From positions 444,924-508,923 of the forward strand of contig NZ_LMSE01000002.1 in assembly GCF_001428065.1 (NCBI RefSeq): a DNA stretch of 64,000 nt. The letters are read 5' to 3'. The DNA is from Nostocoides sp. Soil756. Lineage in GTDB: Bacteria > Actinomycetota > Actinomycetes > Actinomycetales > Dermatophilaceae. Numbering within the stretch: position 1 is the first letter of the stretch; each line of letters begins with the position of its first letter. The notes under the pieces were generated by a model. It saw nothing but the letters and a program-made list of their open reading frames with translations, had not been told where the DNA came from and did no database searches. Below are positions 1 through 64,000 of this stretch, piece by piece. The position numbers and the translations under genes were made by a program.

Positions 1-106
1 GGCGCCGAGCCTCGTGCACGTCGCTGAGGCGCTGCGCACGGAATCGTCTCGGTTAGTGCTGACCCAACAGACGAGCCGCACGCCTCGCGCGAAAGATCCG
101 TCGTAA
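1..106 (+). CDS. possible C-terminal tail of a gene entering from the left edge
   Basis: A frame starting at base 2 stays open from the window edge to a TAA at 104-106, giving about 34 residues with largely G/C third positions. It could be the end of another glycan-locus gene lying upstream of the flippase. There is no recognisable domain and the stretch is short, so it may be chance. Confidence 0.3.
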   Translation, partial: APSLVHVAEALRTESSRLVLTQQTSRTPRAKDPS

Positions 107-141
107 CCTGACCGCACCATGCGAACTGCCAGGGTGTCGCC

Positions 142-1668
142 GTGACACAGGAACCATTGCGGGGGACTCTCCCACGAATCGGGACCTCGCGCTCGACAGT
201 TCTCCTTGCGTTGCGCAGTGGGGTGGCAGGAGCCGCCGCCTCCTTTGTGTTCTCGGTCTTGCTCTTGCCCTTCATCCTGGAACGTTTGGGTCCGGCGCTC
301 TACGGCACATGGCTCACCGTGTCTGCCCTCATTGCTGTCGGCGCATTGGCGGATGGAGGTATCCGTACCGAAGTCGCGCGCCGAGTGGCGGCGGCCCACG
401 GAAGCGGGACGATCGGCGACGTCCAGGTTGCGGTGCGCAGCGGCGTCACCGTCATGTGCCTGACGGCGGTGCCGCTCGCCACCTTTGGCACGATCTTCGC
501 GCCTGCCCTTACCCGACTCGTCTTCCCGGATGGGGTGGCGGGTTCTAGCGGCGGGGACGTCACTATGCTCCTACGGCTCATGGTCGTCGTCACCGCGGCC
601 AACCTTGTGGTGAGCGCCCACGTCGCCGCGCTCCGCGGCGTGCAGCGCTCGGACGTCGAGGTGCTGGCGCAGGTCGTCGGCTGGCTGTGTTTCGCCGTGA
701 CCCTCGTGCTGGGGGTCTTCGGCGGCTGGGGACTGTGGTCCCTCGCGACAGCTCAGCTGGCGAGCGTCACGGCGGCCGCGCTCGTCCAGCTCTGGGGGAT
801 GCGGCGACTGCTCCCGGGTGTGTCCTTCGGCGTCCGCAAAATGGGCCGACGCAACGTCCTTGCCTACTTTGCCCTGTCCGTGTTGGCTTTGCTCTCTCAG
901 GTCTCCGACGTCTTGGACTCTCAGTGGGACAAGCTGGTCCTCTCCCGCTTCGTCGGGCCCGAGGCGGTCACGGCCTTTCACATCGGAACGATGCTCGTAC
1001 TCCAGGCCAAGGTCATCGCTGTCCTTCCCATGGGCCCGCTGCTTGCCGGTCTCTCGGAGCTACGTGGCGACCGTCCGGAAGAGGCACGTGCGCTGCAAGA
1101 GCGACTCATGAAGGCCGGAGCCGTCACAGCCGCCACCGTCCTTGGCGCCGTTGTCCTGTTCGCGCCAGCGGTCCTGTCCCTCTGGCTCGGGCCCGGGTAC
1201 GAGCGAGCCGGCACAGTGGCCCGAATCTTCGCCGTCGCCGTCGCCCTCAATCTCGTCGCGGCGCCCATCGCCTTCCAGGCGTTCGCCGAAGGGCATCACC
1301 GGCTCACAGCTTGGGGTGCGGCCCTCAACATGGCCGTCAACGCCGTCGTGAGCCTCGTCCTCACGATCCAAGTCGGGCTCTACGGTGCGGTTATCGGCAG
1401 CGTCGTCGGCAATCTCCTCGGCACCGCCGTCTTCCTTCTCGCTGCGCGTCGCACGCTATCGACCTGGGTCCCTCCGCCGTGGCGCGCAGGAGTCCTGACG
1501 ACGGTCGTTGTGTCGACCCTCGCTCTGAGCCCCGTCGGTCACTTGGGCTCGTGGTGGCCGCTAGTCAGCGCCGGCTGTGGCGTCGTCGCGACGCTCGGTG
1601 TCGCCTGTCTGTGGGTGGAGCGGCTTTCGTTCCGCGATGTCCTCGCCGTGGCCGCGGGCCGCCCCTGA
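142..1668 (+). CDS. polysaccharide flippase (Wzx / MOP superfamily)
   Basis: This 508-residue protein is made almost wholly of hydrophobic segments (about 12-14 predicted membrane helices) with short charged loops, the size and layout of oligosaccharide flippases that move undecaprenyl-linked units across the membrane. The early segment FILERLGPALYGTWLTVSAL is typical of this family. It starts at GTG 142; the short frame ATG 119-TGA 145 upstream ends in a GTGA overlap with this start and could couple translation. It faces a minus-strand operon of glycosyltransferases, so export of the glycan made by that operon is the natural job. Family is clear; the substrate is not. Confidence 0.85.
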   Translation: MTQEPLRGTLPRIGTSRSTVLLALRSGVAGAAASFVFSVLLLPFILERLGPALYGTWLTVSALIAVGALADGGIRTEVARRVAAAHGSGTIGDVQVAVRSGVTVMCLTAVPLATFGTIFAPALTRLVFPDGVAGSSGGDVTMLLRLMVVVTAANLVVSAHVAALRGVQRSDVEVLAQVVGWLCFAVTLVLGVFGGWGLWSLATAQLASVTAAALVQLWGMRRLLPGVSFGVRKMGRRNVLAYFALSVLALLSQVSDVLDSQWDKLVLSRFVGPEAVTAFHIGTMLVLQAKVIAVLPMGPLLAGLSELRGDRPEEARALQERLMKAGAVTAATVLGAVVLFAPAVLSLWLGPGYERAGTVARIFAVAVALNLVAAPIAFQAFAEGHHRLTAWGAALNMAVNAVVSLVLTIQVGLYGAVIGSVVGNLLGTAVFLLAARRTLSTWVPPPWRAGVLTTVVVSTLALSPVGHLGSWWPLVSAGCGVVATLGVACLWVERLSFRDVLAVAAGRP

Positions 1669-1692
1669 GCCGACGGCTGCCTGCGGCTCAGG
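1664..1692. terminator. bidirectional hairpin between convergent genes
   Basis: CCTGAGCCG (1664-1672) pairs perfectly with CGGCTCAGG (1684-1692) around an 11-nt loop. It covers the stop codons of the flippase (+) and the FkbM methyltransferase (-). There is no U tract, which is common for high-GC actinobacterial terminators. Confidence 0.5.
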
Positions 1693-2635
1693 CGCGAGGG
1701 TGGGTGAGCATCTTGTCCGCTACCGCCATGTGCCTTGAAGTCGCCGCGAGGACGTCGTAGTGCCAGTCAGGCTCGGGCATCTTGTCCTCGACGCAGGCGC
1801 GGCCAAGGCGGTCGACGGCGGCTGGGTCGTACCCGTTCTCCCCGTGGTCAAGGAGTCCGTGCTTCGTGAACCAAACGAAGCGCGTGTATCCAGCGTCGGT
1901 GAGCACCTCGAAGGGGCGGGTGGCGCTTTGGCCGCAGCGATCGAGGAGGATTGGGTGCCATTCGAAGAGGACGACCGGCTGCGATTGGGACAGCACTCGA
2001 CGTGCCCCGGCCAGGACCTTGCCGTCGTACCCGTCGGTGTCGACCTTGATCAGGTCGACGTGTCGACCCGCGACGATAGTGTCGAGCGTCACGGCGGAGC
2101 GGTGACCTCGTCCCTGAGGGCTGGCGGTGCCGGGATGGTGGCGAACGAGGTCCGGAACCTCCTCCTCGCGATCGGAGAGCATCTGGGGGTGGATCTCGAC
2201 GTTGCCGAGGCTTTCGGTGTTGCGCCGAAGGTCTTGGCGAAACTCATCTTCGGGTTCGACGCAGATGTAGGTGTCCGTGTCCGCGTCGCGCCCTTCAGCG
2301 AGGAGGAGCACGGTGTCGCCTACCGCCGCTCCTACGTCGACGATCGTGATGGGACGACCGGTCGTGGTGCGAAGCAGGGTGGCGGCGCGGGCAAGGGGTC
2401 GGTTGTACTCCGGCCAGCGCCGGATGAACGCCGGGTACGCGAAACCGTTGTTGACGGTGGCGCTCCTGCCGTGCAATGACATCGTGGTATTGCCGCGCAA
2501 CCGGGGAGTCCGGCTAGCCCACCAGGCGTCCCAGAGATAGGACAGCGGAGGCCTGCGAGTGAAGCCTGCACTGGCCACCATGAGGCGGTATTCCAGCGAG
2601 TGCAGTTCTTTCTGCAGCGCGCGGCGCTTGGTCAT
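1688..2635 (-). CDS. FkbM family methyltransferase
   Basis: The 315-residue product has a SAM-binding motif I, ITIVDVGAAVGDTV (about residue 95), followed by an acidic loop ICVEPEDE and the FkbM-type IKVDTDGYDGKVL segment. These enzymes O-methylate sugars or other small molecules, and in glycan loci usually cap or decorate a sugar. The chosen ATG (2635-2633) shares one base with the TGA of the upstream glycosyltransferase (TGATG); a longer reading frame begins at 2713 but lies wholly inside that gene. It is the last gene of the minus-strand glycan operon. Acceptor unknown. Confidence 0.82.
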   Translation of the reverse strand: MTKRRALQKELHSLEYRLMVASAGFTRRPPLSYLWDAWWASRTPRLRGNTTMSLHGRSATVNNGFAYPAFIRRWPEYNRPLARAATLLRTTTGRPITIVDVGAAVGDTVLLLAEGRDADTDTYICVEPEDEFRQDLRRNTESLGNVEIHPQMLSDREEEVPDLVRHHPGTASPQGRGHRSAVTLDTIVAGRHVDLIKVDTDGYDGKVLAGARRVLSQSQPVVLFEWHPILLDRCGQSATRPFEVLTDAGYTRFVWFTKHGLLDHGENGYDPAAVDRLGRACVEDKMPEPDWHYDVLAATSRHMAVADKMLTHPRA

Positions 2636-3825
2636 CAGGGCTCCTTCGTCTTGGCCATCGAAGCTTCTTCGAGGACGCGGACCTGGCCGGCGATGCTTGT
2701 CCGGTTGGACCAACGCTCCCTCACCGTGTCGGGCAGCTTCTCCCGTGACGCGAGGGCGGCGCTTCCGTCGAGGACCGCGACGATTCCGTCGGCGAGCGCA
2801 CCGACTGAGCGCGCGACGAGGAGCCCGTTCACCCCCTCAGTCACGGTCTCGCGGTAGCCAGCCTCCCGGACCGCAACGACCGGCGTGCCGCAAGCGATGG
2901 ACTCGAGCGCGGTAAGGCCGAGCGGCTCCAGTCGAGCCGCTAAGACGGTCACTGCCGAGCGCGAGTAGACCTCCGCCACGGTGTCGTCAGCCACCCCTCG
3001 AAGCTCGTGGACGACGACCCCGCTGCGTTCCGCCTCGACGAGAACCTCGCGGCGGTAGGCCTCGTTGCAGCGCTCGAAAATTAGGGTCAGGTCCGGCCTC
3101 TCCGCCGAATGGATGGCGGCCAGTGCCCGGACCACGAGGAGCTGGTCCTTGAACGGCTCCACCCCGCCGACCACGACGACCCCTCGCCGTCGTTCAGGCA
3201 CGGTCTGGCGTGGTCTGAAGAGGTCGGTATCGATCCCGGGTGACACGACGGTGGCGGCGCGTCCGTAACAAGCGAGGATCCGTTCGGCTGTGTACACAGA
3301 GTTGCAGAGGAGGATGTCGGCCGCCGCCACGGCCCGCCGATCGCGGATGCCCAGCAGGTCGTCCGTGACCCTTTTGACGGCCCAACCTGGTGTCGTGGAC
3401 AGAGAGCCGGGGCGTGCGCGATACGTCGGCTCGAAGCTGGCTCGGCGCACCTCGTGCAGGTACAGCACGGTGGGCATCGTGAGCATCGTGAGAACGCCCG
3501 GGGCGTAAGCGATCCAGCAGGGGTGTACGTAGGCGACGTCGTAGCCGCCCTCGTTGATCCGGCGGGCGATCTCGCGCTCCGCGCGCGGCAGCTGGGTGGC
3601 GAGGACCGTCGGTGAGAGTCGTCGTGATGGGCCGGGTCGCAGCCGGACTGTCGAAGTCCGTCGGGCGCCATCGACGCGACGTGCGCGCGTGGGGAAGAGG
3701 GATCCATCGCCCGTGTCCAGCGTGAAAGCGTCGACGTCAACCCCCTCGGGGACCCCGGCGACGAAGTCCCGCACGACGTGCAGCGCACCTCCCGGGGGCA
3801 GGTCGTGGTAAAGCGCGACCTTCAC
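2635..3825 (-). CDS. glycosyltransferase family 4
   Basis: This is a 396-residue GT-B fold enzyme. The C-terminal half has the GT4 nucleotide-sugar signature with the E-x7-E pair (E300, E308, in EPLGLTALESIACGTPVVA), preceded by VVVVGGVEPFKDQLLVVRAL and SPGIDTDLF, typical of retaining GT4 enzymes. It would transfer a sugar from a nucleotide donor on the cytosolic face. The GTG start (3825) overlaps the upstream gene stop as GTGA. Donor and acceptor cannot be read from sequence. Confidence 0.88.
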   Translation of the reverse strand: MKVALYHDLPPGGALHVVRDFVAGVPEGVDVDAFTLDTGDGSLFPTRARRVDGARRTSTVRLRPGPSRRLSPTVLATQLPRAEREIARRINEGGYDVAYVHPCWIAYAPGVLTMLTMPTVLYLHEVRRASFEPTYRARPGSLSTTPGWAVKRVTDDLLGIRDRRAVAAADILLCNSVYTAERILACYGRAATVVSPGIDTDLFRPRQTVPERRRGVVVVGGVEPFKDQLLVVRALAAIHSAERPDLTLIFERCNEAYRREVLVEAERSGVVVHELRGVADDTVAEVYSRSAVTVLAARLEPLGLTALESIACGTPVVAVREAGYRETVTEGVNGLLVARSVGALADGIVAVLDGSAALASREKLPDTVRERWSNRTSIAGQVRVLEEASMAKTKEP

Positions 3826-4709
3826 GGCCTCGGCCCTCTTGTGTCTGACATCGCCGTCGGCCGCGCGGCCGTGCGGGTACGCAGACTGCGGTACCCGGCG
3901 ACCAGACCTCTAGGGGCCGCGAGGATCTCGCCCCACCGGCGTGCGGCGAGCGAGGCGACCATCGCGCGAACGAGAAATATCCACGGCCCGACGAGTAGGG
4001 CGGGCCGGGAGCCGTGGGCAGCGAGGAAGACGATGTAGTTCCGGCAGCCGAGGTACGCCGGCATACCTGCAGAGCTCTGGTACGCCGTTGCGTCACCCAC
4101 CGTCACTACTCGACGCCCGGCGCGACGCAGCCGGGTGTGCAGCTCAGTCTCCTCGAAGTAGAGGAAGAAGTCCTCGCGGAACGGTGCCACGAGGAGGTCC
4201 GACGTGCGGTACGCGACGCAGGCCCCGTCGAGCCAGTCGACGTCGTTGACGCGGGGCAGCCCGACCTGCTCTGACCGGATCTGGCGGGGCAGGAGCAAGT
4301 GTCGCGAGAGGGCACCACCTCGTGACCACACGGCGTTGCGATCCGTGACGACGAGTCCCGGCCCAGCCGCGGCGACACTCGGGTCCTCGGCGATCGTCCG
4401 GATCAGGGCCGCCACTGAGGCGGCGTCGATACGGACCTCGTGGGTGAGGACCAGGACGAGGTCGGAGTCGGCGACGTGCTGAACCCCCGTGTTGGCCGCT
4501 GCCCCGTAGCCCTTGTTGGAGACCGTGACGACGTGCCAACCTTCCGCGGACGCCTCGAGGGCGGTGGCGGTTTCCTCGTTCTCGCTGTTGTCGACGACGA
4601 CAAGGCGTGATGTCGGGACCTGCGCGGCCACGATGTCGTGCAGGGTTTCGAGCACAGCTGGGAAGCGGCGGTGGTGGATCACCACTACGGCCACGTCAAG
4701 GGCTGTCAT
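3822..4709 (-). CDS. glycosyltransferase family 2 (rhamnosyltransferase-like)
   Basis: The N-terminal VVVIHHRR..VVVDNSENE nucleotide-binding region and the downstream EDFFLYFEETELHTRLRRAG element match WbbL/rhamnosyltransferase-type GT2 proteins. The usual LNPD acidic motif reads VLTHEVRI here, so the canonical DxD aspartate is not evident. I start at ATG 4709, which lies 6 nt after GGAG; a second ATG at 4715 abuts that GGAG directly and is less likely. The N-terminus overlaps the upstream gene by 14 bp. The same frame stays open far upstream but that part is antisense-like sequence inside the WbsX gene. 295 residues. Confidence 0.83.
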   Translation of the reverse strand: MTALDVAVVVIHHRRFPAVLETLHDIVAAQVPTSRLVVVDNSENEETATALEASAEGWHVVTVSNKGYGAAANTGVQHVADSDLVLVLTHEVRIDAASVAALIRTIAEDPSVAAAGPGLVVTDRNAVWSRGGALSRHLLLPRQIRSEQVGLPRVNDVDWLDGACVAYRTSDLLVAPFREDFFLYFEETELHTRLRRAGRRVVTVGDATAYQSSAGMPAYLGCRNYIVFLAAHGSRPALLVGPWIFLVRAMVASLAARRWGEILAAPRGLVAGYRSLRTRTAARPTAMSDTRGPRP

Positions 4710-5802
4710 GGTCATCTCCGGGCGACGATAAGCGAGCGTTGCGGTGTGCTTTGAGGAAGGCGTTGCCACGTTCACGATCAGGCTCGAGGTGCGCGCCCTC
4801 GGCCCACTCGTTCCAGGCGTTGACGAAGACCAGGGACTCGCCGCCAGGCGTCGTCGGAGCGGTGCGACTCGCCCACTCCACCCACTCGCCGTAGCGCTCC
4901 GGGGTATCTCCGACGAGCGCGAGACCGTGGCGTCCCTTCCGCGCCGTGTTGTCCCATCGCGGTGTGACACATGGGAAGCGGGTATGGGCCGGTGCGCGCT
5001 TGCTCTGCATCCGGTCGGCCACGGAGGCGTAGTCGTGAAGTTGCCAGGGCCGTCTGCTTCCGGTGCCCCCCAGCCGGCGCATCCCCGAGCGCACCCGACC
5101 GGAGAGACCTCCCTCAAGGACCTTCCAGTCCGGCGCGAACTCGACCGAGGCGTCGAACCCAAGGGCCCGCGGGTCGGACCGCTCGTCGGTGAAGCTTTCG
5201 ACGCGGGCGAGGTACAGCTCACCGACGCCTGCACGTTCGGCCTCCTCGCGGAGGACGTTGGTGGTACGCCGAGCATCCGGCAGCTGTGAGGCTCGATAGA
5301 CGATAAAGAGGGGCTTGCCGTCGACGCGGATGTAGCGCGGGTCGGCGAACGCCTCGCTCAGCCACCTGGCGTGGGCTCGGTCGTCGTCATATCGCTGCTC
5401 CATGAGGACGTGGCGGGAGCGGCCGTCCCAGGCGCGCGTCCAGCTCTCGTTGGCCCAGCAGAGTGCGAACGGAAAGTTCGGTTCGCCGGAGGTGCGGACG
5501 TCGTCGAACGGGCGGTTCAGGAGCCGAGTGCCACTGAACCAGTAGTGGTAGTAGACGAATCCGTCGATACCGTGCGCCTGGGCGAGGGCGGCCTGGGCCG
5601 CCCTGGTCTCGGCGAGGCGAAGGTCGTAGAAGCCGAGCTCTCCAGGGATGTGCGGCTGTCGGTGGCCTCGGAACAGTGGTCGTGCCTTGGCGACATTGAC
5701 CCACTCCGTGAAGCCTGCGCCCCACCATTCGTCGTTCTCCGGGATCGGGTGGAACTGCGGCAGGTAGAAGGCCAAGTGTCGCTGAGTGCCGGCGCTGGTC
5801 AT
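4696..5802 (-). CDS. WbsX-like / GH99-like glycan biosynthesis protein
   Basis: This 368-residue protein opens with HLAFYLPQFHPIPENDEWWG, followed by GFTEWVNVAKARPLF and FVYYHYWFSG. That is the hallmark of WbsX (glycosyltransferase WbsX / glycoside hydrolase family 99-like) proteins found in O-antigen and capsule clusters. A C-terminal NAWNEWAEGAHLEPD motif is also diagnostic. The enzymatic activity of the family is poorly defined. Start ATG 5802 overlaps the upstream stop as ATGA, which rejects the longer frame to 5898. Part of the minus-strand glycan operon. Confidence 0.85.
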   Translation of the reverse strand: MTSAGTQRHLAFYLPQFHPIPENDEWWGAGFTEWVNVAKARPLFRGHRQPHIPGELGFYDLRLAETRAAQAALAQAHGIDGFVYYHYWFSGTRLLNRPFDDVRTSGEPNFPFALCWANESWTRAWDGRSRHVLMEQRYDDDRAHARWLSEAFADPRYIRVDGKPLFIVYRASQLPDARRTTNVLREEAERAGVGELYLARVESFTDERSDPRALGFDASVEFAPDWKVLEGGLSGRVRSGMRRLGGTGSRRPWQLHDYASVADRMQSKRAPAHTRFPCVTPRWDNTARKGRHGLALVGDTPERYGEWVEWASRTAPTTPGGESLVFVNAWNEWAEGAHLEPDRERGNAFLKAHRNARLSSPGDDHDSP

Positions 5803-7955
5803 CCCTTGACTCCTGCCGGGTTGAGCTCCACCCGTGTCGTGGAACCTTCGATGACGTAGGCCCCGAGGACCCGCTCGGACACGATATCGGGTGACCATTG
5901 TTCGGTGAAGGCGCGTCGGCCGGCCTCACCCAGCGACGCCCGCTGGGCAGGCTCGTGGAGCAGGTGCAGCAGAGCCGTGCGCAGGTCGTCCGCGACTCCG
6001 TAGCTGACGGTGACGCCGTGCCCGCTCTCAGCGATCCGGTCAGCGGCGAGAGTGCCCATCGCGACGACGATCGGGCGCCCGAGCGCCATGCTCTCGAACA
6101 CCTTGTTCGGGCTGACCCACCGGTAGGCGGGGTGGTCAGGATCCTCGATCTGGACGAACACGTCGAAACCGCCCAGGGTCGCCATGAGGTCGCGGTCGTC
6201 TACCCAGCCCAGAAAGCTCACATTGGGGTAGCGCTCCGCCCGAGCCTGCAGCGCTTCTTCCAGGGGGCCGAACCCACCGAGGACCAGCGATACCCCCTCG
6301 GCAGCCAGGGAGCCGACCGTGTCGATGATGGTCTCCAAGGAGCGATGGGGGACCAAGGAGCCGATGTAGCCGACGACCAGCCCGGACTCGGAGAACGGCT
6401 GTGGCTCCGGGACGCTCATGGGCACGTTGGCCAGCTCGACCAACGACCGCGGCGTGGCGCCGGCGTGCTGGGGCATGCGGAGCAGGTCGGTGATGACGAA
6501 CAGGTCGGCCTTGGAGATGACCATGTTCTCGACGACGTTCACGAAGCGTCCCAGCGTTCTTGGCCACCCGACAGGGAGTGCGCCGGCGTAGGGATCGAGG
6601 CACTGGTAGACGAAGGGCACACGAAGGAGCCTGGCGGCCAGGAGACCGACGACGCCGGTGTCGAGGTCCATCGCATGGACCGCCCGCGGGCGCGCCCGCA
6701 AGGTCGCGGACAGGAACCACGGCTGCAGCCTCAGCACGGAGAGCAGCGTGCTGGCGTGGTGGTACCGGCCGGGAGTCACGTTGGGCTGGACCTGGAGGCT
6801 GTCTGACTTCACGGGGCACTCGTAGTCGCCCGTCCGGTCCCACACCAGCGCTTGCACCTTAATCGCCGAGGTCAACACGGTGAGGAGACGCGGCAGCGAG
6901 GAGTCGCGAGGATTGGTGCGCAGCACGACCACGTCCGGCCGGCCACGTTTGGGTGAGCCCGCACGATCGCTTCTCCGCCGCCAGTACCCAGTGACCACGC
7001 GATCGAGGAGCCGCGCCCCGGGTGGTCTGCGGACCTGCTGGCTCGGTAGGGAGGTGACCAAGAGGTCGTCGAGAGCATGGGTCGCCACGGTTCGCTCTGC
7101 ATATGCTCGTCGCTCACGTCGCAACTTGCGGGCGTGGAGTGCCAGCCAGCCCCAGGCTCGAAGCTTCTCGGCCGCCCAGCCGTCACGAACGGCAATCAGA
7201 AGCAGAAGAGGCTCGAAGGCGATAACGACGGGAAGCGCCCGCCGCAGCAGGTGCGGTGGGTAGACGGTCAGGACACTGGCCAGCCGGTTGCGCTCGAGAA
7301 GGTACATCTTCCGCGGGTTGCGGTCGAACTCGTAGCTGTGGAGTGCCACGGCGTCGGGACAGTAAGCGACGCGCCATCCTGCGAGCCAGCATCGAAGGCT
7401 CAGATCGGTGTCCTCGTAGTAGAGGAAGAACTCGGCTCGCATGCCGCCAAGGGCTTCCCAGGTGTCGCGTCTCGTGGCGAAGAGCGCACCGCTGATGCTG
7501 GTGATGGTGCGAGCAGCGAGATGGTCCGAGCGCGGCTCACCGAGCCCTCCGGCCCACGAAAGTCCCGAGACGTGGACCGGGTTCCCGGTGCTGTTGACGG
7601 CGTCGTCCTCGCCGCGAACCAGCACGCAGCCGGAGACCAGTCCGACGGAAGGGTCGCAAAGTGCCTCGACCAAGGCACGGACTGCACCGGGCCGGATGAC
7701 GGCATCGGAGTTGACGAAGACGATGACCTCGCCGACGGTCGAGGCCACTCCCAGGGAGCAGCCGCCGGCGAAACCGAGGTTGCTCCGGGCCGGTAGGACC
7801 CGGACGCCGGGCACTACAGGAGGGTTGAGGATCCCGTTGTCGACCAGAACCACGTCGCCGTCGTCACCGACGTCCTGGACGAGTGCCTCCAGGCACTCGA
7901 CCAAGGCCGGTTCCTCGCCGTAGCCGACAACGACGACCGAGACCCTCACGGTCAT
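5799..7955 (-). CDS. bifunctional GT2-GT4 glycosyltransferase
   Basis: One 718-residue chain carries two transferases. Residues 1-270 are a GT2 domain (VVVVGYGEEP, VVLVDNG, FVNSDAVIRPG, EFFLYYEDTDLSLRCWLAGW). After a basic linker, residues from about 340 form a GT4 domain ending in WVSPNKVFESMALGRPIVVAM and a final helical cap. The frame is continuous with no sign of a sequencing join. Fusion suggests that two consecutive sugar additions are made by one protein. The ATG at 7955 overlaps the DUF2304 stop (ATGA), and the 3' end overlaps the WbsX start. Confidence 0.85.
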   Translation of the reverse strand: MTVRVSVVVVGYGEEPALVECLEALVQDVGDDGDVVLVDNGILNPPVVPGVRVLPARSNLGFAGGCSLGVASTVGEVIVFVNSDAVIRPGAVRALVEALCDPSVGLVSGCVLVRGEDDAVNSTGNPVHVSGLSWAGGLGEPRSDHLAARTITSISGALFATRRDTWEALGGMRAEFFLYYEDTDLSLRCWLAGWRVAYCPDAVALHSYEFDRNPRKMYLLERNRLASVLTVYPPHLLRRALPVVIAFEPLLLLIAVRDGWAAEKLRAWGWLALHARKLRRERRAYAERTVATHALDDLLVTSLPSQQVRRPPGARLLDRVVTGYWRRRSDRAGSPKRGRPDVVVLRTNPRDSSLPRLLTVLTSAIKVQALVWDRTGDYECPVKSDSLQVQPNVTPGRYHHASTLLSVLRLQPWFLSATLRARPRAVHAMDLDTGVVGLLAARLLRVPFVYQCLDPYAGALPVGWPRTLGRFVNVVENMVISKADLFVITDLLRMPQHAGATPRSLVELANVPMSVPEPQPFSESGLVVGYIGSLVPHRSLETIIDTVGSLAAEGVSLVLGGFGPLEEALQARAERYPNVSFLGWVDDRDLMATLGGFDVFVQIEDPDHPAYRWVSPNKVFESMALGRPIVVAMGTLAADRIAESGHGVTVSYGVADDLRTALLHLLHEPAQRASLGEAGRRAFTEQWSPDIVSERVLGAYVIEGSTTRVELNPAGVKG

Positions 7956-8350
7956 TGGTCCCGCGAAGAAGGAGGGCGCTCAGCCTCATCGGCTGCAGCG
8001 GTCGTTTCACCCAGTGCTGACAGTCGAGACCCCAGGATGGCGACCTCCTCGGCGAGGCGGCGAGTCCGCGACTCGAGCCGCCCGACCTCGTTGGCGAGCT
8101 GCATCGAGATGACGAGGAGGAACAGGACACCCGAGAACAGCACGAGGTTGAGCGGTACCTGCACGTTCAGCGTGCGTGCCGCCCATCCGAGCGCTTGCGG
8201 GAACAGCGCAAACACGACCGAGAGGAAACCCAGCACTACCCAGGCAAGGGCCAGGCGACCCCGCACATAGCGCCGGCGGACCAGTTCAACGGAGAGGCCG
8301 AGCACCAGGACGCCTCCGACCAGCCCGAGCCAGTAGCCGTCGGGCCTCAT
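7952..8350 (-). CDS. DUF2304-type small membrane protein
   Basis: The 132-residue product has three hydrophobic segments (around LGLVGGVLVLGLSVELV, LALAWVVLGFLSVVFAL and LNLVLFSGVLFLLVISMQLA) and a charged coiled-coil C-terminus (LANEVGRLESRTRRLAEEVA). DUF2304 proteins are typically encoded beside dolichol-phosphate-mannose-synthase-like GT2 genes, as here; a role as a membrane partner or flippase subunit is proposed by context only. ATG 8350 overlaps the upstream stop as ATGA; the longer frame to 8518 is shadow sequence. Confidence 0.8.
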   Translation of the reverse strand: MRPDGYWLGLVGGVLVLGLSVELVRRRYVRGRLALAWVVLGFLSVVFALFPQALGWAARTLNVQVPLNLVLFSGVLFLLVISMQLANEVGRLESRTRRLAEEVAILGSRLSALGETTAAADEAERPPSSRDQ

Positions 8351-9144
8351 CCCGCACCCTCCTCGGTGGCCGGCACGCTCCAGCGTCGAACCAGCCCGAG
8401 CAGGATCGCGGCCAGTGCCCTCGACAGGTAGAGGACGGACCCGATGACGCCCTGGCTGGGACGACCGTGTTCGCGCGCGTTCATACGCACGGGGACCTGG
8501 GCCACCGTCAAGCCGCACCTCCGGGCGATCACCAGCGCCTCGAGGGTGTCGCCCAGGTACTCGGCCGGGTAGTTCTCTGCGAAGACTCGGACGGCTCGGG
8601 GGCCGAGGGCGCGGTATCCGGACGTGACATCGGTGAGCCGCGTCCCCACGATGCGCGAGAGGACGACAGCGAGGAGCCGCATCACGCTGCGTCGTGCCCG
8701 GCCCACCGCGTAGGGGTCGGTGCCGGCGAAGCGGGCACCGATGACGAGGTCCGCCGCGCCCAAAGCCGCCAACAGCTCGGGCAGATGCCGGGTGTCGTGC
8801 TGGCCGTCACCGTCGACCTGGACGACCACGTCGTAACCGTGGGTCACCGCGTACCGGTAGCCAGTGCGCATGGCGCCGCCCACCCCGAGCCGATAGGGGA
8901 GTCGGGCTACGGTGGCGCCGGCCAGCCTGGCGCGGCGACCAGTCCCGTCGGTCGAGCTGTCGTCGACGACCAGCACCCGGGCGGTGGGGAGGTCCCGGAG
9001 CACGGCGGCCACGACACCGGCGATGGATCCGGCCTCGTTGAGTGCGGGAACGACGACGAGAACGCGAGGCGGCGCCGTCTCCGCGACGCGCCGGCCGTCA
9101 GCGTGGGGGGCCACAACGATCGCGCTGGCGCCTGCGTCGGTCAC
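8347..9144 (-). CDS. DPM1-like polyprenyl-phosphate glycosyltransferase (GT2)
   Basis: A 265-residue GT2 enzyme with VLVVVPALNEAGSI, VLVVDDSSTDGTG and the catalytic VVVQVDGDGQHD motif (DxD). DVTSGYRALGPRAV near the end is typical of polyprenol-phosphate mannose or glucose synthases. It would make the lipid-linked sugar donor that extracytoplasmic GT-C enzymes use; four such membrane proteins are divergently encoded next door. Start is GTG 9144; an ATG a few bases upstream is out of frame and closes at once. First gene of the minus-strand operon. Confidence 0.87.
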   Translation of the reverse strand: MTDAGASAIVVAPHADGRRVAETAPPRVLVVVPALNEAGSIAGVVAAVLRDLPTARVLVVDDSSTDGTGRRARLAGATVARLPYRLGVGGAMRTGYRYAVTHGYDVVVQVDGDGQHDTRHLPELLAALGAADLVIGARFAGTDPYAVGRARRSVMRLLAVVLSRIVGTRLTDVTSGYRALGPRAVRVFAENYPAEYLGDTLEALVIARRCGLTVAQVPVRMNAREHGRPSQGVIGSVLYLSRALAAILLGLVRRWSVPATEEGAG

Positions 9145-9293
9145 GTCCCCATCTTCCGCTCGGTCCCGAGAATGCGCTCAGGATAGGTGGCGGAGGGGAA
9201 GATCCGGCCGAGGTCCGGGCATTAGGGCCGCGCGTCCTGCGCTCGAGACGCGCGAGGGAGGCGAGAAGCGCGGCGAGCGCTGCGTGGCTCAAC

Positions 9294-9299
9294 TACTCT
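9294..9299 (+). promoter_or_regulatory. -10 box for a leaderless transcript
   Basis: TACTCT lies six bases before the GTG at 9306, which places the transcription start on the start codon. No good -35 is visible. The same arrangement recurs at several genes in this window. Confidence 0.45.
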
Positions 9300-9305
9300 G
9301 CCGGC

Positions 9306-10565
9306 GTGACCGTGGCCACCCGAGCGCAGGACCGACAGGGGTCTGTGTGGCGCCGGCACAGGGGCCTCCTCGTGGCGCTGGTGGTCACCGTGGTCCTGCG
9401 GCTCCTGCAGCTCGCGGCGGTGGCCCGGGCTTCGCGTGCGCAGCTTCCCACTGGCCCCGCCACGCCGGACGGCCAACCGTCCGACTACTACGTGTTCCAC
9501 CCCGCTGCCGCTGACCCCGGAGCGTGGTACGTCCTGACCAACTGGGACGGACAGTGGTACGAGCGGATCGCGACCATCGGCTACCCCGCCGGGGCAGCCG
9601 CGCGATCGGCGAACGAGGCATGGGCGGTGGCGTTCCCGCCGGCCTTCCCGGTACTGACCCGCGGCGTCATGGAGAGCACCGGCGCGTCCTTCGCAGTGAG
9701 CGCGTTCCTGCTGAACACCGTCGCGGTGTTGGGCGCCGTCGGTCTGATGTACGGGCTTCTGCACGGTCGCGGCGTCAGCGATCGGGAGGCCACGATGGCC
9801 GCCTCCGCGCTCTCCTTGATGCCGTCCTCGCCGGTCCTGATCGCTGCCTACAGCGAAGCGGTGGCTCTCGTCTTCGTGATGGTGGCGCTCTGGGCCCTGG
9901 TCCGACGGCACTACGCCGTGTGTGTCGTGGCCGTGCTGGCCTTGTCCCTCACCAGACCGGTGGCGGTCGCCTTCTTCGCGGTGGTGCTCGTCCACGCACT
10001 CCTGCGGTGGAGGGCCGACGGCAGGTCGGTCCCGTGGGTCCACCGCCTCGGGGTCTCGGGGGTCGGTGCCGCGTCCGTCGCTTCCGTCTGGGTCTGGCCG
10101 CGGCTGTCCAGGGCGCTGTACGGGACCACGCAGGCAGGCAGCTACTCCGGCAGCGACAGGACGGCAGTGATCGTGTCGGGTCTGGGGGACGGGTACCTCA
10201 GAACCCTCTGGAACGCCGGCCCGGCGGTGGCCGCCGTCGTGGTGCTGTTCTTCGGGCTGGCCTTGGCGGTTCCTGCCGTCCTGGCGCTTCGAGCCCACTG
10301 GCCCGTCGAGATCGTGGTGTGGGGAGTGGCGTACCTGGGGGTGGTGGTCGTCGCGACGCCGGTGACCCCGGGGTTCTTCCGCTACCTCGTCCTGGCCGGG
10401 CCCTTGCTGGCAGCGGTCTTCGCCGTGCCTCTGCGGGCCATTGCCGTTCCTCGCGTCGTGGTCGTCGTCGTGCTGGTCGCCGGAAGCCTGTGGTTGCAGT
10501 GGTTGTGGGTCCGCTACCTTCTCGTGCTCGACCCCGCCCCTTCTCTCTACCCGTGGGCACCATGA
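9306..10565 (+). CDS. GT-C mannosyltransferase-like membrane protein (PIG-V type), copy 1
   Basis: The 419-residue protein has many membrane helices. A first extracytoplasmic loop contains NWDGQWYERIATIGYP and then AWAVAFPPAFPVLTR, the WDGxxY...FPP signature of PIG-V-like GT-C mannosyltransferases. The aspartate in the WDG loop is expected to be catalytic. It is a paralog of the next gene. GTG 9306 was chosen because the -10 box sits just before it and because the upstream extension is arginine-rich shadow sequence. Predicted to use a polyprenyl-phosphate sugar outside the cell membrane. Confidence 0.8.
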   Translation: MTVATRAQDRQGSVWRRHRGLLVALVVTVVLRLLQLAAVARASRAQLPTGPATPDGQPSDYYVFHPAAADPGAWYVLTNWDGQWYERIATIGYPAGAAARSANEAWAVAFPPAFPVLTRGVMESTGASFAVSAFLLNTVAVLGAVGLMYGLLHGRGVSDREATMAASALSLMPSSPVLIAAYSEAVALVFVMVALWALVRRHYAVCVVAVLALSLTRPVAVAFFAVVLVHALLRWRADGRSVPWVHRLGVSGVGAASVASVWVWPRLSRALYGTTQAGSYSGSDRTAVIVSGLGDGYLRTLWNAGPAVAAVVVLFFGLALAVPAVLALRAHWPVEIVVWGVAYLGVVVVATPVTPGFFRYLVLAGPLLAAVFAVPLRAIAVPRVVVVVVLVAGSLWLQWLWVRYLLVLDPAPSLYPWAP

Positions 10566-11791
10566 GCCGCCCGGCCGCGCCCGACGTCGCCGCACCAGCG
10601 GCTCCCGGTCCCGCAGCGGAGTCGCGCACCTGGCGCTGGGGCGTTCCCCTGGCAGTGTTCGTCGCGTCCAGGCTGGTCGACACGATGCTGCTCGTCGCAG
10701 CCGGCGGGCGCCAGATCCAGCTGACGGGGGCGAACTTCCCCTTCTACATGTTCCGCGCCTTCCCGTCGCACCCCGGGTACCTCGACCTCATCACGACCTG
10801 GGACGGCCAGTACTACGACGCCATCGCCACCGAGGGGTACGCCGCTCCGGCGGGGGCGCTGAATCCCCAGGGGCGGTCCCTGGCGTGGGCGTTCCCCCCC
10901 GGTTTCCCCATGGCGACGCGCGCCCTCATGACGGTGACGCACTGGTCCTTCCCGCTCGCGGCCACCGTGCTGAACGTGGCGCTGGCGGGAGTCGCCGTGG
11001 TCGTCCTGTACGACCTCGTCCGACGCACGGCCGACCGGTTCGTGGCCGTGGCCGTCGTGGCCACGACGTCGTTCTTCGTCAGCGCACCGCTGCTGCAGAC
11101 GGCCTACAGCGAGTCAGCGGCGTTCCTCCTCCTGGTCCTGGCGCTGAGGGCCATCTCGGACCGCCGGTGGGGGCGGGCCGCAGTGTGGGTGGTCGCCCTG
11201 ATGTTCACGCGCATCGTCACGCCTCCACTGGCGGCGGTGGCGGTGGGATGCCTGCTCTGGCAGTGGCGACGGGGTGGGGTGGTGCCGAAGGCCGAGGTCC
11301 TGCGAGCTGCACTCTTCTCAGCCCTGGCCCTGTTCGGTGGCTTCGCGTGGCCTCTCGTGGTGAGCCGCCTGCAACCCGACAACCCGGGCGCCTCGAGAGC
11401 GTCGGCCGCCGTCGCGCACTCGGTGTCCTGGCTCGGCCAGGCGTACACCAACGCGGGGATCGTCGGGCTCGTGCTCGTCACCCTCGGCGCGGGCATCCTG
11501 CTCCTCGCACCGTGGACGTCGATCGGGCGGGCGATGGGTCCCGAGCTGGTCATCTGGACGTTCGGCTACTGCGTGATGTTGCTCCTGGTCACTCCCATCC
11601 AGCCAGGGATGCTTCGGTACCTGCTTCTCGCGCCGGGTCTGCTCCTTCCGTGCCTGGCTCCCGTGCGACGCTTGCAGCGGGCGCGGTGGGTCGCTCTCGC
11701 CGGCTTCGTTGCGCTGTTGTCGGTCGTTCAGTGGTGGTACGTCGACAGCCTCATCCGTGTCGGGTCGACCAGCCAGGGATTCGGTCCGTGA
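10562..11791 (+). CDS. GT-C mannosyltransferase-like membrane protein (PIG-V type), copy 2
   Basis: This 409-residue multi-pass protein repeats the pattern of its upstream neighbour: TTWDGQYYDAIATEGY and AWAFPPGFPMATRALM, then alternating helices and a C-terminal WWYVDSL. The two are tandem paralogs and may act on successive positions of one glycan. ATG 10562 overlaps the previous stop as ATGA, so the pair is translationally coupled. The longer frame upstream runs through copy 1 and is not coding. Confidence 0.8.
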   Translation: MSRPAAPDVAAPAAPGPAAESRTWRWGVPLAVFVASRLVDTMLLVAAGGRQIQLTGANFPFYMFRAFPSHPGYLDLITTWDGQYYDAIATEGYAAPAGALNPQGRSLAWAFPPGFPMATRALMTVTHWSFPLAATVLNVALAGVAVVVLYDLVRRTADRFVAVAVVATTSFFVSAPLLQTAYSESAAFLLLVLALRAISDRRWGRAAVWVVALMFTRIVTPPLAAVAVGCLLWQWRRGGVVPKAEVLRAALFSALALFGGFAWPLVVSRLQPDNPGASRASAAVAHSVSWLGQAYTNAGIVGLVLVTLGAGILLLAPWTSIGRAMGPELVIWTFGYCVMLLLVTPIQPGMLRYLLLAPGLLLPCLAPVRRLQRARWVALAGFVALLSVVQWWYVDSLIRVGSTSQGFGP

Positions 11792-12963
11792 CCACTCTGG
11801 GTCGTGCGGCCTTCCGACCGTCGCTGGGCTGGCTCCTCGGCGTGGCAGCCGGGCTCGCCATGTTGTGGCTCACCTGGTCGTCGGTCCGCAAAGGCATCTG
11901 GGTCGACCTAGACGTCTACCGCGCTGGGGGAGCGGCCGTGCTGGACCAGGCGCCGCTCTACGACATCCGCGTCGAGGACCTGCCGTTCACCTACCCGCCC
12001 TTCGCCGCCATCCTGTTCGTGCCGGCCGCACTCGCGCCCGAGGTGCTGGCGCGCCTCGGGATGACCGCATTGACGGTGCTCTCCCTGGTGGTCGTGCTCG
12101 AGGTGGTCCGGCGCCGGCTGGGGCTCGGCGTGGGTGCGGCCGCTCCGGTCCTTCTGGTGATCCTGGCGTTGGAGCCCGTGTTCCGCACGGTCCTGCTCGG
12201 CCAGGTCAACGTCGTGCTGCTGGCGCTTGTCGTCCTCGACTGCCTGGTGGTCCCGCGTCGCTGGCGCGGAGTGCTCATCGGGATCGCGATCGGTATCAAG
12301 CTCACGCCCGCCGTGTTCGTGCTCTGGCTCCTGCTGCGGCGTGAGTGGGGCGGGGTGTTGCGGGTGGGGCTGGGGTTCCTTGCCACGGTGGCGGTCGGGT
12401 TCGTCGCGCTGCCGGGCCCCAGCGGATTCTTCTGGGGCGGCGGCTTCGCCGATCTCGGGCGCTTCGGCAGTGCGGCGGTTCTCGGCGTCGACAACCAGAG
12501 CGCGTCCGCGGCGATCGCACGCGCAGCCGGTCTCGGCGCGCCCTCGACGGTGCTCGTCCTCGTTACCGGGCTGGTATCGGTGGCGGCCGCCGCCGTGGTG
12601 GCCCACCGGCGCCTGGCCGCGGGCGACGACGTGGGGGCACTGCTCGCAGTCGCCCTGGGTGGGCTGCTCGCGTCGCCGATCTCATGGAGCCACCACTGGG
12701 TGTGGGTGGTCGTGGCGCTCCTCTGGCTGCGCGCACACGGGCGCACCGTGTGGGTCGCGCTGCTGGCGCCGATCTTCTGGCTCGGTCCGTTCTGGGCCTT
12801 CCATCGCTGGCCTCCCACCGACGCGCCCTACGGCATCCCCGCTCGTATCGTGGCGACGGCGTACGTGGTCCTGGGGGTCGTCCTGCTCGCGCTCCTCGCA
12901 CACGGCGACCGCCCAACGCCCGCAGATCGGGCCCCCCAGTGCGGCGAGGCCCCGGATGGGTGA
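11788..12963 (+). CDS. GT87-family mannosyltransferase (PimE-like)
   Basis: The 391-residue membrane protein has the GT87 signature DLDVYRAGGAAVLDQAPLYD followed by FTYPPFAAILF, an INxVLL-like LGQVNVVLLALVVLDC segment and SPISWSHHWVWVVVALLW near the C-terminus. GT87 includes the mycobacterial alpha-1,2-mannosyltransferases that use polyprenyl-phosphate mannose. Its GTG start (11788) overlaps the previous stop as GTGA. Third gene of the divergent GT-C operon. Confidence 0.83.
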   Translation: MTTLGRAAFRPSLGWLLGVAAGLAMLWLTWSSVRKGIWVDLDVYRAGGAAVLDQAPLYDIRVEDLPFTYPPFAAILFVPAALAPEVLARLGMTALTVLSLVVVLEVVRRRLGLGVGAAAPVLLVILALEPVFRTVLLGQVNVVLLALVVLDCLVVPRRWRGVLIGIAIGIKLTPAVFVLWLLLRREWGGVLRVGLGFLATVAVGFVALPGPSGFFWGGGFADLGRFGSAAVLGVDNQSASAAIARAAGLGAPSTVLVLVTGLVSVAAAAVVAHRRLAAGDDVGALLAVALGGLLASPISWSHHWVWVVVALLWLRAHGRTVWVALLAPIFWLGPFWAFHRWPPTDAPYGIPARIVATAYVVLGVVLLALLAHGDRPTPADRAPQCGEAPDG

Positions 12964-14329
12964 CGAGGGTCGGGGCGCGGGGCTCCGCGCGGGCGAGCTC
13001 GCGGTGGCGGGCTGGGTGGTCGTGATGTCATGGTTCGTCATCCTCGGTTCCGACCTGCTCTGGGTTGTGGCCCTCGGCGACGTCGTCAGCGCAGGCGGGG
13101 GCATCCCCACGACCATTCCGTTCGCATCCGCGCCGCAGGTGACCTGGCACAACCCCATCGTGCTGGCCGAGCTGTTGCTGTCAGCGGTCAACGCCATGGG
13201 GCCGGCCGGACTGGCGGTTCTCCAGCTGCTGCTGGCTACCGCGACGCTCGTCGTGCTGTTGATCGAGGGGCGGCGACTGGGGGGTGGCGAGGCGCGCTGC
13301 GCACTGGTCGTCTCGCTCGTCGTGGTCGGCGCTTCGGCCCACCTGGTCATCACCCGGCTGCCGTCCCTGTCGCTGGTGCCCTTCGTGCTGGCGCTCGCGG
13401 TGATGCGCCGCCAGCACGAGCATCCCGACCGGCAGCTCTGGTGGTTGGTGCCGCTGTACCTGGTCTGGGGCAACCTGCACGGTGGGGTGCTGGTCGGGCT
13501 GGCCGTGCTGGGGGTCTTCCTCGTGGCCTCGCCAGGTGGCGGCCCGCTGCTGCGTCGGGCCGGCGTGGGGCTCGGCTGCCTGCTGACCCTGGTGGCGACC
13601 TCGGCCGGGCTCCATACCCCGGCGTACTACCTGCAGGCCCTGGGCAACGAAGCCGCTGCCCGTGGATCCGACCTCTGGGCTCGCCCCGACCCCGCCCACC
13701 CCCTCGACCTCGCCCTGCTGCTGGCCGCGCTGGTGCTCATCGTCCTGGCCGTCCGCAACCGGCCGCCCCTCTGGGAGTGGCTCGCGACCGCCGGCCTGCT
13801 GGCCGGCACGGCGTCCGCGGGCCGCAACGGCATCTGGCTGCTCCTGCTCCTGGCACCGGCCGCGATGCGCGCCATCCCCCGCGCCGAGGCCGACGCGCCG
13901 GCCGAGAGGGTCGCCAACCTCACCGGAAGAGTGACAGTCCTTCCCCGGGCGGTGCTGACGGCCGGGGTGATGGTGCTGTGCGGGGTCGCCCTGGTCGTGA
14001 GAGGTCCCGCCGCTCAGGCACCCGGAGCCGACCTCGTCGGGCCAGTGCGCGCCGCCGCCGCCGGCCGGCCGGTATTGGCTCCCGAGCCGCTGGCCGAGAC
14101 CCTGGCCCAGCGCGGCATCACCGTGTGGGCGGCCAACCCGATCGACGCATTCCCCCGGCGGGTGCAAGCCGCCTTCCTGGACTTCCTGCACGACGGCACG
14201 GTGCCCGAGGACGCCGCCGTTGGTCTCGTCGTGGTCGACGAGGGGTTGGCCGGCCAGGTGACGGCCAACGGCACGTGGGCGGTCGTGCAGCGAACCGGCG
14301 GATTCGCCCTGCTCAGGCCGGTCGGGTAG
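12956..14329 (+). CDS. multi-pass membrane protein, possible GT-C enzyme
   Basis: A 457-residue protein with about ten hydrophobic segments and a C-terminal soluble domain. YLVWGNLHGGVLVGLAVLGV recalls the W-N-x-HGG motif of uncharacterised GT-C-like membrane proteins. The first extracellular loop (PQVTWHNPIVLAELLLSAVN) is where GT-C enzymes carry catalytic residues, but no canonical acidic pair is obvious. ATG 12956 overlaps the GT87 stop by eight bases. I can support membrane location and operon membership, not an activity. Confidence 0.7.
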   Translation: MGDEGRGAGLRAGELAVAGWVVVMSWFVILGSDLLWVVALGDVVSAGGGIPTTIPFASAPQVTWHNPIVLAELLLSAVNAMGPAGLAVLQLLLATATLVVLLIEGRRLGGGEARCALVVSLVVVGASAHLVITRLPSLSLVPFVLALAVMRRQHEHPDRQLWWLVPLYLVWGNLHGGVLVGLAVLGVFLVASPGGGPLLRRAGVGLGCLLTLVATSAGLHTPAYYLQALGNEAAARGSDLWARPDPAHPLDLALLLAALVLIVLAVRNRPPLWEWLATAGLLAGTASAGRNGIWLLLLLAPAAMRAIPRAEADAPAERVANLTGRVTVLPRAVLTAGVMVLCGVALVVRGPAAQAPGADLVGPVRAAAAGRPVLAPEPLAETLAQRGITVWAANPIDAFPRRVQAAFLDFLHDGTVPEDAAVGLVVVDEGLAGQVTANGTWAVVQRTGGFALLRPVG

Positions 14330-14378
14330 CCGGCGGCCGCGCCTCCCATCGAGGCTGCCGGCCAGCTCGGTCGATCGG

Positions 14379-14408
14379 CCGAACGGACTACCTCCCCGAA
14401 CCGTTCGG
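14379..14408. promoter_or_regulatory. inverted repeat upstream of the flp operon (putative operator)
   Basis: CCGAACGG (14379-14386) and CCGTTCGG (14401-14408) form a perfect 8-bp inverted repeat around 14 bases, with half-sites about two helical turns apart. The same half-sites, in the same order with a 15-base spacer, occur upstream of the distant TadE copy (33238-33268). That recurrence favours a protein-binding site over a terminator; the loop is long for a terminator and no U tract follows. Confidence 0.6.
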
Positions 14409-14523
14409 GCGGGCGACGTAGAACCCATCGGGCCATGTGCAAAGGCAGTCGCTCCCTGGAGACTGGGTCCTGCTCGACTACCACCTCGGCCCCCGAGACC
14501 ACATCCCGAAAGGTTCCACCGTC

Positions 14524-14691
14524 ATGACCAAGGCCATCATCAAGCTCCAGCAGCTCCGCTCCGAGAAGGGTGCGACCGCCGTCGAGTACGGCCTCATGGT
14601 CGCCCTCATCGCGATCGTCATCATCGTCGCCGTCGCCGCTCTGGGCACCAACCTGTCGGACCTGTTCACCGAGGTCTCCGGCAGCGTCTGA
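14524..14691 (+). CDS. flp: Flp-type IVb pilin, copy 1
   Basis: A 55-residue pilin. The prepilin motif EKG/ATAVEY (cleavage after Gly, conserved Glu at +5, Tyr at +6) is followed by one long hydrophobic helix GLMVALIAIVIIVAVAALG and a short polar tail. The leader before the cleavage site is basic and short, as usual for Flp. Start ATG 14524 follows a GAAAGG ribosome-binding site. A 30-codon frame (14435-14527) ends in an ATGA overlap with this start. First gene of the Tad operon; forms the pilus fibre after processing by a prepilin peptidase, which is not encoded in this window. Confidence 0.92.
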   Translation: MTKAIIKLQQLRSEKGATAVEYGLMVALIAIVIIVAVAALGTNLSDLFTEVSGSV

Positions 14692-14776
14692 GTCTCAAAC
14701 GTTCTCGAGGGCGTCGGCCGCGGTCGGTTCACCCGGCCCGGCCGGCGCCTTCGCCGTACCGGAAAGAAGGAAGGTC

Positions 14777-14950
14777 ATGAGTCTCCCGCTGATCGCCCGC
14801 ATGTACTCCCCCCGTCGACTCGAGACCGGCGCCACTGCCGTCGAGTACGCCCTCATGGTCGCCCTCATCGCCCTCGTGATCATCGTGGCCGTGGCGCTGC
14901 TCGGCACGAGCGTGTCGGGCCTCTTCCAGGACGCCTCCACCAAGATCTGA
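14777..14950 (+). CDS. flp: Flp-type IVb pilin, copy 2
   Basis: A 57-residue paralog of the preceding pilin with ETG/ATAVEYALMV and the helix ALIALVIIVAVALLG. The leader and tail differ (SLPLIARMYSPRR; SGLFQDASTKI), so this is an old duplication rather than a recent copy. GGAAGG lies a few bases before ATG 14777. An 85-bp spacer separates it from copy 1. It may be a minor pilin or an alternative major subunit. Confidence 0.9.
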   Translation: MSLPLIARMYSPRRLETGATAVEYALMVALIALVIIVAVALLGTSVSGLFQDASTKI

Positions 14951-15073
14951 GAGTCCCGACGGCTCCCGCCACGGAGGCTTCCCGCCTCGTGTCGGCGGCA
15001 GGATTAGGATTCGTCCCAGCCCGAGCACGCCCGTTGTGGCGCCGCTCGTCATCTCCCGCGAAAGGGGAGCACC

Positions 15074-15463
15074 GTGGCCACCAGGAGCCGTCGTCGTGAG
15101 CGGGGAGCCGCTGCCGTCGAGTTCGCGCTTCTGCTGCCTGTGCTGGTTCTGCTCATCGGTGGCATCGTCGACTACGGACGCTACTTCTTCACCCAGGTGC
15201 AGTTGTCCAACGCAGCCCGGGAAGGGGCGCGTGCGGCCATCGTCGGCGGCGACCCCGCCGTCCGAGCCAAGGCCGCCGGGGGTGCCACGCCGGGATGGAC
15301 CGATGTTCAGCCGACGGACATCGTCGGCAGCTGCACTATCTCTCCGGCCGGCGGGGTCAGTGTCACGACCCATGCGAACTTCCGGTTCTACTTCGTCAAC
15401 TTCCTTCCCGGTGTGCCAGCCACACTCGTCGTCAAATCCACCGCGAAGATGGGGTGCTCATGA
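15074..15463 (+). CDS. tadE: TadE-like pseudopilin
   Basis: The 129-residue protein starts with RRRERG/AAAVEFALLLPVLVL, the TadE prepilin-like signature with Glu at +5, then a single N-terminal helix and a secreted domain with SNAAREGARAAIVGG. TadE proteins are processed like pilins and belong to the Tad assembly apparatus. GTG 15074 is preceded by AAAGGGGAGC. Its TGA overlaps the TadG start (ATGA). Two further TadE proteins lie 18-20 kb downstream. Confidence 0.87.
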   Translation: MATRSRRRERGAAAVEFALLLPVLVLLIGGIVDYGRYFFTQVQLSNAAREGARAAIVGGDPAVRAKAAGGATPGWTDVQPTDIVGSCTISPAGGVSVTTHANFRFYFVNFLPGVPATLVVKSTAKMGCS

Positions 15464-16674
15464 ACCAGGACAAGCGCCGTCCTCACCTGCGGCGACAGTA
15501 TGAGCGTGGGGGAGCGGCCGCGCTGATCGCGGTGATCCTCTCGGGTGGTGTCATGCTCGGAGTCTCCGCCTTGGCCATCGACGTCGGATCCATCTGGTCG
15601 GAGCGTCGCCAGCTCCAGAACGGAGCGGACGCTGCGGCGCTGTCGCTCCTCAAGCAGTGCAGGACGGGAAACGCGTTCTGTACGAGCGCCAACCCGCAGT
15701 CCAACACGGCCATCACCGGCTACACCCGGACGAACGTCCAGGACGGGAGCGCCAGTATCGACCAGGTCTGCGGGCGTGGCTACGCGGGGCTGACGGCATG
15801 CCCGGCCCCTGTAGCCGACACGACCGCGAACCTCTCCGAATGCTTGCCGCTTCCGGCGTCCGTGCCCTCCACCGTTCCCTACGTCCAGATCAAGGTGGGC
15901 ACGGCCAACGATTCGAGCCAGGCTTCGTCACTGCTACCCGGCTTCTTCAGCCGAGCGCTGACCGGCTCTGACAACCCCCACGTCGTTGCGTGCGCGCGCG
16001 CCGTGATCGGGTCGCCGGGAAGCACCGGTACCACGCTCCCGCTGACCATCAGCGTCTGCGACTGGTACGACGCCACCAAGAACGGGTTCGCTCCTTCACC
16101 GCCCTACACCCCGGCCCCGGTCGCTGCCCCGAACAATCCCGCGAGCAACGTGCCAGCGGCACTGGCACCGTTCGTCGCCAAGATCACGGCGCACGAGAAC
16201 AGCAATCCCTCGACCGTCTGCGGCCCCTCCATGAATGCCCCCGGCGGCTTCGGATGGCTCGACGATCTCGATGGCTCCGACAACTGTGCCGCGAAGTACA
16301 ACGCCAAGGGCGAAGCGGCCGGCAAGCCAGGCGGCCCGCCGACCAATGGCTGTAAGAACTCAGCCCTCCAGGCCTATCTGGGTAAGGAGGTGCTCATACC
16401 GGTGTTCAAGTCTGTCGTGGACAACGGCAACAACACGGTCTACACACTCGAGGGGATTTCCTCCTTCTACCTGGTGGGCTGGGACAACATGCAGACCCTC
16501 ACTCCCGGTAAGGACTACAGCGTCTACAAGCCGCCGGTGAACAACTTCTGCGGGACCGGGGTGAACGCGAAGTCCTGCATCTGGGGTTGGTTCACCTCGC
16601 CCATCGTGCCCCTGGGCTCTCTCAGCTTCGACACCCCTGGACTCGGCCCCAGCACTCCTGGCCTCATCGGCTAG
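15460..16674 (+). CDS. tadG: TadG-like pilus assembly protein
   Basis: This 404-residue protein has the TadE/G-like N-terminal segment (RGGAAALIAVILSGGVMLGVSALAIDVG) followed by WSERRQLQNGADAAALS, the conserved post-helix region. The large exported C-terminal part contains several cysteines, GGFGWLDDLDGSDNC, a VLIPVFKSVVDNG strand and a SSFYLVGW block. The two TadG proteins at 33.8-36.8 kb share the GWLD and V-Y/F-x-x-Y blocks. ATG 15460 overlaps the TadE stop. Confidence 0.83.
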   Translation: MNQDKRRPHLRRQYERGGAAALIAVILSGGVMLGVSALAIDVGSIWSERRQLQNGADAAALSLLKQCRTGNAFCTSANPQSNTAITGYTRTNVQDGSASIDQVCGRGYAGLTACPAPVADTTANLSECLPLPASVPSTVPYVQIKVGTANDSSQASSLLPGFFSRALTGSDNPHVVACARAVIGSPGSTGTTLPLTISVCDWYDATKNGFAPSPPYTPAPVAAPNNPASNVPAALAPFVAKITAHENSNPSTVCGPSMNAPGGFGWLDDLDGSDNCAAKYNAKGEAAGKPGGPPTNGCKNSALQAYLGKEVLIPVFKSVVDNGNNTVYTLEGISSFYLVGWDNMQTLTPGKDYSVYKPPVNNFCGTGVNAKSCIWGWFTSPIVPLGSLSFDTPGLGPSTPGLIG

Positions 16675-16724
16675 ATCCTTCCTGCCCTGCCCTGCAAGCC
16701 CTCACTCGTTTAAGGAAATCTCCG

Positions 16725-17552
16725 ATGGGACGACGCATCCTCGCCATCATCGCCGCCGCGGTCATCGCACTGGTCGGTGCCGTACTCGTGCTCGTGTACG
16801 CCCGGGGGGCCGACGCCCGCGCGGTCGCAGCCGCCAGCCCGGTGCCGGTCTATGTCACCAACCAGGTCGTGCCGGCCGGGACCTCACTCAAGGACGCGGT
16901 GCGTCTGGGTGAGGTCTCGCAGACCCGGGTCGCGGCCCGGGCTAAGCCGGCAGGCGCTCTCGAGACCATCGACGAGACCAACGGAGCCCTGGTCGCGCTC
17001 ACCGACATCCAGCCCGGTCAGTATGTCCTCTCGGCCGCCTTCGGTGACACGCCGGTAGGACAGAAGGCGATCCAGGTCGCCGCCGGCAAGCTCGCGGTCT
17101 CGGTGCAGCTCGCTGACCCCGCGCGCGTCGGTACCTTCGTGACGCCGGGCTCCTACATCACCATCTTCATGACCTACCCCCTGGCCAAGCTGGGCGAGAC
17201 CGCCGGGAGCGCCAAGCCCACGACCACCAGTGGGTCCGGTACGCAGCCCTCGGCCGACGGCGCCAGCGCCACCTCGGTGCTGCTCGACAACGTCAAGGTC
17301 ATCGCCATGGGCAACGCGCTGTTGACGCCCACCCAGCAGCAGCAGCAGGCCGCAGCCCAGGGCGGCGACGCCGCGCCCGCGCCCACCGGCGGGTTCCTGG
17401 TCACCGTCGAGGTCGACCCCACGCAGGCAGCTCGCCTCATCCAGGGCATCAACAACTACACGCTGTACGCCGGCCTGCGGGGATCCGAGCTGAAGATCGA
17501 CCCCAATTTGCAGGTGTCGGACCTGACCATGCTCAAGGACAAGACCCGGTGA
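16725..17552 (+). CDS. cpaB: CpaB/RcpC-like Flp pilus protein
   Basis: The 275-residue product has an N-terminal membrane anchor (ILAIIAAAVIALVGAVLVLVYARG), then a SAF-like region (PVYVTNQVVPAGTSLKDAVRLG, ALTDIQPGQYVLSAAFG) and the CpaB core PARVGTFVTPGSYITIFMTY. A Gln/Ala-rich insert (TPTQQQQQAAAQGG) separates the last two strands. CpaB proteins sit at the cell envelope in Tad systems. ATG 16725 is 50 bp after the TadG stop; the 3' end overlaps CpaE as GTGA. Confidence 0.85.
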   Translation: MGRRILAIIAAAVIALVGAVLVLVYARGADARAVAAASPVPVYVTNQVVPAGTSLKDAVRLGEVSQTRVAARAKPAGALETIDETNGALVALTDIQPGQYVLSAAFGDTPVGQKAIQVAAGKLAVSVQLADPARVGTFVTPGSYITIFMTYPLAKLGETAGSAKPTTTSGSGTQPSADGASATSVLLDNVKVIAMGNALLTPTQQQQQAAAQGGDAAPAPTGGFLVTVEVDPTQAARLIQGINNYTLYAGLRGSELKIDPNLQVSDLTMLKDKTR

Positions 17553-18739
17553 ACATCCTCTGGGATCCCGACCCCACTGCCCTCGAGCGGTACCGCTTCG
17601 CCCTCGGCCAGAACACCCAAGCCCTGGACTCGTCCGGGATGGTCTCGCGCGCCATCCACGACAACCCGCAGATCCAGCAGCTGGTCATCGGCGCCGACGT
17701 GCCGCTCGACCAGGCCTGCCAGCTGGCCGAGACCACCCGGCTCGAGCGCCCCGAGCTCGGCGTCATCCTGCTGCGCACCCGCGTCGACGTCACCGCGCTG
17801 TCGCAGGCACTGCGGGCCGGTGTCCGTGAAGTCGTCTCGGCCGACGACCACACCGCCATCGCCGACGCGCTACGCCGCAGCCGCGACCTGACCTCGAAGC
17901 TGGCCGGCCACGCCGCGGGCGGCAACCTCAAGGAGGGGCGCGTCGTCACCGTCTTCTCCGCCAAGGGCGGGGTGGGCAAGACCACGCTTTCCACCAATAC
18001 CGCGGTGCACCTGGCCCACAGCGGGCTGCGTACCCTGCTCGTCGACCTCGACCTGTCCTTCGGGGACGTCGCCATCAGCCTCCAGCTGGTGCCGACCCAG
18101 TCGGTGTACGACGCGGTCTCGATGAGCGGCCATCTCGACGAGGACGCGCTGCGCAGCATCGTGGTCACGCACGAGGAGAGCGGGCTCGACGTCCTCTGCG
18201 CGCCCAACGACCCGGGCGATGCCGACCGCATCCCGGTGCCGACCGTCACCGAGCTGCTGAAGATCGCCCGGCGCTACTACGACTACGTCATCGTCGACAC
18301 CCCGCCGTCGTTCACCGAGCACGTGCTCGCGGCCATCGACATCTCCGACTCGCTGGTCCTCATCGCGACCCTCGACATCCCGGCCGTGAAGAACCTGCGG
18401 GTGGCCATCGACACCCTCGACATGATCGGCAGCCCCAAGGACGCCCGCATCATCGTCCTCAACCGGGCCGATGCCAAGGTCGGGCTGCGGCCCGAGGACG
18501 TCGAGGCCGCCATCAAGACCCCGATCGCCGTCAACATCCCCAACTCGCTGACCGTCCCCGCGTCGGTGAACCGGGGCGTGGCGATCGTGCTCGACGAGCC
18601 GAAGGCCGCCGTGGCGGCCGCCATCAAGACCCTCGTCGACTCCCACATCCGTACCGCGCACGCGGAGGAGCCGTCCCACGACGGATCCCCGGCCCCGGCC
18701 GCCCCGCAGCGCAAGAGCCTGTTCAGGGGGCGCAAGTGA
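17549..18739 (+). CDS. cpaE: CpaE/TadZ-like localisation ATPase
   Basis: A 396-residue MinD/ParA-family protein. Residues 1-125 form a receiver-like, non-catalytic N-terminal domain; residues 139-146 are a deviant Walker A (KGGVGKTT), followed by TLLVDLDLSFGDVAISL and YDYVIVDTPPSF. TadZ/CpaE proteins place the Tad machine in the cell. The GTG start overlaps the cpaB stop and the 3' end overlaps the next gene, so cpaB-cpaE-cpaF are coupled. A second, divergent CpaE-like protein is encoded at 44.3-45.5 kb. Confidence 0.88.
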   Translation: MNILWDPDPTALERYRFALGQNTQALDSSGMVSRAIHDNPQIQQLVIGADVPLDQACQLAETTRLERPELGVILLRTRVDVTALSQALRAGVREVVSADDHTAIADALRRSRDLTSKLAGHAAGGNLKEGRVVTVFSAKGGVGKTTLSTNTAVHLAHSGLRTLLVDLDLSFGDVAISLQLVPTQSVYDAVSMSGHLDEDALRSIVVTHEESGLDVLCAPNDPGDADRIPVPTVTELLKIARRYYDYVIVDTPPSFTEHVLAAIDISDSLVLIATLDIPAVKNLRVAIDTLDMIGSPKDARIIVLNRADAKVGLRPEDVEAAIKTPIAVNIPNSLTVPASVNRGVAIVLDEPKAAVAAAIKTLVDSHIRTAHAEEPSHDGSPAPAAPQRKSLFRGRK

Positions 18740-20124
18740 GTCTCGCCGACCGTCTTGACAGTGTTCGCCGGGCCCAGGCCGCGGCCGAGGCACCCACCAC
18801 CTCCGCCACCGCGGCCGCGCGCCCCAACGCCGCCGCACGTCGGCGCGACGCCGACCCGTTCCAGGAGGTGAAGAACCGTGTGCACCAGGGGCTGATCGAC
18901 ACCCTGGGCCCGCGGCTCTACGACCCGCACCTGCCCGAGGCCGAGCTGGCCCAGCAGGTGCGCCAGACCCTGCAGACCACGATCGACGCCGAGCAGACCC
19001 CGCTCTCGCACGCCGACCGCACCCGCATCGCCCAGGAGGTCTCGGACGAGATCCTCGGCCACGGCCCGCTCGAGCCGCTGCTGCGCGACCCGGACATCAG
19101 CGAGATCATGGTGAACGGCGCCGACATGATCTACGTCGAGCGCAGCGGCAAGCTGTACCGCGTCGAGACCCACTTCTCCAACGAGAGCCACCTGCGCCGC
19201 GTCATCGACAAGATCGTCGGCCGGGTCGGCCGGCGCGTCGACGAGGCCAGCCCGCTCGTCGACGCCCGCCTCCCCGACGGCTCGCGCGTCAACGCGGTGA
19301 TCGCGCCCATCGCCCTCGACGGCGCGATGCTCACCATCCGTAAGTTCTCGCAGGACCCCTACACCGACGCCGACCTCATCGCCTTCGGCACCATCACCCC
19401 GTCCGTGCGCGACTTCCTCAAGGCCTGCGTGCTCGGCCGCCGCAACATCATCATCTCCGGTGGCACCGGCTCGGGGAAGACGACCACGCTCAACGTCATC
19501 TCCTCGTTCATCCCCGAGGACGAGCGCATCGTCACCATCGAGGACGCGGCCGAGCTCCAGCTGAACCAGGACCACGTGCTGCGCCTCGAATCGCGCCCGG
19601 CCAACATCGAGGGCCGCGGCTCGATCTCGATCCGCGAGCTGGTGCGCAACTCCCTGCGGATGCGGCCCGACCGCATCGTCGTCGGTGAGGTCCGTGACGG
19701 TGCCGCGCTCGACATGCTCCAGGCCATGAACACCGGCCACGACGGCTCGATCACCACCGTGCACGCCAACACCCCGCGCGACTCGCTCGCCCGTCTCGAG
19801 ACGATGGTGCTCATGGCCGGCATCGACCTGCCGGTGCGCGCCATCCGCGAGCAGGTGGCCGGCGCGCTCGACCTGGTCGTGCAGCAGGCCCGCCTCAAGG
19901 ACGGCTCGCGGCGCATCGTCGCCGTCAGCGAGGTGGTGGGCATGGAGGGCGACATCATCACCCTCCAGGACATCTTCACCTTCGACTGGGCGGCCGGCCG
20001 CGACGAGAACGGCCGCTTCAAAGGCACGCTGGTCTCCACCGGGCTGCGACCCAAGTTCCTCCAGGACCTCACCGACCTGGGCGTCGACCTGCCGCTCACG
20101 ACCTTCATCAACAGCACGCGATGA
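18736..20124 (+). CDS. cpaF: CpaF/TadA secretion ATPase
   Basis: A 462-residue GspE/PilT-superfamily ATPase. Walker A is GGTGSGKTT (242-250), the Walker B region is RPDRIVVGEVRDGAALDML, and the catalytic His box is GHDGSITTVHANTPRD. The N-terminal region (about 40-230) matches CpaF (GPLEPLLRDPDISEIMVNG). It powers assembly of the Flp pilus with the TadB/TadC membrane proteins that follow. GTG start with GTGA overlap to cpaE. Confidence 0.94.
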   Translation: MSLADRLDSVRRAQAAAEAPTTSATAAARPNAAARRRDADPFQEVKNRVHQGLIDTLGPRLYDPHLPEAELAQQVRQTLQTTIDAEQTPLSHADRTRIAQEVSDEILGHGPLEPLLRDPDISEIMVNGADMIYVERSGKLYRVETHFSNESHLRRVIDKIVGRVGRRVDEASPLVDARLPDGSRVNAVIAPIALDGAMLTIRKFSQDPYTDADLIAFGTITPSVRDFLKACVLGRRNIIISGGTGSGKTTTLNVISSFIPEDERIVTIEDAAELQLNQDHVLRLESRPANIEGRGSISIRELVRNSLRMRPDRIVVGEVRDGAALDMLQAMNTGHDGSITTVHANTPRDSLARLETMVLMAGIDLPVRAIREQVAGALDLVVQQARLKDGSRRIVAVSEVVGMEGDIITLQDIFTFDWAAGRDENGRFKGTLVSTGLRPKFLQDLTDLGVDLPLTTFINSTR

Positions 20125-22118
20125 CGCTCCGTCCATCCTCCCGTCTGCGCCGCCTGGCGGTGCTCGGCGCCGTGCTCTCGGCGGCCGCGGCCACCGTGCT
20201 CGCACCCGCAGCCGTCGCCGCCGACACCGTTCCGGCGACGCTCAGCGACGTCCGCATCACGACCGACACGCTCAGTGCCACCATCGTCCTACGCTCCAGC
20301 GACAAGACCCTGACCGTGGACCCCGGTTCGGTCAAGGTCACCATCGGCGGCAAGGACGCTGAGGCGAGCGTCGCCTCCGCCGCCCAGCAGGCGCGCTCGA
20401 CGATGCTCGTCATCGACACCAGCGGGTCGATGGGTGCCACCGGGATGGCCACCGTTCGCACCTCGGTCCAGCAGTTCCTGGCCGCGGTGCCGAAAGACGT
20501 CAAGGTGGGGATGGTCTCGTTCGCCTCCACCTCCGGCGTCGATGTGGCTCCCACCACCGACCGGGCCAAGATCAGCAAAGCGGTCGGCGGCCTGCGCTCG
20601 CAGGGCGAGACCGCCCTCTACGCCGCCGTGCAGCAGGCCGTGGCCGCCCTCGGTACCGAGGGCGAGCGCAGCATCATCTTGCTCAGCGACGGCGGCGACA
20701 CCGTGGCCGGGCTCAAGGGCGGCGCCGCCGGCGACAAGGCCCAGCGTCAGGCGGCGCTCGACGCCCTCGCCAAGGCGAAGGTCCGGGCCGAGGTCATCGC
20801 CTTCAAGTCACCCGAGTCCAACGGCACCACGCTCAAGCAGTTCGCCGCCGCCGGCGGCGGGTCAGTGGCCAATGCCGCCAACAGCAGCGCGGTCGCCGCC
20901 GCCTTCTCGGCGGCCGCCCGGACGCTGGACTCCCAGGCGGTGCTCACCGTGCAGCGCCCCGCCGGGGTCTCCGGCGACGCCCGCGTGGTCGTCACCGGCA
21001 CCGCGTCGGGCCAGCCGTTCGCGCTCAGTAACGCCGTCGACCTCGGCGACACCGCTCCCGTGGAGGTCGAGCCGTCGGCCTCCGGGAGTGTGCCGGCTCT
21101 CGATGCCACGCCGCCAGCCGTGAACCAGATGTCGGCACTGGCGCCCAGCCTGCTCTTCCCGGCCGTCGGCGTCGTCTTCCTCGGGGTCTTCGCCATCGGC
21201 GTGGCCCTGGTCAACCCTTCGTTCCAGAGCAAGAAGAGCGCCCGTATCGAAGCCATCGAAGGGTACGGCTTCGGCCGCGCGCCGGCGGCGCACAAACAGA
21301 CCGCCAGCACCGCCGCGATCGGGCAGCAGCTGGTCACCATGGGCGACCAGATCATGGAGGGTCGCGACTCGACCACCAAGACCATGGCCATGCTCGACCG
21401 GGCCGACCTCCCCTGGCGGGCGGGGGAATGGCTGGTGCTGCGCATCCTGGCCGCCGCGGTGGCCGTCGTCGTCGGCTGGATCGCGCTGGCGGCGCTGCCG
21501 CCGGTCGGCGCGCTCATCGGCCTGGTCCTCGGTATCTTCCTCCCCCCGATGGCGCTGAAGTTCATCGCCAAGCGGCGCTCGAACAAGTTCGAGGCCGTGT
21601 TGCCCGACGTCCTCATGCTGGTGGCGACGTCGCTGGCCTCCGGCTTCAGCCTCCTCCAGGCGCTCGACGCGGTGGCCAAGGACGCCCCCGAGCCGGCGGC
21701 CAAGGAGTTCAGCCGGGCCCTGGCCGAGTCGCGCATCGGAGCCGACGTCAGTGACGCTCTGGACCACATGGCGCACCGCATGGACAGCCCCAACATGCGC
21801 TGGACCACGATGGCCATCCGCATCCAGCGTGAGGTCGGCGGCAACCTGGCCGAGACCCTCCGCACCACGGCCGCCACCCTGCGCGAACGAGAGATGCTGC
21901 GCCGCCAGGTCAAGGCGCTCTCGGCCGAAGGACGGTTGTCGGCCTACATCCTCATCGCGCTGCCCATCGGCATCTTCCTCTACAGCACCCTGGTCAACTA
22001 CGACTACGTGAGCCTGCTGTGGACCACCTTCTACGGCATCGTGATGTCCGTCGGCGGCGTCATCTCGATGGTCATCGGCATCTTCTGGATGCGCAACGTC
22101 GTCAAGATCGAGGTCTGA
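20121..22118 (+). CDS. tadB: von Willebrand A domain fused to TadB (T2SS F-like)
   Basis: The 665-residue protein joins two modules in one frame. Residues 1-34 are a signal peptide; residues 93-270 form a vWA domain with a full MIDAS (D99-T-S101-G-S103, T164, D190 in LLSDGGD). A membrane helix follows near 338-365, then a cytoplasmic stretch, two helices (LVLRILAAAVAVVVGWIALA) and the T2SSF domain (FEAVLPDVLMLVATSLASGFSLLQALDAVAKD, about 490-620). The T2SSF part is the TadB inner-membrane platform; the vWA part would sit outside the membrane. Standard TadB proteins are about half this length. ATG 20121 overlaps the cpaF stop. Confidence 0.88.
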   Translation: MTLRPSSRLRRLAVLGAVLSAAAATVLAPAAVAADTVPATLSDVRITTDTLSATIVLRSSDKTLTVDPGSVKVTIGGKDAEASVASAAQQARSTMLVIDTSGSMGATGMATVRTSVQQFLAAVPKDVKVGMVSFASTSGVDVAPTTDRAKISKAVGGLRSQGETALYAAVQQAVAALGTEGERSIILLSDGGDTVAGLKGGAAGDKAQRQAALDALAKAKVRAEVIAFKSPESNGTTLKQFAAAGGGSVANAANSSAVAAAFSAAARTLDSQAVLTVQRPAGVSGDARVVVTGTASGQPFALSNAVDLGDTAPVEVEPSASGSVPALDATPPAVNQMSALAPSLLFPAVGVVFLGVFAIGVALVNPSFQSKKSARIEAIEGYGFGRAPAAHKQTASTAAIGQQLVTMGDQIMEGRDSTTKTMAMLDRADLPWRAGEWLVLRILAAAVAVVVGWIALAALPPVGALIGLVLGIFLPPMALKFIAKRRSNKFEAVLPDVLMLVATSLASGFSLLQALDAVAKDAPEPAAKEFSRALAESRIGADVSDALDHMAHRMDSPNMRWTTMAIRIQREVGGNLAETLRTTAATLREREMLRRQVKALSAEGRLSAYILIALPIGIFLYSTLVNYDYVSLLWTTFYGIVMSVGGVISMVIGIFWMRNVVKIEV

Positions 22119-22119
22119 C

Positions 22120-23037
22120 ATGTTCCTGCTGGTCATCGGGTTGCTCTTCGTGGTCGCCGCGATCGTCACGATCGTCATGGCCGTCTCGTTCGGTGCCGAG
22201 CGCTCCACCGGCGTCGCCCGTTCGCTGGAGATGCTGAACTACAAGGCGACCAGTCGCGAGGTCGGCAAGAACGAGCTCGGCGCCCAGGAGCGCCTCTTGG
22301 TACCCGTGCTCGAGCGGCTGCGCGGCCTTGCGGTGCGGCTGTCACCGGGCGGCACCGTGGGCCGCATCGGCCGTTCGCTCGACAAGGCGGGCAACCCGCC
22401 CATGTGGACCGTGGAGCGGGTGATGGGGGCCAAGGGCCTGGGCGTCATCATCGCGCCGGTGCTCGCTCTGCTCGTCCTCGGGCTCAGCGTCACCGGGCTG
22501 CTGGCGGCGGCCGGCGCCGCCGCCGCGTTCTTCTTCCTGCCCGACCTGCTGGTCTACAACCTCGGCCTGAAGCGCCAGCAGGAGCTCAGCAAGGGCCTGG
22601 CCGATGCGCTCGACATGCTCACCGTCTGTGTCGAGGCGGGCCAGGGCTTCGACGCCGCGATCCTGCAGGTCGCTCGTACCGTCGAGGGCCCGATCGCCGG
22701 TGAGTTCGCCCGCGTGCTCTCGGAGATGCAGATCGGCAAGTCGCGCGGTGAGGCGTTCTCGGCGCTCGGTGAGCGCACCACCGCCCCCGAGGTCAAGAAC
22801 TTCGTCAGCACCCTGGTGCAGGCCGACCGCCTGGGTCTGCCCATCGCCGCCGTGCTGCGCGAGCAGACCAAGGAGATGCGGGTCGTACGCCGTCAGAAGG
22901 CGGAGGAGGCGGCCCAGAAGGTGACCGTCAAGATCCTCTTCCCGCTGCTGCTGTGCATCTTCCCCGCCCTGTTCATCGTCATCATCGGCCCCGGTGCCAT
23001 CACCATGATCCAGGCGTTCTCCGGCGGCGGTCTCTGA
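22120..23037 (+). CDS. tadC: TadC-like type II secretion F family protein
   Basis: A 305-residue inner-membrane protein with an N-terminal helix, a central hydrophobic pair and the T2SSF core (LKRQQELSKGLADALDMLTVCVEAGQGFDAAILQVAR), ending in a helix at FPLLLCIFPALFIVIIGPGAITM. It pairs with TadB to form the platform driven by CpaF. It begins one base after the tadB stop and closes the Tad operon. Confidence 0.92.
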   Translation: MFLLVIGLLFVVAAIVTIVMAVSFGAERSTGVARSLEMLNYKATSREVGKNELGAQERLLVPVLERLRGLAVRLSPGGTVGRIGRSLDKAGNPPMWTVERVMGAKGLGVIIAPVLALLVLGLSVTGLLAAAGAAAAFFFLPDLLVYNLGLKRQQELSKGLADALDMLTVCVEAGQGFDAAILQVARTVEGPIAGEFARVLSEMQIGKSRGEAFSALGERTTAPEVKNFVSTLVQADRLGLPIAAVLREQTKEMRVVRRQKAEEAAQKVTVKILFPLLLCIFPALFIVIIGPGAITMIQAFSGGGL

Positions 23038-23053
23038 CCGCTAGCCCGGCAGC

Positions 23054-23070
23054 CGCGGGGTAGCCCCGCG
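23054..23070. terminator. short hairpin after the Tad operon
   Basis: CGCGGGG-TAG-CCCCGCG forms a 7-bp stem between the convergent tadC (+) and response regulator (-) genes. No U tract follows on either strand. Confidence 0.4.
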
Positions 23071-23088
23071 CGGTCGCGGGCCGCTCGG

Positions 23089-23745
23089 TCAGGTGCGGTC
23101 GACGTCCTGGACCAGCCCGAGACGCACCGCGGCGATCACGGCGCTGGCGCGGTTGTGGGCGCCGAGCTTGTCGTAGATCTTGCCGATGTGGGTCTTGACC
23201 GTCGAGGGGCTCATGTAGAGCGACTTGCCGACCTGGGCGACGGAGGCCCCCTCGACGAGGAGCTTGAGCACCTCGGTCTCGCGCGAGGTCAGCGAGGTCT
23301 GCGGCTGCTCGTGGCGGCGGCGCATCGCCTCGGCCAGGCCGGAGGCCGAGAACTCGAGCGGGAAGTCGGCGGCCCGGCGCACGGCCGACACCACCTGGTC
23401 GGACGGGGCGCTCTTGCGCACCAGCGCCGAGGCGCCGGCGTCGAGGGCCTCGAGCAGCGTGGAGTCGTCGTTGAGCATGGTGAGGACGACGAGCCCGATG
23501 TCCTTGGACTGCTCGCGCACGATCCGGACCAGGTCGAGCCCGCTGCCGTCGGGCATCGTGACGTCGATGACGGCCACCACGCGGCCCGGGGGCGGAGTGC
23601 GCAGCAGCTTGTCGAACAGCGCGCGTCCCTCGGCCAGCGACCCGGCCTGCCCCACGACCGTGACCTCGTCCTGGGCTCCGAGCATCCCTGCCACGGCCTC
23701 GCGCACCACCGCGTGGTCGTCGACGAGTACGACACTGATCGCCAC
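23089..23745 (-). CDS. NarL/FixJ-family response regulator
   Basis: A 218-residue regulator: receiver domain with the acidic pair DD (9-10), phosphoacceptor D61 (AVIDVTMPDG) and K at SALVRKSAPS, then a LuxR-type HTH (LTSRETEVLKLLVEGASVAQVGKSLYMSPSTVKTHIGKIYDKLG). It lies 16 bp after the histidine kinase gene and is convergent with the Tad operon, so it is a candidate regulator of pilus expression. The link to the inverted repeats upstream of the Tad genes is inference. Confidence 0.92.
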   Translation of the reverse strand: MAISVVLVDDHAVVREAVAGMLGAQDEVTVVGQAGSLAEGRALFDKLLRTPPPGRVVAVIDVTMPDGSGLDLVRIVREQSKDIGLVVLTMLNDDSTLLEALDAGASALVRKSAPSDQVVSAVRRAADFPLEFSASGLAEAMRRRHEQPQTSLTSRETEVLKLLVEGASVAQVGKSLYMSPSTVKTHIGKIYDKLGAHNRASAVIAAVRLGLVQDVDRT

Positions 23746-23761
23746 AGATCCTCCAGAAGTC

Positions 23762-25357
23762 TCAGACGGCGCGGCCGGAGCCGACGGCCCCGGGCTCCTC
23801 GATGCTCAGGCTAACGGTCAGGCGCCCGTTGGACTCGTTACGCACGGCGAGTGTCCCGCCCAGGTCGTCGATGGCGGAGGTGTGGTAGGTCCGGCGGGCG
23901 CGCTTGGCGTCGCCGTCGTGCGACACCATGACCTTGGCCGGCCCCACCACCGAGCTGCTCAGGGTGACCCACGCGTTGCGCGCCCCGGCCCCCTGGGCGT
24001 CGGCCAGCACGTCCATCACGAGGCGGTGGACCAGCATCTCGACGCGGGGGTCGAGCCGGCGCCGGCCCTCGCTGACCGTGATGGTGGTCCGTACGCCGGT
24101 CATGCTGCCGAAGCTCTGCACCGCGGCGCCGAGCACGGCCCCCAGCCCCGACCCCGGGCGCTCGGCCACCCGCAGGTCGGTGATGTGCAGGCGCAGGTCG
24201 GCCATGGCATCGCTCAGGCGCTCGCGCAGGCCGTCGAGCGCGTCGCGCATCGTCGTGCCGGGCGGCCCCGCCTGGGATCGCAGCGCGTCCACCTGGTAGC
24301 CGAGGGCGGCGAGCTCCTGGGCGATGCCGTCGTGGATGTCGCGGGCGATGCGGTTGCGCTCCTCGAGGCTCGCGTACTGGCGCAGGTTGCCGAAGAGGAG
24401 GCCGGCCTGGACGGTCGGGGCGAGCCGGCGGGTGACCTCGGCCACCGCCTTGCGCTCGCTCTCGGTGAACGAGTGGTCCATTCCGCGTTCCACGACGACC
24501 ACGGTCGTGGGGCCGTTGCCGTACGCGAAGGGGACGACCAGGGCCACGCGCCGGCCGAGCTCGTCCTCGAACGGCACCTCGGTGGGCCGCCAGGACCCGG
24601 CGTTGGAGGCCAGGATCGTCGAGAGGGCCTCGCTGAGGTGCCACGGGGCGCGGGTCGAGCCGCGCAGGGCCACCGGCACCAGGTGCTCGGTGTCACTGGC
24701 GACGAGGACGGCGCTGCGCGACGACGGCACCTCGGCCGAGAGCAGGTCGAGGGCCAGCGTGGCACCGGCGGGGGCGTCGAGCCCGGTCGACATCTCCTCC
24801 GAGAGGTCGTGCAGGCGCTGGATCAGCTGGATGGCCTCGCGGGCGGCGGGGTCCGCCTCGTCGAGCTCCTGCTCGTCGACCAGCCGCTGGTTCCAGGCAC
24901 CGAGGGCTCCGAGGACGAGGGCCGAGAAGATCCAGGCGATGAACCCGACCGCGGTGAGCTCCCGGTGCTGCCCCGTGGCGAGCACCGCCCCGAAGGCGGC
25001 CGACGAGGCGATGCACGAGAAGAGGTAGCCGGCCTTCCGGAACCGGGACCCGAAGTGGTAGGCGGGGATGAGCACCAGCAGCGCGGCCCCGATGTCGACG
25101 GAGGCGTAGCCGGTGCCGGCGGCGGCGGCGGCCAGCGCCAGCAGCGCCATGACCACGCCGTCGAGCAGACCCTGGCGTGCGATCGGCATCCGGTCGAGCG
25201 CGTCCACCACGACGTCGAGCACGATGACGGTCAGGAGCCAGGGAAGGCTCGAGACGAACGACCCGGTCGCGACGGCGAGGAAGACGCTGAGCACGGCGAA
25301 CGCCAGCCGGATCTTCCCGGACGCGTCGAGCCATCCCAGCGTGAGGAGGCGGAGCAC
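23762..25357 (-). CDS. histidine kinase with degenerate ATPase domain
   Basis: About 531 residues. The first 150 hold five or six membrane helices, followed by a GAF-like region (about 190-330) and a HisKA_3-type helix RNRIARDIHDGIAQELAALG with H342. The C-terminal HATPase should contain an N box and G1/G2 motifs, but only VHRLVMDVLADAQGAGARNA and VMVSHDGD are seen: the N-box Asn and the glycine-rich lid are missing. It is probably a weak or inactive kinase that could act as a sensor or phosphatase. I start at GTG 25357, six bases after a TACCCT box; GTG 25363 is an alternative. Confidence 0.8.
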   Translation of the reverse strand: MLRLLTLGWLDASGKIRLAFAVLSVFLAVATGSFVSSLPWLLTVIVLDVVVDALDRMPIARQGLLDGVVMALLALAAAAAGTGYASVDIGAALLVLIPAYHFGSRFRKAGYLFSCIASSAAFGAVLATGQHRELTAVGFIAWIFSALVLGALGAWNQRLVDEQELDEADPAAREAIQLIQRLHDLSEEMSTGLDAPAGATLALDLLSAEVPSSRSAVLVASDTEHLVPVALRGSTRAPWHLSEALSTILASNAGSWRPTEVPFEDELGRRVALVVPFAYGNGPTTVVVVERGMDHSFTESERKAVAEVTRRLAPTVQAGLLFGNLRQYASLEERNRIARDIHDGIAQELAALGYQVDALRSQAGPPGTTMRDALDGLRERLSDAMADLRLHITDLRVAERPGSGLGAVLGAAVQSFGSMTGVRTTITVSEGRRRLDPRVEMLVHRLVMDVLADAQGAGARNAWVTLSSSVVGPAKVMVSHDGDAKRARRTYHTSAIDDLGGTLAVRNESNGRLTVSLSIEEPGAVGSGRAV

Positions 25358-25363
25358 CCGCAC

Positions 25364-25369
25364 AGGGTA
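25364..25369 (-). promoter_or_regulatory. -10 box for the histidine kinase gene
   Basis: On the minus strand TACCCT precedes GTG 25357 by six bases, the spacing expected of a leaderless transcript. This is the reason for preferring that start. No clear -35. Confidence 0.4.
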
Positions 25370-25469
25370 CGTCCCGGGGGTCGCCGAGCCTCCCGATTCC
25401 TGGGGATCGCGCGGGTCCCTGTGTGATGATGGCCCCCACTGTGACGGACCGGGGAAGGCAAGGGCCCAA

Positions 25470-26147
25470 GTGAAGGGACGCGTGCTCGTCGTCGACGACG
25501 ACCTGGCACTGGCCGAGATGCTCGGCATCGTGCTGCGCGGGGAGGGGCTCGAGACCGAGCACGTGGCCGACGGGTCGTCGGCCATGGAGGCGTTCCGCCG
25601 CTACCGCCCCGACCTGGTGCTGCTCGACGTGATGCTCCCGGGCCTCGACGGGCTCGAGGTCTGCCGTCAGATCCGCGGCGAGTCCGGGGTGCCCATCGTG
25701 ATGCTCACCGCTCGCACCGACACCGTCGACGTCGTGCTGGGCCTGGAGTCCGGCGCCGACGACTACGTGGTGAAGCCGTTCAAGCCCCAGGAGCTCATCG
25801 CGCGCGTGCGCGCCCGGCTGCGCCGCGGTGACGAGCCCGAGCCCGAGCGGCTGGCCATCGGCGACCTCGCCATCGACGTCGCGGGCCACTCGGTCACCCG
25901 GGCCGGCGTGCCGCTCAGCCTCACCCCGCTCGAGTTCGACCTGCTGGTGGCACTGGCCCGCAAGCCCTGGCAGGTCTTCACCCGTGAGGTCCTGCTCGAG
26001 CAGGTGTGGGGCTACCGCCACGCCGGCGACACCCGCCTGGTCAACGTCCACGTGCAGCGTCTGCGCTCGAAGATCGAGCACGACCCCGAGCACCCCGAGA
26101 TCGTCGTCACCGTCCGCGGCGTGGGCTACAAGGCGGGCCAGTCCTGA
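25470..26147 (+). CDS. mtrA: MtrA response regulator
   Basis: A 225-residue OmpR/PhoB-family regulator starting VKGRVLVVDDDLALAEMLG, with D53 as phosphoacceptor (LLDVMLPG) and VVKPFKPQEL, then a winged helix ending IVVTVRGVGYKAG. MtrA controls cell-wall and division genes in Actinobacteria. GTG 25470 follows GGGGAAGG. mtrB begins two bases after its stop and lpqB follows, the conserved mtrA-mtrB-lpqB order. It is divergent from the histidine kinase gene. Confidence 0.95.
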   Translation: MKGRVLVVDDDLALAEMLGIVLRGEGLETEHVADGSSAMEAFRRYRPDLVLLDVMLPGLDGLEVCRQIRGESGVPIVMLTARTDTVDVVLGLESGADDYVVKPFKPQELIARVRARLRRGDEPEPERLAIGDLAIDVAGHSVTRAGVPLSLTPLEFDLLVALARKPWQVFTREVLLEQVWGYRHAGDTRLVNVHVQRLRSKIEHDPEHPEIVVTVRGVGYKAGQS

Positions 26148-26149
26148 CG

Positions 26150-27805
26150 ATGTCCGGCTCGGTGGGCGCCCGCCTCCGACACGCGCCGCAGTGGGTGCGG
26201 CCGGCCGAGGTCGGGCGACTGCTCCGGCACGCCGTCCGCGAGCTCCGCCGCGCGCTGGCCGCCCTGCGGCGCAAGTGGCGCCAGTCGCTACGGCTGCGCG
26301 TCGTGGCCTCCACCATGCTCCTGGGGCTGGTGGTGGTGAGCCTCCTCGGCTCGGTGCTGTACACGCAGATCGCCTCGGCCCTGGAGCGCAACCGGGTGTC
26401 CAACGCCCAGAACGAGTCCCTCGCCCTCACGGCCCAGGCGCAGACCCAGTGGGACGGCTCCACGTCGGTCACCGTCGACGAGCTGAACCAGGCCGCCCGC
26501 GACATCATGTACCGCATCCTGAGCGCGCCGGGGCCCGATCCCGGCCGCTACGTGGTGATGAGTCGCTCGCTGAACAACGAGAGTGACGTCGTCCTGGCCA
26601 GCGTCCGCAGCGGTGCCCTCGACCTGTCGGTCGTCACGCCCGAGCTGCAGGAGGCGGTCGCGGCCGACCCCGGCCGCCAGCACACCCAGATCGTCGAGGT
26701 CGACGTGCGCGGGCAACAGGTGCCGGCCGTGGTCGTCGGCAGCATCGTGCAGGTACCGAACGCCGGGCCGTACGACCTCTACTTCATCTACCCGATGGAG
26801 CAGGAGGTGGCGACGATGGACCTCATCGGCAAGGCGTTCGTCGTCGCGGGCCTGAGCCTCACCGTGCTGCTCGGCGCCGTCGCGTACGTCGTCACCCGGC
26901 AGGTCGTCCTCCCGGTGCGCCGCGCCGGCGAGGTGGCCCAGCGGCTCTCGGCCGGCCGGCTCAACGAACGGATGCCCGCCAGGGGCGAGGACGACCTGGC
27001 CCTGCTCGCCACCTCGTTCAACAACATGGCCGACAGCCTGCAGAGCCAGATCCGCCAGCTCGAAGGACTCTCGGCGGTCCAGCAGCGCTTCGTCTCCGAC
27101 GTCTCCCACGAGCTGCGCACCCCGCTCACCACCATCCGGATGGCCGTCGACGTCATCCACGGCAGCCGCCAGGGCTTCCCCGAGCCGTCGGTGGCGCGTT
27201 CGGCCGAGCTGCTCGCCGGCGAGCTCGACCGCTTCGAGGAGCTGCTGGCCGACCTGCTCGAGATCAGCCGGTTCGACGCCGGCGCGGCGGCGCTCGATGT
27301 CGAGCCCGTCGACCTGCGCGGCACCCTCGCGAAGGTGGTGGGGGCCGCGCTCCCGCTGGCCGAGCGCCGGGGGAGCGTCATCACCGTGCACGCCCCCGAC
27401 CAGCCGGCCGAGGCCGAGGTCGACGAGCGCCGGGTCGAGCGCATCCTGCGCAACCTCGTGGTCAACGCCGTCGAACACGGCGAGGGACGGCCGGTCGACG
27501 TGCACGTGGGCGTGGACGACGGCGCCGTCGCCGTCGTCGTCGAGGACCACGGGGTGGGCCTGCGCCCGGGCGACGCGGCCAACGTCTTCACCCGCTTCTG
27601 GCGCGCCGACCCCGCCCGCGCCCGCACCACCGGGGGCACCGGGCTGGGCCTGTCCATCTCGCTCGAGGACGCGCGCCTGCACAACGGGTGGCTCCAGGCC
27701 TGGGGGGAACCCGGGACCGGCTCGCGGTTCCGCCTGACCCTCCCGCGCACGGCGGGGGGGACGCTGCACGGCTCGCCGCTCCCGCTCGGCCCGGTGGACC
27801 CGTGA
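26150..27805 (+). CDS. mtrB: MtrB sensor histidine kinase
   Basis: A 551-residue kinase: helix near 48-72, extracytoplasmic sensor to about 227, second helix (AFVVAGLSLTVLLGAVAYVVT), HAMP, and HisKA with H320 in FVSDVSHELRTPLTTIR. The ATPase domain is intact (RILRNLVVNAVEHG, VEDHGVGL, TGGTGLGLSISLEDARLH). It phosphorylates MtrA. ATG 26150 lies two bases after the mtrA stop, and its own stop shares a base with the lpqB start. Confidence 0.94.
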   Translation: MSGSVGARLRHAPQWVRPAEVGRLLRHAVRELRRALAALRRKWRQSLRLRVVASTMLLGLVVVSLLGSVLYTQIASALERNRVSNAQNESLALTAQAQTQWDGSTSVTVDELNQAARDIMYRILSAPGPDPGRYVVMSRSLNNESDVVLASVRSGALDLSVVTPELQEAVAADPGRQHTQIVEVDVRGQQVPAVVVGSIVQVPNAGPYDLYFIYPMEQEVATMDLIGKAFVVAGLSLTVLLGAVAYVVTRQVVLPVRRAGEVAQRLSAGRLNERMPARGEDDLALLATSFNNMADSLQSQIRQLEGLSAVQQRFVSDVSHELRTPLTTIRMAVDVIHGSRQGFPEPSVARSAELLAGELDRFEELLADLLEISRFDAGAAALDVEPVDLRGTLAKVVGAALPLAERRGSVITVHAPDQPAEAEVDERRVERILRNLVVNAVEHGEGRPVDVHVGVDDGAVAVVVEDHGVGLRPGDAANVFTRFWRADPARARTTGGTGLGLSISLEDARLHNGWLQAWGEPGTGSRFRLTLPRTAGGTLHGSPLPLGPVDP

Positions 27806-29574
27806 TGCGCGCGCGGATGGCCGCTGCCGTCGCCGCCGCGGCGACGGTGCTGGCGCTCTCGGGCTGCGGGGGCCTGACCACCTACGGGCCGGTGCAGTCC
27901 GGGCGCGAGGTGGGCTCGGGCGAGGCGCCGCAGGTGACGGTGGTCTTCCCCGGTCCGCAGCAGGGCTCGACCCAGGAAGGGATCGTCCGTGGCTTCCTGC
28001 GGGCCGGGGCGGCCAGCGACGGCGCCTACGACAACGCCCGCAAGTTCCTGACGACGGCGGCGAGCGAGCGGTGGAACCCCGACGAGACGATCGTGCTGCT
28101 CGCCTCCGACGAGTCCCCGACGGTGCGTCAGGTCGACCCGGCCACCGTGGCCGTCACCGCGGCTGCCGCGGGCACCGTCGACGCCACCGGGCGGTTCACC
28201 GCCGCCGACCCCGGCTCCACCGTCACCGCCACCTTCTCGCTGACCCCGGTGAACGGCCAGTGGCGCATCGATGCGCTCCCGAAGGGGTTCGGTCGGTGGA
28301 TCGCGGCCGGCGACGTCGCCCGGCTGGTGCAGCCCTTCGCCATCCACTACGTCTCGCTCTCGCGACGCGCGATGGTGCCCGACGTCCGGTGGTTCCCCCT
28401 CGACCGTCTCGCCCCCCGCCTCGCGAAGGCCCAGCTCGACCCGGTGCCGGACTACCTCGCCGGGGCCGCGGTCTCGGCGGTGCCGGCACGCGCCCGGCTG
28501 CTCGGCGACGCCGTGTCGGTGAAGGACTCGGTGGCGAGCGTCAACCTCATCTCGAGCCAGCTCGCCCCGGGTCAGGCCACTCGGCAGAACCTGTGGGCCC
28601 AGTTCGTCACCACCCTCACCCAGGTGCCCGACGTGTCGGCGGTGCTGCTGGCCATCGACGGCCTCCCGGTGGACCTCGACGGCATCGAGGGTCCGGTGGC
28701 CAGCCTCGCCCAGGTGGGGTTCCCGGCGCCGGCCCCCGACACCTCCACCGCCAAGCCCGTCGTCCGCCGCGGCGCCGACGTCACCGTCTTCGACCCCGGC
28801 GTGAACGCCCAGGAGCAGGGCCGCCAGACGCAGGCGCCCGCCACGACGTACCCCGCCGTGCCGGCCACGTTCACCCACCTGGCCCTCTCGGCCGACGGTT
28901 CCGAGCTGGCCGCGATCGACCCCGACGGGGACGGCATCTCACGCTGGCGCGGGGACAACCGCTACGAGGTACCAGGTTTCGGCCGTGACGTCGGGGCGCC
29001 GGCCTACGACCGACGGGGGTTCCTGTGGGCCGGCGGGGTGGGTCGAGGCAGTGACCGCCTCTTCGTCGTCGACGTGCGGGCCGACCCCGCCGACCCTCGG
29101 GCCGCGGCCGCGACCCCGGTGGCGGCCGACTGGCTCGCCGGGCGCCGCGTCCTCGAGGCCCGGGTCGCCTCCGACGGCGACCGCGTGGCCGTGCTCTCGA
29201 CCCGGGCCGACGGACGTGACGTACGGGTCGACCTGGCCGGGATCTCGCGGGGCGAGGGAGGGCGCCCGCAGCGCCTCTCGGCGCCGCTGCGCCTCGGGGT
29301 GGTCTTCTCCAGCGCCCAAGACCTGGTCTGGCTCGACGACGAGACTCTCGCCACCGTCGCGTCCGTCGGCGGGGCGCCGGTGCGGCCCACGATCCTCACC
29401 GTGGGCGGCGAGCTGCGTGCGCTGGCCGAGGTCCCCGGAGCCATCCGGGTGGGCACCACCGGCGGCGAACGCAACCTGTACGTCGTCACGTCCCAGGGGC
29501 GGCTGCTCAGCCGGGTCGGCACCCGCTGGGTCGACAGCGGCCCGGCCAACGACCTGGCCGCACCCGCCGGCTGA
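27805..29574 (+). CDS. lpqB: LpqB lipoprotein
   Basis: The 589-residue protein has a lipoprotein signal (VLALSGC, lipidated C21), a GerMN-type domain in its middle (about 170-320) and a C-terminal beta-propeller-like domain with FTHLALSADGSELAAI. LpqB interacts with MtrB and modulates MtrAB signalling in mycobacteria and Streptomyces. ATG 27805 overlaps the mtrB stop by one base; an in-frame GTG at 27802 is possible. Confidence 0.93.
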   Translation: MRARMAAAVAAAATVLALSGCGGLTTYGPVQSGREVGSGEAPQVTVVFPGPQQGSTQEGIVRGFLRAGAASDGAYDNARKFLTTAASERWNPDETIVLLASDESPTVRQVDPATVAVTAAAAGTVDATGRFTAADPGSTVTATFSLTPVNGQWRIDALPKGFGRWIAAGDVARLVQPFAIHYVSLSRRAMVPDVRWFPLDRLAPRLAKAQLDPVPDYLAGAAVSAVPARARLLGDAVSVKDSVASVNLISSQLAPGQATRQNLWAQFVTTLTQVPDVSAVLLAIDGLPVDLDGIEGPVASLAQVGFPAPAPDTSTAKPVVRRGADVTVFDPGVNAQEQGRQTQAPATTYPAVPATFTHLALSADGSELAAIDPDGDGISRWRGDNRYEVPGFGRDVGAPAYDRRGFLWAGGVGRGSDRLFVVDVRADPADPRAAAATPVAADWLAGRRVLEARVASDGDRVAVLSTRADGRDVRVDLAGISRGEGGRPQRLSAPLRLGVVFSSAQDLVWLDDETLATVASVGGAPVRPTILTVGGELRALAEVPGAIRVGTTGGERNLYVVTSQGRLLSRVGTRWVDSGPANDLAAPAG

Positions 29575-29732
29575 GCCTCGCGGCCGCTGCGCTCGCTGCG
29601 GTCTGCGGTCGCAGGTCGGGGTCCACGACACGCTCGTCCGCGCTCGTCCACAGCGGGCACCGTGCGCTGCCCCCGTCCCCAGGGCGCCCGGCGGCACCGC
29701 TGAACTCACCGGGCCGGCGGCAGGCTGGTGGG

Positions 29733-30440
29733 ATGGGAACGCGCGACGCGGTGCTGGGCTCGGTGATCCGGGCGGCCGGTGGCCTGGTCCTGCCCGTGCG
29801 CTGCGCGGGCTGCGGGCGGGCGGGCGAACCCTGGTGCCCCCGCTGTCACGAGCAGTCCCGCCGGCCGGCACCCGACGCGGGGAGACCGTGCCCCGTGCCG
29901 CTGTGGGCCGCCACGACCTTCGACGGGCCGGTGCGGGCGGCGGTCACGGCCGCCAAGGACGGCGGCCGGAGCGACGTCCGGCCGGTGCTGGCCGCCCTGC
30001 TGGCCACCGCCCTCGGCCGGGCCCTGGCCGAGGACGAGCGCCTGCGGGCGGCCCGCCACGGGGGCGTTGGCGTCCTGGCGGTGCCCGTACCGACCGCGCG
30101 GGGGGCACGGCGCCGCCGGGGGGAGGACCCGCTGGCCGTGCTCGCCGCCTCGGCGGTGCGCTCCGTCGACCCCGGCAGCATGCGGGTGCTGGGCGCACTG
30201 CGGCACACGCGCGCGGTGCGCGACCAGGCCCGCCTCGGCGCGGCGGCACGGGCGGCCAACCTGGCCGGGGCGCTCGAGGTGCGCCCGGCGGCGGCCGGGT
30301 CCGTGCGGGGCCGCTGCTGCGTGGTGCTCGACGACGTGGTCACCACCGGCGCCACCGTGGCCGAGGCCGCCCGGGCGCTCCGGCGGGCCGGCGCCGCCCA
30401 CGTCGTCGCCGTCGCCGTCGCTCGCACGCCACGGGTGTGA
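29733..30440 (+). CDS. ComF-family phosphoribosyltransferase-like protein
   Basis: The 235-residue product has an N-terminal zinc-finger pattern (CAGC at 24-27, CPRC at 35-38), the LWAATTFDGPVRAAVTAAKDG segment of ComF proteins and a C-terminal PRPP-binding loop VVLDDVVTTGAT. ComF is needed for DNA uptake in competent bacteria; in Actinobacteria the role is unclear. It sits between lpqB and hpf, as in mycobacteria. Confidence 0.87.
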   Translation: MGTRDAVLGSVIRAAGGLVLPVRCAGCGRAGEPWCPRCHEQSRRPAPDAGRPCPVPLWAATTFDGPVRAAVTAAKDGGRSDVRPVLAALLATALGRALAEDERLRAARHGGVGVLAVPVPTARGARRRRGEDPLAVLAASAVRSVDPGSMRVLGALRHTRAVRDQARLGAAARAANLAGALEVRPAAAGSVRGRCCVVLDDVVTTGATVAEAARALRRAGAAHVVAVAVARTPRV

Positions 30441-30462
30441 CGACCGAGGCTGGCGGTAGCTG

Positions 30463-30491
30463 TTGTGGGTACACCCGGGGGCGACTAGCGT
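30463..30491 (+). promoter_or_regulatory. SigA-like promoter upstream of hpf
   Basis: TTGTGG (30463-30468) and TAGCGT (30486-30491) are separated by exactly 17 bases. The predicted transcription start falls on the A of ATG 30498, so the transcript would be leaderless for the small upstream frame and carry an 80-nt leader for hpf. Confidence 0.6.
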
Positions 30492-30497
30492 CTGGTC

Positions 30498-30530
30498 ATG
30501 GACCCCATCCTCGGGAGGTGGTGCAGCTGA
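30498..30530 (+). CDS. possible 10-residue leader peptide upstream of hpf
   Basis: ATG GAC ... TGA encodes MDPILGRWCS. All nine codons after the ATG end in G or C, as in the real genes here, and the ATG coincides with the predicted transcription start. It ends 47 bases before the hpf GTG. Leaderless short upstream frames are common in actinobacteria and some control the gene behind them; translation of this one is not shown. Confidence 0.35.
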   Translation: MDPILGRWCS

Positions 30531-30577
30531 CGTCACAGCCACGCTGAGCCCGACATCACCGAGCACGAGGAGGACCA

Positions 30578-31240
30578 GTGGACATCGTCGTCACCGGACG
30601 GCACCTGAACATCTCCGACCGATACCGGGAGCACATCGAGGAGAAGCTGGGGAAGATCACCCAGCTCGAGCCCCGGACCCGGCGGGTCGAGGTCATGGTC
30701 AGTCACGAGCCCAACCGGCGCCAGGCCAAGGCCTGCGACCGGGTCGAGGTCACCTGCTACGCCAAGGGGCCCGTCGTGCGGGCCGAGGCGTGCGCCGACG
30801 ACAAGTACGCGGCGCTGGACGTGGTGGTGGACAAGCTCATGGAACGGCTCAGGCGCCGCAGCGACCGCAGGCAGGTCCACCGGGGACGTCGTACCCCGGA
30901 GTCGGTGGCGCGGGCGACCGCGCGGGTCGAGGCCGAGAGCGTCGTGGGTGCGCCGGAGCTCGACACGATGCCCGAGGACGGGCCCTTCGGCGACTCGCCC
31001 ATCGAGGTCCGCGAGAAGGTCCACCGCTCCACGCCCATGACCCTGTCCGACGCGCTCGCCGAGATGGAGGCGGTCGGGCACGACTTCTTCCTCTTCCACG
31101 ACGCCGACACCGACCGGGCCAGCGTGCTCTACCGCCGCCGGGGCTGGTCCTACGGCGTGCTGCACCTCGACCTCGACGGTCACGACGAGAGCGGCGCCGA
31201 GACCGGGCCCAGCGACCGGGTCGACGCCGCGGCCTCGTGA
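30578..31240 (+). CDS. hpf: ribosome hibernation-promoting factor (long HPF)
   Basis: A 220-residue long-form HPF. Residues 1-100 are the RaiA/YfiA domain (MDIVVTGRHLNISDRYREHIEEKLGKI..) that binds the small subunit. Residues 160-215 are the C-terminal dimerisation domain (MTLSDALAEMEAVGHDFFLFHDADTDRASVLYRRRGWSYGVLHL) that pairs ribosomes into 100S particles. The GTG start follows GAGGAGGA. In mycobacteria the gene immediately precedes secA; here 6.9 kb separates them. Confidence 0.95.
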   Translation: MDIVVTGRHLNISDRYREHIEEKLGKITQLEPRTRRVEVMVSHEPNRRQAKACDRVEVTCYAKGPVVRAEACADDKYAALDVVVDKLMERLRRRSDRRQVHRGRRTPESVARATARVEAESVVGAPELDTMPEDGPFGDSPIEVREKVHRSTPMTLSDALAEMEAVGHDFFLFHDADTDRASVLYRRRGWSYGVLHLDLDGHDESGAETGPSDRVDAAAS

Positions 31241-31291
31241 GGCCGCGGACCGGGCGGCCCGCCGCGGCCCTCCACCTGCGAGGATGGTCCC

Positions 31292-32002
31292 GTGGACGAG
31301 CCGACGCGTGAGGTACCCGGGGGTCACGGCGACCGTGACCCCCGGGGCATCCGCGTGGTCATCGCCGACGACCACCAGATGTACCGACAGGGCATGGCCA
31401 TCGTGGTCGAGCTCGACGGGGTCGCCCGCGTCGTGGGCCAGGCCAGCACCGGTGACGAGGCGGTCGAGCTCTGCCGTCGGCTGCGGCCCGACGTCGTCCT
31501 GATGGACGTGCGGATGCCCGGCGTGGGCGGCATCGAGGCCTGCCGGCGCCTCCACGGCCTCGAGCCCGACATCCGCATCCTCATGCTCACCATGAGCGAC
31601 GACGAGGGGGACCTGTTCGAGGCCATCAAGGCGGGCGCCAGCGGCTACCTGCTCAAGGACCTGCCGGGCGAGGAGGTCTCCGAGGCCATCCGCCGGGTGC
31701 ACGACGGCCAGGCGATCATCCCGCCGGGGATGGCCGCGACCCTGCTCCAGGAGTTCAGCCGGCTCGCGCAGGAGGAGCCGGCCGGGGCCGACGACTCCGC
31801 CCACCTCACCGAGCGCGAGGTCGAGGTGCTGCGGCTGGTCGCGCGCGGCCTGGCCAACCGCGAGATCGCCGACGCGCTCGGCATCGCCGAGAACACGGTC
31901 AAGAACCACGTGCGCAACATCCTCGAGAAGCTCCACATCCACTCCCGGGTCGAGGCCGCGGTGTACGCCCACCGCCAGCGCCTGATGCCCACGGATGAGT
32001 GA
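31292..32002 (+). CDS. NarL/FixJ-family response regulator (orphan)
   Basis: A 236-residue regulator with receiver (DD at 26-27, D72 in LMDVRMPG, K in YLLKDLPG) and LuxR-type HTH ([43 protein letters not shown]). No kinase is adjacent. It overlaps the next gene by eight bases (ATGAGTGA), which ties it to the DNA glycosylase. It precedes the duplicated TadE/TadG locus, whose operator-like repeat begins inside the glycosylase 3' end. Confidence 0.92.
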
Positions 32003-33251
32003 CGCGACTCCGCTCCGGCTGACCCGCCCCGCCGCCCGTCGCATCGCGCTGGCCGCCCAGGGTTTCGGGCGCCCACGCCCGACGCGGCCCGGCACCCGCG
32101 ACCTCCAGCGTGTGCTCGACGCGGTCGCCGTGGTGCAGATCGACAGCGTCAACGTCGTCGTCCGCAGCCAGTACCTGCCGTTCTACTCGCGCCTCGGGCC
32201 CTACGACCGGGCCCTGCTGGACCGCGCCCGCGACGTCGCGCCGCGCCGGGTCGTGGAGTACTGGGCGCACGAGGCGTCGCTGGTCGCCCCCACCACGTGG
32301 CCCCTGCTCGACTTCCGGATGCGCCGGGCCCGCTCCGACGCCTGGGGCGGGATGCGGCGGGTCGCGCGCGATCGCCCCGACCTGGTGGCGACGGTGCTGG
32401 CCGAGGTCGCGGCCGCCGGGCCGATGACCAGCCGCGAGGTCGAGGCCGCGTTGGCGCACGACCTGCCGCGGGGGCGCGACGAGTGGGGGTGGAACTGGTC
32501 GCTGGTCAAGAGCGCGCTGGAGCACCTTTTCTGGGCGGGCGAGCTGTCCAGTGCGGGGCGCACCGCCCAGTTCGAGCGGCGGTACGCCGTCCCCGCGCGG
32601 GTGCTGCCCCCGGCCGTGCGGGCCGAGGCCCTCGACCCGGCGCGGCGACCCGGCGACGACGAGGCGTTCCGCCGGTTGGTCGAGCTGGCGGCGCGGGCCC
32701 ATGGGGTGGGCAGCGAGCAGTGCCTGCGTGACTACTTCCGGCTCAAGCCCGACCAGGCTCGGCCGGCCGTCGCCGCGCTCGTGGCCGATGGCACCCTGCT
32801 GCCGGTGACGGTCGAGGGGTGGCACCGGCCGGCGTACCTGCACCGCGACGCGCGTCGCCCGCGGCGGGTCGCGGCTCGCGCGCTGCTCTCGCCCTTCGAC
32901 TCCCTGGTGTGGCAGCGCGAACGGGTGCGGGCCCTGTTCGGGTTCGACTTCAGGCTGGAGATCTACGTCCCCGAGCCGCAGCGGGTGCACGGCTACTACG
33001 TCCTGCCGTTCCTCCTCGGCGACGAGCTGGTGGCCCGGGTCGACCTCAAGAGCGACCGCGCGGCCGGGGTACTGCGGGTGCGGCGGTGCACGTGGGAGGA
33101 CGGGCGCGGCGGGGCGAGCGACCGGGCCGAGCTCGAGGCCGAGCTGGCGACCTTCGCACAGTGGCTGGGGCTGGCTTGTCCGGTCCACGCAGGGCTCGAG
33201 AGCCCGTCGTCCCGTGACTCCCACGCGGCATCTCGACCCGAACGGACGTGA
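31995..33251 (+). CDS. AlkX/YcaQ-type DNA glycosylase (winged-helix family)
   Basis: The 418-residue protein belongs to the HTH_42 family. QID at residues 48-50 ([23 protein letters not shown]) is the catalytic QxD motif of E. coli YcaQ/AlkX, which unhooks DNA interstrand crosslinks, as opposed to the QxQ of Alk[41 protein letters not shown] and [22 protein letters not shown] are further family blocks. Bases 33238-33251 overlap the inverted repeat upstream of TadE. Confidence 0.85.
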
Positions 33252-33268
33252 TGCACTGGCCCGTTCGG
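33238..33268. promoter_or_regulatory. inverted repeat upstream of the TadE/TadG locus (putative operator)
   Basis: CCGAACGG (33238-33245) and CCGTTCGG (33261-33268) are identical to the half-sites before the flp operon, with a 15-base spacer instead of 14. The left half lies in the last codons of the glycosylase gene; the right half is 38 bases before the TadE ATG. The AC following the left half-site and a CGG just after the right one are also shared. Confidence 0.6.
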
Positions 33269-33306
33269 CGGATCCGGGTCCGCCCCGCGTAGGTCACGCT
33301 TGTCCT

Positions 33307-33846
33307 ATGACCCTGTATGTACCCGAATGGGTGCGGGCTCAGGGGTCAGGCCGTCGACTCGTCGACGAGCAGGGAGCCTCGGCCGTCGAGTTCGCACTCG
33401 TCCTTCCGGTGCTGATCCTCGTGATCGGCGCCATCATCGACTTCGGATTCATCTTCGCTCAGCAGATCTCCTTCAACACCAGCGTCCGCGACGCCGCCCG
33501 AGCCGGCGTCGTGACGAGCGTGTCCGGATCGGGTCTGACCTGTGGCCAGATCGCCACCCAGGCGCGCAACGCGACCGTCAACGGTGCCGTGGGCGTGACG
33601 AGCTCGACCAAGGTGAAGGTCAAGATCGACGTCGTCGGTGCCGGCGGTTCCTGCTCCCTGCCGGCGGGGTCGGCGTCCGTCAGTGGGGCGCAGAGCAGCG
33701 CTCCCTGCACGGGGTCGGCGGCCGCCACCGCCCCCAAGAGCCTCCAGGTGAAGCTGACCTACGCATCCGCCCCGCCCTTCCCGGTGCCGTTCATGGGCAC
33801 CGTCACTCTGGCCTCCAAGGGAGACTTCCAGTGCGAGTACAGCTGA
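33307..33846 (+). CDS. TadE-like pseudopilin, locus 2 copy 1
   Basis: A 179-residue TadE protein: EQG/ASAVEFALVLPVLILVIGAIIDFGFIFAQQISFNTSVRDAARAG, then a secreted domain with cysteines (SGLTCGQIA, GGSCSLPAGSASVSG) and the tail FMGTVTLASKGDFQCEYS. ATG 33307 gives exactly 25 residues before AVEFALVLPV, as in the paralog at 35159, which supports both starts. Overlaps the TadG gene by 16 bases. Confidence 0.85.
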   Translation: MTLYVPEWVRAQGSGRRLVDEQGASAVEFALVLPVLILVIGAIIDFGFIFAQQISFNTSVRDAARAGVVTSVSGSGLTCGQIATQARNATVNGAVGVTSSTKVKVKIDVVGAGGSCSLPAGSASVSGAQSSAPCTGSAAATAPKSLQVKLTYASAPPFPVPFMGTVTLASKGDFQCEYS

Positions 33847-34913
33847 AGGGTGCGGGCCGGCGCGACGAGCGCGGCGCCGTGGCCATCGTGGTGGGACTGT
33901 TGATCATTCCCATGATGCTGTTGAGCGCGTTCACGCTGGACTACGGCATGGCGTACGCGCAGGCCCAGAGCTTCGCGTCCGGCGCGGACAGCGCGGCCCT
34001 GGCCATCGTGAGCGCCAAGCGTCAGCACATCAACGACAACCCGTCGGTTCCCACGAGCTGTGACACCATCCGACTCTCCGACGCGGGGGAGGCCCTAACG
34101 ATCGCCAAGCACCAGGCTGACGCCAACGCTCCCTACCAGCTGACCTCGGCCGCAGGCCAGGTCGATGTTCAGGTGCAGCTCAAGTGCGTCGACAAGAACG
34201 GCGCCGACGACCCGAACGGCAACCTCGTGGCGAAGGTGACGGTGCAGCGGAACGTCCCCACGACGCTGGGGCGGATGGCCGGTGTGACCTCCGTGACGGC
34301 GTCCCGCAACGCCAGTGCCGCCCTCGGGGTGGCGCAGAAGGTCAACGGCCTCTTCCCGTTGGCCCTGTGTGATCTCCAGGCCGATGCCATCGTGGCCAAC
34401 GCCACGGCGGCGAAGACCGCCGGACTCCCCTACCCGATCGAGAAGATCGAGGGGGGCAAGGTTTGGAGCGCCGACTGCAGCGCCGGCAACAACGGGTCGG
34501 GGAACTGGGGCTGGCTCGACTGCGGGGACGGGCTCAACGCCCCCGCGATCGGCGGCTACATCGCCAACGGGTGCAAGGCCGACCTGACGCTGCAGGGCAC
34601 GCCGCCCCAGGTCACGATCAACGGCGCTCCCGGCAACAAGATCAACTCGGCGAACATCAGCGGCCCCTTCGACGCGGTCCTGGGCCGCACGTACGCGCTC
34701 CCGGTGTACGACAAGATCACAGGCACCGGGGCCACCACCCAGTACCGGATCATCGGCTTCATCCAGCTGAAGCTGATCTCGTACACCAAGGACGGCGACC
34801 TCTACGTCCAGTACGTCAACTACAGCCCAGTGGGAGACATCAACTCCCTGTGCGGGATCGGCAGTATCACCTGCAACGCGTACAACGCCTGGGCCATCGG
34901 CTTGACCAACTGA
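33831..34913 (+). CDS. TadG-like protein, locus 2 copy 1
   Basis: A 360-residue protein with RRDERG/AVAIVVGLLIIPMMLLSAFTLDYGMAYAQAQSFASGADSAALA (TadG N-terminal helix), a secreted body with QADANAPYQLTSAAGQVDV and VPTTLGRMAG, and a C-terminal Cys-containing domain (GSGNWGWLDCGDG, GYIANGCKADL, LPVYDKITG, TQYRIIGFIQLKL). The GTG-CGA-GTA start is matched by ATG-CGA-GTA in the second copy, which fixes it. Copy 2 is 377 residues and collinear. Confidence 0.82.
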   Translation: MRVQLKGAGRRDERGAVAIVVGLLIIPMMLLSAFTLDYGMAYAQAQSFASGADSAALAIVSAKRQHINDNPSVPTSCDTIRLSDAGEALTIAKHQADANAPYQLTSAAGQVDVQVQLKCVDKNGADDPNGNLVAKVTVQRNVPTTLGRMAGVTSVTASRNASAALGVAQKVNGLFPLALCDLQADAIVANATAAKTAGLPYPIEKIEGGKVWSADCSAGNNGSGNWGWLDCGDGLNAPAIGGYIANGCKADLTLQGTPPQVTINGAPGNKINSANISGPFDAVLGRTYALPVYDKITGTGATTQYRIIGFIQLKLISYTKDGDLYVQYVNYSPVGDINSLCGIGSITCNAYNAWAIGLTN

Positions 34914-34961
34914 GGACCGTGGGCGCCTGACCACCCGTGCGGACCCGAGGGTGGGCTCTAC

Positions 34962-35050
34962 TCAGTCGCGCAGCAGCTCCGAGTGCAGGGAGTCCACGGC
35001 CCGGCCGTCGGGTAGGACGGCGGTCTGAACGACGAGCCGGCGCAGCACGA
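34962..35050 (-). pseudogene. remnant of the GNAT acetyltransferase 3' end
   Basis: On the minus strand this segment reads ..LRRLVVQTAVLPDGRAVDSLHSELLRD and stop. The intact GNAT gene at 36824 ends ..LRRLVAQTA (25 residues) VLPDGRAVDSLHWELLRD and stop. The fragment is the last part of that gene with an internal deletion, lying after TadG copy 1 just as the intact gene lies after TadG copy 2. It marks one end of a duplicated TadE-TadG-GNAT segment. The distal boundary is approximate. Confidence 0.78.
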
Positions 35051-35106
35051 GACCGCAGACGGGCGTCGGGTCGCCCAGGGGCGCCGACCCGGATGTCGGG
35101 CGTGGT

Positions 35107-35124
35107 CTGGCCCGTTCGGAGGAT
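35107..35124. promoter_or_regulatory. conserved element upstream of TadE copy 2
   Basis: CTGGCCCGTTCGGAGGAT matches 33256-33273 at 17 of 18 bases and lies 34 bases before ATG 35159 (33 in copy 1). It retains the CCGTTCGG half-site, but the partner half-site 23 bases upstream has decayed to CCGGATGT. The second copy may have lost operator function. Confidence 0.5.
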
Positions 35125-35158
35125 GACGACGGCCGGGAGCGGCTGGCATCCTGTGAAG

Positions 35159-35692
35159 ATGCACAGGGGGAAATGGGGGGCATCGCTGTCGCGCGCGTCC
35201 GGGAGGAAGCCGATCAGCGAAACCGGGGTATCGGCCGTCGAGTTCGCGCTCGTCCTGCCCGTGCTGGTGCTGATCGTCGGCGCGATCGTCGACTTCGGCT
35301 TCTTGTTCTCGCAGCAGATCGCATTCAACACGGCTGCACGCGACGCCGCTCGCAGCGCCGTGCGTCAGGACCTGAGCGGCGCCCGCCCGTCCTGCGCCAC
35401 GGTCGCCACGAACGCCCGGGCGTCGGCCGCCTCTGGGGCAGGGGCCATCGGAGCCAACGCAACGGCCATCGCGGTGTCCGTGGTCGGGCCCGATGGCAGC
35501 TGCTCGTTGCCGGCCGGGTCCGTGTCGGCCTCTGGGGCCGCCCTGTACCCGTGCGTCGGTTCGTCGGGAGCGAGCACCCCACGGACCCAGGTCACGCTGT
35601 CGTACGCGTCGACACCGCCATTCCCCCTCCCCTTCATGGGAGCGATGACCTTGACCGCACGAGGGGATTTCACATGCGAGTACACCAGCTGA
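35159..35692 (+). CDS. TadE-like pseudopilin, locus 2 copy 2
   Basis: A 177-residue paralog of the 33307 protein: ETG/VSAVEFALVLPVLVLIVGAIVDFGFLFSQQIAFNTAARDAARSA, GGSC-like DGSCSLPAGSVSASG, and a FMGAMTLTARGDFTCEYTS tail. The first 25 residues share length but little sequence with copy 1, while the helix and C-terminus are close. ATG 35159 is preferred to in-frame GTG 35153. Its 3' end overlaps TadG copy 2 by 19 bases. Confidence 0.84.
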   Translation: MHRGKWGASLSRASGRKPISETGVSAVEFALVLPVLVLIVGAIVDFGFLFSQQIAFNTAARDAARSAVRQDLSGARPSCATVATNARASAASGAGAIGANATAIAVSVVGPDGSCSLPAGSVSASGAALYPCVGSSGASTPRTQVTLSYASTPPFPLPFMGAMTLTARGDFTCEYTS

Positions 35693-36807
35693 CCCGGCCG
35701 CGTCCCGGTCGTCGCGACGAGCGCGGGGGCGTCGCCGTGGTCGTCGCCGGCTTGATCGTGCCCTTGATGCTGCTCGGGGCCTTCGTCATCGACATAGGGA
35801 TGACCTACGCGCAGGCCCAAGCCTTCGCCACCGGGGCGGACAGCGGGGCGCTGGCCATCGCGCGGTACAACCAGGAACTGCTCACCAAGAACCCGACGAC
35901 GTACCAGACCTGCGCTCAGCTCTTGGCGGCCGACCCGGCAGCCGCCAAGGCGAAGGCGATCGCGCGTCAGCAGGCGGACGCCAACGGCCCCTTCAACCTG
36001 ACGAGCGCCGCCGGCCAGGTCACGGTGGACGTCGCCATGTCCTGCGTCGGCTCCGGGGTCCTGCAGGCGGCTGTCACCGTGAAGCGGGACGTGCCGACCA
36101 CGCTCGGCCGCCTCGCGGGGATCCATTCGCTGCACGCCGAACGCAAGGCGACGGCAGGGGTGTCCCGGGCGTCCAAGGTGGGAGGAGTATTCCCCCTGGC
36201 CATCTGCGACCAGCAGGCGGACGCGATCCTGGCCAGCGCCGCAGCCGGCGCCCCGTACCCCTCCGTCGTCATCGAGACCGACAAGGTGTGGCAGCCCGGA
36301 TGCGCGTCGAACAACAACGGGGGCGGCAACGGTGGCGGCAACGGTGGCGGCGGCAACGGCGGTGGCAACGGCAACGGCGGTGGGAACAGCGGCGGCAGCG
36401 GGAACTGGGGATGGCTGGACTGCGGCGCCACCAACAACGGCGTCCCGAGCATCGTTACTCATATCGCCGGCGGCTGTGACGTGGCCCTCGTCGGCCACCC
36501 GGCGTCGATCCAGATGGGGGGTACGCCCGGGAACAAGATCAACGCCGGTCCTCTGGAGACGGCCATCCTGGGTGCGGTCGGGAAGACCTATGCCTTCCCC
36601 GTGTACGACACGGTGTCAGGCCAGGGATCCGGGACCCAGTACCGCGTGATCGGCTTTGTGGGGCTGCAGATCACCGCGCTGTCGTCGGGAGAGCTGAGCG
36701 TCAAGTACGTCAGCTACAGCCCGGCCGCCGAGTTCGACGGCGCCTGCGGCATCGGCAGCAGCAACTGCGAGGCGTACAACGTGGTCGCGACGGCCCTCCT
36801 GAACTGA
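35674..36807 (+). CDS. TadG-like protein, locus 2 copy 2
   Basis: A 377-residue paralog of the 33831 protein with RRDERGGVAVVVAGLIVPLMLLGAFVIDIGMTYAQAQAFATGADS and the same secreted body and C-terminal domain (GSGNWGWLDCG, FPVYDTVSGQG, TQYRVIGFVGLQI, CGIGSSNCEAYN). It differs mainly by an expanded Gly/Asn tract before GNWGWLD (36310-36405), where copy 1 has only a few residues. Ends 16 bases before the convergent GNAT stop. Confidence 0.82.
   Translation: MRVHQLTRPRPGRRDERGGVAVVVAGLIVPLMLLGAFVIDIGMTYAQAQAFATGADSGALAIARYNQELLTKNPTTYQTCAQLLAADPAAAKAKAIARQQADANGPFNLTSAAGQVTVDVAMSCVGSGVLQAAVTVKRDVPTTLGRLAGIHSLHAERKATAGVSRASKVGGVFPLAICDQQADAILASAAAGAPYPSVVIETDKVWQPGCASNNNGGGNGGGNGGGGNGGGNGNGGGNSGGSGNWGWLDCGATNNGVPSIVTHIAGGCDVALVGHPASIQMGGTPGNKINAGPLETAILGAVGKTYAFPVYDTVSGQGSGTQYRVIGFVGLQITALSSGELSVKYVSYSPAAEFDGACGIGSSNCEAYNVVATALLN
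36310..36405 (+). repeat. Gly/Asn-rich coding repeat in TadG copy 2
   Basis: About 32 codons are almost only GGN, AAC and AGC, in units of GGN-GGN-AAC and GGN-GGN-GGN-AAC. The paralogous position in copy 1 holds only about ten residues. Simple-repeat expansion by slippage is the likely origin; the product is a flexible linker before the C-terminal domain. Confidence 0.75.
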
Positions 36808-36823
36808 GTCCTCGCCGACCCTG

Positions 36824-37963
36824 TCAGTCGCGCAGCAGCTCCCAGTGCAGGGAGTCCACGGCCCGGCCGTCGGGCAGGACGTCGGCGGCCGACTCGCGGC
36901 CCCAGATCTCGAAGCCCGCGGCGTCGAGCACGCTGTTGCTGCCGGCGTTGTCGTCGGCGGTCTGGGCGACCAGCCGGCGCAGGCCGAGGCCGCCGTCAGC
37001 GCGTGCGGTGAAGGCGTACTCGACCACTCGTCGGGCGGCGGCCGTGGCGACACCGCGCCGGCGGGCGCTGGGCAGCACCTGGTAGCCGAGCTCGGCGGCG
37101 TCGTCGTCGAGGGTGCCCTCGGTGACGAAGAGCAGCACCTCGCCCAGCGCCCGGTCGCTCGCGGCGTCGGCGACGCACCAGCTGAGGGTGGTCCCGACCG
37201 ACATCTTCTCGCGGCGCGTCAGCAGCCACTCCGGGAAGGTGTCGGCGTCGAGCACGCCCCGGGCCGGCATGTGGTGCGCCGGCTGGTCGAGCGGCTCGAG
37301 GGCCTCGACGTCGGCGTCCCGCCAGGCCCGCAGCCGCAGACCGCCGGCCTCGTCGGTCTCGAGCACCGGCGGGTCGACCCACGGGGTGAGGTGCTCCATC
37401 ACGTCGTGCGCGGTGAGGCTGGCGCGCCAGGTGTCGAGCGCGGGGCCGCCCTCGGCATCCGGATGCGTCCCGGGGAGGGTGCCGTGGTGGGTGAACCCGC
37501 AAGCCCACGCGACGCGCCAGGACGCGAAGTTGCCCCGGATGGCCGCCCAGGTGACGCGGGACCCGCCGTTCTCGAACCACCAGCGCGACACCAGGCGCAG
37601 GGCTCCCGCCATCAGCCCGCTGCCGCGACCCTGCGGGTGCAGACCGAAACCGGTCTCCGCGACGTCGGGGCTGGCCTGCGGGCGCAGGTCGATGGTGCCG
37701 AGGTAGGTGCCCGCCTCGTCAGCGGCATCGGTGATCGCCCAGTACCGCACCCCGTGGGGGTCGTTCCAGGCGGCCTCGATCATCGCGAGGAAGTCGCGCG
37801 CCTCGTCGGGGCCGTAGGGGCGCGGGACCGTCGTCCACCGCATCGACTCGGGGTCGTTGGACTGCTCGACGATGGCCTCGACGTCGCCGGCGCGGTGGGC
37901 GCGCAGGCGCACGTGACCGTCGGTGAGCTCCGGCACGCAGGTGGGGAAGATCGCCTCGCTCAT
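36824..37963 (-). CDS. tandem-GNAT acetyltransferase
   Basis: The 379-residue protein contains two GNAT domains in a row. Domain 1 (to about 180) has AETGFGLHPQGRGSGLMAGALRLV as the acetyl-CoA loop; domain 2 (about 205-379) has AELGYQVLPSARRRGVATAAARRVVEYAF. Both resemble the RimJ/RimL type that acetylate N-termini or small amines. ATG 37963; the frame continues far upstream antisense to secA but that part is not coding. A decayed copy of its 3' end lies at 34962-35050. Confidence 0.85.
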   Translation of the reverse strand: MSEAIFPTCVPELTDGHVRLRAHRAGDVEAIVEQSNDPESMRWTTVPRPYGPDEARDFLAMIEAAWNDPHGVRYWAITDAADEAGTYLGTIDLRPQASPDVAETGFGLHPQGRGSGLMAGALRLVSRWWFENGGSRVTWAAIRGNFASWRVAWACGFTHHGTLPGTHPDAEGGPALDTWRASLTAHDVMEHLTPWVDPPVLETDEAGGLRLRAWRDADVEALEPLDQPAHHMPARGVLDADTFPEWLLTRREKMSVGTTLSWCVADAASDRALGEVLLFVTEGTLDDDAAELGYQVLPSARRRGVATAAARRVVEYAFTARADGGLGLRRLVAQTADDNAGSNSVLDAAGFEIWGRESAADVLPDGRAVDSLHWELLRD

Positions 37964-38131
37964 GGCGTACAGCCAACCATCAGGGGGGCACCCGGGGAAC
38001 TCGCCGCACCGGCCCGCCCGTTGGGACCCACGGCCCACCGTGACGCGGTGCGGGCCGAGCGGCTCGACTACCCTGGGCAGGTCCGGTGGTCGTGCGACCG
38101 CCAGCGTTCGTCTGCCTAGGGAGTCCCACTC

Positions 38132-41014
<2,883 letters not shown>

Positions 41015-41026
41015 CGTTCCTGCGAG

Positions 41027-41041
41027 CGCCTCGGTGAGGCG
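41027..41041. terminator. small hairpin between secA and the Rv3235-like gene
   Basis: CGCCTC-GGT-GAGGCG forms a 6-bp stem; another CGCCTC at 41046-41051 could compete for the right arm. The flanking genes are convergent. Weak without a U tract. Confidence 0.35.
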
Positions 41042-41049
41042 AGGGCGCC

Positions 41050-41568
41050 TCAGCCCACCTGCAGCGCGCTGACCCGCCACTTGCCGTCCTGGCCGTCGAG
41101 GCGCAGGGCCACGGCTCGCACGCGGGGCCCGATGCGGACGACCACCGCCGCCTCGGCCACGCCGTCGGCCGGCTCGCAGACGCGCACGCGGTGCACCGCC
41201 ACCCGGTGGCGCACCGCGGGGGTGCGGCCCTCGAGCCGGCGGCGCGCCACGCGTGCTCCGCGCCGGGCCAGCACGGCGTAGACCTCGGGGGTGGTCCAGC
41301 GCACCACCTGCGGCGCGGGGCGCACCCCGGTCATCACCTCCAGGACGGCCTGGGTGATGTGGGCGGCCCACTCGACCGGGTCCGGCAGGTCGCTGCGGGT
41401 GGTCCGCTGGGGACCGAACTCCTGCTCGTCGGTGGCGCAGCTGAGGTCGACGGCCAGGGCGTCCTGCACGTAGCCGGGGATCCGCTGGGTGCGCCGGCGC
41501 ACCTGTCGAACCGCCTCCTCGAGCGAGACCGCCGGCGGCAGCGGGCGCGGGGCGGGCTGGAGGCTCAC
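41050..41568 (-). CDS. Rv3235 family protein
   Basis: A 172-residue cytoplasmic protein. ITQAVLEVMTGVRPAPQVVRWTTPEVYAVLARR is the recognisable core of the Rv3235 family, followed by a short beta-rich region (VRIGPRVRAVALRLDGQDGKWRVSALQ). Function is unknown; in Actinobacteria it is encoded near secA, as here. GTG 41568 overlaps the LysM gene stop as GTGA, so the two are coupled. Confidence 0.8.
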   Translation of the reverse strand: MSLQPAPRPLPPAVSLEEAVRQVRRRTQRIPGYVQDALAVDLSCATDEQEFGPQRTTRSDLPDPVEWAAHITQAVLEVMTGVRPAPQVVRWTTPEVYAVLARRGARVARRRLEGRTPAVRHRVAVHRVRVCEPADGVAEAAVVVRIGPRVRAVALRLDGQDGKWRVSALQVG

Positions 41569-42407
41569 GAGGCGGCCTCCGGGGCGAGAGCCGGTGCGCG
41601 CAGCACCTGGCCCGGCAGCAGGACGTCGGGGTCGGGGCCCACGACGGCCCGGTTGGCCGCGTACCAGTGCGGCCAAGCGGCCGCGATCTCGGCGTCGGTG
41701 GCGCCGTCACCGAGGTGGCGCGCCGCGAGTGTCCACAACGAGTCGCCGCGGTGGACGACGACCTCCGCGGGCCCGGCGGTCGGCGCGGTGGGCCGCGCCC
41801 CCAGGGCCGACAGGTCGGGCTGCGGGCGCACGGCCGGGCGGGCCGGGACCCAGCCCGGGTCGGGCGTCGCCGCCCATCCCGGATCGGGCGCCGCCGCCCA
41901 TCCCGCGTCGGGCAGCGCCAGGCCCACGACGGATGCGGACGAGCCGGCCGCCGGCGAGATGCCACGGGCCGTCGAGGTGCCCACGGCGACGGCCGCCACC
42001 TGGTGGGCGGCCGCAGCCATGGGTGGTGGGGTGGCTTGGGCCCCACCGCCTCCCACGCCCACGCCCACCCCGATGCCGAGGACGACGCCGGCGACCCGCC
42101 GCACCACCCGCGGGCTGAGCGCCGTCGACGCGGCCCGCGCGGCCCGGCCGACCAGCCCCGGGACGAGGCTCAGCACCTCGAGCAGCACGCCGAGCACCAG
42201 CCAGGCCAGCCCGAGAGCCGCGAGGGCCGCGAGGGCGGCGACGAGGGCGTCGTCGGCGGGCACGGGCACCCCCTGCAGCGCCTCGCGCCCGGTCTGGCGG
42301 GCGACGCGCCCGAGGGCGAGGGCCCCCAGGGTCGCCACCGTGGCCAGCGCCACGGACGCTACGCATCCCAGGATGCGGCTTTTGATGCTGTTTGCCGTCG
42401 TTTGCAT
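41565..42407 (-). CDS. LysM-domain membrane protein
   Basis: The 280-residue protein has N-terminal helices (ASVALATVATLGALALG, LVAALAALAALGLAWLVLGVLLEVL), a glycine-rich helix (VAGVVLGIGVGVGVGGGG), a linker with DAGW/DPGW repeats and a C-terminal LysM domain (VVHRGDSLWTLAARHLGDGATDAEIAAAWPHWYAANRAVV). LysM binds peptidoglycan. ATG 42407 is leaderless by position (see promoter). The longer frame upstream to 43061 is antisense to the next gene. Confidence 0.82.
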   Translation of the reverse strand: MQTTANSIKSRILGCVASVALATVATLGALALGRVARQTGREALQGVPVPADDALVAALAALAALGLAWLVLGVLLEVLSLVPGLVGRAARAASTALSPRVVRRVAGVVLGIGVGVGVGGGGAQATPPPMAAAAHQVAAVAVGTSTARGISPAAGSSASVVGLALPDAGWAAAPDPGWAATPDPGWVPARPAVRPQPDLSALGARPTAPTAGPAEVVVHRGDSLWTLAARHLGDGATDAEIAAAWPHWYAANRAVVGPDPDVLLPGQVLRAPALAPEAAS

Positions 42408-42414
42408 GCGTTGG

Positions 42415-42443
42415 ACCCTAGGTGCCCCGGCGTGCCCGTGCAA
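42415..42443 (-). promoter_or_regulatory. SigA-like promoter for the LysM gene
   Basis: On the minus strand TTGCAC (42443-42438), a 17-base spacer and TAGGGT (42420-42415) sit seven bases before the ATG. This is the clearest promoter in the window and predicts a leaderless mRNA. Confidence 0.65.
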
Positions 42444-42454
42444 GGGGTGCTGCG

Positions 42455-42460
42455 TAGCCT
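42455..42460 (+). promoter_or_regulatory. -10 box for the divergent gene at 42468
   Basis: TAGCCT lies seven bases before ATG 42468. The -35 region would overlap the divergent LysM promoter; no good hexamer is visible. Confidence 0.45.
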
Positions 42461-42467
42461 GTGGGTC

Positions 42468-43010
42468 ATGAGGTGGGAGGGGCTCTTCGCGGACCTCGAG
42501 GGGCAGCTGGCCGCGCAGGAACGGCGCGAGCTGGACAGCGAGGTGGCCGAACGCACGCGCCGCGAGCGGGCCCTGGTCGACCTGACGGCGCGGCTGGGGG
42601 GAAGCCTGGGTGCACCGACCACGCTGCTGCTGACCGGGGGTCGCACCGTCGAGGGTGAGCTGCGCGACCTCGGTGACGGGTGGCTGCTGGTCGTCGACGG
42701 CCCCCGCGGGCTGCTGGTGCCCCACGCGGCCGTCCTGGCGGTGGTCGGGTCGGCGCCCCGGGCCGAGGAGCCGCGCACCGCCCGCCGGTTCGGGATGGGG
42801 TACGCCCTGCGGGCCCTGGCCCGCGACCGCGCGACGGTCGCGCTCGACCTGCGCGACGGGCCGGTCCTGGTCGGGACGATCGACGTGGTCGGCGCCGACC
42901 ACCTCGTGCTGGCCGAACATCCCGAGGGGGAACCGCGACGGCGCGAGAACGTACGCCGCGCGCTCACCGTGCCGTTCGCGGCCCTGCGGGTGGTGGAGTC
43001 GCGGCGCTGA
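42468..43010 (+). CDS. conserved hypothetical protein
   Basis: A 180-residue soluble protein. The N-terminus is a charged helix (LEGQLAAQERRELDSEVAERTRRERALVDL); the rest is beta-rich with two similar strands-and-turns blocks (TTLLLTGGRTVEGELRDLGDGWLLV and ATVALDLRDGPVLVGTIDVVGADHLVL), which suggests two small-barrel repeats. I do not recognise a named family. It is divergent from the LysM gene and preceded by a leaderless-type -10 box. Confidence 0.75.
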   Translation: MRWEGLFADLEGQLAAQERRELDSEVAERTRRERALVDLTARLGGSLGAPTTLLLTGGRTVEGELRDLGDGWLLVVDGPRGLLVPHAAVLAVVGSAPRAEEPRTARRFGMGYALRALARDRATVALDLRDGPVLVGTIDVVGADHLVLAEHPEGEPRRRENVRRALTVPFAALRVVESRR

Positions 43011-43091
43011 CTGGGCATGTCCCCTGTGGATCCGAGACTGACCCAGCCCACCGGTGCGCATAATGCCGAACTGAGGGCGTCCACCGGGCGA

Positions 43092-43153
43092 GTCGAGTGG
43101 TCACGACACGCGGAGCAGAGTGCTCGTTCTCCGGCATGTCGTGACCACTCGAC
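43092..43153. repeat. 17-bp perfect inverted repeat in an intergenic region
   Basis: GTCGAGTGGTCACGACA (43092-43108) and its exact complement (43137-43153) flank 28 bases that contain a further CGGAG/CTCCG pair. It lies between convergent genes in the 235-bp gap 43011-43245, which holds nothing else I can identify. It could be a bidirectional terminator or a unit of a dispersed palindromic repeat. Confidence 0.65.
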
Positions 43154-43245
43154 CGGCCGACTTGCTGTTCTCGGACGACGTCGCGAGCCTCCGGGGCCGC
43201 CCGAGCGCCCGCGCGCGCGGCTGACGAGGAGGCCGGGCCGCCCCG

Positions 43246-43500
43246 TCAGTCGCGGTGGGTGGCCGACGCGTCGTCGGCGCCCTCAGCGAGCGACCCCGGC
43301 TGGCGGGCCAGCTGGTCGCGCGTCTCGGCGTACATCCGCTGGATGTAGTTCTCGAGCTCGCTGGTCTCGACCCGCCACTGCCCACGGCCGCCGACCTTGA
43401 TGGCCGGGAGGTCACCGGTGCGGACGAGCGCGTAGGCCTGGGCGGCCGAGATGTCGAGGATCTCGGAGACCTCGGTGAGCGGGATGAAACGGCGGGCCAC
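43246..43500 (-). CDS. BldC/excisionase-like HTH protein
   Basis: An 84-residue protein with a single MerR-type winged helix: RFIPLTEVSEILDISAAQAYALVRTGDLPAIKVGGRGQWRVETSELENYI, then a short acidic tail. BldC-like proteins bind direct repeats as head-to-tail oligomers and regulate development; phage excisionases share the fold. No phage genes are near. GTG 43500 is the only start in the frame that keeps the fold complete. Confidence 0.85.
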   Translation of the reverse strand: MARRFIPLTEVSEILDISAAQAYALVRTGDLPAIKVGGRGQWRVETSELENYIQRMYAETRDQLARQPGSLAEGADDASATHRD

Positions 43501-43600
43501 GGGGCCAGTGTGCCACCACGCGTCACACCCGCCACGCCGTCATCCACAGGCCTGGGCGTTCGGCGCGCGACCCGCGCGAGCCTCGGGCATCATCGCCGCC

Positions 43601-44275
43601 ATGAGTGAACTGCCGACGCCGCCCGCGACGCGGCTGCGCGCCCCGTCGTGGCGCGACTCCCGGCTGCTCGTGGGGGTCCTGCTCGTCCTGGTCTCGACCG
43701 TCCTCGGGGCGCTGGTCCTGGCCCGGGCCGACCACCGCGTGCCCGTCTACGCGGCCACCGGCTTCGTCGGGCCGGGCGAGCGGCTCGAACCCGGCGACGT
43801 CACCGTGGTCCAGGTGCAGCTCGGCGACGGCACCGCGCGGTACCTGCCGGCGGACGCCCCCCTGCCCCCCGACACGTTCGCGCTGCGCAGCCTCGGCCCC
43901 GGCGAGCTCGTGCCGGCCTCGGGCGTGGGCCCGGCCTCCGCGGTGGGCGTGCAGCAGCTCTCGCTGCTGGTCGATGCCACGTCGGCGTCGGCGCTGGCCC
44001 GCGGTTCGCTGGTCGACGTCTACGTCAACCGGCCGGTCGCGGGCTCCGGGGTGGGCCGGGCGACGTTCGCGGGGCCCGAGCGCGTGCTCGAGCGGGTCGC
44101 CGTGGTCCGGCTGGCCGAGGAGGACGCGGTCCTGGGCGGGGCCGACCAGACCCGGGCGGTGCAGGTCATGGTGCCGCGCGAGTTGGTGCGCGACCTGGTG
44201 GCCGATGTCGACCTCGGCTCCCGCATCACGCTGGTCCCGGTCCCGGGCAGCCCCGTCGGGGGCTCCGAGTCGTGA
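43601..44275 (+). CDS. SAF-domain membrane protein (orphan CpaB-like)
   Basis: A 224-residue protein with an N-terminal anchor (LLVGVLLVLVSTVLGALVLARA) and a SAF domain (VPVYAATGFVGPGERLEPGDVTVVQVQLG ... LGPGELVPASGV), then a second beta domain (GSLVDVYVNRP...). The order anchor-SAF-core is that of CpaB/RcpC, but it is shorter than the Tad-operon CpaB and is coupled by a GTGA overlap to a CpaE-like protein. It may represent a diverged Tad-derived pair or an unrelated use of the same parts. Confidence 0.78.
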   Translation: MSELPTPPATRLRAPSWRDSRLLVGVLLVLVSTVLGALVLARADHRVPVYAATGFVGPGERLEPGDVTVVQVQLGDGTARYLPADAPLPPDTFALRSLGPGELVPASGVGPASAVGVQQLSLLVDATSASALARGSLVDVYVNRPVAGSGVGRATFAGPERVLERVAVVRLAEEDAVLGGADQTRAVQVMVPRELVRDLVADVDLGSRITLVPVPGSPVGGSES

Positions 44276-45540
44276 CGACCGTCCTCACCGCGGTGTCGCA
44301 CCACCACGAGACCGCCGTCGTCGCGGCCGTGGGCGACGCCCCGGGCCTGACCCTGGTGCGCCGCTGCGCCGACGTGGCCGAGCTGCTCTCCGCGGGGGCG
44401 GCCGGGCTCGCCCGGGTGGCCGTGGTCTCGGCCGACCTGCGCGGCCTCGACCGCGACGCGCTGCGCCACCTCGCCGGGCACGGCGTGCGGGTGGCGGGCT
44501 TCGTGGATCCCGACGACGAGGAGGGCGAGCGCCGGCTGCGCCAGCTGGGGGTCGCGACCATCCTGCATCCGGGCGACGCCCCGGCCGCCGTCGGGCCGGC
44601 ACTGGCGGGTCTCGCCGACGCCACGACCTCCCACCCCGTCCCCGACGTCGCACCCCCCGACCGGGTCGAGCCGGAGCCCGTCGATGCCCCCACTCCGGTC
44701 ACCGTCGTCTGGGGTCCGACGGGGGCACCGGGCCGCAGCACGGTGGCGGTCACCCTGGCCGCGTGCCTGGCCGGGGCCGGCGTCCGGACCCTGCTGGTCG
44801 ACCTCGACACCTGGGGCGCCTCGGTCGCCCAGCTCCTCGGGATGGTCGACGAGACGCCGGGGGTCGCGGCGGCGGCCCGAGCGTCGGAGCAGGGCGCCCT
44901 CGACGTCCCGGGGCTGGCGCGCCTGGCGCCCGAGGCGCTGCCGGGTCTGCGCGTCCTCACCGGCCTCCCGCGGTCCGACCGCTGGCCCGAGCTGCGCGCC
45001 GCCGCCGTCGAGGACCTGCTGCGGCTGGCGCGGTCGGTGGCCGAGCACGTGGTCGTCGACGTCGGCTTCGCCCTCGAGGACGACGAGGAGCTCAGCTACG
45101 ACACCGCCGCCCCCCGCCGCAACGCCGCCACCCTCACCGCCCTGGAGGTGGCCGACCGCGTCGTCGCCGTCGGTGCGGCCGACCCGGTCTCGTTGCAGCG
45201 CCTGGTGCGCGGGGTGCAGGACGTCGCGGTGCTGCCGTCACCGCGCCCGCTGGTGGTCGTCAACAAGGTGCGCGCCCCGGCCGCCGGGCCCCGTCCCGAG
45301 CGCGCCATCCGCGACGTGCTCGGCCGTTTCGCCGGGCTCGAGGAGGTGCGGATGCTGCCCTGGGCCCCCGACGACTGCGACGCCGCGCTCCTCGCCGGCC
45401 GCGCGCTCACCGAGGTCCGGCCCCGCTCGCCCCTGGTCGGGGCCGTCGCGGGGCTGGCCGTGGAGATCGACCCGCGGTGTGCCGAGGCCCTGGGCAGCAC
45501 CCGGCACGGCCGACGCCGACGCCGCCGGGTGGGTGTCTGA
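44272..45540 (+). CDS. CpaE-like MinD-family protein with altered P-loop
   Basis: A 422-residue protein: N-terminal receiver-like domain (1-115), linker, then a MinD-type domain. The P-loop is GPTGAPGRST (148-157): the signature lysine of KGGxGKT is absent, with Pro at the first and Arg155 at the second Lys position. TLLVDLDTWGASVAQLLG and HVVVDVGFALEDD are kept. It probably binds nucleotide weakly or in a different way. Coupled to the SAF gene upstream, it parallels cpaB-cpaE of the Tad operon. Confidence 0.78.
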   Translation: MTTVLTAVSHHHETAVVAAVGDAPGLTLVRRCADVAELLSAGAAGLARVAVVSADLRGLDRDALRHLAGHGVRVAGFVDPDDEEGERRLRQLGVATILHPGDAPAAVGPALAGLADATTSHPVPDVAPPDRVEPEPVDAPTPVTVVWGPTGAPGRSTVAVTLAACLAGAGVRTLLVDLDTWGASVAQLLGMVDETPGVAAAARASEQGALDVPGLARLAPEALPGLRVLTGLPRSDRWPELRAAAVEDLLRLARSVAEHVVVDVGFALEDDEELSYDTAAPRRNAATLTALEVADRVVAVGAADPVSLQRLVRGVQDVAVLPSPRPLVVVNKVRAPAAGPRPERAIRDVLGRFAGLEEVRMLPWAPDDCDAALLAGRALTEVRPRSPLVGAVAGLAVEIDPRCAEALGSTRHGRRRRRRVGV

Positions 45541-45552
45541 CACCATGGGCTC

Positions 45553-46989
45553 GTGGCAGACCGGCTGAGCACGCTCGACACCTCCTTCCTGCGTCTGGAG
45601 GACGCCGCCACGCCCATGCACGTCGGCTCCGTCCTGGTCTTCGACGTCCCCGAGGGCGGCTTCGACTACGAGAACCTGGTCTCGCTCATCAGCGCGCGGA
45701 TCGCCTACGTGCCGCGCTACCGGCAGCGCGTCAAGGAGGTACCGGTCGGCCTGGCGAACCCGGTCTGGGTCGACGACACCGCGTTCGACCTCACCTACCA
45801 CGTCCGCCGCAGCGCCCTGCCCCGCCCGGGCTCGGACGAGCAGCTCGAGGAGCTCGTGGCCCGCATCCTGCCGCGCCCGCTCGACCGCTCGCGGCCCCTC
45901 TGGGAGATCTACCTCGTCGAGGGACTGGCCGACGACCGCTTCGCCATCATCACCAAGAGCCACCACAGCCTGGTCGACGGGGTCCACGGCGTCGACATCG
46001 GCAACGTGCTGGTGGACGGCAACGAGAGCGGCGCCGACGGGGTGCAGGCGGCCTGGCGCCCCCGCTCGGAGCCCACCGCGGCCGAGCTGCTGGTCGGCGC
46101 GCTCGCCGACGTCGTCCGCACCCCGAGCCAGCTGGTCGAGACGGTGCGGGGCGGCATCGAGGACGTCACCTCGACCGTGGGCAAGGTGGCGGCGGTCGCC
46201 GGGGACGTCGTCTCGGTGCTGGCCCGACTGTCGGCGCGGCCCGCTCCCACCTCGCCGCTCAACGCCTCGATCGGCCGCGCCCGCCGCTACGTGATGGTGG
46301 GCACCGACCTCGACGACTACCGGGCCGTGCGCAGCCGCCTCGGCCAGGGGTCCTTCGCCGAGGAGGTCACCATCAACGACGTCGTCCTCGCCACGGTGGC
46401 CGGCGCCTTCCGTTCCTGGCTGCTGACCCGCGGCGAGCCGGTGTACCCCGGCACCACCGTGCGTGCCCTGGTGCCGGTGTCGGTGCGCTCGGGCGACGGT
46501 GAGGACGCCCCGCCCGGGCCCGAGATCGTCGCGTGCTTCGTCGACCTGCCGGTGGGGGAGCCCAAGCCGTCGATGCGGCTGCACCAGATCGCGTTCTCGA
46601 TGCGTCAGCAGACCGCGGCCGGGGGGCGCCGGGCCGTGTCGGCCGAGGCCCTGACCGGCATCAGCGGCTTCGCGCCGCCGACCATGCACGCGCTCGGGGC
46701 CCGCCTGGGCGGGATGGTCTCGCGCCGGATGCACAACGTCGTCATCACCAACGTCCCTGGCCCGCAGACGCCCCGGTACGCCGACGGCGCCCAGCTGGTC
46801 GCGACCTACCCCGTCACCCCGCTCGGCGCCGGGCAGGCGCTCTCGATCGGGCTGACCTCCTACGACGGTGGCGTCTACTACGGCCTCTACGCCGACCGCG
46901 ACGCCCTGCCCGACGCCGACGTGCTCGGCCGCGGGCTGGTCGACGCGCTCCAGGAGCTGCTCGACGCACCGCGCGCCCGCGCCCGCTGA
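45553..46989 (+). CDS. wax ester synthase / diacylglycerol acyltransferase (WS/DGAT)
   Basis: A 478-residue enzyme with HHSLVDG (137-143), the catalytic HHxxxDG motif, in KSHHSLVDGVHGVDI. LSTLDTSFLRLEDAATPMHVG is the typical N-terminus and MHNVVITNVPGPQTPRYADGA the conserved C-terminal block. It esterifies acyl-CoA to diacylglycerol or long-chain alcohols for storage lipid. The position near secA and pdtaS corresponds to that of a tgs gene in M. tuberculosis. Confidence 0.92.
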   Translation: MADRLSTLDTSFLRLEDAATPMHVGSVLVFDVPEGGFDYENLVSLISARIAYVPRYRQRVKEVPVGLANPVWVDDTAFDLTYHVRRSALPRPGSDEQLEELVARILPRPLDRSRPLWEIYLVEGLADDRFAIITKSHHSLVDGVHGVDIGNVLVDGNESGADGVQAAWRPRSEPTAAELLVGALADVVRTPSQLVETVRGGIEDVTSTVGKVAAVAGDVVSVLARLSARPAPTSPLNASIGRARRYVMVGTDLDDYRAVRSRLGQGSFAEEVTINDVVLATVAGAFRSWLLTRGEPVYPGTTVRALVPVSVRSGDGEDAPPGPEIVACFVDLPVGEPKPSMRLHQIAFSMRQQTAAGGRRAVSAEALTGISGFAPPTMHALGARLGGMVSRRMHNVVITNVPGPQTPRYADGAQLVATYPVTPLGAGQALSIGLTSYDGGVYYGLYADRDALPDADVLGRGLVDALQELLDAPRARAR

Positions 46990-47015
46990 CCCCCCGACCA
47001 CCGAGGAGCCTTCCG

Positions 47016-47444
47016 ATGCCCCAGACCCGGGTCTACCTGCCGCTGACCGCCGCCGACCTCGACGCCCTGATGGACGGCGCCGAGCTCGGGCCGGTGCCCC
47101 TCGCGGCCCACGGGGTGACGCCGGCGCTCGGGCGCCCGGGGCTGACCGTCGACGAGGAGGAGCTCGAGCACCTGGCGTGGGTCGCGGCCACCGAGGAGGC
47201 CGACGGGCTGCGTGACGGCCCGACCCGGCGGGTCGTGGCGGCCGCCGACGTCGACAGCGGCGTCGTCGCGGTCCCGGCCTCGGCTGACGTGCCCAGCCGG
47301 GTCGAGCTCCTCGCCCCGCTGGCGCGCACCCGGCTGGTGTCCTTCCACGTCGACGAGTCGCCCGGCGACAGCGGCACCTCCGACCTGCTGTGGTTCGACG
47401 TCACCGAGCTCGGCGCCGTCATCGAGCTGCTCGCCACCGACTGA
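47016..47444 (+). CDS. DUF6912-type small protein
   Basis: A 142-residue soluble protein starting MPQTRVYLPLTAADLDALMD, with VVAAADVDSGVV and LLWFDVTELGAVIELLATD. The pattern matches a family (DUF6912) confined to Actinobacteria with no assigned function. It follows WS/DGAT by 26 bp and GAGGAG precedes the ATG. Confidence 0.72.
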   Translation: MPQTRVYLPLTAADLDALMDGAELGPVPLAAHGVTPALGRPGLTVDEEELEHLAWVAATEEADGLRDGPTRRVVAAADVDSGVVAVPASADVPSRVELLAPLARTRLVSFHVDESPGDSGTSDLLWFDVTELGAVIELLATD

Positions 47445-47539
47445 CCGGCACCCGCCCGCGCGGGAGTTGCGTCGTGGGAGCGGCGGGCGCGAGAGTGGGC
47501 GGCATCCCGACGTCGTGACCCGAGCGAGGTGCCCACCCC

Positions 47540-49168
<1,629 letters not shown>

Positions 49169-49207
49169 CGCGCGCCGCCGGCGCCGAGCGCCACACCCCC
49201 GCGTCAG

Positions 49208-49230
49208 CTTTTCGGGGTCACCCCGAAAAG
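49208..49230. terminator. hairpin after pruA
   Basis: CTTTTCGGGG-TCA-CCCCGAAAAG is a perfect 10-bp stem with a 3-base loop, and each arm ends in A/T-rich sequence, so it can work on both strands. It lies between convergent pruA and the DUF2505 gene. Confidence 0.75.
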
Positions 49231-49231
49231 G

Positions 49232-49266
49232 GCACGAGACCCCGGCTCGCAGCCGGGGTCTCGTGC
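49232..49266. terminator. second, 16-bp hairpin after pruA
   Basis: GCACGAGACCCCGGCT pairs perfectly with AGCCGGGGTCTCGTGC around CGC, one base after the previous hairpin. It ends 14 bases before the convergent gene's stop. Two strong hairpins in tandem isolate the two transcription units. Confidence 0.75.
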
Positions 49267-49279
49267 AGGAACCCTTGTG

Positions 49280-49774
49280 TCAGCGCGCGAGGCGCTCGCG
49301 GATCATCCCGATCTCGAGCTCGACGGCGGCGTTGATCGGGCCGGCCGCCGACTTCTCGATGCTGCCGCCGAGGAAGGGCACGTTGGCCTTGAGGTCGGCG
49401 TCGAGCACCTGCACCGAGCCGGAGCCCGCCGGCTCGAGGCGCAGGGTGCCCTTCATGGTGAGCGGCGCGCCCTTGACGTGCATGTCGACGCTCGCCTGCC
49501 GCGAGCCGTCGGCCGCGGGCGCACCCCACGCGTAGTCCTCGACGACGGTCAGGGTGTCGCCGACGAACGAGCGCGCGACATCGGGCAGCCCGGTGGCCGG
49601 CAGCTGACGGCTGGTGTGCACCGCGTGGCCGCCGCCGGTCTCGGTGACGCGGACCTCGTGGGGGCCGCCCTCACTCGTGGCAGCGCACTTCTCCTCCTGG
49701 AAGGCCGGGTCGGTGAGGACCGCGTAGACCTGCTCGGGGGTCGCGTCCAGCTGCTCTCGCCTGGTGAGTCGCAC
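49280..49774 (-). CDS. DUF2505-type (START-like) protein
   Basis: A 164-residue protein with RLTRREQLDATPEQVYAVLTDPAFQEEKCAAT and a C-terminal helix SIEKSAAGPINAAVELEIGMIRERL, the layout of SRPBCC/START-fold DUF2505 proteins. These form a hydrophobic pocket; the ligand is unknown. GTG 49774 follows AAAGGGAC by five bases; the longer frame upstream is basic shadow sequence. Confidence 0.82.
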   Translation of the reverse strand: MRLTRREQLDATPEQVYAVLTDPAFQEEKCAATSEGGPHEVRVTETGGGHAVHTSRQLPATGLPDVARSFVGDTLTVVEDYAWGAPAADGSRQASVDMHVKGAPLTMKGTLRLEPAGSGSVQVLDADLKANVPFLGGSIEKSAAGPINAAVELEIGMIRERLAR

Positions 49775-49812
49775 TCGGGGTCCCTTTCGTCGGTGGCGGT
49801 GTCGCGATCCTC

Positions 49813-50334
49813 TCACCCGCGCCGCAGCGAGAGGGACACCTCGGCCAGCGCCTCACCCGACGCGCGCAGGGTACGCAGCACGAAGTCGCGGCGGCGCCGG
49901 TGCTGGCTCGTGACCAGGTCGAGCTCGGACTGCAGCGTGGCGGCGGTCTCGCGGCGGGACCGGTCGGCGCCGCCACCCGCTTCGGCCAGGACGCCGAGCC
50001 GCGGCACCACGCGCCCGTCGGCGACGTCGAGCCCGGCCGCCGCGGCCCGCTCCTCGAGAGCCCGGGCCCGTGCCTGCAGGCCGGCCAGGTCGGTGGCCTG
50101 GTCCTGGAGGACCCGAGCGAGGTCGTCGAGCCGGTCGGCGGTCGCGGTGGTGGCGCCCACCAGGGAATCGCCGCGCCGGCGGAGGGCCACCGACGAGCGC
50201 CCACCCCAGCCCTCGCCGAGGTCGGCCAGCGCCGGACCGGCCGACGCCGCGCCCTCCCGCAGCCGGCGCGCCACGGCGGCCACGGTGACGGCGCAGGCCG
50301 ACAGCGAGGCGGGGTCGCCCGGCACGAGGGTCAT
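49813..50334 (-). CDS. WXG100-like helical protein
   Basis: A 173-residue, nearly all-helical protein. LADLGEGWGGRSSVALRRR sits between two helices, so the WGG turn matches the W-x-G hairpin of the WXG100 superfamily, and long heptad-like helices follow (RLDDLARVLQDQATDLAGLQARARALEERAA). No signal peptide. It overlaps the upstream gene by four bases. A T7SS-type role is possible, given the FtsK/EccC-like gene 11 kb away, but unproven. Confidence 0.65.
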   Translation of the reverse strand: MTLVPGDPASLSACAVTVAAVARRLREGAASAGPALADLGEGWGGRSSVALRRRGDSLVGATTATADRLDDLARVLQDQATDLAGLQARARALEERAAAAGLDVADGRVVPRLGVLAEAGGGADRSRRETAATLQSELDLVTSQHRRRRDFVLRTLRASGEALAEVSLSLRRG

Positions 50335-50657
50335 CGCCCGCCCTCCCGGGCCGGATGCGCCCGGCCGGGCGGGGGGCTCGCCTCGCGGTCGGCGGCCGCC
50401 GGGCCCGGAGGGTGGGCACCGCCCGAGGCCGCGTGGCCGGACAGGGCCAGGGCGAGCTCGTCGGCGGTCTCGCCCAGGGCGCGCAGGGTGTCGGCGACCT
50501 GGTCGAGCCAGTCGTCGAGCACGCGCTGGGCCCCGGGCTCACCGGTGACCACGAGGCAGGCCAGCACGTCGTCCTCGCCGGTGGCCACGACCTCGCGCAC
50601 GTCGCGGAGCGCGGTGAGGGCCGCGCGGGCGCGCTCCGGGTCGGGTCGCAGGGGCAC
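50331..50657 (-). CDS. small helical hypothetical protein
   Basis: A 108-residue acidic helical protein (ERARAALTALRDVREVVATGEDDVL..QRVLDDWLDQVADTLRALGETADELALALSGHAA) with a Pro/Ala-rich tail. No recognised family. GTG 50657 is six bases after TACGGT, a leaderless-type -10. It overlaps the WXG100-like gene by four bases, so the two products are probably partners. Confidence 0.65.
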   Translation of the reverse strand: MPLRPDPERARAALTALRDVREVVATGEDDVLACLVVTGEPGAQRVLDDWLDQVADTLRALGETADELALALSGHAASGGAHPPGPAAADREASPPPGRAHPAREGGR

Positions 50658-50748
50658 GGAGCCACCGTAACGGGGTCGTGCGGGACGGCTGCGGAGTTGC
50701 CCACAGGCCCCTGTCGTCAGCGGCGTGCGGTCTGTGAGAGTGGGAGGC

Positions 50749-51246
50749 ATGACCTCCACGCAGCTGCTGAGCGACGCCGACCTGCCCGCGCCTCCCGGGG
50801 CCCGCTACTTCGAGCACTACGTGCCCGGCAGCACCTACGAGTTCGGCCACGTCGGCGTGAGCGAGGAGGAGATCGTCGAGTTCGCGCGCCGCTGGGACCC
50901 GCAGACCATCCACGACGACCCGGAGCTGGCGGCCGTGGGGCCGTTCGGCGGTCTGATCGCCAGTGGGGTGCAGACCCTCGCGCTGACGATGCGGATGTAC
51001 GTCGACCACTACGTCTCGCACGTGGCCAGCCTGGCCTCGCCCGGCATCGACGAGCTGCGCTGGCCGCGCCCGGTGCGCCCCGGCGACACGCTGCGGATGC
51101 GGGTCGCGGTGCAGGCGGCGCGGGTGTCGCGCACCAAGCCCGACCGTGGACTGGTGCACACCGCGGTGACGACGCTCAACCAGGACGACGACCCGGTGAT
51201 GACCTTCACCGCGATGAACCTCTTCGGCCGGCGTCCGGAGGCCTGA
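50749..51246 (+). CDS. MaoC-family dehydratase
   Basis: A 165-residue hotdog-fold protein. D50 and H55 (RRWDPQTIHDDPELA) are the catalytic pair of MaoC/R-specific enoyl-CoA hydratases, followed by FGGLIASGVQTLAL. Such enzymes hydrate enoyl-CoA in beta-oxidation or polyester pathways. ATG 50749 is chosen; the frame extends to 50725 without added homology. Confidence 0.87.
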   Translation: MTSTQLLSDADLPAPPGARYFEHYVPGSTYEFGHVGVSEEEIVEFARRWDPQTIHDDPELAAVGPFGGLIASGVQTLALTMRMYVDHYVSHVASLASPGIDELRWPRPVRPGDTLRMRVAVQAARVSRTKPDRGLVHTAVTTLNQDDDPVMTFTAMNLFGRRPEA

Positions 51247-51265
51247 GCCGCCCTCGCCGCCCGCG

Positions 51266-51271
51266 TATCCT
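51266..51271 (+). promoter_or_regulatory. -10 box for the M20 peptidase gene
   Basis: TATCCT lies seven bases before GTG 51279. It matches the -10 consensus well and predicts a leaderless transcript; the -35 is not evident. Confidence 0.5.
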
Positions 51272-51278
51272 CGCGTCC

Positions 51279-52496
51279 GTGGACGACCGCCCCGCCCCCG
51301 CCGACCCCCGCGGCGGGCGCGCCGACATCGGGGGCGCCCTCGCCGCCGCCGCCACCGACCTGGCCGTCCGCCTGGTGTCCCTCGACACGGTGAACCCCGG
51401 CCTGGTGCCGGGCGCCCCGGGCGAAGGCGCGGCCGTCGAGCTCCTGCGCGACCGGCTGGCCGCCGCCGGGTGGTCCACCGCGGTCGTGCTGCCCGCCGAC
51501 GGCGCCCCGGACCGCCCGAGCCTGCTCGCCTGGACCCCGGAGCCCCGCCCGGTCACGGTGCTGCTCAACGGCCACCTCGACACCGTCGGGGTCGAGGGGA
51601 TGGGCGCGCCGTTCGCCGCGCGCATCGACGGCGACCGGCTCCTCGGTCGGGGGGCGTGCGACATGAAGGGTGGGGTCGCGGCCCTGGTCGCGGCGGGGGA
51701 GGCCCTGGCCGCCGGCCCCGGCGCCCCGCGGGTCGTGCTCGCCCTGGTCGCCGACGAGGAGGACCGCTCGCTGGGCACCGAGGCCGTGCTCGAGGCCCTG
51801 CCCGGTCTCGGCCTGCACCCCGACGTGGCCCTGGTGGCGGAGCCCACGGGGCTCGACATCTGTACCTCCCACCGGGGCTACGCCGTCGTCGAGATCGAGC
51901 TGCACGGGCGGGCCGCGCACTCCTCGCAGCCCGAGCTCGGCGTCAACACCGCCCACCTGGCGGCTCGCCTGGTGGCCCAGGTCGAGGCCGCCGGCCGCGT
52001 CCTGGCCGACTCGGGGGGCTCGCTGATGGTGACCGTGGTCGAGGCCGGCCGGGCCCCCTTCACCGTCCCGCCGCACGCCCGCGTCGTCGTCGAGCGCCGC
52101 ACCGTCCCCGGCGAGCGGGCCGGCGACGCCTTGGCCGAGGTGGAGTCCCTGCTCGTCGGCCTCCGCGCCGCCGCGCCCGAGGCCACCGCGACGGCCACCC
52201 TCACCCACGCCCGCGAGGCCTGGCGGCTCGACGACCACGGCCCCGCCGCGCACCTGGCGCGTGCCCTGCGCGAGCAGCTCGTCGCACAGGGCGCCGAGCC
52301 CGCCACCCTCGACGCCCCCTACTGGATGGAGTCGCCGCTCTGGCAGGACGCCGGCATCCCCACCGTCGTCTGCGGCCCGGGGGGCGGCGGCCTGCACGCC
52401 GTCGACGAGTGGCTCGACCTGGCCCAGCTCCGGCGGTTCGTGGGGGCCCTGCCCGCCGCCCTGCGCACCGCCGCCGAGGACCTCGGTGGCCACTGA
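51279..52496 (+). CDS. M20 family metallopeptidase (ArgE/DapE-like)
   Basis: A 405-residue zinc hydrolase. H99-x-D101 (NGHLDTV), D128 (GRGACDMKGG), the E160-E161 pair (VADEEDRSLG) and E188-type (VAEPTGLDI) metal ligands are present, with a dimerisation insert (GYAVVEIELHGRAAHSS). Such enzymes remove acyl or aminoacyl groups from amino-acid derivatives; the substrate is not evident. Start GTG 51279 agrees with the -10 box. Overlaps the next gene by 11 bases. Confidence 0.88.
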   Translation: MDDRPAPADPRGGRADIGGALAAAATDLAVRLVSLDTVNPGLVPGAPGEGAAVELLRDRLAAAGWSTAVVLPADGAPDRPSLLAWTPEPRPVTVLLNGHLDTVGVEGMGAPFAARIDGDRLLGRGACDMKGGVAALVAAGEALAAGPGAPRVVLALVADEEDRSLGTEAVLEALPGLGLHPDVALVAEPTGLDICTSHRGYAVVEIELHGRAAHSSQPELGVNTAHLAARLVAQVEAAGRVLADSGGSLMVTVVEAGRAPFTVPPHARVVVERRTVPGERAGDALAEVESLLVGLRAAAPEATATATLTHAREAWRLDDHGPAAHLARALREQLVAQGAEPATLDAPYWMESPLWQDAGIPTVVCGPGGGGLHAVDEWLDLAQLRRFVGALPAALRTAAEDLGGH

Positions 52497-53922
52497 CCCG
52501 CGCGGTCTGCGCGGGGACGCGCCGCTGCTCGACGCGTGGCTGCGCTTCCTCGAGGAGGCGCCCACCCCGTTCACCATCCCGGGGCACAAGCACCGGCTCG
52601 ACCTCGTGGGTGACGTGGTGGCGGGCGACGTCCCGCTGTACGCCGGCCTCGACACCATGGGCCTGGCCCGCGGGGTCCTGGCCGAGGCCGAGGCGCGCGC
52701 GGCCCGGGCCTGGGGGGCCGACCGCGCCCGCTTCTCGGTCGGCGGCTCGACCCACGGCAACCAGGCCGTCGCGCTGGCGCTGGGCCGCCCAGGTGACCGG
52801 GTCGTCGTCGCGCGCACGCTGCACCGCTCGATGCTGCTCGGGCTCGTCCTGGCCGGCCTGGAGCCGGTGTGGGTGCGCCCCCGCGTCGACCCCGCGCACG
52901 GGCTGCCCGTGGGGGTCCATCCCGACGACGTCGCGGCCGCGCTCGCCGCCGCCCCCGACGCGGTGGCCGTGGTCGTCGGCGAGCCGTCGTACGTCGGGAC
53001 CGTCGGCGACGTCGGGGCCCTGGCGGCGGTCGCCCACGCCCACGGGGGTGGCCGCGGCATCCCGCTCGTCGTCGACGCCGCCTGGGGTGCGCACCTCGGC
53101 TTCCACCCGGCCCTCCCGCCGCACGCCATCGCCCTCGGGGCCGATGCGGTGGTCACCAGCGCGCACAAGATGCTGCCCGCCGTCTCGCAGGCCGCGCTCG
53201 TCCTGGCGCGCGGCGACCGGGTCGACCCGGCGCGCCTCGAGGCGGGGGTGGAGGCCACCGCGACCACGAGCCCCCACGGGGGCATCCTCGCCAGCATCGA
53301 TGCCGCCCGAGCCCTGCTCGAGCGCGACGGTGAGACCCTGCTGGGCGAGGTCATCGAGGCGGTGGCCGCCGCCCGTCGCCGCCTGGCGGCCGTCGAGGGC
53401 CTCACGGTCCTCGACGGCGCGGGCGTCGACCCCACCCGGCTGGTGCTGCTGCTGGCGGGCACCGGTGCCGACGGCACGGCGGTCGAGGCCGACCTCGTCG
53501 CCGCGGGGATGCCGGTCGAGATGGCCGACCGCGACACCCTCGTCGCCCTCGTCACCCTGGCCGACCGCGACGCCGACCTGCGCGCCCTCACCGAGCACGT
53601 CGTGGCGTCGGTCGAGCGCCACCGCGGTCGCCCCCGACCCACGGCCGGGGCCGGCGTCTGGGCCGTCGCCCCGGTGGCCGGGATGCCGCCGCGGGCCGCC
53701 TTCTTCGCCCCCCGTGAGCGTGTGGCCATCCAGGATGCCGTGGGCCGGGTCAGCGCCGAGCTGGTCGCGCCCTACCCGCCCGGCATCCCGGTGCTGGCGC
53801 CGGGGGAGCGCATCACCGCCGCGGCGCTGGAGGCCCTGGCCGCCGCCCGGGCGGCCGGGAGCCGCATCGCCTACGCGGCCGACCCCCTCCTGGCGCACCT
53901 CGACGTCGTGGCCGAGGTCTGA
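52486..53922 (+). CDS. Orn/Lys/Arg decarboxylase-fold PLP enzyme
   Basis: A 478-residue fold-type I PLP enzyme. PFTIPGHKHRLDLVGD and FSVGGSTHGNQAVALAL are typical of the Orn/Lys/Arg decarboxylase major domain, and K228 (TSAHKMLPAVSQAALV) is the PLP lysine with D198 (VVDAAWGAHLGFHP) binding the ring. The C-terminal domain has PPGIPVLAPGERI. Its substrate is likely a basic amino acid. GTG 52486 overlaps the M20 gene by 11 bases, so the two form a unit. Confidence 0.85.
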   Translation: MATDPRGLRGDAPLLDAWLRFLEEAPTPFTIPGHKHRLDLVGDVVAGDVPLYAGLDTMGLARGVLAEAEARAARAWGADRARFSVGGSTHGNQAVALALGRPGDRVVVARTLHRSMLLGLVLAGLEPVWVRPRVDPAHGLPVGVHPDDVAAALAAAPDAVAVVVGEPSYVGTVGDVGALAAVAHAHGGGRGIPLVVDAAWGAHLGFHPALPPHAIALGADAVVTSAHKMLPAVSQAALVLARGDRVDPARLEAGVEATATTSPHGGILASIDAARALLERDGETLLGEVIEAVAAARRRLAAVEGLTVLDGAGVDPTRLVLLLAGTGADGTAVEADLVAAGMPVEMADRDTLVALVTLADRDADLRALTEHVVASVERHRGRPRPTAGAGVWAVAPVAGMPPRAAFFAPRERVAIQDAVGRVSAELVAPYPPGIPVLAPGERITAAALEALAAARAAGSRIAYAADPLLAHLDVVAEV

Positions 53923-54074
53923 CCCGGGGCCGCACGCCGTCCCGCCCGCGAGACAACCGACCCGGACACCCGCCGATCCCCAGCCGGCCGGAGTGGATAG
54001 GCTCGCTCCGAGGACACGACGTCGTGGCCCGCATCCGCCGCGGTGCCACCCGACCAAGGAGTGCGACCACCCAT

Positions 54075-57000
54075 ATGTCGACCGCCCCGGCCACCACTCG
54101 CGACGAGGTCGTCGCGCCGATCGCGACCGCGTTCGAGGAGCTGGCTCCGGACGGCTGGGGGTCGACCTTCGTCCACCGCTACTTCCGCCACATCCCGCTC
54201 GACGAGCTGACCTCGCGCACGCCCGACACCTTCGCCGGCGCCGCCCACAGCCACCTGCGCCTGGCCGAGGAGCGCCCGCCGGGCACCGCGAACGTGCGGG
54301 TCTTCAACCCCAGCACCGAGACCGACGGCTGGTCCAACCCGCGCACCATCATCCAGGTCGTCACCGACGACATGCCCTTCCTCGTCGACTCCGTCACCGG
54401 CGCGCTCGTGCAGGCCGGCGTCGACATCCACCTGGTCATCCACCCGCAGCTGGTCGTGACCCGCGACGCCGTGGGCCACCTGCAGAAGGTCGAGGACCGC
54501 GACATCACCCGGGCCTTCCGCGGGGGCGCCGTGGGCGAGCTGGCCGAGTCGTGGATGCTGCTCTCGATCGACCGCGAGAGCGACGAGGAGCGCCGGGCCG
54601 AGCTCGAGGCCACCGTGCGCGGCGTGCTCGAGGACGTGCGGCAGTCGGTCGAGGACTGGCCCAAGATGCGCAGCCGCTGCCTGGTCCTGGCGGCCGAGCT
54701 CGAGGGCTCCCCGCCGCAGGGGCTCGACAGCGACGAGGTGGCCCTGGGCACCCGCTTCCTGCGCTGGATGGCCGACAACCACTTCACCTTCCTGGGCTAC
54801 CGCGAGTACCGGCTCGAGCAGACCCCCGACGGCGAGGTCATCGTGCCCGTCACCGGCTCCGGTCTCGGCCTGCTGCGGGCCGACCCGCCCCAGGGGCGCG
54901 AGCCCGAGGTGCTCACGGCCGAGGCCTCGGCGATCGCCCACGCCCCCGACCTGCTGGTGCTCACCAAGGCCAACTCCAAGTCGACCGTGCACCGGGTCAC
55001 CCACCTCGACTACGTGGGCGTCAAGTCGCACGACGAGCACGGACAGGTGGTCGGCGAGCGCCGCTTCCTCGGCCTGTACGCCAGCACCGCCTACACCGAG
55101 TCGGTGCTGCGGGTGCCGCTGGTGGCCGAGAAGGTCCGCGCCGTGCTCGACCGCTCGGGCCTGGCCCCCGACAGCCACACCGGCAAGGACCTGCTCGAGG
55201 TGCTCGAGTCCTACCCGCGCGACGAGCTGTTCCAGGCGGGGGTCGACCAGCTCTACGAGACCGCGCTGGCCGTGACCCAGCTGCAGGAGCGCCGGCGCAC
55301 CAAGCTCTTCCTGCGCGAGGACGACTTCGGGCGCTTCGTCTCGTGCCTGGTCTACCTCCCGCGCGACCGCTACAACACCGGCGTCCGCACCCGGATGGCC
55401 GACATCCTCAAGGACACCTTCGGCGGCCAGGAGGTCGAGTTCGCGGCCCGGGTCAGCGAGTCGGCCCTGGCGCGACTGCAGTTCGTGGTGCGCGTCCCGA
55501 AGGGACGGCACGTGCGCACCCTCGACCGCACCGAGCGCGAGGCCCTCGAACGGCGCCTGGTCGAGACCAGCCGCACCTGGAGCGACCGGCTGGGCGAGGC
55601 GCTGGTCGCCGCGCACGGCGAGGAGGACGGGGACCGCCTGATGGCGCGCTTCGGCCGCGCCTTCCCGACCGCGTACGAGGAGACGTTCACGGTCGGGCAG
55701 GGGCTGGCGGACATCTCCCACCTCGACCGGCTGGGCGAGGACCAGGGCACCAGCGTGGCGTTGTACCGCCCGGTGGGCGCCGGCGACGACATCCGGCGCT
55801 TCAAGCTGTTCCGCGTCGACCCGCTCTCGCTCACCGACATCCTGCCGATCTTCAGCCACATGGGCGTCGAGGTCGTCGACGAGCAGCCCTTCGTCATCGA
55901 GCGCTCCGACGACGCCGTGCACCACGTCTACGACTTCGGCCTCCGGGTGCGCGACCACGCGCTCTGGGACGCCATCCCCCACGAGCGGCTGCGCGAGCTC
56001 TTCGAGGGCGCGGTCGCGGCCGTGTGGGACGGGCGCGCCGAGAGCGACGGCTTCAACCGGCTGGTGCTCGGCGCGCAGCTGCCCTGGCGCCAGGTCGTGG
56101 TGCTGCGGGCCGTCGCCAAGTACCTGCGCCAGACCCGGGCCACGTACTCCCAGGACTACCTCGAGGACGCCCTGGTGGCGCACCCGGGCGTCGCCCGCGA
56201 CCTGGTCGAGGTCTGGTCGGCGCGCTTCGACCCCGACCGCTTCGCCGACGACGAGGCCGGCCGAGAGGCCCGTGCGGACGCCGAGGAGGCCGCTGCCGCA
56301 GCGGTGCTCGAAGCCCTCGACGAGGTGTCCTCGCTCGACCACGACCGCATCATCCGGGCCTTCCTCGGCGTGATCCGGGCCGGCCTGCGCACGAACTACT
56401 ACCAGCCGGCCCGCGACGGCGCCGAGCACCACCCGTACGTCTCGCTCAAGCTCGACCCGCGGGCGGTGCCCGACCTGCCGGCTCCCCGGCCGCAGTTCGA
56501 GATCTTCGTCTACAGCCCCCGTGTCGAGGGCGTGCATCTGCGCTTCGGCCCCGTCGCGCGCGGCGGCCTGCGCTGGTCCGACCGCCGAGAGGACTTCCGT
56601 ACCGAGGTCCTCGGTCTGGTCAAGGCACAGATGGTCAAGAACGCCGTCATCGTGCCCACCGGCTCCAAGGGCGGCTTCTACCCCAAGGCCCTGCCCGACC
56701 CGGCCACCGACCGCGAGGCCTGGCTCAAGGAGGGGAAGGCGGCGTACCGCACCTTCATCTCAGGGCTGCTCGACGTCACCGACAACCGGGTCTCGGGCGA
56801 CGTCGTGGCGCCGTCCCGGGTCGTGCGCCACGACGGTGACGACCCCTACCTGGTGGTCGCGGCCGACAAGGGCACGGCCACCTTCTCCGACATCGCCAAC
56901 GGGGTCGCGCAGTCCTACGGCTTCTGGCTCGACGACGCGTTCGCCTCGGGGGGCTCGGCCGGCTACGACCACAAGGCCATGGGCATCACGGCGCGCGGGG

Positions 57001-58982
57001 CGTGGGAGTCGGTCAAGCGCCACTTCCGCGAGCTCGGGCTCGACACCCAGTCCGAGGACTTCACCGTCGTCGGGATCGGCGACATGAGCGGCGACGTCTT
57101 CGGCAACGGGATGCTGCTGAGCGAGCACATCCGGCTGGTGGCGGCCTTCGACCACCGGCACGTGTTCATCGACCCCGACCCCGACGCGGCCGCCTCGTTC
57201 GCCGAGCGCCGCCGGCTGTTCGACCTGCCGCGCTCCTCGTGGGACGACTACGACCGCTCGCTCATCAGCGAAGGCGGCGGCATCTTCGCGCGCACGCTGA
57301 AGTCGATCCCGGTCTCCCCGCAGATGCGCGCCGCACTCGGGCTGGCCGACGATGTCAGCACCACGACCCCGGCCGAGCTCATCCACGCCATCCTGCTGGC
57401 CCCCGTCGACCTGCTCTGGAACGGTGGCATCGGCACCTACGTCAAGGCCTCCACCGAGGACCACCTCGACATCGGCGACCGCGCCAACGACGCCATCCGC
57501 GTCGACGGGCGCGAGCTGCGGGCGCGCGTGGTGGGGGAGGGGGGCAACCTCGGACTCTCGCAGCTGGGGCGCATCGAGGCCGCGTTCCACGGCGTGCGGG
57601 TCAACACCGACGCGATCGACAACTCGGCCGGGGTCGACACCTCCGACCACGAGGTCAACATCAAGATCCTGCTGGGCGAGGTCGTGCGCGAGGGCCGGCT
57701 CACCCTCGAGGAGCGCAACGAGCTGCTGGCCTCGATGACCGACGACGTCGCCGAGCACGTGCTGCGTGACAACTACGAGCAGAACGTCCTGCTGGGCAAC
57801 GCCCGCGCGCAGGAGCACGTCATGCTCCCGGTGCACGAGCGCTTCATGCGCTGGCTCGAGGAGCGCGGCGACCTCGACCGGGCCCTGGAGTTCCTGCCCA
57901 CCGACGCCGAGCTCGCCGCCCGCCAGCACGACGGTCTCGGGCTGAAGAGCCCCGAGTTCTCGGTGATGGTGGCCTACGCCAAGCTCGCGCTCAAGGACGA
58001 CATCCTGGCCAGCTCCATCCCCGACGACCCCTACTTCGAGGCCACCCTGGCCGACTACTTCCCGCCGCCGATCCGGCAGCGGTACGCCGACGAGCTGCCG
58101 GGGCACCCCCTGCGCCGCGAGATCGTCACCAACGCGGTGGTGAACTCGATGGTCAACCGTGGCGGCATCACCTTCGCCTACCGGGCCCAGGAGGAGGCCG
58201 GCGGCACCCCCGAGCAGGTCACCCGCGCTTTCGTGGTCTGCCGCGAGGTGTTCGGTCTCGCCGACTTCGTGCGCCGGGTCGAGGCCCTCGACGCCGCGGT
58301 GCCCACGGCCGCGCAGACGGCGCTGTACCTGGAGTTCCGGCGGCTGATGGACCGGGCGGTGCGCTGGTTCCTGGCGTCGCGGCCTTCGGTGCTCGACATC
58401 GGCGCCGAGATCGAGCGGTTCGCCGGTGTCGTACAGGAGCTCGCCCCCCGGGTGTGCGACCTGCTGCGCGGCGACGAGCGCGACCGCCTCGAGCGGCGGG
58501 TCGCCGAGCTGCGCACGGCCGGGGTGCCCGAGGACCTCGCGCTCGACGCCGCCGCGCTGCTCGACCGCTACTCGCTGCTCGACATCGTCGACATCTCGGC
58601 CGACACCGGCCGCGAGCCCACCGACGTCGCGCCCCTGTACTACCTGGTCTCCGAGCGGTTCGGCATCGACGCGATGCTCGGCAAGGTCACCCGCCTGCCG
58701 CGCGACGACCGGTGGGACGCCCTGGCTCGCGGCGCGCTGCGCGACGACCTCTACGCGGTGCTCGAGTCGCTGACGCGCTCGGTGCTCGACGCCTCCGACG
58801 GCGCCGGCTCGCACGACCCCGAGGAGCTCTACGCGCTCTGGGCCACGGCCAACGAGGACGGTATCCAGCGGGCCAAGGCGGCGCTGTCGGGGATCGTCCG
58901 GCTCGACGCCCCGAACATCGCCGCGCTGTCGGTGGCCCTGCGCACCCTGCGGTCGCTGGTGCGCGTCGGTGCCTCGTCCTGA
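54075..58982 (+). CDS. gdh: NAD-specific glutamate dehydrogenase (180-kDa class)
   Basis: A 1635-residue GDH of the large class known from Streptomyces and mycobacteria. The N-terminal 700 residues hold the ACT-like regulatory segments ([21 protein letters not shown]). The catalytic core follows: [43 protein letters not shown] and [15 protein letters not shown]. It deaminates glutamate to 2-oxoglutarate. ATG 54075 has AAGGAG 13 bases upstream; an in-frame GTG lies at 54024. Confidence 0.95.
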   Translation: [1635 protein letters not shown]

Positions 58983-59017
58983 CCCGGGCCCGTCGGCGGT
59001 CGCCGGCGAGCCCGACG

Positions 59018-59023
59018 TAGGCT
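59018..59023 (+). promoter_or_regulatory. -10 box for pdtaS
   Basis: TAGGCT lies eight bases before GTG 59032, the arrangement of leaderless transcripts. The same TAGGCT hexamer precedes the gene at 61167. No clear -35. Confidence 0.45.
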
Positions 59024-59031
59024 TACGCGCC

Positions 59032-60510
59032 GTGAGCACGCTCGCCGGGATGTTGCGCAGCACGACCGATCTCGAGCCGGCGCAGTCGGAGTGGCTGCAC
59101 CTGCTCGTCGGTGACTGGCAGCTGGTGGCCGACCTCTCCTTCGCCGACCTCGTGCTGTGGGTCCGCGGCGGGGAGGACGGCTGGCGGGCGGTCGCACACG
59201 TGCGCCCCAACACCGGCGCGATGGTGTTCTACGACGACATCGTGGGACGGGGCTCCACCCGCACCCGCGCCGCAATGCTCGACGCCGCGGCCGAGGAGCA
59301 GCGGCTGGTGGCCTCGCCCGTGCCGGTCGTCCGCGACGACATGTCGATCCGCGAGGACGCGGTCCCCGTGGTGGTGGGTGGTCAGGTCGTGGCGGTGGTG
59401 ACGCGGCACAGCAACCTCACCGGCGGGCGAACCCCGAGCCGGCTCGAGCTCACCTACCGCGACCTGGCCGACTCCCTGCTGCAGATGGTGGCCACGGGGG
59501 AGTTCCCCGCTCCGTCGGCCCCGACCGGGCTACGTCGCGGGGCCCCGCGGGTGGGCGACGGCGTCATCCACCTCGACCCCGACGGCGTGGTGCGCTACGC
59601 CAGCCCCAACGCCGTCTCGGCGATCCACCGGATGGGCCACCTCGGCGACGTCGTCGGCGAGACGCTGGCCAAGGTGGTCACCGACCTGGTGGCGCTCTCG
59701 GACCGGCAGGTCGACGAGTCGCTGGCCGTGGTGGTGATGGGGCGCGCCGCCTGGCGCACCGAGGTCGAGACCGACTCGGCCACGGTGACCATGCGCGCCA
59801 TCCCGCTGACCGCCCAGGGGGTGCGGACCGGCGCGATGCTGCTGCTGCGTGACGTCAGCGAGCTGCGCCGGCGCGAGCAGGAGCTGCTGACCAAGGACGC
59901 GACCATCCGCGAGATCCACCACCGGGTCAAGAACAACCTGCAGACGGTGGCCGCCCTGCTGCGCCTGCAGGCGCGGCGGGTGCCGGAGGAGAACGCGCGG
60001 GCCGCGCTCGACGAGGCCGTGCGCCGGGTCGCGACCATCGCCCTGGTGCACGAGACACTGAGCGCCGGCTACGACGAGACGGTGAGCTTCGACGAGATCG
60101 CGGTGCGGGGACTCCGGGCGGTCATCGAGGTGGCCACCCGCGAGCACCGCGTCGAGCCGCGTTTCGAGGGCTCCTTCGGGCGGGTGCGGGCGGAGGACGC
60201 GACAGCGCTCGCCATGGTCATCTCCGAGCTGGTCCAGAACGCCGTCGAGCACGGCCTGGCCGACCGCGACGGCTCGGTCGTCGTCACGGTCGACCGCCGG
60301 CCGGCCGAGGGTGGCGACGACCTGACGGTGACGGTGACCGACGACGGCGCCGGGCTGCCGGCCGGCTTCCGCCCGGGGCTGGCGGGGCTCGGGACCAAGA
60401 TCGTCACGGCCTTCGTCCAGGACCTGCGCGGGCGCATCCGCTGGGAGAACCGGACCCCGAACGGGACCAAGGTCGAGTTCGTGGCGAAACTGCGGCCGGT
60501 GGGCCGCTGA
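59032..60510 (+). CDS. pdtaS: PdtaS sensor histidine kinase
   Basis: A 492-residue soluble kinase: GAF domain (1-150), PAS domain (about 170-275), HisKA_2 with H296 in IREIHHRVKNNLQTVAALLRLQARR and an intact HATPase (VISELVQNAVEHG, VTDDGAGLPAGF, GLGTKIVTAFV). The order matches M. tuberculosis PdtaS, which signals to the RNA-binding antiterminator PdtaR; that partner is not in the window. It is convergent with whiB1, as in mycobacteria. Confidence 0.9.
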   Translation: MSTLAGMLRSTTDLEPAQSEWLHLLVGDWQLVADLSFADLVLWVRGGEDGWRAVAHVRPNTGAMVFYDDIVGRGSTRTRAAMLDAAAEEQRLVASPVPVVRDDMSIREDAVPVVVGGQVVAVVTRHSNLTGGRTPSRLELTYRDLADSLLQMVATGEFPAPSAPTGLRRGAPRVGDGVIHLDPDGVVRYASPNAVSAIHRMGHLGDVVGETLAKVVTDLVALSDRQVDESLAVVVMGRAAWRTEVETDSATVTMRAIPLTAQGVRTGAMLLLRDVSELRRREQELLTKDATIREIHHRVKNNLQTVAALLRLQARRVPEENARAALDEAVRRVATIALVHETLSAGYDETVSFDEIAVRGLRAVIEVATREHRVEPRFEGSFGRVRAEDATALAMVISELVQNAVEHGLADRDGSVVVTVDRRPAEGGDDLTVTVTDDGAGLPAGFRPGLAGLGTKIVTAFVQDLRGRIRWENRTPNGTKVEFVAKLRPVGR

Positions 60511-60602
60511 CGACGGGCCCGGCTGAGACGCAGGGCCGCGGGCGCCGGGCTGCTGAGGGGGCCGGAGCTGGCGTGCGGGCTCGCGGGGGAGGCGGTGAAG
60601 GG

Positions 60603-60635
60603 TGCTGCGGGGAGGAGGGGCTGCGGGGGAGGAGG
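60603..60635 (+). repeat. G-rich direct repeat between pdtaS and whiB1
   Basis: GCTGCGGGGAGGAGG occurs twice in a row with one extra G. It is the most G-rich run in this 143-bp gap (60511-60653) and could fold as a G-quadruplex on the plus strand. A 7-bp hairpin (60517-60550) lies just before it. Confidence 0.5.
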
Positions 60636-60653
60636 TGCTACGCGGGCGGTGAG

Positions 60654-60902
60654 TCAGCCGGCACGGCGGGCGCGGGCGTTACGGCGCTTGAGCGCGCGGC
60701 GCTCGTCCTCGGACATACCGCCCCACACGCCGGCGTCCTGGCCGGACTCGATGGCCCACTTGAGGCAGGTGTCGATAACCTCGCACCGACGACAGACGGC
60801 CTTGGCCTCCTCGATCTGCGCGATCGCAGGACCGGTGTTCCCAATCGGGAAGAACAGCTCCGGGTCCTCGTCGAGGCAGGCAGCGCGGTCGCGCCAGTCC
60901 AT
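60654..60902 (-). CDS. whiB1: WhiB1 iron-sulfur transcription factor
   Basis: An 82-residue WhiB protein. Cys9, Cys37, Cys40 and Cys46 bind the 4Fe-4S cluster; GVWGGMSEDERRALKRRNARARR contains the GVWGG turn and the DNA-binding basic tail. The opening MDWRDRAACLDEDPELFFPIG is very close to mycobacterial WhiB1, which senses nitric oxide and is essential. ATG 60902 follows AAGGAG by eight bases. Confidence 0.93.
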   Translation of the reverse strand: MDWRDRAACLDEDPELFFPIGNTGPAIAQIEEAKAVCRRCEVIDTCLKWAIESGQDAGVWGGMSEDERRALKRRNARARRAG

Positions 60903-61028
60903 GGATGGGGCTCCTTGCGAGAGGGGTGGGGGAAAAGTCGTGTGGTCGGCGGCTCTGCGAGGCGCCGGGCCCGGGTGCGCCCTTGCAGCCCGATGACGGA
61001 CGCGTTACGCACAGACGTCCGTGGCGTT

Positions 61029-61034
61029 ACTCTA
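61029..61034 (-). promoter_or_regulatory. -10 box candidate for whiB1
   Basis: On the minus strand TAGAGT gives a leader of about 120 nt. GCGTTAC occurs at 61002-61008 and again at 61024-61030, 22 bases apart, near the predicted start, and could be a regulator site. The rest of the 264-bp gap 60903-61166 shows nothing more I can identify. Confidence 0.4.
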
Positions 61035-61154
61035 CCGTGACCGACCCAATCCGGCCAGGGGTACGCCTCCGGGGGTGTGTCGGTCAGGGAGCCGAGGGCG
61101 CGTCACCTCCGGTGAACGGACCAACGGGCCCCGGATGTTCCCGAGCCCCGTGGC

Positions 61155-61160
61155 TAGGCT
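61155..61160 (+). promoter_or_regulatory. -10 box for the gene at 61167
   Basis: TAGGCT is six bases before ATG 61167. Leaderless arrangement; no clear -35. Confidence 0.45.
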
Positions 61161-61166
61161 GAGGGC

Positions 61167-61616
61167 ATGAGCACGACGAGCCCGAGCCGCCTGGGTGTTC
61201 CCGCCGCCGGGGGCTCGCGGGGGGCCCGCGTGGTGGCCGGGGTGCTGTGCGGTCTGCAGGCGCTCGTGCTGCTCGCCTTCGCCGCGTTCTACCTCTACGA
61301 GCTGGTGCTCGGCGAAGGCAGTGACGCCACGCGGGTCGTCATGTCGGCGCTGGTCATCGTGCTGGCGGCGATCGGGCTCTCGGCCCTGTCGCGGGGGTGG
61401 TTCCGGTGGACGCGCTGGCCGCGGACCCCGACCGTGCTGTGGGACCTGCTGCTGCTGCCAGTGGGATGGGGGCTGGTGCAGGGCGGGCGCGGGGCGGTCG
61501 GCGGCCTCGTGGTGGCGGTGGCTCTGGTGACCGGGGGCGCAGCCCTGCTGGCGCCGCGGCCCGAGGACCCCGACCTGGCCGACGAGCCGGGTCCGGGAGC
61601 GACGCCCGGCGGGTGA
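61167..61616 (+). CDS. small conserved membrane protein
   Basis: A 149-residue protein with four predicted membrane helices (VVAGVLCGLQALVLLAFAAFYLYEL, VVMSALVIVLAAIGLSAL, TVLWDLLLLPVGWGLVQ, GGLVVAVALVTGGAALL) and an acidic Pro-rich tail. No enzymatic motif. In M. tuberculosis a small integral membrane protein also lies beyond whiB1, so this may be its counterpart by position. Confidence 0.75.
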   Translation: MSTTSPSRLGVPAAGGSRGARVVAGVLCGLQALVLLAFAAFYLYELVLGEGSDATRVVMSALVIVLAAIGLSALSRGWFRWTRWPRTPTVLWDLLLLPVGWGLVQGGRGAVGGLVVAVALVTGGAALLAPRPEDPDLADEPGPGATPGG

Positions 61617-61630
61617 CCCGGCCGCGGCGT

Positions 61631-61790
61631 GCGGTCGCGAGCCCCGTTGCCGGCCGCGGGTCCCGCCCCCGGTCGCTGGTCGCACCAACCCCCGGTCGCT
61701 GGTCGCACCCGCCTGCGGTCGCGAGCCCCCTTGCCGGTCGTGGGTCCCACTGCCGGTCGCGGACCGCGGTCGCGCTCGCACGGCTCGCGG
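61631..61790 (+). repeat. imperfect tandem repeats in an intergenic region
   Basis: GCGGTCGCGAGCCCC begins at 61631 and again at 61715, followed both times by similar sequence (TTGCCGG, GGGTCCC). Inside, CCGGTCGCTGGTCGCACC recurs at 61669 and 61692. The block fills the 177-bp gap between convergent genes and has no coding signature. Confidence 0.6.
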
Positions 61791-61793
61791 CCG

Positions 61794-64000
61794 TCAGGCG
61801 TCGAGGACCTGCACCGAGCTCACCCCCCTGACGTCGACCCAGACCCCGCGGCCCGGGGGCCCTCCCGCGGGCGCACGCAACCGGGGCGCGCCGACCAGCT
61901 CGCCGTCGGCCGGCTGCGGCGCCAGCAGCAGCCCGGCGCCGTGCCGGGCGACGTCGACGTCGAGGCCGCGGAACCGCGAGCGCAGGGCGACGCTGCTGGT
62001 GGCCACCACCAGCGCGCCGTCGTCGTGGTCGACCAGGTCGGCGATCTCGGCCAGCACCGGGAGCACGGGTTGGTCGTCGAGCCGCTCGGCGTCGTCGACC
62101 AGGACCACCAGCCCCGGATGCTCGCGGCGCAGCGCCACCAGCGCGTCGACGTCCTGCGGTCCGACCCGCGGCCCGACGTCGCCGGGCCCCACGTCGCGAG
62201 GGTCGGCCGTGAGGAGCGCCACGGGCCGGCCCTGCTCGACCGCGGAGCGGGCCAGCACCCGCAGCGTGGTCGAGCGCCCGGACCCCGGCCGGCCGGCGAC
62301 GAGGAGCCGACGACCGTCCCGCGCGGGGCACCAGCACCAGGGGTGTGCCTCCGGGCCGCCCACGCCGACCAGAAGTGCGTCCGACGCCTGATCCGCGCCC
62401 CGGAGCCCCGGGGCCCGCCCGGCGTCCGGACGTGGATGCCTCACCTCGTCGCGCGCGACCGAGGGCGGGAGGGGGCGGTAGCGCCAAGGGTGCGGGCCCG
62501 CCGGAGCAGAGCCACCCACGGCGCCCGCCTGCGTGACGTCGTCGACCCGGGCGTTGACCACCTGGACCTCGTGACCCTCGTCGGCCGAGAGGCCGCGCCC
62601 CGGCGGCGTGGCGGTCAGCGCCGCGGCCGGAGGGAGCCCCAGGAGGGCGAGGTCGAGCGGCTCCGTGGGGCCCAGCAGCAGGGTGCGGCCGCCCAGCGAC
62701 CACCGGGGGCGCAGCAGCTCGCGCCCGCCCGCGACCGCGGTGACGAGGCCCACCGCGGCGCCGTCGCGCACCACCCCCAGCAGCTCCTCCGACAGCGGCG
62801 TCGGGTCGCGGGGGTCGTCGAGGGCGGCGAGCCGCTCCCAACCGTCGACCAGCAACAGGACGGTGGGTGCGCCGGCGCAGCCTCGGGGCGCCGACGTGCG
62901 CTCGCGCACCCACGCCGCCAGGTGCTCGACCAGGGCCCGGACCCCGGCCTCGTCGTCGGGACGCACCACGGTGCCGGTGTGCTCCAGCCCCGCCAGCGTG
63001 TCGAGCTCGGCGCCGGCGACGGCGTGGACGTGGAGCCGGCCGGAGGGGAGCAGCCCCGCGGCCGCCAGGGCCACGGCCCGCAGGCAGGTGCTCCGGCCGG
63101 TACGACCGCCGCCCACCACGCGCCACAGCGGCATCCGGGGGTCGAAGGTCAGTGGTTGCCGGTCCTGGGCGGTGGGGACGTCGGCGAGCGCGACGGTGCC
63201 CGGCAGGACGTCCGCGGGCGCGATCTCGGCCGGGAGGGCCGGCAGCCACGGCCGGCGCGGGTCGGGCCGCCCGGTGAGGGCGTGGGCCCGGCGCGCCACG
63301 TCGACGACCGCTGCGATCTCAGTGGAGCGCTCGGCGCCCCGGCCCTCGCGCCCGCCTCCGGCGGGGACCGCCCCGTCGTCATCGGACGGTCCCGCGGGCC
63401 GGGGATGCACTGTGACCGGTGGTCCGGCCCCCGGGGCCGGTCGGGTCAGCGCCACCTGGAACTCGACCAGCGAGCCGTCGCCCCCGCGGGCCAGACCCCG
63501 CCCTGGGGTGCCGGCCGGCAGGTCGGCGGCCCGGTCGGACTCGACGATGCTCACCGAGTCGGCCCGGTCGCGGACCCGGAACGCGATGCGCAGGTTGACG
63601 TTGGCCTGGATCTCGGGCGTCAGGCTGCCCGACGGGCGCTGGGTCGCCAGGACCAGGTGGATGCCCAGCGAGCGCCCCTGGGCGGCCAGCCGCACCAGCC
63701 CGCGCACGAGGTCGGGGAGCTCGTCGACCAGGGTCCGCAGCTCGTCGACGACCACGACCAGGCGGGGGAGGGGCTCGAGACCGGGCCGCCGCCGGTAGTC
63801 GTCGAGGTCGTTCGCCCCGGCCTCGCCCAGCAGGCGCTCGCGGCGGCGCAGCTCGGCATCCAGTGACCGCAGCGCGCGCTCCGCCAGGTGGGCGTCGAGG
63901 TCGGTGACCACGCCGACGACGTGGGGGAGGCCGGTGCACGGGCCGAAGGCGGCGCCGCCCTTGAAGTCGACCAGCAGCAGCGTCAGGCGGTCGGAGGGCG
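61794..64000 (-). CDS. FtsK/EccC-like multi-ATPase protein, N-terminus outside the window
   Basis: The last 734 residues of a larger protein. The visible part opens inside an FtsK/SpoIIIE domain (LLLVDFKGGAAFG, Walker B VVVVDELRTLVDELP, IHLVLATQRPSGSLTPEIQANV). Two further P-loop domains follow: WRVVGGGRTGRSTCLRAVAL and LLVAGRPGSGRSTTLRVLAR. In both, Arg replaces the P-loop Lys. Three ATPase domains in a row is the plan of EccC of type VII secretion, where domains 2 and 3 are often degenerate. The first P-loop lies beyond 64000. Confidence 0.82.
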   Translation of the reverse strand, partial: PSDRLTLLLVDFKGGAAFGPCTGLPHVVGVVTDLDAHLAERALRSLDAELRRRERLLGEAGANDLDDYRRRPGLEPLPRLVVVVDELRTLVDELPDLVRGLVRLAAQGRSLGIHLVLATQRPSGSLTPEIQANVNLRIAFRVRDRADSVSIVESDRAADLPAGTPGRGLARGGDGSLVEFQVALTRPAPGAGPPVTVHPRPAGPSDDDGAVPAGGGREGRGAERSTEIAAVVDVARRAHALTGRPDPRRPWLPALPAEIAPADVLPGTVALADVPTAQDRQPLTFDPRMPLWRVVGGGRTGRSTCLRAVALAAAGLLPSGRLHVHAVAGAELDTLAGLEHTGTVVRPDDEAGVRALVEHLAAWVRERTSAPRGCAGAPTVLLLVDGWERLAALDDPRDPTPLSEELLGVVRDGAAVGLVTAVAGGRELLRPRWSLGGRTLLLGPTEPLDLALLGLPPAAALTATPPGRGLSADEGHEVQVVNARVDDVTQAGAVGGSAPAGPHPWRYRPLPPSVARDEVRHPRPDAGRAPGLRGADQASDALLVGVGGPEAHPWCWCPARDGRRLLVAGRPGSGRSTTLRVLARSAVEQGRPVALLTADPRDVGPGDVGPRVGPQDVDALVALRREHPGLVVLVDDAERLDDQPVLPVLAEIADLVDHDDGALVVATSSVALRSRFRGLDVDVARHGAGLLLAPQPADGELVGAPRLRAPAGGPPGRGVWVDVRGVSSVQVLDA

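Follow-up and report, generated by a model that had tools for sequence, protein, structure and literature searches.

The stretch of DNA analysed here, called the window below (64,000 nt in full; all coordinates refer to it), carries Tad-type genes at two separate places, each preceded by the same spaced inverted repeat. Its relevant features, with putative operators given without a strand, are as follows.

14373-14392: operator 1 before flp, GATCGGCCGAACGGACTACC, with the core CCGAACGG at 14379-14386
14395-14414: operator 2 before flp, weaker, with the core CCGTTCGG at 14401-14408 and its centre 22 bp from that of operator 1
14434-14439, forward: putative -10 hexamer CATGTG, with a start inferred near 14446
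14524-14691, forward: flp pilin 1 (Flp_Fap; Pfam PF04964, E 8.8e-17, and translation)
14777-14950, forward: flp pilin 2, a second Flp-like ORF (second match to the flp query; frame of ORF 14570-14950)
15295-23037, forward: Tad operon (Pfam matches)
23089-23745, reverse: RR1, a NarL/FixJ-type response regulator and the favoured candidate binder (Response_reg and GerE)
23762-25585, reverse: HK1, a HisKA_3 sensor kinase adjoining RR1 (Pfam HisKA_3)
31292-32002, forward: RR2, a second NarL-type regulator, disfavoured as binder (Response_reg and GerE)
33232-33251: operator A on the TadE side, with the core CCGAACGG at 33238-33245, overlapping the end of an AlkZ-like ORF
33255-33274: operator B on the TadE side, ACTGGCCCGTTCGGCGGATC, with its core at 33261-33268
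33307-33846, forward: TadE2, a TadE-like protein (Pfam PF07811, E 2.9e-14)
35106-35125: third operator-like site, TCTGGCCCGTTCGGAGGATG, which had escaped notice in the first reading
35159-35692, forward: TadE3, a TadE-like protein (Pfam PF07811, E 2.5e-15 on ORF 34937-35692)

The Tad operon encodes Tad/TadE-G-like and RcpC/CpaB proteins, CpaE-like and CpaF-like ATPases and TadB- and TadC-like membrane proteins. RR1 is made up of a receiver and a GerE/LuxR-type DNA-binding domain (PF00072, E 1.5e-15; PF00196, E 3.9e-17). The receiver residues D10, D61, T89 and K111 are invariant in 16 of 16 orthologs from other genera, whereas its recognition helix is of a type general in the family, a point against the favoured reading. 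RR1 is encoded beside TadC, RR2 beside AlkZ and TadE. HK1, which accompanies RR1 in the fetched tad loci, is likely to be its partner kinase. The 5' end of the HK1 ORF overlaps the divergent mtrA ORF, and its true start is therefore probably further in.

Anatomy of the paired repeat

The preliminary description of this DNA had reported identical inverted repeats before flp and TadE, and these were confirmed: CCGAACGG-N14-CCGTTCGG, with arms of 8 bp, is found at 14379-14408 before flp, and the same arms with an N15 spacer at 33238-33268 before TadE. The arm centres, put at about 22-23 bp apart, were measured at 22 bp in the flp repeat and 23 bp in the TadE repeat. Both repeats had been placed between genes, which holds for the one before flp, lying 50 bp past the upstream ORF, but not for the one before TadE, since the AlkZ-like ORF (31995-33251) terminates within the 33238 copy. 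That there were no further pairs is correct for the window, where a search with spacers of 8-22 gave only two matches (and none in 100 dinucleotide-preserving shuffles); no arm other than CCGAACGG occurs twice among the 78 spaced inverted repeats that the window has with arms of 8 bp. The genome (3.47 Mb) has three exact copies of the pair, two of them at the Tad loci and the third on contig C1, between serS and genes for a histidine kinase and response regulator.

Each 8-mer is itself nearly palindromic and forms the core of a 20-bp palindrome, gATCrrCCGwwCGGyyGATc. The inverted repeat thus appears to be secondary: to judge from the sequence, each supposed half-site is a full palindromic operator, and the flp element consists of two operators 22 bp, or two helical turns, apart. 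A single dimer straddling the inverted repeat was rejected because relatives retain the CCG..CGG cores and lose the mirror relation between them. Of the dimer geometry proposed earlier, what stands is the dimer-like character of the sites, but with two palindromic operators in place of one dimer over 22 bp.

Conservation and promoter geometry

A flp gene is present in 11 of the 12 genomes of the genus, and all 11 keep the repeat at the aligned place, with exactly 14 bp between the cores. The second copy reads CCGTACGG in five of these 11 and TCGAACGG in one. The best offset of the second site is 22 in 9/11 loci of the genus; in other genera, 22 is best in 6/18 loci and 21-23 in 12/18, and the second operator is weak there. 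CCGTTCG and CGTTCGG came out as the top 7-mers when enrichment was computed without bias over 92 flp upstream regions (11 from the genus). With a matrix trained on the genus only, at least 12 bits were reached in 23 of the 81 flp upstream regions from outside it, all 23 at -117 to -227, one place per array being taken from the match list and further array copies left out. In the window, the top position is operator 1, at 21.3 bits with a matrix whose training included it. The same scan found no operator at the HK1/RR1 promoter.

Downstream of the flp pair, the putative -10 hexamer is represented in relatives by TATGTC, GATGTG or GATTCG. In 23 of 29 loci a NATK hexamer lies at a distance of 60-63 bases from where operator 1 starts, compared with 1.07 loci on average when the search window was shifted (15 shifts), the pattern having been picked after inspection of the data. 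Reckoned from this -10-like hexamer, the flp operators would be centred at -63.5 and -41.5.

The repeat might also act as RNA, either as a hairpin in the leader with an 8-bp stem and a 14-15-nt loop or as a terminator of the upstream gene. All eight arm pairs can form in G000 and G006, and the flp site's position 50 bp behind an ORF, like the overlap of the TadE site with an ORF end, would suit such a role. However, the stem is weakened in 9/11 species of the genus (seven with 7/8 pairs, G009 with 6 and G001 with 5) and neither site is followed by a T-run, on which grounds this reading was rejected. Also against it, the CCG..CGG cores mostly stay while the stem loses pairs, the -10-like hexamer follows at a fixed distance, and the single palindrome seen outside the genus is unable to form such a stem. 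An RNA role has hardly any probability.

On the TadE side, conservation is less extensive. The preliminary description had looked to relatives for support, which is clear for flp (11 of the 11 flp-bearing genus genomes) but weak for TadE, being partial and found in the closest species: the operator is clear in G011 (where the ortholog of operator B scores 11.6 bits), partial in G006 and G001, and absent from the other genus genomes scanned, in a scan of 12 of the 20 TadE matches that mostly left out those at flp loci. This pattern would agree with a chance or decayed site at TadE, with the flp pair alone functional. Against this, operator B (13.2 bits) and the site at 35106 (12.6 bits) are the third- and fourth-best positions of the window, with both outside the training set, and they are equally distant from a TadE ATG, with centres 42.5 bp before that of TadE2 and 43.5 bp before that of TadE3, respectively. 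A chance or decayed TadE site is therefore considered unlikely, if still the most plausible of the rival readings.

Random occurrence, a concern already raised in the first reading, is borne out in part for the single palindromes but not for the pair. Exact ATCNNCCGWWCGGNNGAT palindromes number 54 in 149 genomes, with five at flp by position (a control pattern gave 0 matches but, not being codon-matched, is given no weight), whereas the pair is restricted to its three genomic copies, two of them Tad-associated. A coherent wider regulon was not found around the single palindromes in 20 stretches, with Pfam run on 20 neighbouring genes. The single sites are mostly uninformative because the inspected neighbours varied, including a PBP, an M6 peptidase, MeaB, ribosomal proteins and dnaN, among others.

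Candidate regulators and the operator

Two NarL-type regulators, one beside each locus, had been put forward as binders, and they fare very differently. In the family outside the genus, sites of at least 12 bits with the genus-trained matrix are present at 17/22 flp promoters linked to RR1 and 6/59 unlinked ones (p 1.3e-8), and by genome in 20/26 with RR1 against 1/33 without (p 1.5e-9); counted by genus strata, the figures are 9/13 against 1/15 (p 0.001), these Fisher and binomial values, like those that follow, resting on an independence of the genomes that does not hold. In genus g17, the operator occurs solely in the one genome that bears RR1. RR1 itself was found in 16 of 20 fetched tad loci from other genera, beside TadC in 15. 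In three other families, where the order is HK1-RR1-flp, the best site falls within 1 kb past RR1 in 14 of 18 RR1 loci (expected, 1.19), with nine of the matches coming from two genera and, in 6/14, either no flp being found or the best site lying beyond the flp match. The background control, in which 4.9% of 300-bp segments reached 12 bits, is inflated because most of its 19 stretches were taken for holding a site; a better comparison is with the unlinked flp loci.

RR2, by comparison, has no association with the operator (18/21 versus 27/38 genomes, Fisher p 0.34) and was found in 27 of 38 flp-bearing genomes that lack it. It is thus disfavoured as the binder and serves as a negative control for the RR1 association.

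The association with RR1 has its exceptions. Five of the 22 RR1-linked flp promoters score below 12 bits, and in the unfragmented genome G144 an unlinked flp promoter (contig C9) scores 14.0 bits. G007 keeps RR1 and HK1, with flp and the site absent, and six further RR1-bearing genomes are without a flp match. In G006, flp and a perfect pair persist, yet of RR1 only the last 93 residues are left, and the locus lacks HK1 and mtrAB-lpqB. Moreover, RR1 and the operator adjoin, so that co-inheritance of one type of locus could yield the association without binding.

RR1 might then be merely a stable neighbour, the binder being another NarL/FixJ-type protein, such as RR2, a DesR-like response regulator or an orphan of the BldM type. 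The site resembles the BldM consensus, each genome of the genus has at least six matches to a BldM query, the link between RR1 and operator is broken within the genus by G007 and G006, and the third genomic pair lies upstream of another histidine kinase-response regulator pair. On the other hand, RR2 does not follow the operator, while RR1 does so across rearranged gene orders. With the same query, no clear BldM ortholog was found in the genus genomes; the best matches are DesR-like, the one in G000 (C6:92069) is 43% identical, and such a match is also present in the flp-less G007. RR1, at 32%, is not the best match, and was rejected as a BldM ortholog. A different NarL/FixJ binder is, on balance, improbable.

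A third candidate is MtrA, encoded next to the Tad region in many of these genomes; mtrA-mtrB-lpqB is found beside or near the Tad locus in the genus and in many other genera. However, MtrA belongs to the OmpR-type regulators, and direct repeats would be its expected target; in other families the operator stays with RR1 where the fetched 5-20 kb show no mtrB or lpqB. MtrA is thus a very improbable binder.

A predicted switch and its known counterparts

The reading that we favour, and hold to be probable, is that the repeats are operators of the RR1-HK1 two-component system beside the Tad cluster, which would activate flp, TadE2 and TadE3. HK1 would sense a signal and phosphorylate RR1, and dimers of phospho-RR1 would bind the 20-bp palindromes. 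At flp, the strong operator near -63.5 and the weaker one near -41.5 would share one face of the helix, so that cooperative binding of two dimers could bring RNA polymerase to a promoter whose -10 is poor and whose -35 is not evident. RR1 would also activate TadE2 and TadE3, whose units are 19-21 kb distant, from operators about 42-43 bp before the ATGs, and the transcripts would perhaps be leaderless. What the sequences show is the sites themselves, how they are conserved, spaced and placed, and their occurrence together with RR1; binding, phosphorylation, activation instead of repression, and the start sites are steps that we infer. The proposal replaces two nearby NarL regulators with a concrete prediction of one regulator, one kinase, an operator sequence and a promoter geometry, and the predicted link between RR1 and the operator held in other families despite their different gene order.

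The control of Tad (Flp) pili in actinobacteria seems to have been little described, and a full-text literature search turned up no Tad regulator from this group whose operator is defined. Systems of this kind, in which two-component genes lie next to tad, are already known in other phyla. In Pseudomonas aeruginosa, the PprAB two-component system reportedly controls the flp/tad genes (Bernard 2009); this resembles the present case in having a two-component system over flp/tad but differs in its Gram-negative host. In Pectobacterium, an unrelated lineage, two-component genes likewise adjoin the tad cluster, and the system raises transcription of selected Tad genes (PMC3767616); in the text of that paper, the words promoter and palindrome have 0 occurrences.

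The closest solved relative of RR1 is DevR (3c3w). DevR has an operator sequence that differs from the one here, and its targets are dormancy genes, unlike the Tad genes. According to PMC3029386, DevR/DosR promoters of Mycobacterium tuberculosis have close-packed strong and weak sites that are bound cooperatively, the proximal one overlapping the -35; here the spacing of the sites is 22 bp, and the proximal one would lie at -41.5, as reckoned from the -10-like hexamer.

The nearest likeness in the operator itself is to BldM, a NarL/FixJ response regulator of Streptomyces with a footprinted 16-bp palindrome, TCACcCgnncGgGTGA (PMC4125116). As given in that paper, this Group I operator shares with TCrrCCGwwCGGyyGA the CCG-NN-CGG core and the outer TC/GA, and differs at the two positions between them (AC/GT versus rr/yy). 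BldM is described as an atypical, orphan response regulator, unlike RR1, in which the pocket residues of the receiver are present and which has a kinase next to it. The BldM targets given in PMC4125116 are development genes, and that paper makes no mention of pilus or tad. The BldM-like operator would thus be extended to a response regulator with a kinase partner. More tentatively, and with the balance somewhat against it, RR1-HK1 may be a dedicated Tad-pilus switch of several families in one actinobacterial order, with an operator code, TC-N2-CCG-WW-CGG-N2-GA, held in common with BldM; if true, two separate Tad-type loci of one cell are coupled by a single system, and the control of pili and that of aerial development rely on related pairs of response regulator and operator.

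Paired repeats and gene order of the Tad loci

The preliminary description placed a paired inverted repeat before flp (14379-14408) and before TadE (33238-33268), with the two NarL-type regulators as candidate binders. Both repeats are indeed found there. No other stretch of the window matches CCGAACGG-N8..22-CCGTTCGG, which turns up 0 times in 100 shuffles, and among the window's 78 spaced 8-bp inverted repeats this is the only arm that is used twice. Exact paired-repeat matches number three in the entire 3.47-Mb genome. The third pair (C1:117592-117623; L277:6593-6629, genome G000) lies just 3' of serS, with a HisKA_3 kinase gene and then a NarL-type regulator gene downstream. The relative G006 has a similar pair 3' of a gene that matches the serS-side gene in length and place, followed by genes for a HAD hydrolase and a DUF1206 protein.

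GC content is high in the window, whose actinobacterial genes include one for MtrA (NCBIfam) and others with MtrB- and LpqB-type domains. The flp locus has the order flp, flp, TadE-like, Tad, CpaB, CpaE, CpaF, TadB, TadC and is followed by the convergent regulator and kinase genes RR1 and HK1, then mtrA-mtrB-lpqB, the second regulator RR2, an AlkZ-like gene and the TadE2/TadE3 locus:

14373..14392, operator 1, 20-bp palindrome before flp
14395..14414, operator 2, 20-bp palindrome before flp
23089..23745 (-), RR1, NarL/FixJ-type response regulator, adjoined by HK1, a HisKA_3 kinase
25113-29574, mtrA-mtrB-lpqB
31292..32002 (+), RR2, second NarL-type regulator
33232..33251, operator A, before TadE2
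33255..33274, operator B, before TadE2
33307..33846 (+), TadE2, TadE-like
35159..35692 (+), TadE3, TadE-like

In many family members (loci L311-L328) the mtrA-mtrB-lpqB cluster borders the Tad region, although the side varies: the window's genus has it on the downstream side of RR1-HK1, and many other genera have it on the upstream side of flp.

A conserved palindrome before flp

Within the genus, flp is present in 11 of 12 genomes, the exception being G007, which has neither flp nor TadE matches. All 11 flp-bearing genomes carry the operator pair at the matching alignment position, and the cores are always 14 bp apart. At the first core, 10 of these genomes have CCGAACGG and one has CCGTTCGG. 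The second core is CCGTACGG in five loci, CCGTTCGG in two, and ACGTTCGG, CCGTTCGA, TCGTTCGT and TCGAACGG in one each; since it varies among relatives, the mirror relation of the arms is not the conserved feature. A hairpin was considered and rejected, as its stem would be weakened in 9 of the 11 loci.

Outside the genus, 81 flp upstream regions from 59 family genomes were compared, with one place per array (21 loci from a family search for flp and 60 fetched separately). Paired CCGWWCGG cores with at most two mismatches occur in 22 of the 81, versus 3 when the same regions are read backwards, and 21 of 26 core positions fall within -100 to -200. Alignment anchored on the cores yields a 20-bp palindrome, gATCrrCCGwwCGGyyGATc. 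A matrix made from the 11 genus sites alone scores at least 12 bits in 23 of the 81 non-genus regions, all at -117 to -227. In an unbiased count across all 92 regions, CCGTTCG and CGTTCGG show the greatest 7-mer enrichment when -200 to -50 is compared with -500 to -350. Exact single palindromes number 54 in the 149 family genomes, five of them at flp, a count that speaks against the proposed operator reading. A different element with the same core, of the type CCGAACGGGCG-N6-CGCCCGTTCGG, occurs as three near-identical 28-bp palindromes in G016 (L012, L015), a genome with no flp match.

Promoter geometry was assessed in 29 loci, of which 11 are from the genus and 18 are RR1-linked and score at least 11 bits. 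A NAT(G/T)NN hexamer, a pattern picked post hoc, starts 60-63 bases past the operator 1 start in 23 of 29, versus a mean of 1.07 in 15 shifted windows; the non-genus share is 12 of 18. If the hexamer is taken as the -10 element and transcription begins 7 bases downstream of it, the operators at flp would be centered at -63.5 and -41.5. Operator 2 is strong in the genus, where an offset of 22 is best in 9 of 11 loci; outside the genus it is weak, with 22 the best offset at 6 of 18 loci and an offset of 21-23 at 12 of 18.

When the window was scanned with a matrix built from the 29 loci, flp operator 1 (14373, 21.3 bits), itself in the training set, ranked first, followed by a site within the TadC coding region (22365-22384, 17.3 bits), the TadE2 site (33255, 13.2 bits) and the TadE3 site (35106, 12.6 bits). 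The operator center lies 42.5 bp before the ATG of TadE2 and 43.5 bp before that of TadE3, distances that would fit a leaderless start with the same operator placement as at flp. A scan of 12 TadE matches finds a clear counterpart of the TadE2 site in G011 (11.6 bits) and a half-preserved one in each of G006 and G001; no other row exceeds 5.8 bits.

Association with the two regulators

RR1 orthologs (E 1e-36 or better) occur in 42 of the 149 family genomes. If a promoter counts as linked when its contig has RR1 no more than 20 kb away, 17 of 22 RR1-linked non-genus flp promoters reach 12 bits, versus 6 of the 59 others (p 1.3e-8). By genome, the site is present in 20 of 26 with RR1 versus 1 of 33 without (p 1.5e-9). 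Fragmented assemblies contain five of the six unlinked positives (G137, 79% complete, has two, and G115, G126 and G076 have one apiece), leaving G144 (contig C9) as the true exception. Five linked promoters fall short of 12 bits, namely those of G083 (11.1 bits), G128 (10.5), G102 (9.5), G035 (7.7) and G084 (6.2). RR2 orthologs are found in 87 of the 149 genomes, and RR2 lacks such an association with the operator (18 of 21 versus 27 of 38 genomes, p 0.34).

RR1 and the operator are linked, and common descent of one locus type accounts for part of their association. Stratified by genus and RR1 state, the counts are 9 of 13 versus 1 of 15 (p 0.001). The only genome of genus g17 with the site is the RR1-bearing one, and in genomes with several flp loci the site is mostly at the RR1-linked one, as in G152 (21.5 bits linked versus 8.7, 8.0 and 11.0 unlinked).

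A search of 297 order members found RR1 orthologs (E 1e-45 or better) at 18 loci, spread over 17 genomes from three other families, and all 18 loci were fetched and scored. Where flp was found, the order is mostly HK1-RR1-flp, which differs from that of the window. In 14 of 18, the top-scoring site of the whole retrieved locus is found no more than 1 kb beyond the RR1 stop codon, versus 1.19 expected, with a P of 2e-14 that assumes an independence the loci lack. The 14 span five of eight genera, with nine from two genera. In eight of them the best site immediately precedes the flp match, and in four (L340-L343) it lies past that match; two of these four have a weaker site between RR1 and flp. 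No flp was matched in the other two (L345, L346). The misses are L334 (tad genes not found), L339, L347 (best site 5' of RR1) and L348.

Several genomes count against RR1 as the reader. G007 keeps RR1-HK1 in the absence of flp, and six further RR1-bearing genomes have no flp match. G006 (one contig; L068, C1:2103300-2123200) has flp and a perfect pair, but its RR1 is reduced to the C-terminal 93 residues and abuts the gene that comes after lpqB in the window's genome, and the 40 kb retrieved yielded no HK1, mtrB or lpqB. This truncation is either a real deletion or a misassembly.

In G010, RR1 (L079:7359-8011) is matched in two overlapping pieces, as if frame-shifted. In G133 (L316, C1:3483100-3503000), a short flp match, preceded by a perfect CCGAACGG-N14-CCGTTCGG pair, lies right next to RR1-HK1; other tad genes were not matched in the 20 kb fetched.

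The site is real and conserved. Judged from sequence, a NarL-type two-component system predicted to control Tad-type pilus units most likely uses it as its operator pair.

Comparison with known systems

PMC4125116 gives the BldM homodimer site, derived by MEME and confirmed by footprinting, as TCACcCgnncGgGTGA, and the BldM-WhiI site as TGnnCCGnnCGGGTGA. The operator described here resembles the BldM site in the core and outer bases, but differs in the inner flank. RR1 itself was rejected as BldM: it has 32% identity to a BldM query, which matches other proteins of the same genome better. The closest solved relative of RR1 is DevR, whose promoters combine strong and weak sites, the proximal one overlapping -35 (PMC3029386). 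A literature search for an actinobacterial counterpart found none among the matches listed. Two-component control of tad is of a known kind, described for Pectobacterium (PMC3767616) and, through PprB, for Pseudomonas, while the RR1-operator pairing and the operator look new for actinobacteria.
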